Origin: Bacteroidales bacterium
GTDB taxonomy: Bacteria > Bacteroidota > Bacteroidia > Bacteroidales > UBA12077
DNA: 42,518 bases
Reading direction: 5' to 3'
NCBI GenBank assembly: GCA_028282785.1
Contig: JANQHE010000075.1
Span: 1-42,518 of the forward strand
In this document: positions 1-42,518 of the stretch, in pieces
Layout of the letters: each line of letters opens with the position of its first letter
Position numbering within the stretch: position 1 is the first letter of the stretch
Notes under the pieces: generated by a model
Database searches by the model: none
The model's input: the letters and a program-made list of their open reading frames with translations, nothing else
What the model was told of the DNA's origin: nothing
Program-made: the position numbers and the translations under genes

Positions 1-145
1 GTTTTTAAGATTATACACAACGTAGATTTTGATTGAACCTAATTCGTAATAACCAATCATAACAAAATAGCTATCTAAATCAATCTAATTGTTGCTGTAC
101 CTTCTTAATAATCCACCCTAAAAATTAACCATTAAAATTTAATCT

Positions 146-3088
146 ATGAAAAAACTAACAATTTTTCTCGCATTTTTGCTATTTGTAGGTTTTACAGTAC
201 AAGCACAGATGCAGATTACAGGTAAAGTAACCGGTGTTGAGGACGGATTATCTATACCTGGTGTTTCAGTTGTTGTAAAAGGCAATCCAACTATTGGGAC
301 TACAACTGATATCAATGGTAATTACTCTTTGACAGTTCCAAGCAATACAATCACATTAGTGTATAGTTTTGTTGGAATGGCAACCAAAGAAGAAATTATC
401 GGAGGACGTTCTGTTATTAATGTTGTTTTAACAACTGATATTATGGAAATGGACGAGGTCGTTGTTGTTGCATATGGAGCTAAAAGAAAAGGAGCCATTA
501 CCGGGTCAGTAGATGTTGTTGATGAAACTGTTTTGGAGAAATCAACAGCAGCTAGTTTCGATCAGATCCTTCAAGGTCGCGCAACAGGTGTTCAGGTAAC
601 TGCAACTAATGGTATCCCCGGAGCACAAGCTTCAATTCGTATTCGAGGCACAGGATCTATTGATGCTTCAACTGAGCCATTATACGTTGTTGACGGCGTT
701 CCAGTTGACTTTTCAAACTTCAATCTGATCAATCCTAACGACATTAGTTCGATGTCTATATTAAAGGATGCTTCTGCAGCTGCTTTGTATGGTTCTCGTG
801 CGGCGAATGGTGTAATTCTTATTACTACAAAGAAAGGAAGCAAGACAAAATCAGAGATTACATATAGTTATCAGCACGGATATTCTAATATGCAATTAGG
901 CAATATTGAAATGATGAATGCTGAACAAAAGTTACAGTATGAACAGGACCTTGGTTATCGGACTTATACTCAGGTAGAAGTTGATTCATTAGTGAGGCAA
1001 TCTCATGATTGGTTTGAGACATTATCAAGAACAGGTACAACAAAGAGTCACCAGTTATCAGTTTCAGGTGGGTCAGATAACACTAATTACTATTTCTCTT
1101 TGGGTAAATTTGACCAGAAAGGTATTTCTTATGGTTCTTATATTGATCGAATGAGTGCCAGAGTGAATATTGATCATAAAGTTAAGGATTGGTTTAAAAT
1201 TGGTAATACATTTAGTATTGCGCAAGCAGATTATGGTGAGTTAAGAGATATTAGAAATGCTCAAAATCCTTTTGCTGCAATGTTTTACTACAATCCTTAT
1301 GAAGCTGAAAAACTTCCTGATGGAGAATGGAATCCCACTCATGCAGGATTTAGTGTCTCTGAGGCAATAATACATAACGAAGAAACTTATAGCCGTATCA
1401 GGGGTATCGGTAATGTATATGGCGAAGTAGCGTTTTTAGATGGATTTACATTAAAAACCTCTGCAGGTATTGATTACCAGGAAAGGTTTAGGGAAAAATA
1501 CAATGAACCCGGCTCCATATTAGCAAGTTATGTGGGAGATAATAAATTTGATGACTATACACAATGGTATTCATATGTATGGACTAATACTTTAAATTAC
1601 AGAAAAACATTTAATGATGTACATGAATTTAACATTTTAGCTGGTACAGAGTATAATAAATATTATCGCTATTTTTTAGAATGTATAGGTAATACCTTCC
1701 CAACAGCTAAATTAAGTACTTTAGATGTTGCTGCAACGATTGAAGATGGTGGATCAAACAAAAGAGAGTGGTCATTAATGTCATATTTTGGAATGTTAGC
1801 TTATAACTTTAATCAAAAGTATTTTGCTGATGCATCTATAAGACGCGACGGAAGTTCCAGGTTTGGAGCAAATAACCGTTATGGTACCTTCTGGGCAGTA
1901 GGTGCTGGATGGAATCTACATGAAGAAGACTTTATGAAGCCAATATCTATACTTAGCAGGTTACAGTTAAGAGCTAGTATTGGTACATCTGGTAATACTG
2001 ATATTGATGAGTATGAACCATTAGGATTATATTCTTTTGGTAGCTATGGAGGGCAATCAGCTGCATATCAGTACCAAATTGAAAATGCAGATATTTCATG
2101 GGAAAAAACCATGGCTCAAACATATGGTGTAGATTTTGCTTTACTTAATCATAGATTGAGAGGTACTTTTAACTACTATACAAGAAATACTACGGATATC
2201 TTATTAAATGTACCATTATCAAAAACTTCAGGTTTTGATCAGCAAAGGCAAAATGTTGGTGAATTAAAGAACTCAGGAGTTGAATTTGAACTAAATGGTG
2301 ACCTTGTTAAAACTAATGAGTTACTTGTAACATTAGGCGCCAGTATTTCACACAATAAGAATGAAATAACTAAACTATATGAAGGGCAAGACATTATATC
2401 TGATCCTACAGGGCGAACTATGATCCGTGAAGGAGAACCAATTCATAGTTACTATATGGTTCGTTATGCGGGTGTTAATCCAGTAAATGGAGAAGCATTA
2501 TACTACGACAAAGATGAAAATGTAACTAATGTTTGGAATGGTGATGATGCTGTATTATTAGATAAAACTCCACATCCAAAGTATTTTGGTAATGTATCAC
2601 TTGATGTTCAATATAAAGGCTTCACCCTATCATCGATTTTATATTATAACTATGGTAATTATATTGTAAACGGTATTATGTTCTTCACCGATAGCGATGG
2701 AGCCAATATTACTGATAATGCATCAACAAGAATGCTAGATGCCTGGCAGAAACCTGGTGACATTACGGATGTTCCAAGACAAGATATGACAAATTCTCAA
2801 CACTACTCAACTCGTTATTTAGAAGATGCTTCTTATCTTCGTTTAAGGGATTTAACTCTTTCTTACAGTATTCCTGAAAGATTTATTGAAAAAGTTAAGC
2901 TTTCCAGAGCTTCAATATTTATTAAAGGAACAAACTTATTTACTTATTCTCCAAACTTTAGTGGATTTGACCCGGAAGTAGGTAATCCTAGCGAAGAAAG
3001 TTCTGGGTTTTCTCCATTCGGTACTTTCTATGATTTTAGTTACCCAACTTCCAGAACATTTACATTTGGTGTTGAAGTAAGCTTCTAA
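146..3088 (+). CDS. SusC/RagA-type TonB-dependent outer-membrane transporter
   Basis: This is an outer-membrane barrel that takes up a ligand captured by its SusD partner, powered by TonB. The 980-residue protein starts with a signal peptide ending near VQAQ. A carboxypeptidase-regulatory-like domain follows (about 22-97, with the DINGNYSLTV signature), then a TonB-box-like stretch (MDEVVVVAYG, about 102-111). The plug (about 115-230) carries QGRATGVQV, IRIRGTGS and PLYVVDGVPVD. The rest is a large beta barrel ending in aromatic Phe, as BAM substrates do. Length is normal for SusC. It leads an operon: SusD begins 25 bases downstream. No glycosidase, peptidase or sigma/anti-sigma pair is next to it, so the substrate cannot be named. 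The family call is very secure. Confidence 0.97.
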   Translation: MKKLTIFLAFLLFVGFTVQAQMQITGKVTGVEDGLSIPGVSVVVKGNPTIGTTTDINGNYSLTVPSNTITLVYSFVGMATKEEIIGGRSVINVVLTTDIMEMDEVVVVAYGAKRKGAITGSVDVVDETVLEKSTAASFDQILQGRATGVQVTATNGIPGAQASIRIRGTGSIDASTEPLYVVDGVPVDFSNFNLINPNDISSMSILKDASAAALYGSRAANGVILITTKKGSKTKSEITYSYQHGYSNMQLGNIEMMNAEQKLQYEQDLGYRTYTQVEVDSLVRQSHDWFETLSRTGTTKSHQLSVSGGSDNTNYYFSLGKFDQKGISYGSYIDRMSARVNIDHKVKDWFKIGNTFSIAQADYGELRDIRNAQNPFAAMFYYNPYEAEKLPDGEWNPTHAGFSVSEAIIHNEETYSRIRGIGNVYGEVAFLDGFTLKTSAGIDYQERFREKYNEPGSILASYVGDNKFDDYTQWYSYVWTNTLNYRKTFNDVHEFNILAGTEYNKYYRYFLECIGNTFPTAKLSTLDVAATIEDGGSNKREWSLMSYFGMLAYNFNQKYFADASIRRDGSSRFGANNRYGTFWAVGAGWNLHEEDFMKPISILSRLQLRASIGTSGNTDIDEYEPLGLYSFGSYGGQSAAYQYQIENADISWEKTMAQTYGVDFALLNHRLRGTFNYYTRNTTDILLNVPLSKTSGFDQQRQNVGELKNSGVEFELNGDLVKTNELLVTLGASISHNKNEITKLYEGQDIISDPTGRTMIREGEPIHSYYMVRYAGVNPVNGEALYYDKDENVTNVWNGDDAVLLDKTPHPKYFGNVSLDVQYKGFTLSSILYYNYGNYIVNGIMFFTDSDGANITDNASTRMLDAWQKPGDITDVPRQDMTNSQHYSTRYLEDASYLRLRDLTLSYSIPERFIEKVKLSRASIFIKGTNLFTYSPNFSGFDPEVGNPSEESSGFSPFGTFYDFSYPTSRTFTFGVEVSF

Positions 3089-3113
3089 TTAATAATTATT
3101 AAAGATTAAGAAA

Positions 3114-4565
3114 ATGAAGAAACTATTATTTATATTAAGTATAATAAGTGTTTTAGGAATAATTTCATGTGATGATAAATTAGGCCTGGAACCATGGCAA
3201 AGTGCTTCTACAGATGGAGTATTTACGTCAATTGAAGATTTCGACAATGGTATTCGTGGTGTATTCACTGAATTACATGATTGGGGAGCATATGGTGGTG
3301 CACTCTTTATTTATCCTGATGTTGCTGCTGATAATTTGATTCAATGTAGGGATGGCCGTTTAACCTTAACTACTGTTCAGAACTGGACTTATGCTTCAGA
3401 TTATTATATGGCAAATGCAATATGGTCACAATTCTACGATGCATTAAATAACTGTAACCTGGTAATTGAAAACCTAGTTGATTTTGAAGTAGATGAAGAT
3501 GATCAGGTATTGAAGAACCAATATTTAGGAGAAGCTTATGCACTGCGAGCCTTATTACATTACGAATTAGTTAAAGTTTTTGGTAAAGCTTATTCACAAG
3601 CAAGTGCCAGTGATTTAGGTGTACCTTATATGTTAGAATCAAATGTTGGGACTCCAGAAAGAGAAACAGTGATAAGCAATTATAATAATATAGTTGCAGA
3701 CTTAACTCAAGCGATTTCATTAGTTACTATTGATGATGGCAGATTCAGAATGTCTCCTGCTGCTGTGAATGCAATATTTGCTCAAGTTGACATGGAAATG
3801 GGCAATTATGGTGATGCTATAACACATGCAACTGCTTGTTTAGCTGACCGTCCAATTTGTTCACGTACTAATTTCGAAGGTGTTTGGACTGATGATGTTG
3901 CTGACGGTGGTGTACTTTATGTTCAGGTTACTGAACAAGATGAAGATGGTGCCGGAGATCAAATTAAATTAGGTACTGATTATAGCCAAACTAGTGCTAC
4001 ATCAGGCACAAAATCGGAATATGTAATTGATTATGATTTATATCAACAATATGCTGCGACCGACATTAGGCTTGATGCATATATTACAACAAGTGTGTAT
4101 AATGGAACTATGTATAACCACATAAAGAAATATATGCAGAAAACAGGCTCTAGTACTCCGGATTTAGTTGACCTCAAGGTAATTCGTGCCGCTGAAGTAT
4201 TATTAATTAGAGCAGAAGCTAATTATAGAGACGGTAACCCGGGATCAGCTCTTAATGATTTAAATGACCTTAGAGCAGAACGTTACTCAGGATTTGTTGA
4301 TGGAACAGAATCAGGTGCTGCATTATTAAATGCAATATTATTAGAGCGCAGGTTAGAATTAGCATTCGAAGGCGACCGTTTCTTTACGCTTAAACGATTA
4401 GGACAAAGTGTTGCAAGAAATGGTTCGTATGGAGACCATGCAGATGGCACAGGGGATTTATATAATGTACTCAATTTATCTGTAGGCGATTATAGGTTTG
4501 AAATGCCAATTCCATTAAGTGAGATGAATGCTAACCCCAACATGGTGCAAAATTCTGGATATTAA
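3114..4565 (+). CDS. SusD/RagB-type surface lipoprotein
   Basis: This is the nutrient-binding lid of the SusC transporter, anchored on the outer face of the outer membrane. The 483-residue protein has a lipoprotein signal peptide with the lipobox around IISC (Cys19), then acidic DD residues typical of Bacteroidota surface export. The helical SusD/TPR fold is recognisable: an N-terminal region with W(A)SQFYDALNNCNLVIE, then GEAYALRALLHYELVKVFG, and a C-terminal LLIRAEANYRDGN...LNDLRAERY...ILLERRLELAFEGDRFFTLKRLG, the classic SusD end motif. It lies 25 bases after SusC and 20 bases before the third gene, so co-transcription is likely. Substrate is unknown. Confidence 0.96.
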   Translation: MKKLLFILSIISVLGIISCDDKLGLEPWQSASTDGVFTSIEDFDNGIRGVFTELHDWGAYGGALFIYPDVAADNLIQCRDGRLTLTTVQNWTYASDYYMANAIWSQFYDALNNCNLVIENLVDFEVDEDDQVLKNQYLGEAYALRALLHYELVKVFGKAYSQASASDLGVPYMLESNVGTPERETVISNYNNIVADLTQAISLVTIDDGRFRMSPAAVNAIFAQVDMEMGNYGDAITHATACLADRPICSRTNFEGVWTDDVADGGVLYVQVTEQDEDGAGDQIKLGTDYSQTSATSGTKSEYVIDYDLYQQYAATDIRLDAYITTSVYNGTMYNHIKKYMQKTGSSTPDLVDLKVIRAAEVLLIRAEANYRDGNPGSALNDLNDLRAERYSGFVDGTESGAALLNAILLERRLELAFEGDRFFTLKRLGQSVARNGSYGDHADGTGDLYNVLNLSVGDYRFEMPIPLSEMNANPNMVQNSGY

Positions 4566-4585
4566 TATTAAAAATTGCAAAAATT

Positions 4586-5473
4586 ATGAAAAATATATTT
4601 AAGTATTTAATTATAATATCGTTTGGAGTATTTCTTTTTACTTCTTGCGAAGAGGATGCTATAACGATCTCAGAGAAAATAGTAGGGTTTGATGGAAATC
4701 TCTCTGGTAGCATTGAAGAGTCATCAAGCTCTGTGTTAGTTATCCCTGTTTATAATGCAGCAGCTTCTGGTGCAGGTTGTACAGTAACTTTTTCATTATC
4801 AACTGAAGGAATAGACAATCCAGCAATAGAAGGAACTGATTTTAATGTTATTAATTCATCAAATACATTAACATTTGCGAATTATTATTCTACAGATACA
4901 ATTTATATTGATGCTATTGATAATGATTTATATGATAGAAATAAAACAGTAAATATTGTATTATCAAATCCTACTAATGGTTTTGAATTATCAAACGAAT
5001 CAATTTTTGAATTATCAGTAATAGACAATGAACATCCATTAGCATTAGTAATTGGCATATATTCTATGACTTATAGTGGTTACTGGGATAAGAAGTCATC
5101 CAATTTTGTTGAAAAGAGTATTGTAAAAGGAACATATAATGTAACAACAACGCCAGATCCTGAAGATGAAACTAAGCTAATTGTTTCTGGAATTGTAGGT
5201 GGAGCTGATGATGTTTCTGCTTCTGTAGATTTAGATGCTATGACTATTACATTTGAAAGACAACCTGTTGGAGATCACGCAGGTTATGGAGAAACCGATT
5301 TGACTTCAGGTGTTCCAGGTACTGGTGGAGTTTCTGCTAATACAGCTGCAATTGTTGGTACAATAGATTCTGATGGAACTATCCATGTTGATAATTTCGG
5401 TTTTATATTAACCAGTGGAGATTATGCAGGATATTGGTGGGATTTCTACCTAACCTCCGTATGGACAAAATAG
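4586..5473 (+). CDS. Calx-beta-like lipoprotein of the SusCD operon
   Basis: The 295-residue protein is a predicted lipoprotein (signal peptide followed by FTSCEEDA). Residues about 35-150 look like a Calx-beta domain, with the typical DNDLYDRNKTVNIVLSNP stretch and a closing VIDNE. The C-terminal half (about 155-295) is Gly/Ser/Asp-rich beta sequence with YAGYWWDFYL at the end, which I do not recognise. It is the third gene of the SusCD operon, 20 bases after SusD, the place where accessory surface ligand-binding lipoproteins are usually found. A role in binding the same ligand on the cell surface is inferred from position only. A strong hairpin terminator follows, so the operon probably ends here. 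Confidence 0.8.
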   Translation: MKNIFKYLIIISFGVFLFTSCEEDAITISEKIVGFDGNLSGSIEESSSSVLVIPVYNAAASGAGCTVTFSLSTEGIDNPAIEGTDFNVINSSNTLTFANYYSTDTIYIDAIDNDLYDRNKTVNIVLSNPTNGFELSNESIFELSVIDNEHPLALVIGIYSMTYSGYWDKKSSNFVEKSIVKGTYNVTTTPDPEDETKLIVSGIVGGADDVSASVDLDAMTITFERQPVGDHAGYGETDLTSGVPGTGGVSANTAAIVGTIDSDGTIHVDNFGFILTSGDYAGYWWDFYLTSVWTK

Positions 5474-5492
5474 AGTAAAATATATCTTAATT

Positions 5493-5529
5493 AGAAGCTG
5501 CCCTTAAGGAGAGCAGCTTCTATTTTCTT
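5493..5529 (+). terminator. Rho-independent terminator of the SusCD operon
   Basis: A perfect 9-bp stem AGAAGCTGC / GCAGCTTCT encloses an 11-nt loop that itself contains CCTTAAGG. It is followed by TATTTTCTT. It lies 20 bases after the stop of the third gene. Confidence 0.85.
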
Positions 5530-5597
5530 AATTTAAAGTTTAATTAATACAAATCTATTAAGGTACCATTACATGTTGAAAACAAAAATTTAAAATT

Positions 5598-6284
5598 ATG
5601 AAAATTGTTTTTAGTTTATTAATTATTATAAGCACTCTGACAAGTTTCTCACAAATAGAAAATAACTATTATTCAATAAACTCACAATATTTGTTTAATA
5701 CATTTAATTCAGGAGAAATTTATTTTAAAGATGGGAACATAGTCAAAGGAGAATTAAACTATAATGTTCTTGTAGATGAATTTCATTATATTCAAAATGG
5801 TATTCTAAAAACATTCACAGAAAATGACATAAAAATAATTAGTAAAATAATCATTGCAGATAAACAATTTATTTTTAAGGATAGAATAACATATGAAGTT
5901 ATCAATAGTAGTAAAACCCTTCTATTATTAAAAAGAGCTGCATCACAGGATAATATCAATCAAAATACTGGAGCATATGGTACTAGTCCCAATACATCAG
6001 CAAATAAAAAAATATATACCCTATCCCATACTATTGGCCATGAAATGGAAAAAGATGCGTTGGTAAATATAAAAAATGACAAAAACAGTGATGAAATCAA
6101 TATAAGAAAATCATTTTATATAATCTATAATAATGATCTATACCACGCAAATAAAAGAACAATCTATAAGCTATTTAGAAGTAAGGATATTATTAAAGTT
6201 TTTATTAAAAAAGAGAAAATAGATATGAAAGTTGCTAAAGACCTTATTAGATTAATTCTATTTTGTGAAAACTTATCGAATTAA
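5598..6284 (+). CDS. Exported protein of unknown function
   Basis: I do not recognise a named family. The 228-residue protein begins with a clear signal peptide (MKIVFSLLIIISTLTSFSQ) and has no lipobox, so it is probably periplasmic or secreted. The N-terminal half has a pattern common in small Bacteroidota exported proteins: GEIYFKDGNIVKGELNYN followed by a beta-rich segment on whether a field is filled (FTENDIKIISKIIIADKQFIFKD). The C-terminal half is Lys/Ile-rich and ends in a helical stretch. It has its own promoter space after the upstream terminator and sits 12 bases before the next gene, so the two may be co-transcribed. Base composition is more AT-rich than the neighbours. Function is unknown. 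Confidence 0.75.
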   Translation: MKIVFSLLIIISTLTSFSQIENNYYSINSQYLFNTFNSGEIYFKDGNIVKGELNYNVLVDEFHYIQNGILKTFTENDIKIISKIIIADKQFIFKDRITYEVINSSKTLLLLKRAASQDNINQNTGAYGTSPNTSANKKIYTLSHTIGHEMEKDALVNIKNDKNSDEINIRKSFYIIYNNDLYHANKRTIYKLFRSKDIIKVFIKKEKIDMKVAKDLIRLILFCENLSN

Positions 6285-6296
6285 TATATTCATAAC

Positions 6297-6776
6297 ATGA
6301 ATAAAATTCTAATTATTCATATATTATGCTTAATTATATCAACTTCTTGTACTAAGCAAAAAAAGCTTTCATTGATCAAGCTTCAGAAAAAGTCATTATC
6401 GAAGAAACCATCAAAAACACCATTGTCTGAGCTAAAGATAAAGACTCATTTATTAGATAGGATCATAGCCGACGACAAAAATTACCTGGAAGTTCATCCA
6501 GCCAATAATGTTGTTGTACGCATTGAACAGTTTAAACAAGCAGAACAATTTTGGTTAGATACAAGATTTAAACATGTTGGTTTTGAAACCTGGGATATGC
6601 ATATTATTATCTCTCAAGATGGCACCGTTGCCTGGTATTACTGCATGCTTAACGATTTAAACGATTGGGATGGTCAGTTTGTAAATTGGGAAAACACTCG
6701 TTGGGTCGGTGTTTTAAAAAAAAGAAATGGAAGTAGGCGAATAGCTCAAATGCGCTTCTCTTATCCTTCAAAATAA
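6297..6776 (+). CDS. SnoaL/NTF2-like domain lipoprotein
   Basis: The 159-residue protein carries a short lipoprotein signal (LIISTSC, Cys18). The C-terminal part (about 50-157) resembles the SnoaL-like/NTF2 cone fold of small exported Bacteroidota proteins: an early WDMHIIISQDGTVAWYYCML strand pair and the hallmark ending NWENTRWVGVLKKRNGSRRIAQMRFSYP. In that family the last segment usually reads GxWRIxQMHxSx; here an Arg replaces the Trp and an Arg replaces the His. These proteins often bind small ligands or act as non-enzymatic partners, so no reaction can be assigned. It follows the preceding gene by 12 bases and converges with the regulator gene downstream. Confidence 0.7.
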   Translation: MNKILIIHILCLIISTSCTKQKKLSLIKLQKKSLSKKPSKTPLSELKIKTHLLDRIIADDKNYLEVHPANNVVVRIEQFKQAEQFWLDTRFKHVGFETWDMHIIISQDGTVAWYYCMLNDLNDWDGQFVNWENTRWVGVLKKRNGSRRIAQMRFSYPSK

Positions 6777-6805
6777 TGACTAGCTATCCTCTTTAACGGC
6801 TACTT

Positions 6806-7498
6806 TTATCCGGTTACGCTAATTTTATTAAGTAGTTCAGCGTTTAGTATTGTAATTTTTCTGTGATCCATTTCTATTATACCATCATCGACAAAATCTT
6901 TTAAGATCCTTGTTACCGATTCACGGGTACTTCCCACAAAAGAGGCAAGCTCATTTCTATTTAATGGTATTTCAAATGAATCAGAATCAAAAATGCTTTC
7001 TGAAAAGAATAATAAAACCTCAGCCATATAACCACAAAGCTGCTTTTGGGTTTTACTTGCACATCGACTAAAATGGTTGATTATATCTTCACTTAAACAA
7101 GTAATCAATCGCTGTGCAAAATCTCCATTACTTACAATAAATTCGTTAAAAGTATTCAAATCAATAAAGCATGCATCAACTTTTGTTAATGCTGTTGCTG
7201 AATACGGATGGACCCTGTCCGCAAAACTTGATGGTAATCCTATAAATTCAGGAGCTTTAGCTACTTTGATTATTTCTTCTTTTTTTAAAGGCCCCGGCAT
7301 ATGGAGTTTAACTAATCCATCCTTTATATAAATAATATTTGTTGAAAGCGATCCCTGCTTTATTATTTGTTCTCCTTTTGTAAAGCTTATTCCCACACTA
7401 TTACAACATAGTTTTTCCAGTTCATGATTATTCAATGTAGTTGCTGGTGTAGACTTAATTATACAGGTAGAACAGTTACATACTTCACTCATATTCAT
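6806..7498 (-). CDS. Crp/Fnr-family regulator with FNR-like cysteine set
   Basis: This is a transcription factor with an N-terminal cyclic-nucleotide-like beta roll and a C-terminal winged helix. I place the start at the ATG at 7498 (a TTG 15 bases upstream is less likely), giving 230 residues. The extreme N-terminus carries C7-x-C9-x2-C12 (SEVCNCSTC), and Cys110 in VDACFIDL aligns by eye with the fourth [4Fe-4S] ligand of E. coli FNR (Cys122, VCEIPF). An oxygen- or redox-sensing cluster is therefore plausible. The recognition helix reads STRESVTRIL, matching the Arg-Glu-x3-Arg contacts of CRP (SRETVGRIL), not those of FNR. A perfect TGTGA-N6-TCACA palindrome lies 20 bases upstream of the start, suggesting autoregulation and control of the divergent DsrE2 gene. 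Confidence 0.9.
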   Translation of the reverse strand: MNMSEVCNCSTCIIKSTPATTLNNHELEKLCCNSVGISFTKGEQIIKQGSLSTNIIYIKDGLVKLHMPGPLKKEEIIKVAKAPEFIGLPSSFADRVHPYSATALTKVDACFIDLNTFNEFIVSNGDFAQRLITCLSEDIINHFSRCASKTQKQLCGYMAEVLLFFSESIFDSDSFEIPLNRNELASFVGSTRESVTRILKDFVDDGIIEMDHRKITILNAELLNKISVTG

Positions 7499-7517
7499 AT
7501 CAACATTAATCAAAATT

Positions 7518-7533
7518 TGTGATAAATATCACA
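7518..7533. promoter_or_regulatory. CRP-type operator in the divergent regulator/DsrE2 promoter
   Basis: A perfect palindrome TGTGATAAATATCACA, i.e. TGTGA-N6-TCACA. It lies 20 bases upstream of the ATG of the minus-strand regulator (7498) and about 112 bases upstream of the plus-strand DsrE2-like gene. The half-site is the one contacted by an Arg-Glu-x3-Arg recognition helix, which the adjacent regulator has. Confidence 0.75.
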
Positions 7534-7645
7534 TTTAAATAAAAGACATATCACGCTTACAAACAGCAAAGTTAATAGAAAATTATTGACTTTTGACATC
7601 ATCTAATTATATAGATACTTAAGGTTGTAGATAAAACATAAAAAA

Positions 7646-8185
7646 ATGGATATAGAAAAACAAATTCTTGAATTAAAAGCTAAAGTTGATAAACTGGAAA
7701 AGGGTACAAAAGATCAAATTAGTATAGTGGTCTTTTCCGGTGAATTAGATAAACTATTGGCTGCATTAATTATAGCAACTGGTGCTACTGCAATGGATAC
7801 CGAAGTAAAATTATTCTTTACTTTTTGGGCAACCGCAGCATTGAGAGATAAAAAGAAAAAAGCTAATGGAAAAAATTTCATGTCGAAAATGTTTGGAATG
7901 ATGTTACCTAAAGGTAGCACTAAAGTTAAACTATCAAAAATGAATATGGGTGGCATGGGAACAGCTATGTTAAAAAGCTTAATGAAAAAGAAGAATGTTG
8001 CCTCACTTGATGAAATGCTTAAAACCGCAGGTCAACTTGGTGTTGAAATTAACATTTGTGAAATGTCAATGGACTTAATGGGATTTAAACCAGAAGAAAT
8101 GATTGATTATCCAAATCTAAATTATTGTGGTGTGGGGTCATATCTTGCTGATGCAGATGAAAGTAAAGTACAATTATTTATATAA
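7646..8185 (+). CDS. DsrE2-like sulfur-carrier protein
   Basis: This is a DsrE/DsrF/DrsH-like protein of the DsrE2 kind, a group that carries sulfane sulfur on a conserved Cys and is often found with TusA and rhodanese. The 179-residue protein has an N-terminal coiled-coil-like stretch (1-22) and the strand ISIVVFSGELDKLLAALIIATGA with GELDKL. A FFTFW segment follows (57-61). The middle is Met/Lys-rich and probably amphipathic (80-115). The likely reactive Cys is Cys138 in VEINICEMSMDLMGF, with a second at Cys161 (NYCGVGSYL). It is transcribed divergently from the regulator upstream and overlaps no other gene. TusA follows after 11 bases, so the pair is almost surely one transcript. The role as persulfide carrier comes from the family. 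Confidence 0.9.
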   Translation: MDIEKQILELKAKVDKLEKGTKDQISIVVFSGELDKLLAALIIATGATAMDTEVKLFFTFWATAALRDKKKKANGKNFMSKMFGMMLPKGSTKVKLSKMNMGGMGTAMLKSLMKKKNVASLDEMLKTAGQLGVEINICEMSMDLMGFKPEEMIDYPNLNYCGVGSYLADADESKVQLFI

Positions 8186-8196
8186 ATCATTAAATT

Positions 8197-8448
8197 ATGA
8201 CAACAGAAGAATTAAAAGCAATTAAAGAAAATTTATTAGTTGATTCAAGAGGTACCGCCTGTCCTGGTCCGCTTTTAGCCGTTAAACAAGCAATTGGTGA
8301 ATTAGAAAGTGGTCAGATTATGCAAATATTATCATCTGATGCCGGAACCAAAAGAGACATTCCAAGATGGTGCAATAAGCAAGGACATGAATATTTAGGT
8401 GATTTTGAAGAAGCCGGAGTTCATACCCTATACTTAAAAAAGGCATAA
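8197..8448 (+). CDS. TusA-like sulfurtransferase (copy 1)
   Basis: A small cytoplasmic sulfur carrier of the TusA/SirA family. The 83-residue protein holds the persulfide-forming Cys22 in ACPGPLL, the CPxP signature, and a second conserved Cys59 in the IPRWCNKQGH segment, typical of the TusA forms that travel with DsrE and YeeE genes. Copies 1 and 3 (15216-15467) are about 81% identical by direct comparison (67 of 83 residues). Both pair with a DsrE-family gene just upstream, so a DsrE-TusA module has been duplicated. The gene is 11 bases from DsrE2. Its 3' end converges with the second regulator across 34 bases with no clear terminator. Confidence 0.95.
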   Translation: MTTEELKAIKENLLVDSRGTACPGPLLAVKQAIGELESGQIMQILSSDAGTKRDIPRWCNKQGHEYLGDFEEAGVHTLYLKKA

Positions 8449-8482
8449 ACTTAATTTATTAGTTCTTTGACATCATTTAATT

Positions 8483-9178
8483 TTAACCGTATTCGCTAAT
8501 TTTTCTTAACAAGTCATAATTAGCGATTTTTATTCTCTTACCGGTTAATTCAATAATTCCGTCATCCTTAAACTTTTTGAGCATACGAATAACACTTTCC
8601 GTGGACATTCCCGTAAGCTCGGCAAGTTCTTTTCTTGATAAGTTTAATTCAAATTCTTCCTTTTTAAATATTCTTTCAGCTAAACATAAAAGGATGTCAG
8701 CCATTCGGCCGTATAACTGTTTATGGGTTAAACAGAAAAATCTCCCAAATGTTTGTAATGAGTTTTCGCATAAAATATCAATGATCGATGCAGCAAACTT
8801 GGCATTCTGACTAATGATCTGACGAAAAATTTTAAGATTAATTAAACTCGCAACAGAATCCTCATAGGCATGAGAAGAATAATGAAAGGTATTGTTACCA
8901 TCTAAAATTGATGTTAATCCTATTAAATTTCCGGAAGGTATGATCTTTAAAATTAACGAATCATTTAAACCCTCTAAATATATTTTAGCCAGGCCCTCTT
9001 TTAAATATATGATATGTGGAGCAATGGTTCCGTGTTTACATATGGTCTCACCTTTTTTGAACTTAACTTCAACAGAGTTTTTATCAATTAATTCAACTTC
9101 TTCCGGTGTAAGATGATCAAAACAAAGGCATTTTGCTTGACTTACAGTACAACTATTAAGTGGAGTTATGTTATTCAT
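8483..9178 (-). CDS. Second Crp/Fnr-family regulator
   Basis: A 231-residue paralogue of the upstream regulator with the same beta-roll plus winged-helix layout. N-terminal cysteines are C10, C17 and C19 (CTVSQAKCLC). The position matching FNR Cys122 is Ser111 (SVASLINL), so the four-cysteine FNR set is incomplete; Cys47 or Cys137 might serve. The recognition helix reads MSTESVIRML: Glu194 and Arg198 are kept but the CRP Arg is Thr193, which resembles FNR (TVETISRLL). The palindrome CTGAT-N4-ATCAG upstream at 9232-9253 fits such a helix. The gene sits between the first TusA and the second TusA-YeeE block and probably controls the latter. Confidence 0.9.
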   Translation of the reverse strand: MNNITPLNSCTVSQAKCLCFDHLTPEEVELIDKNSVEVKFKKGETICKHGTIAPHIIYLKEGLAKIYLEGLNDSLILKIIPSGNLIGLTSILDGNNTFHYSSHAYEDSVASLINLKIFRQIISQNAKFAASIIDILCENSLQTFGRFFCLTHKQLYGRMADILLCLAERIFKKEEFELNLSRKELAELTGMSTESVIRMLKKFKDDGIIELTGKRIKIANYDLLRKISEYG

Positions 9179-9231
9179 AGCTATATATTTATATGTGTAG
9201 AATTTTGTAAATATAACAATAAATCAGAAAA

Positions 9232-9253
9232 AAAACTGATCTATATCAGTTTT
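9232..9253. promoter_or_regulatory. FNR-type operator upstream of regulator 2 and TusA-YeeE
   Basis: A perfect inverted repeat with 9-bp arms, AAAACTGAT / ATCAGTTTT, around a 4-nt spacer. The core CTGAT-N4-ATCAG has the spacing of the FNR box (TTGAT-N4-ATCAA). It lies 53 bases upstream of the minus-strand regulator ATG and about 115 bases upstream of the plus-strand TusA gene. The first operator sits at a similar distance from DsrE2. Confidence 0.75.
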
Positions 9254-9368
9254 CTAACTATGCAATCTCATCTCTTATACTGGATGCACATCAGTAAGGT
9301 TTTCTTTTCTACTGTTATTTTAATAACAATCTTTATCCCAATGAAATAACTCATAAAATTTTACAGAT

Positions 9369-9599
9369 ATGGAAATAAAAGAAACATTAGATTGCAAAGG
9401 ACTTTCCTGTCCTATGCCCATGATGAAATTAGCAAAAGCGATTAAAGGTTTGGGAACCGGGGATATCTTAGAAATGTTAGGAACTGACCCCGGAACAAAA
9501 TCAGATTTACCAAAATGGTGCGAAAAAACCGGTAATAAAATAGTTGAAGAAAGCGAAATTGAAGGTGGTGTTTTCAGATATCTAATTGAAAAAAAGTAG
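9369..9599 (+). CDS. TusA-like sulfurtransferase (copy 2, YeeE partner)
   Basis: A 76-residue TusA-family carrier. The reactive Cys14 is in SCPMPMM; Cys9 lies just before it (LDCKGLSC), and Cys51 sits in the KWCEKTGN segment seen in the DsrE/YeeE-linked branch. It differs strongly from copies 1 and 3, having Met residues around the active Cys, so it probably has a distinct partner. Nine bases separate it from the YeeE transporter gene, whose ribosome site overlaps its TAG stop. TusA next to YeeE/YedE is the standard pairing in which the carrier accepts sulfur delivered by the transporter. Confidence 0.94.
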   Translation: MEIKETLDCKGLSCPMPMMKLAKAIKGLGTGDILEMLGTDPGTKSDLPKWCEKTGNKIVEESEIEGGVFRYLIEKK

Positions 9600-9603
9600 G
9601 AGG
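9598..9603 (+). promoter_or_regulatory. Strong Shine-Dalgarno for the YeeE gene
   Basis: AGGAGG starts inside the TAG stop of TusA and lies 5 bases from the ATG at 9609. Most genes here have only A-rich leaders, so this site stands out. It fixes the YeeE start. Confidence 0.7.
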
Positions 9604-9608
9604 TTACT

Positions 9609-10823
9609 ATGGCTGATCAAAATAAAGAGCCAGGAATTCTACAGGATTTATTTAATACTTTTTTTAAAAAACACTGGCCTGTTTGGGTAGGTGGTGTAAC
9701 GCTAGGGCTATTAAATATTTTACTATTTGCAGTAAAAAGTCCTTGGGGTGCAAGCGGAGGTATTAATAACTGGGGAGAAAATGTTTTCAAAATCTTTGGA
9801 ATTTCTTCTTTTGAGAATGCTACTCCAACAAGTGCAAGTTTATATGGTGTATTATGCCTGTTAATTGTATTAGGATCATTTGCAGGAGCGTTATTCTCAA
9901 AGGAGTTTGCTTTACGAATTCCTCCAAAAGGTGAACTGGTAAAAGGATTCATTGGCGGAGGCCTAATGGCAATTGGAGCAACCTTAGGTTTAGGTTGTAC
10001 CATAGGATCGTTTTTTAGTGGTGTACCTGCCCTTTCAGGTGGCGCAATCATTTTCACCATAGGATTATTCGCCGGAACCATCGTAGCTCTTAAGTATTTG
10101 CTTTGGGAAATGGAGAAGTTCCCAGGATTTAGCACTGGTAAAAGTTTTACATTCCTGGCCGCATCAGAAGAAAAAGGAAAGTGGCAAATCTGGTTAGGTT
10201 GGATCGTTTCAATCGGAACCTTCATTTTGGCCTTTAGAGTTGCCGGTACAAATGGTGTCTTAGCATGGTTTATTATATCCGGCCTTTTAATGGGGCTTAT
10301 TTGTCAAAGATCACGTTTCTGTATTGTGAAAGCTTTTCGTGATCCTTTTATGACCGGAGAAAGTGACGGATCTGTTGGTGTTATGGCAGGGTTACTTATA
10401 ACATTAGTAGGATTTACTGCCATTAAATATTTTGGGATCGGTGTTGGAGAATCTTCTTTAAGAGCAAGAGAAATGACATGGATATTTGGTCATTTCTGGT
10501 TAAGAGGCTTACTGGGAGGATTCATTTTTGGATTAGGTATGACTGTTGCCGGAGGTTGTGCAGTAGGGACTTTATGGCGTGTTGGCGAAGGACAGGTTAA
10601 GCTTTGGATGTCGGCGTTAGGATTCCTGTTAATATCCCCTATTTCAAAGCATTATATCGTACCTGCTATTAACAATGCACTTCCACATACTATGAAATTC
10701 AAGAATTATCTACCTGATTATTTCGGTTATGGAGGAGCGTTTTTGATCGTGCTTTTTGTGATCTTAATATGGTATGTATTTGTGAAATGGAACGAACGCA
10801 CAGGAAAATTTAGTGCTTTTTAA
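9609..10823 (+). CDS. YeeE/YedE-family sulfur-compound transporter
   Basis: An inner-membrane protein that in characterised relatives (TsuA) moves thiosulfate across the membrane by passing it along cysteines in the channel. The 404-residue protein has about 10 hydrophobic segments in two related halves. The conserved Cys motifs are Cys130 (LGLGCTIGSF), Cys232 and Cys238 (LICQRSRFCIVKAFRD) and Cys317 (AGGCAVGTLWRVGEGQ). These match the family's two-fold GxGC...GGCxxGxxxRxGEG pattern. It is coupled to TusA by 9 bases and followed 17 bases later by a rhodanese lipoprotein. The exact substrate (thiosulfate, polysulfide or sulfide) cannot be told from sequence. Confidence 0.95.
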   Translation: MADQNKEPGILQDLFNTFFKKHWPVWVGGVTLGLLNILLFAVKSPWGASGGINNWGENVFKIFGISSFENATPTSASLYGVLCLLIVLGSFAGALFSKEFALRIPPKGELVKGFIGGGLMAIGATLGLGCTIGSFFSGVPALSGGAIIFTIGLFAGTIVALKYLLWEMEKFPGFSTGKSFTFLAASEEKGKWQIWLGWIVSIGTFILAFRVAGTNGVLAWFIISGLLMGLICQRSRFCIVKAFRDPFMTGESDGSVGVMAGLLITLVGFTAIKYFGIGVGESSLRAREMTWIFGHFWLRGLLGGFIFGLGMTVAGGCAVGTLWRVGEGQVKLWMSALGFLLISPISKHYIVPAINNALPHTMKFKNYLPDYFGYGGAFLIVLFVILIWYVFVKWNERTGKFSAF

Positions 10824-10840
10824 AACTTAAATGATCAATT

Positions 10841-11317
10841 ATGAAAATTAAATTATCAATTATAGCGCTATTTTTCGTACTATTTGCTTCCTGTACCGCA
10901 ATTTACGAAGATGGAAAAGAATTAGCCGGCGTATTAAAATCTGAAATTAATGAAATACCGGTTGATACTTTAAAATCAATGATAGATAATGGAGAAGAAT
11001 TCTTATTGATAGATATTAGACAACCTGCAGAATATGAAGCAGGAAATATCCCGGGATCATTCTCTATTCCCCGTGGTGAATTAGAGTTCTTAATTCTTGA
11101 TGAATACTACTGGGAAGAACAATTCATGTATACCCCTCTTAAAACTGACAAAATAATTGTGTATTGTAAATCCGGAACAAGAGCTGTTTTGGCTGTACAC
11201 TCACTACAAAAACTGGGATTTGAAAATGTTCATAACCTCAAAGACGGTTTAATTGCATTTTCCGGCGAAAATCCTGTTGTAACAAAACAACCTGAGTCGG
11301 GTGGTTGTGGAGATTAA
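10841..11317 (+). CDS. Rhodanese-domain lipoprotein with C-terminal GGCGD
   Basis: A single-domain rhodanese, membrane-anchored and facing the periplasm or cell surface. The 158 residues start with a lipoprotein signal (FVLFASC, Cys18). The rhodanese domain (about 40-143) has LLIDIRQPAEYEAGNIPGS and the catalytic loop IVYCKSGTRAV with Cys109. After the domain an 8-residue linker leads to the last residues SGGCGD, placing a lone Cys156 two residues from the end. The second rhodanese-fold lipoprotein (14232-14735) ends in the same way, so the tail is a shared device, perhaps a mobile sulfur acceptor. It lies 17 bases after YeeE. The substrate is inferred to be thiosulfate or polysulfide. Confidence 0.92.
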   Translation: MKIKLSIIALFFVLFASCTAIYEDGKELAGVLKSEINEIPVDTLKSMIDNGEEFLLIDIRQPAEYEAGNIPGSFSIPRGELEFLILDEYYWEEQFMYTPLKTDKIIVYCKSGTRAVLAVHSLQKLGFENVHNLKDGLIAFSGENPVVTKQPESGGCGD

Positions 11318-11348
11318 AAAATTATTTACTAACCAAAAATTTATAACT

Positions 11349-12305
11349 ATGAAAAAGTTTTTAAGATTCGCGTTTGTATTTTTATTGATCCCTTCTTTTT
11401 TATTAACCTCTTGTAAAGATGATGATGATGCAACCCCTGATCGTCAGACTGATGCAGAATTCCAAACTCTTATTGCGTACATGCAATCAAACGATATGGA
11501 TTTGGACGATATTCTTTCCGGTTGGATTACAACAGCAGAAAATGTAAATACCAACTTAAGTTCATATTATATAATTGATATCAGACAAGCTGAGGCATAT
11601 ACAACCAGTCATATTCCCGGAGCTGTAAACAGTACATTGGGGGATATCCTTACCGAAGCAGCAAATGCTGATGGAAAACAAATTGCTGTAGTATGTTATA
11701 CAGGTCAAACAGCCGGGCATGCTGTAGTTGCTTTAAGATTGAGCGGTTACTCAAATGCCCAGGTATTAAAATGGGGAATGAGCGGATGGCACAGCACATT
11801 AGACTCCTGGAGCTCTAATACAAATACAATTGCAAGTGCAAACTGGATAGCATCTCCAGGTTCGGTTGTTGAGAACACAACTGAGTATGATGATCCAAAT
11901 ATTACTGAAACCGGTGATGGTGCCGCAATTTTAGCAGCAAGAGTTGAAGCTCTACTATCAGGAAGCCTTAGAGGAGTTAACGGTGCAGACGTTCTTAATT
12001 CTCCCGGCTCATATTACATTAATAACTACTGGGATGTAGCTGATGTTGAAACTTATGGCAACATTTCCGGAGCATATAGAATTAAGCCATTAACTTTAGC
12101 CGGTGGAGAGTATATGTATTTAAATCCGTCTAAAGATGTGGTTACATATTGCTGGACAGGTCAAACTTCATCAATGATCACTGCTTATTTATTTGTTTTA
12201 GGTTACGATTCTTATAGCTTAAAATTCGGTTCAAACGGAATGATCTATGATGATTTAACTTCACACAAGTGGAGCGCTATTACAACAGATTATACATTAG
12301 AATAA
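11349..12305 (+). CDS. Tandem-rhodanese lipoprotein
   Basis: I choose the ATG at 11349, which gives an ideal lipoprotein signal (MKKFLRFAFVFLLIPSFLLTSC, Cys22, followed by KDDDD), not an ATG at 11301 that overlaps the preceding gene. The 318-residue mature lipoprotein has two rhodanese-like domains. The first (about 50-152) holds YIIDIRQAEAYTTSHIPGA and VVCYTGQTAGHAV, with active Cys116. The second (about 195-305) has a degenerate IRQ region (INNYWDVADVETYGNISGA) but a good loop TYCWTGQTSSM with Cys268. Both catalytic Cys are present. The acidic residues after the lipid Cys suggest export to the outer cell surface. It closes the first half of the long transcript, ahead of a strong hairpin. 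Confidence 0.92.
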   Translation: MKKFLRFAFVFLLIPSFLLTSCKDDDDATPDRQTDAEFQTLIAYMQSNDMDLDDILSGWITTAENVNTNLSSYYIIDIRQAEAYTTSHIPGAVNSTLGDILTEAANADGKQIAVVCYTGQTAGHAVVALRLSGYSNAQVLKWGMSGWHSTLDSWSSNTNTIASANWIASPGSVVENTTEYDDPNITETGDGAAILAARVEALLSGSLRGVNGADVLNSPGSYYINNYWDVADVETYGNISGAYRIKPLTLAGGEYMYLNPSKDVVTYCWTGQTSSMITAYLFVLGYDSYSLKFGSNGMIYDDLTSHKWSAITTDYTLE

Positions 12306-12312
12306 TATATTG

Positions 12313-12349
12313 GAGTTGAGTAATCTGGTATTACTCAACTCTTTTGTTT
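12313..12349 (+). terminator. Intra-operon hairpin, terminator or attenuator
   Basis: A perfect 12-bp stem GAGTTGAGTAAT / ATTACTCAACTC with a 5-nt loop, then TTTTGTTT. It begins 7 bases after the tandem-rhodanese stop and ends 16 bases before the porin ATG. That leaves almost no room for a fresh promoter, so it may set a partial drop in expression, not a full stop. Confidence 0.85.
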
Positions 12350-12365
12350 ACATAAAAAAACTAAA

Positions 12366-13403
12366 ATGATAAAAAAAATAATATCAGGTTTAATCCTTTT
12401 AATGCTAATTAGTTTAGTTAGTATTAACCACTCAAATGCACAAGGTTGTATGGAACCTTCTTCTGACGAAGGTGTAAGTATTAAAGGTTATATTCAACCT
12501 CAATGGGAATACTATCAAACAACCGATAAAAAAGATGCTAACAGCTTTACCTTTAACAGGGCAAGAATTGCTGCACTGGGTAATATTCCATATGATATTA
12601 GCTATTTTGTTATGGTTGATTTCTCTAAATTCAAATCTGGTTCTCCTTGGTTACTGGATGCATTTATTTCTTATAATAGATACGAATGGGCAAAAATCTC
12701 TTTTGGTCAATTTAAATCACCAATAAGTTTGGAACAGAATACGCCCTGTCAGTCACTTCACACCATATATCGTTCAAGGGTTGTAAATGAACTTGCAGGT
12801 CCTCAACGCGATATGGGTGCAATGATTTTTGGAGGTACGGCAGAATCCAAACTTCATTATTATTTAGCGGTAATGAATGATTATGAAAAAGGATTCGAAG
12901 ATGAAAATAATGCTAAAAGTGTAAAAGGCAGATTAACTTTTGCACCCCTGGAATTTCTTCAAATTGGTGGAAGTTTTGCATATGGTAAAACAGGAGAAAA
13001 GGAAGATAACGAAAAAACCCGTTTCGGAGGAGAATTGCAACTTAACTATGGGAACTTTTTGTTCCAGGGTGAATATTTATGGGCTGATGATACCGGTGAT
13101 TATACAACAGGTGGAGGTTGCGATGGAACACCTATCGAATATCATACAGGTGGTGTAACCCGTTCGGGTTATTTTGCCCAGGCAATGTATATGACCTCCT
13201 GGAATCTTCAACCGGTAGTTAGGTTCGAATCGTATGATTCTGACGTGGATATAGATGACAATACTGAAACAATTATGACCTTTGGTTTTAACTATTTCTT
13301 AAACGATTGGACAAGAGTTCAATTAAACTATCTGTACAAAGCAGAACAAGGTAATGAAATTCCAAATGATCGTGTTGCTCTTCAAGTACAAGTTAAATTT
13401 TAA
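12366..13403 (+). CDS. Phosphate-selective-type (OprO/P-like) porin
   Basis: A predicted outer-membrane barrel. The 345-residue protein has a signal peptide ending at SNAQ. It then shows the features of the OprO/OprP-like porin family: an N-terminal VSIKGYIQPQWEYYQ strand and FNRARIAALGNIPYDISYFVMVDFSK. The strand patterns alternate, and the protein ends in VQVKF with terminal Phe, as needed for barrel assembly. A single mature Cys lies near the N-terminus (QGCMEP). It has 16-18 strands by inspection. It lies inside the sulfur operon, 11 bases before the exported sulfurtransferase. I infer that it admits an anion such as thiosulfate or polysulfide through the outer membrane, but the family name alone does not fix the substrate. 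Confidence 0.85.
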   Translation: MIKKIISGLILLMLISLVSINHSNAQGCMEPSSDEGVSIKGYIQPQWEYYQTTDKKDANSFTFNRARIAALGNIPYDISYFVMVDFSKFKSGSPWLLDAFISYNRYEWAKISFGQFKSPISLEQNTPCQSLHTIYRSRVVNELAGPQRDMGAMIFGGTAESKLHYYLAVMNDYEKGFEDENNAKSVKGRLTFAPLEFLQIGGSFAYGKTGEKEDNEKTRFGGELQLNYGNFLFQGEYLWADDTGDYTTGGGCDGTPIEYHTGGVTRSGYFAQAMYMTSWNLQPVVRFESYDSDVDIDDNTETIMTFGFNYFLNDWTRVQLNYLYKAEQGNEIPNDRVALQVQVKF

Positions 13404-13414
13404 TAAAACTGATT

Positions 13415-14224
13415 ATGAAACTGAAAAATATAATACTTAGTCTATTAGTAATAACTGCGCTAGTAAATGTTTCTTTAGCCCAAGATCTTATATCAGCTGC
13501 CGAAGCTAAAAAGCTGGTTAATAACAAAAGTACTGTTATAGTTTCAACTAGAAATGCTACCGATTATGCAAAAGTTCATATAAGAAATGCAGTTCATGTA
13601 AGTATTGATGATTTGGCAAGCACAACTGAGCCAAAAGGAATTTTAAAATCTCCGGCTGAATTAGCTAAAACTCTTGGCGAAAAGGGCTTGGATCCTACTA
13701 AAAAGATAGTTATTTATGATAGCGGTTCAAATAAAAGTTCCGGAAGACTTTACTGGATATTAAAATATTTAGGATTTAATGATGTAAAAGTACTTAACGG
13801 ACATATGCAAGCATGGCGGGCAGCAAGGGGCCCTGTAACGAATGCAGCAACAAAAGCATCTGCGGTTACTTTTACGCCTAAAATTAACTCTAAAATCCTC
13901 GTTAATAAAGCTTATGTAAAATCGAAAATGAGTTCAGCAGTAATACTGGATGTTAGAGATGATACTGAATGGGGAGAAGGCCATATCCAGGGAGCAAAGC
14001 ATTTGGAATTTAAGAATGTTCTTACTGATGGTGGTAAGTTAAAATCAAAAGCTGAATTAGAAACTGTTTTCAATAGTGCCGGAATAACCAAAGATAAAGA
14101 GGTAATTCTTTATTGTACAACCAGTGTAAGAGCAGGTGTCGTTTTCCTTGCTTTGACTTCAATTTTAGAATATCCAAATGTTAAGGTATACGATGGTGCT
14201 TATAACGAATGGAAATTAAATTAA
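13415..14224 (+). CDS. Exported thiosulfate-type sulfurtransferase (two rhodanese domains)
   Basis: A two-domain rhodanese of the TST/SseA type. The 269-residue protein has a signal peptide (MKLKNIILSLLVITALVNVSLAQ), so it works in the periplasm. The N-terminal domain (about 24-140) keeps the fold (ATDYAKVHIRNAVHVSIDDL) but has IVIYDSGSNKSSGR where the loop would hold Cys, so it is the usual inactive half. The C-terminal domain (about 160-266) carries VILDVRDDTEWGEGHIQGAKH and ILYCTTSVRAG with catalytic Cys234. This matches the normal division of labour in TST enzymes. It sits 11 bases after the porin and 7 bases before the next rhodanese-fold lipoprotein. The donor is probably thiosulfate or a polysulfide, by family only. 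Confidence 0.93.
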   Translation: MKLKNIILSLLVITALVNVSLAQDLISAAEAKKLVNNKSTVIVSTRNATDYAKVHIRNAVHVSIDDLASTTEPKGILKSPAELAKTLGEKGLDPTKKIVIYDSGSNKSSGRLYWILKYLGFNDVKVLNGHMQAWRAARGPVTNAATKASAVTFTPKINSKILVNKAYVKSKMSSAVILDVRDDTEWGEGHIQGAKHLEFKNVLTDGGKLKSKAELETVFNSAGITKDKEVILYCTTSVRAGVVFLALTSILEYPNVKVYDGAYNEWKLN

Positions 14225-14231
14225 GATTACT

Positions 14232-14735
14232 ATGAAATTCTTAAAAATTATATTTCCTGCGATCCTTTCTATAGTACTGTTTATTGGATGTGTTCAAAAA
14301 GATGGTACAACTTATGAAAGTATTGATGGAATGGTAGCCGCTGCAAAAGCTAATATACAAACCATGGGAATGGAAGAACTGAAAACATTAATCGATAATC
14401 ATGCGCCGATACAGATCGTTGATTGTCGCGAAGATTATGATTTTATGCTCGGACATATTCCTGGTTCTATCCATATTCCAAGAGGTTTACTTGAGTTCTC
14501 AAATAAATTATCCAACAGAAGAATTAAAACCTTGGTAATTGGAAACGAAATGGGTAGCGGTGCTTTAGCAGTTCAATCCTTGGAATTACTTAAATATTCT
14601 GATTGCTATATGCTTGATTTCAGTTGGTTTGACTGGGAAGCAACATATCCGGAATTAGTAGAACAGGGAATGGGCGAGGCAGCAGCATCAGAACCAGTTA
14701 AACAGGAATCATCCGGTGGTGGATGTGGTGATTAA
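14232..14735 (+). CDS. Rhodanese-fold lipoprotein lacking the loop Cys, with GGGCGD tail
   Basis: The 167-residue protein has a lipoprotein signal (VLFIGC, Cys20) and a rhodanese domain (about 42-145) with IQIVDCREDYDFMLGHIPGSIHIPRG. Where the catalytic loop would be (YCxSGxR) it reads TLVIGNEMGSGALAV, so the active Cys is replaced by Gly104. Three other Cys remain: Cys65 (VDCRED), Cys125 (SDCYML) and Cys165 in the terminal GGGCGD. It resembles the lipoprotein at 10841-11317 (IDN, IPGS-IP-RG-LEF, LAVQSLE) and shares its Cys tail. It may be a catalytically inactive binding or docking partner, or may use the tail Cys. It is 7 bases after the sulfurtransferase and 17 bases before a DsrE gene. 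Confidence 0.9.
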   Translation: MKFLKIIFPAILSIVLFIGCVQKDGTTYESIDGMVAAAKANIQTMGMEELKTLIDNHAPIQIVDCREDYDFMLGHIPGSIHIPRGLLEFSNKLSNRRIKTLVIGNEMGSGALAVQSLELLKYSDCYMLDFSWFDWEATYPELVEQGMGEAAASEPVKQESSGGGCGD

Positions 14736-14752
14736 TTTAAACAATAATAAAA

Positions 14753-15166
14753 ATGTCAAAATTAGTTTTAGCATTAACAACATCTTCTTTAGATAAACTA
14801 ACCAGTGCAGGAGTAATATTAAGCGGTGCTGCTGCTGAAGATATGGAAGTTGATGTATTTGTTTTAGTAAATGCGGGTCATGCATTTATAAAAGGTAAGG
14901 CGGAAAATCTTACCGGAATGTCGGATACAACTCAGACATCTGAAGAATTTCAAAAAGCTTTAGATAATCTTTCAACTCCAAACTGGACAGAATTTTTCGA
15001 AATGGCAAAAGATATGACCCAGGTAAATATTTATATCTGTAGTCTTGCCGGAAAAATTGCCGGTGGAGATAATAAAGAAGATTACATCGATATAGTTGAT
15101 GACATTGTAGGTATTGGAGAATACTTGGAATGCGCAGCAGAAGCCGATGTAAACTTATGTCTGTAA
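14753..15166 (+). CDS. DsrE-family sulfur-carrier protein
   Basis: A 137-residue soluble DsrE/F-like protein. It begins KLVLALTTSSLDKLTSAGVILSGAAAEDMEVDVFVLV, where the DKL and GAAAEDMEV segments correspond to the DsrE2-like gene's GELDKLLAALIIATGATAMDTEV. The likely reactive Cys96 sits in VNIYICSLAGKI, the same place as Cys138 of that paralogue. Cys127 (YLECAAEADV) corresponds to its Cys161, and Cys136 lies at the tail. The protein lacks the N-terminal coiled coil and the Met-rich insert. It is 49 bases ahead of a TusA gene, reproducing the DsrE2-TusA pair at 7646-8448. Function as a persulfide relay is from the family. Confidence 0.88.
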   Translation: MSKLVLALTTSSLDKLTSAGVILSGAAAEDMEVDVFVLVNAGHAFIKGKAENLTGMSDTTQTSEEFQKALDNLSTPNWTEFFEMAKDMTQVNIYICSLAGKIAGGDNKEDYIDIVDDIVGIGEYLECAAEADVNLCL

Positions 15167-15215
15167 ATAGGTAACAACACACAAATTGAAAATTTAACTT
15201 AAAAAATAAAATACC

Positions 15216-15467
15216 ATGACAACAGAAGAATTAAAAGCAATAACACCTGATAAGGTAGTAGATTCCAGAGGAACGGCTTGTCCAGGCCCACTTTTAGCAG
15301 TTAAACAAGCAATTGCTGATGTAGACAGTGGTGAAATTATGCAAGTACTATCATCTGATGCAGGAACAAAAAGAGATATTCCAAGATGGTGTACAAAACA
15401 AGGCCATGACTACCTGGGCGATTTTGAAGAAGCAGGGTTCTTTACTTTGTACTTAAAGAAAAACTAA
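15216..15467 (+). CDS. TusA-like sulfurtransferase (copy 3)
   Basis: An 83-residue TusA with Cys22 in ACPGPLL and Cys59 in IPRWCTKQGH. It is about 81% identical to copy 1, differing in 16 residues, seven of them conservative (L/V, E/D, I/V or K/T type). It follows a DsrE gene, as copy 1 does, and comes 14 bases before the MvhD-like gene. In this spot it is the last soluble carrier before the electron-transfer genes. It may therefore hand sulfur to the flavoprotein complex, or take it from there. That hand-over is an inference from gene order. Confidence 0.95.
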   Translation: MTTEELKAITPDKVVDSRGTACPGPLLAVKQAIADVDSGEIMQVLSSDAGTKRDIPRWCTKQGHDYLGDFEEAGFFTLYLKKN

Positions 15468-15481
15468 ATAAATAATCTATT

Positions 15482-15907
15482 ATGAGCGACTATCAACCTA
15501 AAATACTGGTTTTCTCGTCGGAAAAGATTTCCGATCCTGCAATTGATCTTGCTGGTCTGCTCAAGAAACATTATTCTCCTTTAGTTTATAACATTACTCT
15601 GCAATGCACTAGCTCAGTAAAACCACGTTGGATTTTACATGCTTTGCGAAGTGGAATTGATGGAGTTTTTATTGCGAGCGATGGGACGGACTGTGCGTAC
15701 CGTTCCGATTGCTCCGATTTAACGAATAAGTCAATTGCAAAAGCTCAAGAAGTAATGAAAGAAAAGGGAATAGATCTTTCAAGAGTAAAGATGGCAGCAT
15801 TATGTTCAGTTTGCGCTGATCCATTCGTAAATCATATGAAAAGCTTTTCTGAGACACTAGCAAATCTCGGAAGTATTAAGAACGAAATAGGACAAAAAGA
15901 TGGATAA
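15482..15907 (+). CDS. MvhD-like iron-sulfur protein
   Basis: A 141-residue protein of the hydrogenase delta/MvhD family, whose members hold a [2Fe-2S] cluster and link a hydrogenase or other donor to HdrA. It has Cys42 (LQCTSSVKPRWILHAL) at the family's first ligand position and Cys71 in DGTDCAYRSDC. In the family's GC-H-x-GDC motif the first Cys is replaced by Ser66 (FIASDGTDC). Extra cysteines are present at Cys77, Cys108 and Cys111 (ALCSVCADPF). The cluster may therefore be differently ligated or absent. The gene overlaps the next, HdrA-like gene by 8 bases, so the two products are surely made together. No hydrogenase gene is in the window. Confidence 0.85.
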   Translation: MSDYQPKILVFSSEKISDPAIDLAGLLKKHYSPLVYNITLQCTSSVKPRWILHALRSGIDGVFIASDGTDCAYRSDCSDLTNKSIAKAQEVMKEKGIDLSRVKMAALCSVCADPFVNHMKSFSETLANLGSIKNEIGQKDG

Positions 15908-18608
15908 GAAAAAATACGATGCACTAATTATAGGTGGTGGTGTTGCTGGACAGGAAGCATCTCTGAATCTTGCTAATATGGGATTTAAGGTAATGCTTGT
16001 TGAAAAAGATCTTTCTATTGGTGGTAAAATGATTCAGCTTAGTAAGGTATTTCCTACACTGGACTGTGCTGCTTGCATTACCACTCCGAAGATGTCTGAA
16101 ACCGGCCGCCATCCCAACATTGATCTTTTAACGTATAGCGAAGTTAAAGATGTAAAAAAGAATGGTAAAGGCTTTGAAGCACAAATTACAAAGTATCCAC
16201 GATACGTTGATGAGTCTGTCTGTACAGGATGCAGTGAATGCGAAGCCCAGTGTCCGGTATTTACCGGTGATCAGTATCACTATGATTTTGTATCGCGTAA
16301 AAGAGCCTACATACCATTTACTACTGCAAGCCCAAAAGTGGCTACTATCGACAGACAAGGCCATTCATCACCATGTATAACTACGTGTCCGGGTGGTGTT
16401 AAAGCACACGGATTTGTATCATTGGTAGGAAATGGTTTGCATGAAGAAGCTTTCGATCTTCATCTTGAAGATAATCCTTTACCGGGATCATTAGGAAGAG
16501 CATGTTACGCTCCCTGCGAAGGTGAATGCACAAGAAACCTGCACGACAAAGGAGTCGACATCAGAAGGATCAAGAGATTCTTTGCTGATGAATATTATAA
16601 AAAAAATCCTGAACCTAAATCTCAGGAAGCTGAAGAAAAAACAGGTAAAAAAATTGCGGTAATTGGCTCGGGACCATCCGGACTAACAGCTGCATATTTT
16701 TTAGCTAAAAAAGGTCACGATGTAAAAATCTTTGAAGCTGATTCTGAATTAGGAGGAATGCTTCGTTCTACCATCCCATCTTTCCGGCTTCCAAATGAAG
16801 TTGTTGACAGGGATATTAAAAATATTACATCATTAGGTGTTGAAACCGAAACAAACACAAAAATCGAAAGTTTGGGTAATTTAAAAACTCAAGGATTTGA
16901 TGCAGTATTTGTTTCTATTGGTACTCATAAATCAGTTCAGTTCGATATTGAAGGAAATGATTTAGATGGTGTAGTAAGTTGTCTTGATTTTCTTAAAGAT
17001 GTAAACAAAGGAAATAAGCCAAACTACAAAGGCAAAACAGTTGCGGTATTTGGTGGTGGAAATGTAGCAATGGACACTGCCCGTGCAGCACTTAGATTAG
17101 AAGCAGAAAAAGTTATAATTATATACAGACGTAGCAAGGAACAAATGCCTGCTGCCGAAATCGAAATTAAAGAAGCTGAAGAAGAAGGTATAGAATTTTT
17201 GTACTTAACTAATCCAACCAAATACATTGGTGAAAATGGCAATCTTAAGCAAGTTGAATGTTTAAAAATGAAATTAGGAGAACCTGATGCAGGTGGAAGA
17301 CGAAGACCAGTTGCAATTAGTGGTTCAGAATATACTATTGATATTGATGTTGCCATTGAATCAATCGGATTAAAACCTTTTGCTTCGCCGTTTGAAAAAG
17401 ATGTTGAGTTAAATACTGACGGTACCATAAAAGTTGATTCTGAAACTTTACAAACTTCTGATTCTGCAATATTCGCAGGGGGCGATGTTGTAACAGGGGC
17501 ATCAACAATTATCGAAGCATCAGGACAAGGACGCAGAGCTGCTTTCTTTATTGATAAATATTTACAAGGTGAAGAAGTTAACAAATATAAATTTGATCAT
17601 AGACTTCCACCGGTAAGTAAAGAAGAAGTAATTAAACGACATGAGAATTTAAAAACTGTTATTCCGGTTTATGCACACGAACGTGATGCTAAAGAAAGAA
17701 TAAAAGATTTTGAAGAAACCGAAGCTACATTTACTGAGCGTGAAGCTATAATAAGTGCTGACCGTTGTTTAGACTGTGGAGCATGTCGTGAGTGTCATCA
17801 GTGTGTTGCAAGCTGTCCTGCAGGGGCTATTGATTTTACACAGCAAGAACAAAAAGTAGAAATTTCTGCTGATTCAGTAATTATCTCAACAGGATTCAAC
17901 TTGTTCCCAATTGAAAAACTTCCTCAATATGGTGGTGGAGATTTCAAGAATGTAATCTCAGCAATGGTTATGGAAAAACAATTAGTTCCTACCCGGCCAT
18001 TCAATACGGTTCTTAGGCCATCGGACGGAAGAATTCCTGATAATATTGCTTATATACTTTGTGCAGGTTCTCGTGATGAAACTGTAGGTAATCCAATATG
18101 TTCACAAATCTGTTGCATGTATTCCATAAAGCAGGCACAGTTATTAATGGGAGCATTACCATTGGCTGATATCACAATTTATTACATGAATATCAGGTCG
18201 TTTGGTAAAGGATTCGAAGAGTTTTATCAACGTGCAAAAGGAATGGGAGTTCAATTTGTAAAAGGTAAAGTTGCAAAGGTTGAAGAAATTGAAGATAACA
18301 ATCTTGTATTAAGGTACGAAGACGTAATTCAAGGAAAAGTAAAAGAAGCTCGCCATGATATGGTAGTACTTTCAACTGGCGTTCTTCCAAATCTTGATAT
18401 CACAGGTATCTTCAATGATACTCCTGTTCAGTTAGATAAATTCAATTTTGTTAAACAGGTAGATGAGCTAATTAGCCCGGCTACTACAAGTATCAATGGG
18501 GTTTTTGTTGCCGGAACAGCATCCGGTCCTAAAGACATCCCTGATACCATATTATCTGCCGGAGGCGCAGCATCCGAAGCAGCTAGTTATTTAAGGAGGT
18601 TGAAATAA
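15900..18608 (+). CDS. QmoA/HdrA-like flavoprotein with inserted GltD-type NAD(P)H module
   Basis: A 902-residue FAD protein of the HdrA/QmoA family with a large insertion. N-terminal FAD: LIIGGGVAGQEA (9-20). The family motif LDCAACITTPKM (Cys56, Cys59) is next, then a ferredoxin-like cluster CTGCSECEAQC (108-118). A GltD-like unit fills about 150-560: SPCITTCPGG and ACYAPCEGEC (Cys159/163/202/206/210), a second FAD site GSGPSGLTAA (256-265), an NAD(P)H site FGGGNVAMDTARAAL, and IFAGGDVVTGAS. The QmoA part resumes near 620 with CLDCGACRECHQCVASCP (six Cys) and IICCM-type residues (Cys734, 738, 739), ending in GVFVAGTASGPKDIPDTI. Ordinary QmoA is roughly 400 residues. The insert suggests NAD(P)H enters here, possibly with flavin bifurcation. 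The next gene starts within its stop codon. Confidence 0.92.
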   Translation: MDKKKYDALIIGGGVAGQEASLNLANMGFKVMLVEKDLSIGGKMIQLSKVFPTLDCAACITTPKMSETGRHPNIDLLTYSEVKDVKKNGKGFEAQITKYPRYVDESVCTGCSECEAQCPVFTGDQYHYDFVSRKRAYIPFTTASPKVATIDRQGHSSPCITTCPGGVKAHGFVSLVGNGLHEEAFDLHLEDNPLPGSLGRACYAPCEGECTRNLHDKGVDIRRIKRFFADEYYKKNPEPKSQEAEEKTGKKIAVIGSGPSGLTAAYFLAKKGHDVKIFEADSELGGMLRSTIPSFRLPNEVVDRDIKNITSLGVETETNTKIESLGNLKTQGFDAVFVSIGTHKSVQFDIEGNDLDGVVSCLDFLKDVNKGNKPNYKGKTVAVFGGGNVAMDTARAALRLEAEKVIIIYRRSKEQMPAAEIEIKEAEEEGIEFLYLTNPTKYIGENGNLKQVECLKMKLGEPDAGGRRRPVAISGSEYTIDIDVAIESIGLKPFASPFEKDVELNTDGTIKVDSETLQTSDSAIFAGGDVVTGASTIIEASGQGRRAAFFIDKYLQGEEVNKYKFDHRLPPVSKEEVIKRHENLKTVIPVYAHERDAKERIKDFEETEATFTEREAIISADRCLDCGACRECHQCVASCPAGAIDFTQQEQKVEISADSVIISTGFNLFPIEKLPQYGGGDFKNVISAMVMEKQLVPTRPFNTVLRPSDGRIPDNIAYILCAGSRDETVGNPICSQICCMYSIKQAQLLMGALPLADITIYYMNIRSFGKGFEEFYQRAKGMGVQFVKGKVAKVEEIEDNNLVLRYEDVIQGKVKEARHDMVVLSTGVLPNLDITGIFNDTPVQLDKFNFVKQVDELISPATTSINGVFVAGTASGPKDIPDTILSAGGAASEAASYLRRLK
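18594..18599 (+). promoter_or_regulatory. Strong Shine-Dalgarno for the QmoB-like gene
   Basis: AGGAGG within TAAGGAGGT, 8 bases before the ATG at 18608, inside the end of the preceding gene. It is the second exact Shine-Dalgarno in this operon, and the start codon overlaps the TAA stop as TAATG. Confidence 0.7.
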
Positions 18609-20824
18609 TGGAAAATCAAAAAAGTAAAATAGGCGTTTACATTTGTCATTGTGGCGGAAACATCTCCGACTATGTCGACATTGAAAAGGTTAAGAACCTA
18701 ATCGCCCGGGAAGAAGGTGTACATTTGGTTAATAACATGATGTTTACCTGTTCCGATTCAGCCCAGGTTGATATTGTTAACGATATCAAGGAAAATAACC
18801 TAGACGGGATGGTTGTTGCTTCTTGTTCTCCGAAATTGCATTTGCTAACATTTAGAGATGTAGCTAAAAGAGCGGGCCTGAACCAATATAATTACATACA
18901 TGCTAATATCAGGGAACAATGCTCATGGGCACATTCGGATAAAACAGAATTAGCTACTGATAAAGCAGTTCGTATTATCCGTGCCGCCATATCTAAGGTG
19001 CGATTGTCCGAAACTCTTGAGCAAATCGAAATTCCTGCAATTAATACAGCTGTTGTGGTTGGAGCCGGAGTTTCAGGTATGCGTTCTGCTATTGAATTAG
19101 CAGATCAGGGAACTAACGTTTACTTAATCGAGAAAGATCATTTTGTTGGTGGCAGAGTTTCGCAATGGGGTAAATTATTCCCAACTGAGGAACCCGGAGA
19201 AAATCTTGTTGAACGACTTTATCACAAAGTTAAAGAACGTGAGAATATTACTTTATTTACAGGTGCTGAAATAAAAGCAGTAAATGGTAGTGTGGGAAAT
19301 TTTGAACTTGATGTACACATCACTCCGCGTTATATTAACGGCATGTGCGATGAAGCAATTCAAGATCAGGTCTTAAAGGCTTGTCATGCAGAAGTTGATG
19401 ACGAATTTAACTTTGGATTAACCAAGCGTAAAGCAATTTATAAGAACTATCCGAATGCATATCCGGAAACTCCTGTAGTAGATATGGATCTATGTGATAA
19501 ATGCGGAGAATGCCTCAAAATTTGTGATGGAAGGATCACTTTAGATCAAAAAGAAGAAAACATCTCAATAAAAGCCGGAGCTATTTTATTAAATACGGGT
19601 TTCGATCCTTATGAACCTAAAGAAGGTGAGTATGGTTATAAACAGGTTGATAATGTTATAACTTTACAGCAGTTTAAACGGTTAATTGAATCGAATGGAG
19701 ATAAATTAGTTTATAATGGTAAGAAGATTCGTGATATTGCATACATTTATTGTGTAGGCAGCCGTGATGCTAAAGGTGAGAATAAGCATTGTTCACGTTA
19801 TTGCTGTACATCTGCTATACATACTGCAGTTGATGCTAAAACCAAATTTAAGAACATCAGGAATTACCATGTAACCCGGGGTATTAGAACCTATGGTAAA
19901 CAGGAAACTCTTTTTACAGATTCTTCTCGCCAGGGAGATACCTATTTCCAATTCTTTGAAGGAGCAATGCCAACAGTAGAAAATGAAAATGGCAAAGCAT
20001 TGATCAAAGTTAAAGATGCACTAACTCAAAACGAGGATATTGAATTTACTGCAGATCTGGTTGTTTTAGTAACCGGAATGGTAGCCAGAAAGGATGAGAA
20101 TTTAGTTAATATCTTTAAAGTACCTGTAGGAAGTGATAAATTCTATAATGAGATCCATAATAAACTTCGTCCTGTAGAAACTGTAATCGAAGGTTTATTT
20201 ATTGCCGGTGGATGCCAGAGTCCGAAGAATATTCGTGCTACTATGGCTTCAACATTAGCGGCTTCGGCAAAAGCAAACTCATTAATACAATCCGGTATGA
20301 TTGCACTGGAACCTATTGTTGCAAAAGTAAATCCGGAACTATGCGAATGGTGTGGTGCTTGCGATGATCTTTGTACGTATAATGCCTTCGAGAAAGTTGA
20401 ATACGAAGGTAAAACCGTTGCTAAAGTTAACGAAGCCATGTGTAAAGGATGCGGTGCTTGTACTCCTGTTTGTCCGACAAATGCTATTGATGTTGTAAGT
20501 TTATCCGATACGGAAATAGAAACAATGATCGATTCATTTGTACGTGATGTTGAATTTGCAACCACTACAACAGAAGAAAAAGCGGATTCGTTTGCCGAAG
20601 TAGTTGATTTTGAAAAGCAAGTTCGTGTGTTACCTGAGTTAAGTCAACGAATACTTGATTCATTAGAAACTGAACCTAAAGCCATACCTGATATTGCCAA
20701 AGAATTAGGTGTTGCCGCGGATGATGTTTTGTATCATTTAATGTCGTTACGCAAATACGGAATGATAAAAGATACAGATGAGATTAATGAAGATGAGTAT
20801 TATTTATATGAACTAAAAAAATAA
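18608..20824 (+). CDS. QmoB/HdrA-like flavoprotein with C-terminal winged helix
   Basis: A 738-residue HdrA-type flavoprotein. The N-terminal cluster region reads GVYICHCGGNIS (Cys13, Cys15) with Cys48, Cys73 (VASCSPKLH) and Cys105. FAD site: VVGAGVSGMRSAIELA (about 150-165). A ferredoxin motif CDKCGECLKIC (296-306) lies inside. Next come YCVGSRD (Cys382), HCSRYCC (395-400), and the FAD end FIAGGCQSPKNIRATM. Two C-terminal [4Fe-4S] ferredoxin motifs follow: CEWCGACDDLC (579-589) and CKGCGACTPVC (612-622). Residues about 675-720 form a winged-helix-like unit, LSQRILDSLETEPKAIPDIA..., which is odd on an enzyme. It begins one base inside the preceding stop and precedes the QmoC-like gene by 6 bases. 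No MvhD-like tail is fused; that protein is encoded separately. Confidence 0.92.
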   Translation: MENQKSKIGVYICHCGGNISDYVDIEKVKNLIAREEGVHLVNNMMFTCSDSAQVDIVNDIKENNLDGMVVASCSPKLHLLTFRDVAKRAGLNQYNYIHANIREQCSWAHSDKTELATDKAVRIIRAAISKVRLSETLEQIEIPAINTAVVVGAGVSGMRSAIELADQGTNVYLIEKDHFVGGRVSQWGKLFPTEEPGENLVERLYHKVKERENITLFTGAEIKAVNGSVGNFELDVHITPRYINGMCDEAIQDQVLKACHAEVDDEFNFGLTKRKAIYKNYPNAYPETPVVDMDLCDKCGECLKICDGRITLDQKEENISIKAGAILLNTGFDPYEPKEGEYGYKQVDNVITLQQFKRLIESNGDKLVYNGKKIRDIAYIYCVGSRDAKGENKHCSRYCCTSAIHTAVDAKTKFKNIRNYHVTRGIRTYGKQETLFTDSSRQGDTYFQFFEGAMPTVENENGKALIKVKDALTQNEDIEFTADLVVLVTGMVARKDENLVNIFKVPVGSDKFYNEIHNKLRPVETVIEGLFIAGGCQSPKNIRATMASTLAASAKANSLIQSGMIALEPIVAKVNPELCEWCGACDDLCTYNAFEKVEYEGKTVAKVNEAMCKGCGACTPVCPTNAIDVVSLSDTEIETMIDSFVRDVEFATTTTEEKADSFAEVVDFEKQVRVLPELSQRILDSLETEPKAIPDIAKELGVAADDVLYHLMSLRKYGMIKDTDEINEDEYYLYELKK

Positions 20825-20830
20825 TGATAT

Positions 20831-21883
20831 ATGTCTAGATTAAACCCTGATTTCTCCACAAAGCTAAAGAAGTACGGAGCTTTCGATACAAGCTTGTGTT
20901 ACAATTGTGGAAATTGCACAGCGATATGTTCATTATCAGATAAAAAAAATTCTTTTCCAAGAATGATGGTAAGAGCCAGTGTAATTGGAATGGAAGATAA
21001 AATTACCAGTTCATTAGATCCATGGATGTGTTATTATTGTGGAGAATGTAGTACTTCATGTCCACGACAGGCTAATCCTGGTGAATTAATGATGTCGCTT
21101 AGAAGATGGCTCTCTGCAAAATATGATTGGACAGGTTTATCCGGTTTATTATATCGCTCCTTACCTATTAGTTTACTGGCGTTTTTATTAACGGCTGTTG
21201 CCGTAATATTCTATAGCTTTAAATTAAACTTTAATGTTGAAACGATTATGCATTTCGGACATCAGTTCGAGATGTTTGCAATAATTACGGTTTTTGCAAT
21301 AATCATTCTTCCGAATGTATTTCGAATGTGGTGGAGTGTGATAATTAAACCTAAAGTAAAGGTACCGTTAAAGGCATACTTTAAAGGAGCAGGTGATTTG
21401 TTCGTACACATGTTCACACAAAAAAGAACATTAGGTTGCGACGATAGCCAGGCTCGTTGGTTTATGCATATGGTACTGGTTTTTGGTTACCTGGCACTGC
21501 TATTTACAACCGTTGTTTTAGACTGGCTCGGAACTGATAATATGTTTATTATTATTTTAGGTTATGTTGAAAGTATTGTGATTTTTGCTATCACATTTAT
21601 CTTCATGGCTGGCCGTATAAAAAGGAATAAAGAATTAAATAAATTCTCACAACCTTCAGACTGGTTTTTTGTAATTTGGTTATTCTTAATGGGATTCACC
21701 GCTTTCATAGTAAGAATTTTTATTGATTTAAATATCATTGAAAACAACCTGTGGATGTATTTATTCCATTTAATAATCCTGGCACAATGGGCTGTTTTAA
21801 TTGTGCCTTTCGGAAAATGGACCCATTTTATATATCGTTCGTTTGCTATGTATTTTGATAAAATCACCGAAACTATTAAATAG
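20831..21883 (+). CDS. QmoC-like membrane electron-transfer subunit
   Basis: The membrane anchor of the complex. The 350-residue protein starts with an HdrC-like double [4Fe-4S] ferredoxin domain: CYNCGNCTAIC (Cys23/26/29/33) and CYYCGECSTSC (Cys67/70/73/77). About six membrane helices follow (near 109-130, 147-166, 211-231, 237-258, 278-298 and 305-327). Candidate heme b ligands are His141, His144, His213, His313 and His332. This matches QmoC, a fusion of HdrC with a nitrate-reductase-gamma-like heme b domain that exchanges electrons with menaquinone. It is the last gene of the operon and is followed by a clear terminator. It ties the flavoproteins to the quinone pool. Confidence 0.95.
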   Translation: MSRLNPDFSTKLKKYGAFDTSLCYNCGNCTAICSLSDKKNSFPRMMVRASVIGMEDKITSSLDPWMCYYCGECSTSCPRQANPGELMMSLRRWLSAKYDWTGLSGLLYRSLPISLLAFLLTAVAVIFYSFKLNFNVETIMHFGHQFEMFAIITVFAIIILPNVFRMWWSVIIKPKVKVPLKAYFKGAGDLFVHMFTQKRTLGCDDSQARWFMHMVLVFGYLALLFTTVVLDWLGTDNMFIIILGYVESIVIFAITFIFMAGRIKRNKELNKFSQPSDWFFVIWLFLMGFTAFIVRIFIDLNIIENNLWMYLFHLIILAQWAVLIVPFGKWTHFIYRSFAMYFDKITETIK

Positions 21884-21910
21884 TTTAGTTGTTTTATTTA
21901 GTTAATTAAG

Positions 21911-21938
21911 AAGGAGATCTATTTTGATCTCCTTTTTT
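21911..21938. terminator. Terminator at the end of the sulfur operon
   Basis: A perfect 9-bp stem AAGGAGATC / GATCTCCTT with a 6-nt loop and a TTTT run on the plus strand, 28 bases after the QmoC-like stop. It also serves as a weak terminator for the convergent minus-strand gene. Confidence 0.85.
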
Positions 21939-22350
21939 AAATTTTAAAATCCATTTTAAATGGTCCTTTTCCTAAATTTTCGAGAGGAATATCCGGTTCC
22001 CATTCAATCGGAAAAATATCTTCCTTATTCAGTTCAGTTTTAATATAAAATTCCTTTTCACCTAATTTATACCATATCTCATCTACTTTCGTATAAATAC
22101 TATCGTCAATTAATAGCGGATCCTCAGATTTCTTTATTCTGAAGCTTGCTTGAAGATCCAATCCATTAGCCAAATAAACCTTTCCTGCACATTCATATAT
22201 TCGCCCATCCATTGGAATTTGTGTAAAATTTTGCTTCTTAAAAGTACATGGTCCAATCTGAACAAATACTTCGTTCATTTCAGCAAACTGAATTGAATAC
22301 TTTTTTACATCTGATATTTTTAATGGCATCGTTTTCTTATTTAAATTCAT
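21937..22350 (-). CDS. Unknown cytoplasmic protein
   Basis: I do not recognise this 137-residue protein. It has no signal peptide and no membrane segment and looks soluble. Sequence is beta-rich with aromatic/Gly pieces: VFVQIGPCTFKKQNF, GRIYECAGKVYLANGLDLQASFRI, EIWYKLGEKEFYIKTE. Two cysteines (in GPCTF and YECAG) are spaced for a pair but nothing further supports a metal site. A small beta-sandwich is possible. It runs convergently with the sulfur operon and shares the hairpin between them. The coding call is fair because the codon use and length are normal and the start is an ATG. Its role is unknown. Confidence 0.65.
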   Translation of the reverse strand: MNLNKKTMPLKISDVKKYSIQFAEMNEVFVQIGPCTFKKQNFTQIPMDGRIYECAGKVYLANGLDLQASFRIKKSEDPLLIDDSIYTKVDEIWYKLGEKEFYIKTELNKEDIFPIEWEPDIPLENLGKGPFKMDFKI

Positions 22351-22561
22351 TAGTAAATGTAATCATGAATGTGTTATAAAACACATTTTAATCAATTCGG
22401 TTTGTCAATTAAAAAACTGTTTTAGATCAATATTTTTTATGATCATCAAATTAAAAATAAGATCTGTTCGTACCTTCTTAATGCAAGCACAAAAGATAAC
22501 TCTAAAAGCTAACCATAAGCTTATAATTAATCTTCAGATTTTATCTGTTTTTATTAATGTT

Positions 22562-23734
22562 TTAAAATGAGATACTTGTCCTTAATAGGCCAACAATAGC
22601 ATTAGATAAATTCGAATTAGCTCCCGGATTTATTATATATTGTATTTCCGGTTGAATAAAGATATTTTGATTGATTTTTGCTTTATACATAAGCTCCAAG
22701 GCAGTTTCAAAACTCTTGCACATTCCATTACTCATGTTAATTAAATTTTTGCTTACAAATGCCTTTGCAATTGCTAACCCCATAACATCATTTGTGCGCT
22801 TTTTAAATGGCGAATAATAATTAAAACCAATGGCCAAAAAAAGATTATTAAAACACCTATTTTGGGGGGATATCCCAAATTTCGCAAATGCATTCAAGCT
22901 TCTTGAATATTCTACCCAGGATAGTATGGATTGATCAGCAATTAGATAAAAACCATAATTACCATTTATATTTTCAATTGAATCGGTTACATTAATAAAA
23001 TCTCCACTATGATAATATCCTCCTATTTTATAAGTCGCTTTCGATTCTTCATTATTGCCAATATTATATTGCATCTCAAAAATTGAAAAATAGCCCTCTT
23101 CGGAACTCAATGAAAAATCCATATTGTATTTGTCCTGTTCCAGATCCAACGGATCACCGTCATATAATCCCAATAAAAAAGACAAGTAGTTTGTTGGATT
23201 ATATTGAAATATAGCACCTAATGCATTCTTGGGAGAAATTGACAGTGGCACATTCATTGAAACAGAAGGCATAATTCCAAAAGAGCTATTCACGTATTCA
23301 CCAGCATATTCACTTGTAAGAAATTCAGAATTCATATCATGAACTCCAATGGTAAAAGAAAGCCTGTTAAACGACTGCTTAAACCAAAGCTGACACAAAT
23401 AGGTAAAATCCGAATTTTCAATATTTGACAGCATTTGAAAATCGCCAACCAAATCAGCTGACGGAGTTCCTCCGTGTGTATTTCCTATCTGTATGTAGAA
23501 CTCTCCATTTCTCCACAACCCTGCATTTTCGGTTGAAAATGTAGCAGCTAAATCAATCATTCCCAAATAAGTTGACGATTGGTCAATCCCTCCTGACAAA
23601 TTCCCAACAAAATCACTGACATAAGATGCTTCATACGTTAAAGCCTGGGGATCTTCCTGACAATAGCATAAATGATTATTGAAAATTAGCAATCCCAAAA
23701 GTAAATTAAGCATGTGTAAATTATTTTTTTTCAT
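22562..23734 (-). CDS. OprB-like outer-membrane porin
   Basis: A 390-residue predicted beta barrel with a signal peptide ending at CYCQ. The sequence has the OprB (carbohydrate-selective porin) features: an early YEASYVSDFVGNLSGGIDQSSTYLGMIDLAATF segment, QLWFKQSF, FTIGVHDMNSEF, and YNPTNYLSFLLGLYDGDP. Strands alternate and the protein ends in LRTSISF with terminal Phe. In other Bacteroidota and Proteobacteria, OprB-like proteins pass sugars or other small polar solutes. Its neighbours give no clue to its substrate. It lies alone on the minus strand with about 210 bases before the next minus-strand gene, so it is probably monocistronic. Confidence 0.83.
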   Translation of the reverse strand: MKKNNLHMLNLLLGLLIFNNHLCYCQEDPQALTYEASYVSDFVGNLSGGIDQSSTYLGMIDLAATFSTENAGLWRNGEFYIQIGNTHGGTPSADLVGDFQMLSNIENSDFTYLCQLWFKQSFNRLSFTIGVHDMNSEFLTSEYAGEYVNSSFGIMPSVSMNVPLSISPKNALGAIFQYNPTNYLSFLLGLYDGDPLDLEQDKYNMDFSLSSEEGYFSIFEMQYNIGNNEESKATYKIGGYYHSGDFINVTDSIENINGNYGFYLIADQSILSWVEYSRSLNAFAKFGISPQNRCFNNLFLAIGFNYYSPFKKRTNDVMGLAIAKAFVSKNLINMSNGMCKSFETALELMYKAKINQNIFIQPEIQYIINPGANSNLSNAIVGLLRTSISF

Positions 23735-24119
23735 AGGATTATATAAATAATTCGATATATGTTACTTATAGTCACTAAAATCAGTTAGCTTTTCTACTGA
23801 ATCGACAATTGCTCCCATTTGAATTGTTTCATTTCAATAAAAAAATAAGGGTGTTTGAACAAAATTATCGTAGGAACTTTCATAATTATAGATTTTTGTA
23901 TTTCACGATATTTTCAAAACTTTACATTTTGACACTACAAAAATTTATTTATTACATGGTGAGAATTAAATTAGACGATCATAAAACCAAAAGCAGAACA
24001 TGTTCCGATTATTATCTTTGCAAAATCATTAAGAGTAGTCAGAATTTAAGCTATATAACAATTTTATTAGTCAAACAGAACAATTCAAAACAATCTTTTC
24101 ATTGTAATAAAGTACTTTT
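23735..24119. other. Intergenic region between divergent porin and peptidase genes
   Basis: About 385 bases of AT-rich sequence. It must hold the promoters of the OprB-like gene (minus) and the M49 peptidase (plus). A 104-codon open frame on the plus strand has no signal peptide, no recognisable domain and an odd residue mix, so I do not call it. I saw no palindromic operator or hairpin here. Confidence 0.5.
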
Positions 24120-24162
24120 ATGAAGAAAATATTTAATTCAATTACATTAACTCTTTTTATGA

Positions 24163-26193
24163 ATGATTACACTATTTATTTCCGGTTGTATGGAAAAGCC
24201 AGCACAAAAACAAGAAGCTACTCAAGCAGAAAGCGCAGAAGAATTTAAATATCAAGTGGATAGGTTTGGAGAAATTCGTATTCTGCGTTATCAAATTCCG
24301 GATTTTGAAAATTTGGATTTACGCCAAAAGAAACTTTTATATTATTTAAGCGAAGCAGCAAAATGTGGAAGAGATATCGTCTTTGATCAGAATTTCAAAT
24401 ATAATCTCTTATTAAGAAAAACTCTTGATGCTATTGTTACAACGTATAATGAAGATAAATCAACTGAAGATTTTGAGAAATTTATGACTTATACTAAAAA
24501 GGTATGGTTTTCTTCAGGTATCCATCATCATTACTCAACAGACAAGTTCATACCTGAATTTTCTGAAAAATATTTTGAAAAGTTAGTTTTAAACACAGAC
24601 AGTAATAAACTTCCTTTAAAGGAAAATCAAACTGCAGAAGAATTAATTTCAAAGATCACTCCTATCATGTTTGATCCCGATTTATATGCCAAGAAAGTTT
24701 CGTCTGCAAAAGGTACTGATATAGTTGCTAATTCGGCTACTAATTTTTATGAAGGAGTAACTCTTGACGAAGTAAATGCTTATTATAACAAGCAATTTGA
24801 TCCGGCTGATAAAACTCCAATTAGTTATGGCTTAAATTCAAAACTTATCAAAGCGAATGGCAAGCTCAGAGAAATAACTTATACAGTCGACGGAATGTAT
24901 GGAAAAGCAATCAAAGAGATTATAAGCTGGTTAGAAAAGGCTATCCCTGTTGCTGAAAATGAAAAACAAGCTAAGGAATTTGAGTTACTTATTGAATACT
25001 ATAAAACAGGTGATCTGGAGATTTGGGATGAGTATAATGTGCTTTGGGCCGGCAACACTGATGTAATGATTGATTATGTTAATGGTTTTATTGAAGTTTA
25101 TGATGATCCTATGGGTATGAAAGCTACCTGGGAATCAGTTGTAAATGTAAAGAATGTAAAAGCAACGGAGCTAACTGAAATTATCGGCGAACAAGCACAA
25201 TGGTTTGAGGATAATTCACCGGTTGATCCTAAGTTTAAAAAAGAAAAAGTTACGGGAGTTACTGCAAAAGTAATTGATGTTGTGCAATTAGGTGGTGCCT
25301 GTTATCCAAACTCTCCTCTTGGAATTAATCTTCCGAATGCAGATTGGATCAGAAAAAATCATGGTTCAAAATCTGTTACATTAAAAAATATTGGTTTTTC
25401 ACACAGCCAGGAAGGAAGATCTGGTTACCTGGATGAATTTGTTGAATCGGAAGAAGTAAAAGAGAGATATAAAAAGTATATAGACATTACCAGCATACTT
25501 CACACAGATCTTCACGAAGTTGTAGGTCATGGAAGTGGTCAGTTATTACCGGGAACCGAGTCCGGAGCATTAAAAAGTTATCATTCTCCCCTTGAAGAAT
25601 CGCGTGCAGATCTATTCGGTTTGTATTATTTACCGGATCCAAAATTGGTTGAATTAGGATTATTGCCTGATATGGAAGCTTACAAAGCTCAATATGATTC
25701 TTACATTTTAAATGGATTAATGGGTCAGTTAGCAAGAATTAAACTTGGTAAAAATGTTGAACAAGCGCATATGAGGGGCCGCCAAATGATATCTAAGTGG
25801 GCTTACGAAAAAGGAAAAACCGATCATGTAATTGAAATGTACGAAAGTAATGGTAAAACTTTTATCAGAATTAATGATTATGCAAAACTACGAACTATTT
25901 TTGGCGAATTATTAGCTGAAGTTCAAAGAATTAAGTCGGAAGGAGATTATGCTGCGGGAGAAGCCCTAATTGAAGATTACGGTGTTAAAATCGATTATGA
26001 ATTACACAAGGAATTACTTGAAAGATATGCAAAACTTAATCGTGCGGTATTTGGTGGTTTTATAAATCCGGAATTAGTTCCTGTTATAGAAAATGGAGAA
26101 ATCGTTGACGTTAAAGTTGAATATCCTGACAACTATACAAAACAAATGTTGAAATACGGAGAAGAATATTCGTTTTTACCAACATATAACTAA
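24163..26193 (+). CDS. M49 dipeptidyl-peptidase III-like zinc peptidase, N-terminus disrupted
   Basis: A 676-residue zinc peptidase of the M49 (DPP III) family. Known members release dipeptides from short peptides. The zinc site reads HEVVGHGSGQ (His451, Glu452, His456) with EESRAD (Glu478/479), corresponding to the family HEXXXH and EECRAE motifs. Supporting segments are QLGGACYPNSPLG, NWIR-type NADWIRKNHGSKS, and HSPLEESRADLF. In this frame the only start is ATG at 24163, giving just MITLFISGC before the lipid Cys. A good signal peptide (MKKIFNSITLTLFM) lies immediately upstream from 24120 but in another frame. A tandem repeat ATGAATGA at 24159-24166 separates them; removing one ATGA joins the two into a perfect lipoprotein signal. 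Membrane or surface location is therefore uncertain. Confidence 0.9.
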   Translation: MITLFISGCMEKPAQKQEATQAESAEEFKYQVDRFGEIRILRYQIPDFENLDLRQKKLLYYLSEAAKCGRDIVFDQNFKYNLLLRKTLDAIVTTYNEDKSTEDFEKFMTYTKKVWFSSGIHHHYSTDKFIPEFSEKYFEKLVLNTDSNKLPLKENQTAEELISKITPIMFDPDLYAKKVSSAKGTDIVANSATNFYEGVTLDEVNAYYNKQFDPADKTPISYGLNSKLIKANGKLREITYTVDGMYGKAIKEIISWLEKAIPVAENEKQAKEFELLIEYYKTGDLEIWDEYNVLWAGNTDVMIDYVNGFIEVYDDPMGMKATWESVVNVKNVKATELTEIIGEQAQWFEDNSPVDPKFKKEKVTGVTAKVIDVVQLGGACYPNSPLGINLPNADWIRKNHGSKSVTLKNIGFSHSQEGRSGYLDEFVESEEVKERYKKYIDITSILHTDLHEVVGHGSGQLLPGTESGALKSYHSPLEESRADLFGLYYLPDPKLVELGLLPDMEAYKAQYDSYILNGLMGQLARIKLGKNVEQAHMRGRQMISKWAYEKGKTDHVIEMYESNGKTFIRINDYAKLRTIFGELLAEVQRIKSEGDYAAGEALIEDYGVKIDYELHKELLERYAKLNRAVFGGFINPELVPVIENGEIVDVKVEYPDNYTKQMLKYGEEYSFLPTYN

Positions 26194-26201
26194 AAGAAAA
26201 G

Positions 26202-26310
26202 GTTGTCCAAAAAGTCAAAATCCAATGTCATTACAAGAATGAACAGATTGCGTCATCCTGACTATAAATGTCAGGATTCGCAATGAAGTCTTCAACGCTT
26301 TTTGGACAAC
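26202..26310. repeat. Dispersed palindromic repeat, full copy
   Basis: A 109-base element with perfect 13-bp terminal arms (GTTGTCCAAAAAG / CTTTTTGGACAAC). An inner hairpin is built from ATTGCG...ATCCTGAC and its complement GTCAGGAT...CGCAAT. The first 17 bases after the left GT (TGTCCAAAAAGTCAAAA) and the TGTCATTAC that follows recur at the end of the window. It lies just after the M49 gene and could also end its transcript. Confidence 0.8.
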
Positions 26311-26423
26311 TTCTTTTGTTTTCTTATTACAAAATTAACATCATAAAACAATCTATACTTTAGCCTGTTTATTTATTATATGTATCTTAGCACCATAATA
26401 AATCTAAAAACGATTAATTTATT

Positions 26424-26957
26424 ATGAAATTTAAACTGATCTTATTATTAACAACAAGTATATTATCTTTTAATTGCCTTGGTCAAGGTTTTGGCCTTGG
26501 AGATGAAGCTCCGGAGATAGTCCAAAATTTAATTACAGGAGAAGAATTTAAACTTTCCGAATTAAGAGGACAAGTGGTATTGATTGATTTTTGGGCAGCT
26601 TGGTGTAAACCTTGCAGAAAAGAAAACCCCCACATCGTAGAAGTTTATCATAAATATAAAGATGAGCGTTTTAAAAATGGTGAAGGATTCACTGTTTTTA
26701 GCGTTTCATTAGATTTTAAAAAAGAGTTGTGGGAAAAAGCTATTAAAGATGACCAACTTGTTTGGCCATACCATGTAAGTGATCTAAAAGGTTGGAGAAA
26801 TGAAGCTGCCTTACAATATAAAGTAAAAAGTATTCCACAAAGTTATTTAATAGATGGAGATGGAATTATCGTAGGAATAAATTTACGTGGAGACGAATTG
26901 GAATCAAAGCTAAAAAAACTTCGAAAAAAAAAGACTTTTTTTTCTTCTAAGAATTAA
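26424..26957 (+). CDS. TlpA/ResA-like thioredoxin-fold protein
   Basis: An exported thiol-disulfide oxidoreductase of the AhpC/TSA-TlpA-like type. The 177 residues include a signal peptide ending at CLGQ (it has an N-terminal Cys just before, so lipidation is possible). The thioredoxin domain begins at LGDEAPEI. The active site is WAAWCKPCR with Cys61 and Cys64, preceded by GQVVLIDF. The cis-proline loop is SIPQSYLID. It likely works in the periplasm on protein or cytochrome disulfides, as ResA and TlpA do. A terminator follows. It converges with the cysteine-rich lipoprotein/DsbA-like genes, so this is a small region of envelope thiol proteins. Confidence 0.9.
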   Translation: MKFKLILLLTTSILSFNCLGQGFGLGDEAPEIVQNLITGEEFKLSELRGQVVLIDFWAAWCKPCRKENPHIVEVYHKYKDERFKNGEGFTVFSVSLDFKKELWEKAIKDDQLVWPYHVSDLKGWRNEAALQYKVKSIPQSYLIDGDGIIVGINLRGDELESKLKKLRKKKTFFSSKN

Positions 26958-26975
26958 GAAATAAAATAACTCTAT

Positions 26976-27008
26976 AAAAAAGCCGAAAATAAAATTTTCG
27001 GCTTTTTT
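26976..27008. terminator. Bidirectional terminator
   Basis: A long perfect stem, AAAAAAGCCGAAAAT / ATTTTCGGCTTTTTT, with a 3-nt loop. T runs on both strands make it a bidirectional terminator for the TlpA-like gene and the convergent lipoprotein gene. Confidence 0.9.
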
Positions 27009-27023
27009 ATATCTAATTAAAAA

Positions 27024-27407
27024 TTAATTACAAAGTGATTCTGTTCGTACTTCACTTAATAACCTTTCTGCCATGGCAGAAAGTTCTATCATGCCTTTTT
27101 CAATACTTCCGGACTTTTTAGTTCCACAACCAGCTTCAATCAACAAAGCACCAATTTGATTAAGGGCATTGTCACATGTTGAAACATCTACTCCTGTACA
27201 CATATAATTAGTTCCATTAAATGTATAATACGAAGCATTTACTCCATCACTGCAAAAAGTAGCTAATGCATCAACATCTGTTGGGCAACCAAAATCATCC
27301 GCCAAATCCTCACTATCACACGTTTCTTTATCGTCATCTTTATCACAAGATACAAACGCAACGGATAAAACCATCATAATCAAGAAAAATAACTTTTGTG
27401 TTTTCAT
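27024..27407 (-). CDS. Small cysteine-rich lipoprotein
   Basis: I place the start at the ATG at 27407 (MKTQKLFFLIMMVLSVAFVSC), three codons inside a longer open frame, because it gives a clean lipoprotein signal. The 127-residue protein has the lipid Cys21 followed by DKDDDK, and seven more cysteines in the mature part (30, 41, 52, 70, 78, 94 and 126). These could form several disulfides. No domain is recognised. It follows a DsbA-like gene by 56 bases on the same strand, and a thioredoxin-fold gene lies on the other side. It may be a substrate or partner of those enzymes. That link is from position and cysteine content only. Confidence 0.75.
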   Translation of the reverse strand: MKTQKLFFLIMMVLSVAFVSCDKDDDKETCDSEDLADDFGCPTDVDALATFCSDGVNASYYTFNGTNYMCTGVDVSTCDNALNQIGALLIEAGCGTKKSGSIEKGMIELSAMAERLLSEVRTESLCN

Positions 27408-27472
27408 CGCTATCATTTTTAGTTGTTATTTGAATTCAAAATTAGTAAATCGCAAATTAATGAATAATAAAA

Positions 27473-28114
27473 CTAATGTAAAGAATACCTTATTTCTTTT
27501 TCAATAAGTCTGCATAATTCATTAAAGTTGATATAACCTTTATATATTCTATTATTAATTATAAATGTTGGTGTTCCAGTTAATCCAAGCGCATTAAAAC
27601 TTCCCAGATTTCTTAAAATATAGCTCTCAGATTCTCCCCCATGCATACACTCTGCTATAAACTCATCTTTTTCCACAAATTCATCAATAATACTAATAAA
27701 TTCATCTGTATAAATCACTCTTGGTTCTTCTAGCAAAAGCTCATTCAATTTTTCAAAATTTCCAAATTCATTTATACAAACTGCAATTTTTAACGAATTA
27801 ATAACGGATTCATTGTTTGTTAGTGCTATTGGCTTTAAAATAAATTTTACTTTTCCGCTATGAATATATTTTTTTTCTAACTCAGGAAAATCCTCAATTA
27901 AGAACTTTCTGCAAAATGAACAGTTATAACTGGAATAAAAAAAGATATTTAGAATTGCTGTATCTGATCCGTAAACAATATCCAGGTCATCTTCATAGAC
28001 CTTAAAATTACTTACGTGTTTATTGTTAAAAATGTTATTTCTAACAATAAGAAATACAACTACTACTAAGATTATACTTGCTAAAACTATATAAAGGGCT
28101 CTTTTATATTTCAT
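27473..28114 (-). CDS. Membrane-anchored DsbA-like oxidoreductase
   Basis: A 213-residue thioredoxin-fold protein with an N-terminal membrane anchor (about 7-24) and a periplasmic DsbA-like domain. The active site is NCSFCRKF (Cys65, Cys68), after ILNIFFYSSY. The cis-proline loop is GLTGTPTFIINN near 177-188. The helical insert in the middle (LKIAVCINEFGNFEKLNELL) fits DsbA-like DSBA/thioredoxin_4 proteins. It would oxidise or isomerise disulfides in the periplasm; a reductive role cannot be excluded. It lies 15 bases after the AsmA gene and 56 bases before the cysteine-rich lipoprotein, so all three are probably one transcript. Confidence 0.87.
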   Translation of the reverse strand: MKYKRALYIVLASIILVVVVFLIVRNNIFNNKHVSNFKVYEDDLDIVYGSDTAILNIFFYSSYNCSFCRKFLIEDFPELEKKYIHSGKVKFILKPIALTNNESVINSLKIAVCINEFGNFEKLNELLLEEPRVIYTDEFISIIDEFVEKDEFIAECMHGGESESYILRNLGSFNALGLTGTPTFIINNRIYKGYINFNELCRLIEKEIRYSLH

Positions 28115-28129
28115 TCAATGCTAAAGTTC

Positions 28130-31100
28130 TTACTCTTCGCTATTTCCTGTTCCATACTTCTCAATTATTTCCTTATGCTTTGCAGTTCTATCAAAATCTG
28201 TGCTAAAATTTACTAACATTGGATAAAATAATAACTTCAAAAAGCCTTTTTGTACATTTAGCTTATTATTAAAATCATCCTTAAGCGCTTTAGTATCCCA
28301 TCCATTTCTTTTTCTATCAGGATACTTTAAAGATACCAAGTTTAAACCGCTTCTATCAGCTACCTCTCCATTCTTTTTTGCTTGTTTAGCTTGTTCTTCC
28401 ATTAATTTATCCGATTTACCTTTAAGAACATCACCCGGGTGTATAACTAAGTGGTACTCATATCCTAATTCTTTTCTTAAACCATGCATAGCAAAAGCTG
28501 ATAAATCTAAAGCATTACTTACAACATTTGTTCTTGGTATAAATATTTTATCCTTAAACATAAAGAAACTAATATTTAATGTTTGAAATTCCATTCTATC
28601 CAATTCTTTTAATCCACCAATACCAATAGAAGCCTCAACTAACGGTTCAAAATTATATAGTTTCCCTTTTTCGAGTGTAAAATGTCCTTGAGCCCTGATT
28701 TTATTTGTATTATTTTTTAATACTTCCTCTATGAAAATTCTAGTATCAAATTCGCTCGTAAGAATTCCACTCAGGTTTTCATGTGTTAAACCAACCTCTT
28801 GTACATATTTATCATTCTTTAGTAAAAATTCATTTAAATCTAGATTTGTTATATGATTTCTAATATCTAGAACTGGTTTTTCCCAAAATCTGCCTCTCGC
28901 ATTTAGTAGAATTGATGTATTAATTTCTCCACCACATGTATTAAGTTTAAAGTGTTCAATTACATATAAACTATCTGTAAATCTGAATTTTAATGAAATA
29001 TCATCAACAATATTTTTCTCGTATTCCACTTGGTTGATATCAATTTTACCTCGCACTAAAAAGTGTGGTATTCCCAATTCGGCAAAATTGGGTAATAAAT
29101 CTTTTGGGATTGTATCAATTGCTTCGGCAGTTACACTAGAACCTGGATCAACAGTAAGGGTATCGGTCGCTTTATTTAAACTATCCGAACTTAAGAAATT
29201 CCCTATAAAATCATTGGTAATATTACCTATAGATATATTTGATTGAGCAGTTAAAAATTTCGTTGAATCTTTTTTAAAAATTACATCGTATATATTCCAA
29301 ATTTTTGTTGAATCTACAAGAAAATCAATTCCTAAGGCTGTGCCTTTCAGATTATTAATTTTTATTCCTTTAGGATCTATCCCTATTGCACCGTATAAGT
29401 TTTCAACATTGTACAGGGGATCTATATCAGATACCGCTTTTATATTATTTAAGCTAACATTAATGGTGCTGCTATTAAATAAAGCTTCCATAGCCTCATC
29501 AGCGATCGAATCCATATTCAAAGAGGCACTGGAAATAATATCCATTACTAATTTTCCGCTTAAATCTGATATTAAAGAATCAGGTAACAAGGATTTCGTA
29601 TCAGCCAAGTTGATATTTATTATGGTACGAGTATCATAAATAGGATTATCCAAATTTTTAACTTTTAAATTACCAGAAATATTAGCTCCCTTGGTTTCTA
29701 AATAATACTCTTTAACATTTATATCTAAAGCAGGAATATCATTAATACTACCATAAAAGCTTGTATTAAAATAAGTGTTTCTTAAGTCAATATTATAGGT
29801 TGGAACATCCACATTTAGGTTTTGTATTGAAACGTTATTCGGCTTAAATTTAAATAACATTGAAAAATCCTTTACAGAAACATCAGGCATTTCAACATCT
29901 ATATCCGAAAAAGTAATTTCTGCAATACTGTTTTCCATTAAATAATCGACAAAATCATCACCAATAGAATCGGGCAACTCACCTTTAGTTGTCAAACTGG
30001 CATTAATATTCCCATCGATATATTCAAAGAGAGAGTCAGGAATATAATTTGTAAATTCTGAGATGTTAACATCAAAATCCGTTTTAACATTATACTTGGG
30101 CTTATCAATATCTAATATTAAAAAGGTTAAATCAAATTTACTTTTATCTGTTTCGAAATGGAATGAACTAAAATCTGCCTGTGTTGATTGATTATTTCTT
30201 AGAATTCCATTTGTAAGCTTTCCGTTAAATGAAATATTTTTTAACTCCGGATAATCTTTTGTAATAATATTACCATTGCGAAAGCTAATATTTAAATTAA
30301 CCTGTGGCATTTCGGTTTTTGAATAAGATCCTTTTACCGTTGCGTCCAGATTCATAATTCCGGATAATTTATCAACTCCAAATTCTTTTAATAGTTCTTT
30401 TGGAGCATATTTGATAAGTTCGCCTAAGATTAATTCCGTACCTGAAAATTGAACATCTGATTTAATCGTATCACCTAAGACAACATGACCGGATAAACCT
30501 AAATTTGCCCCATCGGTTTGGATTAATAGATCTTTAACCGTTATGGAATCATTCTCATAGTCTATATCAAAATTTATATCTGTATTATTCATCAGATATA
30601 AATTCGTATTATCAAATGAACAGTCAGATAAAGAGATTCCTCCCTTAGCAGATGCTATTATATTTTCTCTGTCAAGTTTAGCATTCACTTTTAAATCAGG
30701 TATTAGAACATGTGCTGCAGTTTTGAAGGAACTATCAATAAAATTGCAAACTATATTCTTAACCGTTAGATCAGTTAAGGTTAAATTCAATGGTTTTGAA
30801 GGTAATGTATCTGCTACTTCTATTGTGTCCGATGAAGCTATTAAAAAATCAATATTTGTAGTTCCGCTTGTATCTACTCGATAATTAATTGTTGCTCCAT
30901 CAATATCCACTTTCATTATTTCAATAATTCCATTAATTAATGGCTTTGATTTAACCGACACAAAAAGCTTCTTAATATTAGCGATCGTATCTAAACTGCT
31001 ACTTGAAATCGAGTCTCCGGTTAATATATGTTCGTTTAAAATAACATCATTTAATTCGATAGTAGCTAAAGGAAATTTACGTAGTAAATTTAAAGACACT

Positions 31101-31258
31101 TCATCAATATTTACCGGAGCTTCAATACTTTCACTCACTTTCTTTAGGGCAATATCAGTAATCTTATTTTCTGCTAACTTGGCTACGACCAAAAGTACAA
31201 TTATTAATAATATAGTTGTTAATATAAAATATGCGAGAATCTTAAATATCCTTTTCAT
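28130..31258 (-). CDS. AsmA-family giant envelope protein
   Basis: A 1042-residue AsmA-like protein. It has one N-terminal membrane helix (about 5-28, ILAYFILTTILLIIVLLVVA). A long repetitive beta-structured body follows (DUF748/AsmA-like, with many VxxxDxxNI-type repeats). Near the C-terminus is the family ending FNFEPLVEASIGIGGLKELDRMEFQTLNISFFM...NALDLSAFAMHGLRKELGYEYHLVIHPGD. AsmA-type proteins span the periplasm and are thought to help move phospholipid between membranes or assemble outer-membrane proteins. It is the first gene of the three-gene minus-strand transcript and has about 230 bases of leader sequence. The call is secure as to family, not exact role. Confidence 0.9.
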   Translation of the reverse strand: MKRIFKILAYFILTTILLIIVLLVVAKLAENKITDIALKKVSESIEAPVNIDEVSLNLLRKFPLATIELNDVILNEHILTGDSISSSSLDTIANIKKLFVSVKSKPLINGIIEIMKVDIDGATINYRVDTSGTTNIDFLIASSDTIEVADTLPSKPLNLTLTDLTVKNIVCNFIDSSFKTAAHVLIPDLKVNAKLDRENIIASAKGGISLSDCSFDNTNLYLMNNTDINFDIDYENDSITVKDLLIQTDGANLGLSGHVVLGDTIKSDVQFSGTELILGELIKYAPKELLKEFGVDKLSGIMNLDATVKGSYSKTEMPQVNLNISFRNGNIITKDYPELKNISFNGKLTNGILRNNQSTQADFSSFHFETDKSKFDLTFLILDIDKPKYNVKTDFDVNISEFTNYIPDSLFEYIDGNINASLTTKGELPDSIGDDFVDYLMENSIAEITFSDIDVEMPDVSVKDFSMLFKFKPNNVSIQNLNVDVPTYNIDLRNTYFNTSFYGSINDIPALDINVKEYYLETKGANISGNLKVKNLDNPIYDTRTIININLADTKSLLPDSLISDLSGKLVMDIISSASLNMDSIADEAMEALFNSSTINVSLNNIKAVSDIDPLYNVENLYGAIGIDPKGIKINNLKGTALGIDFLVDSTKIWNIYDVIFKKDSTKFLTAQSNISIGNITNDFIGNFLSSDSLNKATDTLTVDPGSSVTAEAIDTIPKDLLPNFAELGIPHFLVRGKIDINQVEYEKNIVDDISLKFRFTDSLYVIEHFKLNTCGGEINTSILLNARGRFWEKPVLDIRNHITNLDLNEFLLKNDKYVQEVGLTHENLSGILTSEFDTRIFIEEVLKNNTNKIRAQGHFTLEKGKLYNFEPLVEASIGIGGLKELDRMEFQTLNISFFMFKDKIFIPRTNVVSNALDLSAFAMHGLRKELGYEYHLVIHPGDVLKGKSDKLMEEQAKQAKKNGEVADRSGLNLVSLKYPDRKRNGWDTKALKDDFNNKLNVQKGFLKLLFYPMLVNFSTDFDRTAKHKEIIEKYGTGNSEE

Positions 31259-31482
31259 CTGTAAAATCTCTAAAAACTGGTTTACAATTCGAAATTAATA
31301 TTAATCTTAATAAATGTAGTTATTAAAAGTTTAATTTTTATCCGGATCAATAATACAAATCTTACAAAATATTTGAGCTATAGTTATATAAACATTAACT
31401 TAAAGTTTTTATTGTAAGCCATATTTGTCATTTAAAAATAAACGTAGTCGTACCACTCAATATTTTTCCTTAATATATCTAC
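31259..31482. other. AT-rich promoter region of the AsmA operon
   Basis: About 224 bases upstream of the AsmA gene, without an open frame worth calling. It should carry the AsmA promoter on the minus strand. I see no clear palindrome and do not assign a -33/-7 pair. Confidence 0.4.
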
Positions 31483-31507
31483 AAAAAAAAGAGCCGATGG
31501 CTCTTTT
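31483..31507 (-). terminator. Hairpin with T run on the minus strand
   Basis: A perfect 9-bp stem AAAAGAGCC / GGCTCTTTT with a GAT loop. The T run continues on the minus strand, so it would end a transcript coming from the right. Confidence 0.65.
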
Positions 31508-31647
31508 AGGTTAAGACTAATAAATTAGAGTGTTGAGGTTAAATAGAGTGTTAGACCAAGGGGCCTATTTTTGCAACTTTTTTATTTGAAAAAACCACGA
31601 AATTAACAGCTCGAAAATAACAATCCTTTTCGATATTTTTATTGTTT

Positions 31648-31670
31648 GTCGATAAACGACAACTATCGAC
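31648..31670. promoter_or_regulatory. Interlocked palindrome, possible regulator site
   Basis: GTCGATA and TATCGAC form a perfect 7-bp inverted repeat around a 9-nt spacer. A second inverted repeat, TTGTCG-N5-CGACAA (31646-31662), overlaps it. It lies in otherwise empty AT-rich DNA about 550 bases upstream of the LytTR response regulator. No protein has been matched to it. Confidence 0.35.
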
Positions 31671-31708
31671 CCCTAAACAACAATTTGCTCGGAAATACAA
31701 CCAAAACA

Positions 31709-31736
31709 AAAAGAGTGCTTTTTCAAACACTCTTTT
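31709..31736 (-). terminator. Terminator beyond the T9SS cargo remnant
   Basis: A perfect 9-bp stem AAAAGAGTG / CACTCTTTT with a 10-nt loop and further T on the minus strand. It lies 31 bases past the stop of the remnant at 31768-32031, as expected for the end of that gene. Confidence 0.7.
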
Positions 31737-31767
31737 AATAAATTGATTAGAATAAAATCCTATTTAT

Positions 31768-32031
31768 CTAATGCTTAATGAACCTTTCTACAATTGGACC
31801 TCTTTCACCTTCGACATAAATTATATATACTCCATACGGTAAATCAGAAACATTAATTCTGTTTTCTGTTTCCGTCAATTTAATTTCTCTTATAATTGCA
31901 CCAGTTGTATTAATAATCTTAGCATTTACATTCTCATAAGGAACTAAAACAGTTAACTCATCATTAAGGTTAACATTAACAGAGTAGATCTTTTCATAAG
32001 TAAATAGTTTTTGGGTTAAAATTGATTTGAT
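31768..32031 (-). pseudogene. Stranded 3' end of a T9SS cargo gene (sorting domain)
   Basis: Read on the minus strand, this 87-codon open frame has no start codon (the codon before it is TAA). It encodes a typical type IX secretion C-terminal sorting domain: EKIYSVNVNLNDELTVLV, then NVNAKIINTTGAII, ETENRINVSDLPYGVYIIYVE and the end IVERFIKH. The body of the cargo protein and its signal peptide are missing. A hairpin terminator lies just downstream. The fragment resembles the ends of the two T9SS proteins at 41111-42411. It is best read as the remnant left by a deletion that removed the 5' part. Confidence 0.75.
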
Positions 32032-32217
32032 TTATAATTATTGTATCATATTATTTTCGGTTATAGATAAAAAACAAATACCTACACCAAACAACTAATT
32101 TGTTCAGATTATCATAATTTTTATTGAAATAGATTAAGAGATTTTTAAAAATAATTTTTATCTTGTTCGTTTATTTCAAATAGAAGTCTTGCTTAATCGC
32201 CTAATTTAAAACTATTT

Positions 32218-32928
32218 ATGAATTTAAACTGTGTTATAGTCGATGATGAACCATTAGCTATAACGATTATTGAAGGTTATTTAAAAAAGATTCCATATAT
32301 CGAAATAGTAGGAAGATTCGATAACGCTATTCCTGTTTATGAATTTCTTAAAGAAAATGAAGTTGACCTTCTTTTATTAGATATAGAAATGCCAAATATT
32401 TCAGGAGTAGATTTTCTTAAAAGTTTATCAACGTCTCCTTCGGTAATTTTTACGACGGCAAATAGAAATTATGCTATTGAGGGTTTTGAACTGAATGTTG
32501 AGGATTATATTTTAAAACCTATCAGTTTTGAACGATTATTAACGGCAGTAAATCGGGTTTATGATAACAAGAAAGAAAAGGTCAGTGAAAACGGAGATAT
32601 TGAAGACTTTCTTTACCTAAAGGAAAACAAAAAGATGGTTAAAGTGTATTTAAACAATATACTTTATTTAGAGAGTATAAAAGATTATGTAAAAGTAGTA
32701 ACATCATGTAAAACTGTAGTTACAAAACAACAATTGGGCTATTTTGAGTCAACTTTAGATAACAAAAAGTTTTTAAGAATTCATAGATCATTTATTGTTG
32801 CTACGGATAAAATTGACGCATATAGTTTATCAGGAATTGACATTGGGTCAATTGAGTTACCTATTGGTAGAAAATATAAAGAAGAGGTAATAGAAAAGTT
32901 GGAAAATCTAAATCAAACTAAAAAATAA
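32218..32928 (+). CDS. LytTR-family response regulator
   Basis: A 236-residue response regulator with a receiver domain (about 4-115) and a C-terminal LytTR DNA-binding domain (about 130-232). The receiver shows IVDDEP (acidic pocket Asp9/Asp10), the phospho-acceptor Asp55 in LLLLDIEMPN, TT79-80 and the conserved Lys100 in YILKP. The LytTR part has FLYLKENKKMVKVYLNNILYLESIKDYVKV and FLRIHRSFIVATDKIDA. It ends in TAA six bases before the predicted start of the kinase, in the same frame, so kinase and regulator form a pair. The targets are unknown; LytTR proteins bind short imperfect direct repeats. Confidence 0.94.
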   Translation: MNLNCVIVDDEPLAITIIEGYLKKIPYIEIVGRFDNAIPVYEFLKENEVDLLLLDIEMPNISGVDFLKSLSTSPSVIFTTANRNYAIEGFELNVEDYILKPISFERLLTAVNRVYDNKKEKVSENGDIEDFLYLKENKKMVKVYLNNILYLESIKDYVKVVTSCKTVVTKQQLGYFESTLDNKKFLRIHRSFIVATDKIDAYSLSGIDIGSIELPIGRKYKEEVIEKLENLNQTKK

Positions 32929-32934
32929 TCAATT

Positions 32935-35900
32935 CTGAAAGTAAATAATAAACATATAATACTTTTAACTCTATTTTTTTCAATCACAATCTTTTTACCC
33001 GCCCAGGAAAGAGGCCTTTTAATTTCAAAGCACTATTCACCGGAAGACTATGATGCTCTTTTACAAAATTGGTCCATCGTGAAGGATAGCAGGGGTGTGA
33101 TGTATTTTGGGAACTCAAATTGTATCCTGGAATATGATGGAACAGAGTGGAGAAAAATCCATATGCCTAACTATTCTATTGTTCGTAATCTTGCCATTGA
33201 TAATAAGAATATTCTATATGCAGGTGCATTTAACGAACTTGGATATCTTTTACCAGATGAGAAAGGAGATTTAAAATACCAATCACTAATACATTTAATA
33301 GATTCGAATTATTTAAATTTCGGAGATGTTTGGGGCATTCATTGTATAGATGATAACATTTATTTTTTAACTGACAATTATTTATTCAGATATAAAAATC
33401 AACAATTTGATTACTGGGCCAAAACCAAAGAGAGGTTTTATTTAAGCTTTAAAATTGAAAATGAACTTTACGTCCAGGAAATGGGAGCCGGTTTAATGAA
33501 ACTTATGAAAGACTCATTGGTTTTAATTGATAATGGTGATTTTTTTTCGGATAAACGAATTCATACGATTATTCCTTTCAATAATAAGTTATTAGTATGC
33601 ACAAGAACTGAAGGATTGTATTTACTGGATAGATCTAAAAAATCAAATAAATATACTTCCTTTACGGAGCTCGGTATTAGTGCAAAAAACCTTAATCGGT
33701 ACTTCCTGGAGCACATTTTTTATTATGGAATAAAATTAAACGATGATTTATTTGCCCTAGGATCAATTACCGGTGGAGTTCTTATTGTAAATAGCAATTG
33801 GGAAGTTGTGGATATTATTAATGAAGAATCAACAGGAGTAGTAAGTTCATCCCAATATTTATACTTTGAAAAGGATAAAGCTTTGTGGATTGCAATGGCA
33901 GATGGTATAAACCATGTAGATATTTTATCACCTTTTCGTTACTGGAATACTGATAAAGGAATACACGGTACTGTTTCTGATGTTGCAAGTTTAGATGATA
34001 TTTTATATGTTTCAACAGGTTCTGGTGTTTATTATACGCCAAGAAAATCAGATCAAATTAATTATTCCATTAATAATTTTAAACCGGTAAAAGGTAGATT
34101 TGAACAAACATGGGGATTTCTATATTTTATCTCACCTTCCTCAGATTTTAATATGCTTTTTAATAAAATAATGGATGAAACGAGTAAATACAATCCTTCA
34201 TCCAAAGATGTAATGCTTTTAGTTGCATCAAGTACCGGGTTATATCAATTAATACATGATAAATCAATGTTAATTTCCGATTATAGTGGAATATTTAAAA
34301 TCTACCAATATAAAAAAGATCCTTCAAAGATTTTCCTGGGCTTAAATAATGGAATTGCTCTATTAAGTTATTCCAATGGGAAATGGAACGACCATGGAAT
34401 ACAATGTCTTAATAATGAGAAGATTCATCAACTTATCGAAGATTCTTTAGGTAATTTATGGGCGAGTGCGGGTTATAAGGGAGTTTATAAAATTCAGGAC
34501 CCACTTGATAAGGATAAAGTAAAAATACGCATATTTGATGAAAATGATGGACTACCTTCTGTCAAATCAGTACAGTTAGCTAGTTTCAATGATGAACTTG
34601 TTTATATAAGTAATGGTAAATTTTTAGTTTTGAATGACTCAAATACATTTTCAGAATATGTATTCCCGGAAAAATCAGAAAAAGAAGAATTATCCGAAAG
34701 AATTATTGATTCTTTATCATGGTATAAAGTTTATGAAGAAAGAACTTCAGGTCTTTTTGTAACTACTTACGCTGATTCAATGACTTGGTTTAGTACTTTA
34801 TATGGTGTTCTAAGACATTATCCAACACAAATTAAAGATTATAGTATAAGCCCTGCCATTATCAGAAAAGTATCAGTAGGTGATTCAATAATTTATAATG
34901 GTACAAATTACATAGTAGCAGAAAATATAGAAGACACTATCATAAAAAGATTACTCAAGCCTGATCCTGTAGTTGATATAGAAACAGTTCTGGAATATAA
35001 AGATAACTCCCTTACTTTTAACTATGCTCTTCCATCATACGAAGATGAATCTAAAAATCGGTATAGTTATTATCTTGAAGGATATGATGAGGAATGGTCA
35101 GCCTGGACAACAGAAACTAAAAAGGAATATACCAATCTGAGAGAAAAAGAGTATATCTTTAAAGTAAAAGCCAAGAATCTTTATGAGATTGAAAGTGAAG
35201 TTGCAGAATTTAAATTTAAAATCTTACCTCCGTGGTATAGAAGATACGGTGCTATTTTAGCTTACATAATTATTGGGATTGTTTTAATAATAATTATTGT
35301 ACGATTATACACGTACCGTTTAATAAAGGAAAAGGAAAAACTCGAAAAAATTGTTATCGAACGTACTCAGGAAATCTTAATGCAAAAAGAAGAAATTCTT
35401 GTACAAGCAGAGCATTTAAAAGATGCTAATGAAAGAATTAGTGCCAAAAATGAGGAATTAGAAAAGCAAAAATGGGAAATTACGAATCAGGCCCTAAAAC
35501 TTAAAAAAGCTAATATAGAATTAAAGAAATTATCTAAAGTTGCCAGTGAAACTGACAATGGCATAGCCATATTTGATAAAGAACTTAATATGCAATGGAT
35601 CAATGAAGGCTTTACACGAATGTACGGCTATACATATGATCAATTTAAAAAGGAAAAGAATATTAATATTTTAGAAGGTAGCGATAATCCAAATATAAAA
35701 GAAGCATTAAGAGCTTGTGTTGAAGAAAAAAAATCTGTTGTATATGAGTTTAAAACAAAAACCCGAAATGGTAAAGATATTTGGGCTCAGACTACTTTAA
35801 CGCATGTTTTCGATAAGGACGGAGATACCATTAATATTATTGCAATTGATACGGATATTACCAAAATAAAACGGGCAGAGAAGGAAATTGAAGAGCAAAG

Positions 35901-36609
35901 AGATAAGTTGGCAATCAGCAATGCAACTAAAAATAAGTTTTTTAGAATTATTGCTCACGATCTTCGGAATCCCATAAGTACACTAGCAGGATCAACTAAT
36001 GTTATATTAGACGATTTTGATGAATACAACAAAGATCAAACTAAAAGTTTTATAGGTGAGCTAAATAAACTTTCTCAAACAACTTACAACCTGCTCGAAA
36101 ACCTATTGGATTGGTCATCGAGCCAAATGGGTGAAATTAAATTTGAACCTAAAACTACTGATTTGAAACTGCTTACAACCGAAAATATTGAGCTTATAAA
36201 ACGAAAGGTTGACTCTAAAAATATTTCTCTGAATTCTTCAATTACGAAAGAATGCAATGCATTTGCAGATGAAAATATGGTAAAAACCATTATCAGAAAC
36301 TTACTTTCAAATGCAGTAAAATTTACTCCTGAGAATGGTACAATTGATATTTTATGCAGCTGTGAAAATGAGATTATAAAATATTCAATTAAGGATTCGG
36401 GAATTGGAATTAGCAAGGAAGATCAGAAAAAACTTTTCAGGATGGATAAGCACTATACAAGGCCCGGATTAGCAAATGAAAAGGGTTCGGGATTAGGTTT
36501 AATTCTTTGTAAAGAATTTGTTGAAAAGAATGGTGGTACCATAGAAATAAACAGTGAACCTAACAAAGGAACTTCAATTACATTTACACTTAAGAAGTTT
36601 CGTGTTTAA
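32935..36609 (+). CDS. Propeller-Y_Y_Y-PAS sensor histidine kinase, probable CTG start
   Basis: A membrane sensor kinase of about 1224 residues. An ATG-only caller would start it too late; GTG at 33079 lies inside the mature domain, and the frame upstream is open and encodes a signal peptide (KVNNKHIILLTLFFSITIFLPAQ). The only sensible start is CTG at 32935. Order: two-component-regulator propeller blades (about 40-640), Y_Y_Y domain (about 690-760, with YSYYLEGYDEEWSAW), a membrane helix (771-793) and a coiled coil (about 795-870). Next come a PAS domain (about 871-985), HisKA with His1008 in RIIAHDLRNP, and an ATPase domain with NAVKFTPENG, DSGIGIS and GSGLGL. No receiver domain is fused. 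The extracytoplasmic propeller senses an unknown ligand. Confidence 0.9.
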   Translation: MKVNNKHIILLTLFFSITIFLPAQERGLLISKHYSPEDYDALLQNWSIVKDSRGVMYFGNSNCILEYDGTEWRKIHMPNYSIVRNLAIDNKNILYAGAFNELGYLLPDEKGDLKYQSLIHLIDSNYLNFGDVWGIHCIDDNIYFLTDNYLFRYKNQQFDYWAKTKERFYLSFKIENELYVQEMGAGLMKLMKDSLVLIDNGDFFSDKRIHTIIPFNNKLLVCTRTEGLYLLDRSKKSNKYTSFTELGISAKNLNRYFLEHIFYYGIKLNDDLFALGSITGGVLIVNSNWEVVDIINEESTGVVSSSQYLYFEKDKALWIAMADGINHVDILSPFRYWNTDKGIHGTVSDVASLDDILYVSTGSGVYYTPRKSDQINYSINNFKPVKGRFEQTWGFLYFISPSSDFNMLFNKIMDETSKYNPSSKDVMLLVASSTGLYQLIHDKSMLISDYSGIFKIYQYKKDPSKIFLGLNNGIALLSYSNGKWNDHGIQCLNNEKIHQLIEDSLGNLWASAGYKGVYKIQDPLDKDKVKIRIFDENDGLPSVKSVQLASFNDELVYISNGKFLVLNDSNTFSEYVFPEKSEKEELSERIIDSLSWYKVYEERTSGLFVTTYADSMTWFSTLYGVLRHYPTQIKDYSISPAIIRKVSVGDSIIYNGTNYIVAENIEDTIIKRLLKPDPVVDIETVLEYKDNSLTFNYALPSYEDESKNRYSYYLEGYDEEWSAWTTETKKEYTNLREKEYIFKVKAKNLYEIESEVAEFKFKILPPWYRRYGAILAYIIIGIVLIIIIVRLYTYRLIKEKEKLEKIVIERTQEILMQKEEILVQAEHLKDANERISAKNEELEKQKWEITNQALKLKKANIELKKLSKVASETDNGIAIFDKELNMQWINEGFTRMYGYTYDQFKKEKNINILEGSDNPNIKEALRACVEEKKSVVYEFKTKTRNGKDIWAQTTLTHVFDKDGDTINIIAIDTDITKIKRAEKEIEEQRDKLAISNATKNKFFRIIAHDLRNPISTLAGSTNVILDDFDEYNKDQTKSFIGELNKLSQTTYNLLENLLDWSSSQMGEIKFEPKTTDLKLLTTENIELIKRKVDSKNISLNSSITKECNAFADENMVKTIIRNLLSNAVKFTPENGTIDILCSCENEIIKYSIKDSGIGISKEDQKKLFRMDKHYTRPGLANEKGSGLGLILCKEFVEKNGGTIEINSEPNKGTSITFTLKKFRV

Positions 36610-36704
36610 TACATTTTTATACCTTTTAACTTTTATTAACTTGCTGTAATACAATTTTTCCCATTAATTTGAGTAATTAATTTAGCTAACCAAAACTTAA
36701 ATTA

Positions 36705-38045
36705 ATGTCGCAAAACGAATCAAAATTCTGGGTACGAAATTCGGTAACAATCAAGTTCATTGTAATCGGAATTTTAATATTAGTACTTCTTATTCCGGCC
36801 GGAATGATAAGAAGGTTAATCCAGGAAAGAAACTCTTTAAGAAACTCTGCAATTTCCGAGGTAAGTTATAAATGGGGAAATCCACAAACCATTGGAGGAC
36901 CTATTATAACAATACCATATAAAATTTACTACAAAAAGGATAAAGAAATTATTGAGGACATTCAATATGCTCATTTTCTTCCGGAAGATCTAAATATACA
37001 AGGAGAAGTTTATCCGGAAGAAAGGAAACGAGGAATATATAAAGTAGTTGTTTATAAAACCAAATTGAATTTTGAAGGAACTTTCAATAAACCCGATTTT
37101 AGTGATTGGAAAATACAAGATAAAAACATTTTGTGGGATCAGGCGACTTTATCAATACTAATTCCGGATATGAGAGGAATTAAAGATGCCATAAAAGTAC
37201 AATGGAACAAAGAACAATATGATGTAAATCCGGGAATAAATCATCAAACTACTTATACCGGAGTATCAACATTAATTGACCTTGGTGATGAAAAAAAATA
37301 TGATTTTCAGTTTGACCTTAAATTAAATGGAAGTGAATATTTATACTTTGTACCACTCGGAAAACAAACCGATGTGGAATTAACTTCAGATTGGGCAAAT
37401 CCTAGCTTTGACGGCGCATTTTTACCTGTCGATCATAACGTTTCTGAAAATGGATTTGAAGCAAAATGGAAAGTTTTGCATTTAAATCGGTCCTATCCTC
37501 AACAATGGATTGGTGAAAGTTATGGCATAAATTCATCATCGTTTGGGGTAAAATTATTACTTCCGGTTGATCATTATCAGAAATCAGAAAGATCAGTTAA
37601 ATATGCTATTATGTTTATATCATTAACATTTCTGATCTTCTTTTTTACCGAAATATTAAATAAAAAACGGATTCATCCGATTCAATACTTGCTGGTAGGT
37701 TTAGGTTTAAGCATCTTTTACACTCTCCTAGTATCATTATCCGAACATTTCAGTTTTAACCTGGCCTACTTCATAGCAAGTTTTGCAATAATAGCCTTAA
37801 TAACGGCTTACTCGTACAGTATGTTAAAAAATGGAAGACTTACATCTATTGTAGCTCTTGTACTTGTTATACTCTATGCTTTCTTATTCATTATTCTACA
37901 ACTGCAAGATTATTCTCTATTACTAGGAAGCATTGGATTATTTTTGGCTTTAGCTATAGTAATGTATTTATCGAGAAAAGTAAACTGGTATTCCAATCTT
38001 AATAACAATAATAATGGTAATGATATTTCAAATATAGTAAGTTGA
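36705..38045 (+). CDS. CreD-family inner-membrane protein
   Basis: A 446-residue CreD-like protein. It opens with a cytoplasmic tail and a membrane helix (FIVIGILILVLLIPAGMI), then the CreD signature RRLIQERNSLRNSAISEVSYKWGNPQTIGGPIITIPYK. A large periplasmic domain follows (about 40-305). Six or so C-terminal helices (from about 305) include QYLLVGLGLSIFYTLLVSLSEH and FIASFAIIALITAYSYSMLKNG. CreD is linked in other bacteria to cell-envelope integrity and beta-lactam/colicin responses through the CreBC system. Here it sits 95 bases after a different sensor kinase, which may or may not control it. A terminator follows. Confidence 0.93.
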   Translation: MSQNESKFWVRNSVTIKFIVIGILILVLLIPAGMIRRLIQERNSLRNSAISEVSYKWGNPQTIGGPIITIPYKIYYKKDKEIIEDIQYAHFLPEDLNIQGEVYPEERKRGIYKVVVYKTKLNFEGTFNKPDFSDWKIQDKNILWDQATLSILIPDMRGIKDAIKVQWNKEQYDVNPGINHQTTYTGVSTLIDLGDEKKYDFQFDLKLNGSEYLYFVPLGKQTDVELTSDWANPSFDGAFLPVDHNVSENGFEAKWKVLHLNRSYPQQWIGESYGINSSSFGVKLLLPVDHYQKSERSVKYAIMFISLTFLIFFFTEILNKKRIHPIQYLLVGLGLSIFYTLLVSLSEHFSFNLAYFIASFAIIALITAYSYSMLKNGRLTSIVALVLVILYAFLFIILQLQDYSLLLGSIGLFLALAIVMYLSRKVNWYSNLNNNNNGNDISNIVS

Positions 38046-38072
38046 TTGGTTTGGTTTAGTTTAGTTTTCATT

Positions 38073-38104
38073 AAATCCGGTTATCTATTTAGCCGGATTT
38101 TTTT
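38073..38104 (+). terminator. Terminator after CreD
   Basis: Stem AAATCCGG / CCGGATTT with a 12-nt loop, then TTTT, 27 bases after the CreD stop. Confidence 0.85.
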
Positions 38105-38120
38105 AATCTTCTTAGATTTT

Positions 38121-38225
38121 CACCCTCCGGCTGCCTTCCTGCAAGCATATAGGCCAGCCACCTCCCTCAAGGGAGGACAAATTGCGGTGTTCTCCCTTGA
38201 GGGAGATGCCCTCAGCAGAGGGTGA
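38121..38225. repeat. REP-like palindromic repeat
   Basis: A roughly 105-base element between the CreD terminator and dnaG. It opens with CACCCTC and closes with the complement GAGGGTG. It holds two inner palindromes, CCTCCCTCAAGGGAGG and CTCCCTTGAGGGAG, and has much higher GC than its surroundings. The GC-rich GGGAG/CTCCC hairpins are like repeats I recall as scattered through many Bacteroidota genomes. It could fold into a cruciform or stable hairpin on either strand. Confidence 0.7.
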
Positions 38226-38327
38226 GTATTCCTAACTAATTAATATGAACTATTTAACATTTGAAAACACCTTAAAATAAAGGTAAATTCTTGTGCGGCT
38301 AATTAATTGAATAATTTTATAAAGTAC

Positions 38328-40277
38328 TTATTTAAATGCAACCCAGCCCCGATCTCTTGAAATTGCACTTATAACTGAAGTGATCTGCATAAATTCTCTT
38401 TGCAGTTTATCAATCTCTTCATTAGGTGCATTAGAATCTTGAAACTCTTTTAATCTGGATTTTGCATCGCTCTGAGCAATTTCCAGAATTTTTCTTTTAT
38501 ACGCTATTATTGTTTCAGGCACTAACTGCTTTAATTTCATCTCTTCGGTTTCAATATGAACTCCACCTTTTTTAAAGATCTTACTTAATGTATAGGAAGT
38601 GCTTAATAAATCTGCAGCAAGTTTAGATATCCCAGGGTCAGAATGATAAATAAAATGCTTATTATCGATTTTCTCACCGGAATTCAATGCTTCTAAATAT
38701 TCCTGGAAAATTTGTTTATAAATTAAATTTTTAAACTCTAAATCATCATTTAATATCTCCCCAATAATATATTCTGCTACTGAAACTTGTCGTGGTTCAT
38801 CATATTTATCTTCCTGGTATGTATATAGGGTCTGTTCAGAATAATGCAACAATAAACGAATAATTTCTTTTTCCTGGGCTTCGGAATAAATATCATCAAC
38901 AAACGAAGGTACAGTTGGCGATGCGGTTTTAAAAGTTTCATCCGGTGAAATTGTTTTTTTATACTCCTTTTCGTAGTTTTTCCTTCGGATCTTATTTATT
39001 TCACCATAAAGTACTTTTTCGTCAATTTCAAGAATACTGCTACACTCTTTTATATATACGGTTCTTACAATAGTTTCCGGTATTACAGCTATAGACCGAA
39101 CAATATCAGTTATGAGGTTTGCTTTTCGTACAGGATCATTTTTTGCTTCATCAAATAATAAACGTGTTTTAAATGTGATAAAATCCTCTTCATTCTTTTC
39201 GATAAATTCTTCCAGTTCAGTTGAACTATGAGATTTTGCAAAAGAATCGGGGTCCTCACCATCCGGTAATAACAGAACTTTTACATTTAATCCTTGTTCC
39301 AGAACCAGATCAATTCCTCTAAGTGAAGCTTTTATTCCGGCTGCATCACCATCATAAATAATCGTTACGTTAGGTGTGAATCGCTTAATTAATCGAATTT
39401 GCTCAACAGTTAACGATGTTCCGGACGAAGCCACAACATTCTCTATCCCTGATTGATGCATGGATATTACATCGGTATAACCTTCAACCAGGTAACATTT
39501 ATCAAGCTGAGTAATGCTTTTTTTAGCATAATACATTCCGTATAATACCCTGCTTTTATGATAAATATCCGATTCAGGAGAATTTAAATATTTGGCCGCT
39601 TTTACATCTTTTTTTAATATTCTTCCTCCAAAGCCAATAACATTTCCTGATAATCCATGGATAGGAAAAATCACGCGTCCCCGAAAACGATCATATTGAC
39701 CATTTTCATTAACAATGGTTAATCCAGTTTTTTCGAGAAAATCGATCTTATAACCCTTCTCCTTAGCTGCAATGGTAAAAGCATCACGAACATCCAAACT
39801 ATAACCTAATTCAAATTTTTTGATGATATCTTCTCGAAACCCTCTTTCTTTGAAATAACTTAATCCTATTGCTCTTCCATCAGTATTATTGTGAAGCTTG
39901 TCCTGAAAATATGTATTTGCATATTTGGTTACAACTAAAAGGCTGTCGCGCTCATTTTGCTGTTGGATTTCCTCTGCGGTGAGCTCCTTCTCTACAACCT
40001 CAATATTATATTTCTTGGCAAGATATTTTAATGCTTCGGGGTAACTTAAATGCTCATGTTCCATGATAAAGTTAACTGCATTTCCTCCCTTACCGCAACC
40101 AAAGCATTTATATATTCCTTTTGAAGGAGAAACAGTAAACGAGGGAGTTTTTTCGTTATGAAAAGGACACAGTCCTAAATAATTTACACCACGCTTCTTT
40201 AAATTTACGAAGTCCTGAACAACTTCGGTTATCTCAGCAGTGTCTATTATTCTTTGTATGGTATTATGGTCAATCAT
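38328..40277 (-). CDS. dnaG: DNA primase
   Basis: Primase, which makes the RNA primers for lagging-strand DNA synthesis. The 649-residue protein has the N-terminal CHC2 zinc finger (Cys37, His40, Cys58, Cys61 in LCPFHNEKTPSF...YKCFGCGKGG). Next come the RNA-polymerase-like basic region (FRGRVIFPIHGLSGNVIGFGGRIL) and the TOPRIM core with YLVEGYTDV (Glu265) and IIYDGDAAG (Asp309, Asp311), plus SSGTSLT. The C-terminal helicase-binding region (about 450-649) is divergent, as usual. Start is the ATG at 40277. It is transcribed away from the sirtuin gene. Length matches other bacterial primases. Confidence 0.98.
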   Translation of the reverse strand: MIDHNTIQRIIDTAEITEVVQDFVNLKKRGVNYLGLCPFHNEKTPSFTVSPSKGIYKCFGCGKGGNAVNFIMEHEHLSYPEALKYLAKKYNIEVVEKELTAEEIQQQNERDSLLVVTKYANTYFQDKLHNNTDGRAIGLSYFKERGFREDIIKKFELGYSLDVRDAFTIAAKEKGYKIDFLEKTGLTIVNENGQYDRFRGRVIFPIHGLSGNVIGFGGRILKKDVKAAKYLNSPESDIYHKSRVLYGMYYAKKSITQLDKCYLVEGYTDVISMHQSGIENVVASSGTSLTVEQIRLIKRFTPNVTIIYDGDAAGIKASLRGIDLVLEQGLNVKVLLLPDGEDPDSFAKSHSSTELEEFIEKNEEDFITFKTRLLFDEAKNDPVRKANLITDIVRSIAVIPETIVRTVYIKECSSILEIDEKVLYGEINKIRRKNYEKEYKKTISPDETFKTASPTVPSFVDDIYSEAQEKEIIRLLLHYSEQTLYTYQEDKYDEPRQVSVAEYIIGEILNDDLEFKNLIYKQIFQEYLEALNSGEKIDNKHFIYHSDPGISKLAADLLSTSYTLSKIFKKGGVHIETEEMKLKQLVPETIIAYKRKILEIAQSDAKSRLKEFQDSNAPNEEIDKLQREFMQITSVISAISRDRGWVAFK

Positions 40278-40425
40278 ACGTATATTTAACAGAATTTCAG
40301 CGCCTTACCAAATGAAAAGCATTCGCTAAAATACTAAAAAAAGGTGCAAATAATTGAATATTTTATAAAAAAGAAAAGTTCCTTAAATTAGTATAGTTTT
40401 TAACAGACTGATTTTAAATATAGAC

Positions 40426-41121
40426 ATGAAAAAACTTGTTGTTTTAACCGGATCAGGAATTAGTGCAGAAAGTGGAATAAAAACTTTTCGCGAAATGGGC
40501 GGATTATGGGAAGAATACGATGTAATGGAAGTAGCTAGTCCACATGCCTGGGAAAATACTCCCGAATTGGTTATGCGATTTTACAACGAACGAAGAAAAA
40601 AACTTTTTGAAGCTATTCCAAACTACGGGCATTTTGGACTATTTGAATTAGAAGAATTTTTTGATGTTCAGATAATTACACAAAATGTGGACGATCTACA
40701 TGAAAGATCCGGGAGTACAAAGGTTTTACATTTACATGGTGAGTTAAAAAAGGCCAGAAGCACAACTGATCCAAATTTAATTTATGAAATGGATAATTGG
40801 GAATTAAAAATGGGTGATACATGTGAAAAAGGTTCTCAACTGCGCCCTCATATTGTTTGGTTTGGCGAGGCAGTTCCTGCTATTTCAGAGGCTGCCGGCA
40901 TTTGTCAAACAGCTGATATTTTTGTTGTCATCGGAACTTCATTAAACGTATATCCTGCAGCCGGATTGTTGGATTATGCCCCTAATGGTATTCCGATCTT
41001 TTTGATTGATCCGAATGAAGTTTATACATGGAACAAAGAAGTTACTTTTATAAAAGAAAAAGCCAGCGTTGGAGTACGCCGGCTAATTAAAATATTAAAG
41101 GAAAAGTATCTTAATGATTAA
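40426..41121 (+). CDS. Sirtuin (NAD-dependent protein deacylase), SIRT5-like
   Basis: An NAD-dependent lysine deacylase of 231 residues. It has the Rossmann motif GSGISAESGIKTFRE (9-23), the QNVDDLH motif (Asn87, Asp89, His92), the catalytic His104 in LHLHGEL, and GTSLNVYPAAG and IDPNE near the C-terminus. The Tyr53-x2-Arg56 pair (RFYNERR) matches the succinyl/malonyl-selective site of SIRT5 and CobB. The usual four zinc cysteines between about 108 and 140 are missing (only Cys133), so it lacks the structural zinc knuckle. It overlaps the end of the convergent T9SS gene by 11 bases. Confidence 0.93.
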   Translation: MKKLVVLTGSGISAESGIKTFREMGGLWEEYDVMEVASPHAWENTPELVMRFYNERRKKLFEAIPNYGHFGLFELEEFFDVQIITQNVDDLHERSGSTKVLHLHGELKKARSTTDPNLIYEMDNWELKMGDTCEKGSQLRPHIVWFGEAVPAISEAAGICQTADIFVVIGTSLNVYPAAGLLDYAPNGIPIFLIDPNEVYTWNKEVTFIKEKASVGVRRLIKILKEKYLND

Positions 41122-41488
41122 TTAAAATTTTCTTTGTATTTAATAGTTTTCCATCAATTTGTAAAGAGCAAAAGTACAAACCGTTCTTATAGTCGGAAAC
41201 CGAAATTCTTAAATTATCCTGTTTTTCTTCAAGAGTTTTTGTATAAACAATTGCACCTATTGAGTTATATATCTGTAGCTTTGCTTCTTTTACATAGATT
41301 ACATCGTATTCAATAAAGATATGATCACTAGCCGGATTAGGGTATAATTTTAGTTTTTGAATATCAAAAACATTAGTTGAGTCCGGTTGAGTTTGATTAG
41401 CAAAAGGATTTTGTTTCCCATCCAATTGTGATGCATGCACAGAAACAAAAAGAATCATGAATGTTATATAAAGTAAAAAGTTTTTCAT
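41111..41488 (-). CDS. Small T9SS cargo protein
   Basis: I place the start at ATG 41488 (MKNFLLYITFMILFVSVHAS), because the longer frame opens with TTG. The 125-residue protein has a signal peptide, a short 25-residue low-complexity linker, and then only a type IX secretion C-terminal sorting domain (about 45-125). This includes LKLYPNPASDHIFIEYD, the classic YPNP motif, and AKLQIYNSIGAIVYTK, LRISVSDYKNGLYFCSLQIDGK and a KKILINH end. Such a protein would be carried to the cell surface and processed, but almost nothing would be displayed. Its 3' end overlaps the sirtuin by 11 bases. It may be the remnant of a larger cargo gene. Confidence 0.8.
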   Translation of the reverse strand: MKNFLLYITFMILFVSVHASQLDGKQNPFANQTQPDSTNVFDIQKLKLYPNPASDHIFIEYDVIYVKEAKLQIYNSIGAIVYTKTLEEKQDNLRISVSDYKNGLYFCSLQIDGKLLNTKKILINH

Positions 41489-41688
41489 AAGCAAGGTTTG
41501 TTAATTGTAATATTAAGATACAAAATAACAAAAACTATACCTTTCTATACGTGAGAAAAGTGTTAAAGTTTGCTAATAAACCTTAATAATTAAGGTTAAT
41601 AAAAAAGATAAAAAGATCGTTTTTTTGAATATATATTTTATTTTTGGAAACTTTAACACTCTTTATTAACTGTTTTAAAAGTTGGCCT

Positions 41689-42411
41689 ATGAAAAACTTT
41701 CTACTTTTATTTTTAGCACTTTCTTTATCAATTCCTATTGTCAAATCACAAAGTCTGGAATTAATGAATACTGATGGCTCAGCAATTGAGAACGATACCA
41801 TATATATATCAACAACAGATGTTTCTTCAGATATAGAGGTTCCACTATTTGTAAAAAATATCTCTGATAAAAGTAAGGATGTTTTTGTTAAACTGTATGT
41901 AAAACAGATGGTTTCAGGAAGTTCAGCAGTTTATTGCTGGAATAATTGTTTTGATATAGCTACCAATGTTTCTACTGAGTATTTGACAGTTGCGGCTGGA
42001 GATACGATAAAAGATTTTCACAGTACTTTAACTCCAAATGATATAACCGGTTTAACCGAAATAATGTATACATTTTTTGTCAATAAAGCATCTGAAGATT
42101 CGGTTTCCGTTACTATAATATATGATATTCTTACTACCGGAGTAAATAACCTTTCTGAGGTTAAGGAAAGTATTTCTGCTTATCCTAATCCCGTTCAGAA
42201 AACCCTGAATTTTGAATATAATATAGATGATACTCAAAAAGCTAATATTAGTGTTTATGATATAGTAGGTAAAAGATTAAAAACAACTGAGATATATAAT
42301 ACTAGTAATAGAACAGAAATAGATTTTTCAGATTTTAAAACAGGTATTTATATTTGGACCTTTGAATTAGATGGAGTTCCAATAAAAACTGAAAAAGTAA
42401 TTAAACGATAA
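41689..42411 (+). CDS. T9SS cargo protein with Ig-like domain
   Basis: The ATG at 41689 (MKNFLLLFLALSLSIPIVKSQ) is the natural start; an upstream ATG at 41644 would add 15 residues before the signal peptide. The 240-residue protein has a signal peptide, one beta-sandwich domain (about 20-155, with LFVKNISDKSKDVFVKLYVKQ and a CWNNCF pair), and a C-terminal T9SS sorting domain (about 160-240). The sorting domain includes SAYPNPVQKTLNFEYN, ANISVYDIVGKRLK, IDFSDFKTGIYIWTFELDG and a KTEKVIKR end. The domain resembles adhesion/fibronectin-like modules of surface proteins. It is divergent from the small T9SS gene with 200 bases between them. Confidence 0.85.
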   Translation: MKNFLLLFLALSLSIPIVKSQSLELMNTDGSAIENDTIYISTTDVSSDIEVPLFVKNISDKSKDVFVKLYVKQMVSGSSAVYCWNNCFDIATNVSTEYLTVAAGDTIKDFHSTLTPNDITGLTEIMYTFFVNKASEDSVSVTIIYDILTTGVNNLSEVKESISAYPNPVQKTLNFEYNIDDTQKANISVYDIVGKRLKTTEIYNTSNRTEIDFSDFKTGIYIWTFELDGVPIKTEKVIKR

Positions 42412-42419
42412 CATTATGG

Positions 42420-42518
42420 GGCTGTCCAAAAAGTCAAAACCTACTGTCATTACGAGGAGGAACGACGAAGTAATCTATTGATTACAAGAATAAAAAGATT
42501 GCTTCACTTCATTCGCAA
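42420..42518. repeat. Dispersed repeat, second copy, cut by the window edge
   Basis: Begins 9 bases after the T9SS cargo stop. It shares TGTCCAAAAAGTCAAAA (42423-42439) and the TGTCATTAC that follows with the copy at 26202-26310. It then diverges into a longer GAGGAGGAACGACGAAGTAATC segment and AGATTGCTTCACTTCATTCG. The right arm lies outside the window. Confidence 0.75.

Follow-up and report, generated by a model that had tools for sequence, protein, structure and literature searches.

A core operon of six genes, dsrE, tusA, mvhD, hdrA, qmoB-like and qmoC, recurs in Bacteroidales and unites sulfur carriers and a membrane electron-transfer complex in one conserved arrangement, shared by a set of anaerobic members of the order. 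We describe it from a stretch of 42,518 nucleotides (the window), where it forms the end of a block of sulfur genes at positions 7646–21883. Judging from sequence, the core complex may join persulfide carried on TusA and DsrE to menaquinone and NAD(P)H. We consider persulfide reduction the most likely direction and give this reading a little less than an even chance. With this operon, its carriers may dispose of electrons on sulfur or gain energy from it in a manner invisible to the usual marker genes; if this is true, Bacteroidales of anoxic habitats would take part in the sulfur cycle along a path that common marker genes overlook. Since gene order ties the Qmo-like complex to sulfane-sulfur carriers, a likely partner can be named for it and its role becomes testable.

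Gene content of the block

A preliminary description had listed three TusA genes, two DsrE-type genes, a YeeE/YedE transporter, two single-rhodanese lipoproteins and a tandem-rhodanese one, an exported TST, a porin, and MvhD-like, HdrA/QmoA, QmoB-like and QmoC genes. All of these were recovered by domain profiles and every one is on the plus strand, whereas lipoprotein and export assignments are based on N-termini judged by eye. The clustering of the genes is real and above chance. The description of the block as lying on a single strand holds for the named genes, but a minus-strand regulator gene, crpB, interrupts them and a second one, crpA, is located upstream.

The block begins with a gene pair encoding a DsrE2-like sulfurtransferase (7646–8185; PF13686, 169 bits) and the sulfur carrier TusA1 (8197–8448; PF01206). 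The former scores 68.6 bits against the NCBIfam DsrE2 model and does not reach the cut-off of 210; the latter is 81% identical to TusA3. Divergent from this pair is crpA (6806–7513, minus strand; PF13545, PF00027), which encodes a Crp/Fnr-type regulator with multiple cysteines close to its N-terminus. The Crp-type regulator gene crpB (8483–9178, minus strand; PF13545) parts dsrE2-tusA1 from the remainder, so that the block is not one unbroken run. It belongs with the import module, as it adjoins tusA2/yeeE in relatives.

The import module comprises tusA2, yeeE, the rhodaneses, the porin and the TST. TusA2 (9369–9599; PF01206) is followed by the YeeE/YedE-family sulfur transporter (9609–10823; PF04143, 182 bits), whose PDB relatives are TsuA 6leo and 8k1r. 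Downstream lie the single-rhodanese lipoprotein rhod1 (10841–11317; PF00581), with a CxxGxR active site and a C-terminal GGCGD, and the tandem-rhodanese lipoprotein rhodT (11349–12305; PF00581 in two stretches, start codon examined), with one cysteine per active site. These are followed by an outer-membrane porin (12366–13403; Porin_O_P, PF07396), an exported TST/SseA-like double-rhodanese sulfurtransferase (13415–14224; PF00581 in two stretches) with a single cysteine, located in the second domain, and the rhodanese-fold lipoprotein rhod2 (14232–14735; PF00581), which ends in GGGCGD and has no CxxGxR active site.

The core operon starts with a DsrE-like sulfurtransferase (14753–15166; PF13686, 36 bits) and TusA3 (15216–15467; PF01206); the whole genome contains three PF01206 matches, all within the block. 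An MvhD/FlpD-type electron-transfer subunit (15482–15907; PF02662, 93 bits; PDB MvhD 5odc_D) precedes an HdrA/QmoA-like flavoprotein with a GltD/NfnB-type NAD(P)H insert, identified by profile, PDB and fold matches (15900–18608). The next gene encodes an HdrA2/QmoB-like flavoprotein (18608–20824), which scores 577 bits with the NCBIfam HdrA2 model, below its cut-off of 1100, and ends in a winged-helix-like domain at about residues 645–738 (HTH_5, 23.5 bits, cut-off 22). Last comes a QmoC-like Fe-S and membrane subunit (20831–21883; NCBIfam qmoC, 144.9 bits, cut-off 300) with HdrC chains among its PDB matches. A PADLOC run on two proteins gave no match. The NAD(P)H module of HdrA, the GGCG tails and an aprBA-qmoABC operon on contig C63 go beyond the preliminary description.

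Conservation of the core operon

The QmoB-like profile yielded 80 named loci, 50 of them with sufficient upstream DNA and 30 too short for assessment. In all 50 assessable loci dsrE, tusA, mvhD and hdrA are located immediately upstream; qmoC is present in 48, and 42 have a minus-strand crp, of one type or the other, on the upstream side. Scattered, unlinked homologues are rejected by this tight linkage in Bacteroidales relatives. With all evidence combined, 50 of the 295 genomes of the order carry the core operon, and the QmoB-like subunit was found in at least 34 of 183 searched genera. In a phylum-wide draw the profile matched 1 of 395 genomes, namely the present one, which speaks for rarity within this draw only. 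A partial match (42%) to HdrA residues 4–496 was found in genome G150. Beyond the two modules, no flanking gene is conserved in more than 10 of 97 sources; the commonest is DsrE-like by eye.

The HdrA/QmoA-like protein contains a GltD/NfnB-type NAD(P)H module, inserted at residues 154–627 (a length of about 474), which scores 498 bits with PRK12771, slightly below the cut-off of 516; both Nfn and HdrA are found among the PDB sequence and fold matches of the protein. This insert occurs in a minority: of the 80 named loci 19 are fused, 51 unfused and 10 not judgeable. In the 51 unfused of the 70 judgeable loci, a reductive reading would need another electron donor, which counts against it. The two HdrA halves together have 14 cysteines, every one of which is conserved in 21/21 fused and 59/59 unfused proteins. 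The fused proteins form one clade (SH-aLRT 96) in a quick IQ-TREE mixture-model tree, whereas a FastTree run separates them into 19 and 2 (support 0.67). Because insert site and length also agree, we prefer a single origin of the fusion, and two independent GltD insertions are disfavoured. The predicted structure of the fused protein is weak (pLDDT 68.7, pTM 0.46) and was read at the domain level only.

The import module is an optional arm: yeeE is present in 7 of the 80 named loci, and the arm is separable from the core. Five genomes (G076, G083, G187, G253 and G276) gave a strong rhod1 match and no QmoB-like match. Since the contig stops inside hdrA in G083, G187 and G276 and shortly after tusA in G076 and G253, these were counted as cut cores, and an import module existing without the core is rejected for them.

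Both single-rhodanese lipoproteins carry a SoxY-like GGCG tail, found in 20/20 homologues of a first set and in none of 1358 other ORFs. Within this set, tail and CxxGxR occur together in 9/9 copies of rhod1, while rhod2 has the tail in 11/11 copies and CxxGxR in 1/11. Among 8 further rhod1 copies four end in GGCG plus 0–1 residues and four in SGCGG or AGCGG, so that a strictly invariant tail is rejected; GGCG is present in 6 of 7 additional rhod2 copies, the seventh being truncated by the contig end. As in the GGCGG arm of SoxY described in PMC6067878, a near-terminal cysteine flanked by glycines follows a variable linker on an exported protein that adjoins a YeeE-type transporter, but in the block the tail is attached to a PF00581 rhodanese fold with a lipobox and not to a SoxY fold.

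Relation to known complexes

The complex shares with canonical QmoABC of sulfate reducers and sulfur oxidisers the order QmoA-QmoB-QmoC, HdrA-type A and B subunits, an HdrC/membrane-type C subunit and an MvhD domain. In contrast, its gene partners are tusA and dsrE instead of aprAB, and its qmoC score remains under the curated cut-off. The Qmo label of the preliminary description is loose, as the QmoB-like protein has the HdrA2 model as its top match. The genome contains a second Qmo: contig C63, away from the block, carries aprB and aprA, the latter a match over cut-off, next to their own qmoABC. The block subunits are 27–34% identical to the C63 Qmo, whose QmoB has an MvhD-like C-terminus where the block has a separate mvhD gene. 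The reported absence of aprAB consequently holds for the block and not for the genome. No match to dsrA (TIGR02064) or sat (TIGR00339) was found in the genome, and neither HdrB/CCG (PF02754) nor lipoyl domains in the 17 block proteins, as had been described. With no dsrA or sat match to mark dissimilatory sulfate reduction, and with aprBA located elsewhere beside its own Qmo, an ordinary sulfate-reduction locus is rejected.

A candidate likeness is to type II Qmo, described as having QmoA/B-like subunits nearer to HdrA, which the HdrA2 match of the QmoB-like protein recalls; the section of PMC10504309 on these complexes mentions neither TusA/DsrE linkage nor an NAD(P)H insert. The same source records Qmo-type complexes, their role open, from organisms that have neither Apr nor Dsr. 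HdrL of Desulfobacterium autotrophicum, as described in PMC2702500, is likewise an HdrA/glutamate-synthase fusion beside mvhD, encoded as hdrL1-mvhD followed by dsrABC and proposed to carry electrons from NADH towards sulfite reduction. Its description there includes neither linkage to Qmo genes nor TusA.

Three further systems share parts of the block. YTD and DsrEFH type II clusters (PMC12998232, PMC13293266, as described) also combine YeeE/YedE, TusA and DsrE-family genes, but in the block these are joined to genes of a Qmo-like complex, and the genome gave no dsrA match. YTD clusters have yedE, tusA and three dsrEFH-type genes, whereas the 17 block proteins include two PF13686 members, encoded apart. 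In sHdr-LbpA loci, according to PMC6067878, DsrE, TusA and rhodanese genes adjoin Hdr-type genes; the block differs in having no HdrB/CCG or lipoyl domain and a QmoC-type membrane subunit instead. A Cloacimonadota cluster has the same four gene kinds, Hdr, TST, TusA and a transporter, and its description in PMC8542988 mentions neither Qmo nor DsrE.

Proposed function and alternatives

For the reductive reading we propose that MvhD, HdrA and the HdrA2/QmoB-like and QmoC-like subunits would form a cytoplasm-to-membrane electron-transfer complex. Its partner would be protein-bound sulfane sulfur carried by TusA and DsrE, standing where canonical Qmo has AprAB, and the GltD/NfnB module would supply an NAD(P)H port in the present genome. 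Porin, GGCG-tailed lipoproteins, TST, YeeE and TusA2 may gather external sulfane sulfur and hand it inward. The reaction would be R-SSH + 2e- -> H2S + R-SH, NAD(P)H and/or menaquinol supplying the electrons, and the outcome an electron sink or respiration using S0, polysulfide or thiosulfate-type sulfur. Physical interaction, sulfur path and direction are all inferred. The sulfur path suggested earlier, leading to a flavoprotein complex linked to quinone and NAD(P)H, fits the genes, with the qualification that the import arm is separable and the NAD(P)H module restricted to a minority.

The reductive direction is favoured by Petrimonas sp. IBARAKI, whose complete genome (L104) contains the whole fused core, with no import module in the 23-kb locus. 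By 16S this strain is 99% identical to P. sulfuriphila, a reducer of S0 to H2S (PMC5940944), and this kinship makes reduction the most likely direction. Furthermore, none of the 17 block proteins has an HdrB/CCG domain and the genome gave no dsrA match, so that the block has no known S-O-forming centre, and two-electron persulfide chemistry would be the simplest fit. Weak agreement with sulfide as the product comes from O-acetylhomoserine-sulfhydrylase-like genes, which were recognised by eye in 5 of 97 sources.

Less probably, the complex would represent a separate energy-converting class, a persulfide:menaquinone/NAD(P)H oxidoreductase. TusA/DsrE sulfane sulfur would then be the direct redox partner of a type II-like Qmo of the HdrA type, fed by rhodanese lipoproteins that acquired SoxY-like carrier arms. 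As one polypeptide combines two flavin modules, each from a family known for bifurcation, flavin-based bifurcation or confurcation could link NAD(P)H, menaquinone and sulfane sulfur. We regard this proposal as a whole as rather doubtful; if true, orphan type II Qmo complexes would gain the partner that they lack.

The strongest rival to persulfide reduction is the opposite direction. SQR would oxidise sulfide, the sulfane sulfur would reach the complex via YeeE, TusA and DsrE, electrons would pass to menaquinone and NAD(P)+, and AprBA-QmoABC would oxidise sulfite, amounting to sulfur oxidation or disproportionation without DsrAB or sHdr. Contig C36 carries genes for type III SQR (660 bits, cut-off 525), DUF1641, a DsrC/TusE-like protein and DsrE2 together. 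This cluster and the C63 aprBA-qmoABC operon suit oxidation and count against the reductive reading. The operon is moreover accompanied more often than other genomes by aprA (8/50 versus 12/245, Fisher p 0.01) and by the DsrC family (28/50 versus 66/245), relatedness being ignored in both comparisons. For cable bacteria, PMC13293266 proposes a path from type III SQR over YeeE-TusA-DsrEFH to DsrC, DsrAB and AprAB-Qmo, and the Cloacimonadota cluster is interpreted as oxidative in PMC8542988. However, the genome has no dsrA or sat match, the block has no HdrB/CCG, and one carrier of the core is a Petrimonas closely related to a fermenter that reduces S0. In addition, aprA is present in just 8 of the 50 operon genomes and, among the 8 with full-length fused HdrA, only in the present one; a tie between block and aprA is rejected by the other seven. 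We consider oxidation a serious possibility, though an unlikely one.

TusA is a general thiolation carrier, and the operon could instead serve thiolation, the supply of cofactors or sulfide, or detoxification by handling reactive sulfane sulfur, which the complex would merely dispose of. The cysteines near the N-termini of the Crp regulators would suit such a role, as would cysteine desulfurase-like genes that adjoin the fused core in L048, L051 and L102 (one in L048 family-scanned, the others by eye). Yet the operon is patchy (50 of 295 genomes of the order) while thiolation is general, and a QmoC-type membrane subunit and a porin-bearing import arm are costly for such a role; we consider housekeeping or protection improbable.

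The least probable alternative is that TusA/DsrE pass their sulfur on to DsrC and a DsrMK/Hmc-like membrane complex, with the Qmo-like complex recycling the carriers: the over-represented DsrC family is without a match in 22 of the 50 operon genomes, a DsrC-like gene lies near the core in only 4 of 110 scanned sources (L048, L051, L102 and L187), and the DsrC-like protein of the present genome is encoded on another contig and has a single cysteine. The case for it comes from L048. Next to the fused core, this locus encodes a DsrC that has the two C-terminal cysteines, a CCG protein resembling HmcF/TmcB/DsrK (312, 275 and 256 bits, none reaching its cut-off) and a membrane protein with weak likeness to HmcE (29 bits). 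L051 has the same set by eye, and L102 a DsrC with both C-terminal cysteines and, by eye, a similar membrane protein at the locus edge.

A periplasmic Psr or Ttr was considered as another route; the genome contains four molybdopterin matches. Two were read by eye as NAD-linked formate dehydrogenases and the third as a DmsABC-like set, with no clear periplasmic Psr/Ttr among these three. The fourth, on contig C54, adjoins a GltD-type match, both being assigned to a 1236-aa open frame.

Gene content and layout of the block

The window is an entire contig of a 5.5 Mb genome in 81 contigs (stated completeness 100%, contamination 2.93%). Profile searches recovered all genes named in the preliminary description. 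Many scores within the block (7646-21883) are lower than the curated NCBIfam cut-offs, e.g. 68.6 versus 210 bits for the DsrE2 model, 144.9 versus 300 bits for qmoC and 577 versus 1100 bits for HdrA2; gene names are therefore used at family level. Two Crp-type genes on the minus strand (6806-7513 and 8483-9178) divide the block into dsrE2-tusA1 and a set reaching from tusA2 to qmoC, in which, according to the coordinates, intergenic gaps do not exceed about 60 bases and the pairs mvhD-hdrA and hdrA-qmoB overlap. Apparently there is one regulator for each module, and the two might act together as sensors of redox state or sulfane. Both have cysteines close to the N-terminus. The QmoB-like protein of the window ends in a winged-helix-like domain (20540-20821); in many loci with unfused HdrA (see below) a small separate gene between qmoB and qmoC matches this tail (e.g. 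L062:12322-12618).

Conservation of the core in Bacteroidales

HdrA was searched in 295 genomes of the order, 8 of which gave a near-full-length match. From the match list 20 neighbourhoods were picked and read, 7 with an HdrA carrying an inserted GltD/NfnB-type NAD(P)H module (fused) and 13 without it (unfused). The arrangement dsrE(2)-tusA-mvhD-hdrA-qmoB-qmoC was seen in 19; the exception (L049) begins with hdrA at the contig edge. A QmoB-like profile built from 18 rows matched 39 of the 295 genomes (34 of 183 genera) at a threshold of E 1e-180. Adding 6 genomes read directly and 5 whose contig stops in or just before hdrA, the latter counted partly by inference, gives 50 operon-bearing genomes. 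In a draw of 395 genomes from the phylum the profile matched the window's own genome only.

Among named genome contigs at least 591 candidate stretches contained the profile, all confirmed by tblastn. Some of the best 80 are contigs already present among the 20 neighbourhoods read, as four identical HdrA pairs show. Of the best 80, 50 had enough upstream DNA, the other 30 being too short and uncounted. The preliminary description had raised the question whether the gene set co-occurs in relatives, and its core does: hdrA, mvhD, tusA and dsrE are present in all 50 assessable loci, qmoC in 48 and a minus-strand crp in 42. By record title nearly all of the best 80 belong to Bacteroidota, with one Aminicenantes and one Chlorobiota MAG by title alone. 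Within the order the operon is genuine and conserved. In one locus the unfused hdrA is broken into two ORFs (L064:9577-10890), which may reflect sequencing error, decay or recoding; the HdrA search reported one in-frame TAG for G026.

In open-licence papers we found no description of the operon in Bacteroidales and none treating QmoC, TusA and Bacteroidetes together. The operon joins known parts, Qmo/HdrL-type electron transfer and a YeeE-TusA-DsrE relay, to SoxY-like arms on rhodanese lipoproteins.

The fused HdrA

Residues 154-627 of the window's fused HdrA have no counterpart in unfused homologues, whose length is about 407-452 aa. The insert measures 472-474 residues and occupies one common site in 21 of 21 fused proteins, its cysteines being invariant with the sole exception of C454. 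It matches PRK12771 of the GltD/NfnB family (498 bits, cut-off 516) as well as Nfn-type chains, while both flanking halves match HdrA. Foldseek likened the predicted structure, a modest model (pLDDT 68.7), to Nfn (4ylf_B, TM by target 0.72) and HdrA (8rwn_A, 0.75). A quick IQ-TREE run on 81 rows under a mixture model placed fused HdrA in one clade (SH-aLRT 96) with one change; a FastTree run did not recover this clade. Among the best 80 of at least 591 named loci 19 were fused, 51 unfused and 10 not judgeable. An HdrA/glutamate-synthase fusion, HdrL, is already described in an excerpt of earlier work (PMC2702500), and fusions of this sort are therefore not a novelty; for an HdrA/GltD fusion inside a Qmo-like, TusA/DsrE operon we found no published description.

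The import module and its rhodanese lipoproteins

The import module comprises crpB, tusA2, yeeE, rhod1, rhodT, porin, TST, rhod2 and dsrE, some copies being incomplete. It is optional: yeeE occurs in 7 of the best 80 of at least 591 named loci. In three loci with unfused HdrA (L073, L122, L144) the import-module proteins are 66-90% identical to those of the window, TusA3, MvhD and QmoB 45-64% and QmoC 73-75%. The window accordingly looks composite, which would explain its three TusA and two DsrE-family genes. TusA1 and TusA3 of the window share 81% identity.

We surveyed C-terminal tails in 1378 ORFs, each 100 aa or longer, from the window and 96 loci. GGCG followed by 0–2 terminal residues was found in 20, all of them homologues of the single-rhodanese lipoproteins rhod1 or rhod2, and all 20 such homologues scoring at least 80 bits carry it. 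In 8 further loci 4 of 8 rhod1 copies end in GGCG plus 0–1 residues and 4 in SGCGG or AGCGG; rhod2 has GGCG in 6 of 7 copies, the seventh being cut. Every complete copy seen therefore has a glycine-framed near-terminal cysteine, with slight variation preceding it. The active-site motif CxxGxR is present in 9/9 rhod1 and 1/11 rhod2 copies. The tails resemble the C-terminal arm of SoxY, which according to an excerpt of PMC6067878 binds sulfur at the cysteine of GGCGG; we infer that rhod1 and rhod2 hold sulfane sulfur on a flexible arm.

Other sulfur genes in the genome and the order

Contig C63 of the same genome carries an aprB-aprA-qmoABC operon (L031:928-8554), with aprA at 875 bits (above cut-off), aprB (APS-reductase_C) beside it, and qmoA, qmoB and qmoC read by eye. 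The 122-aa ORF between aprB and aprA presumably resembles a 23S-rRNA-intervening-type four-helix protein. Model searches of this genome gave no match for dsrA or sat. Across the order aprA matched in 20 of 295 genomes including the window's (19 above cut-off), and dsrA in none of these 20. A second sulfur cluster (L220:5733-9350, contig C36) encodes a type III SQR (660 bits, above the cut-off of 525 of a selenoprotein-subtype model), a DsrE2-like protein (103 bits, cut-off 210), DUF1641, a DsrC/TusE-like protein with one cysteine and, by eye, a crp-like regulator. In L187 the core has the same type of set (crp-like, SQR, DUF1641, DsrC/TusE-like, DsrE2-like) nearby; in L089 there is an SQR near it.

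Counting genomes without relatedness correction and including cut-contig genomes among the 50 operon carriers, aprA was found in 8/50 versus 12/245 others (p 0.01) and DsrC in 28/50 versus 66/245 (p 0.0001). For profile-hit genomes alone, likewise uncorrected, the values are 7/39 versus 13/256 (p 0.009) and 22/39 versus 72/256 (p 0.0008). The stretches adjoining three fused cores (L048:11674-16762, L051:5038-10109, L102:106-2454) encode DsrC with both C-terminal cysteines, HmcE/DsrM-like proteins and cysteine desulfurase-like proteins; an HmcF/DsrK-like protein is also present in L048 and, by eye, in L051.

Possible function and direction

The block contains no HdrB/CCG domain, DsrAB or DsrC and so no recognised S-O-bond-forming centre. 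Qmo-type complexes are electron movers, and for the function of the operon we infer, as the simplest reading, that two-electron chemistry would take place on the persulfide of TusA/DsrE. With potentials of about -320 mV for NAD(P)H, -270 mV for S0/HS- and -74 mV for menaquinol, S0 can be reduced by NAD(P)H but not by menaquinol alone; this would provide a role for the GltD insert. The sole phenotype link for this reductive reading is Petrimonas: strain IBARAKI (L104) has the whole fused core, and P. sulfuriphila, whose 16S is 99% identical, produces H2S by reducing S0, which has a stimulating effect on it (PMC5940944). Set against this, the operon may work in the oxidative direction, as SQR and AprBA are both encoded in the window's genome and a similar Cloacimonadota cluster is interpreted as oxidative in an excerpt of PMC8542988. 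Direction may also differ from lineage to lineage. Excerpts of PMC12142623, PMC11664143 and PMC11582611 provide further background.

Two further loci were read by eye: L150:3481-12951 has two neighbouring NAD-linked formate dehydrogenase-like sets, and in L151:3772-7121 a DmsA-like protein, in which a signal peptide is not obvious, adjoins a DmsB-DmsC-like fusion.
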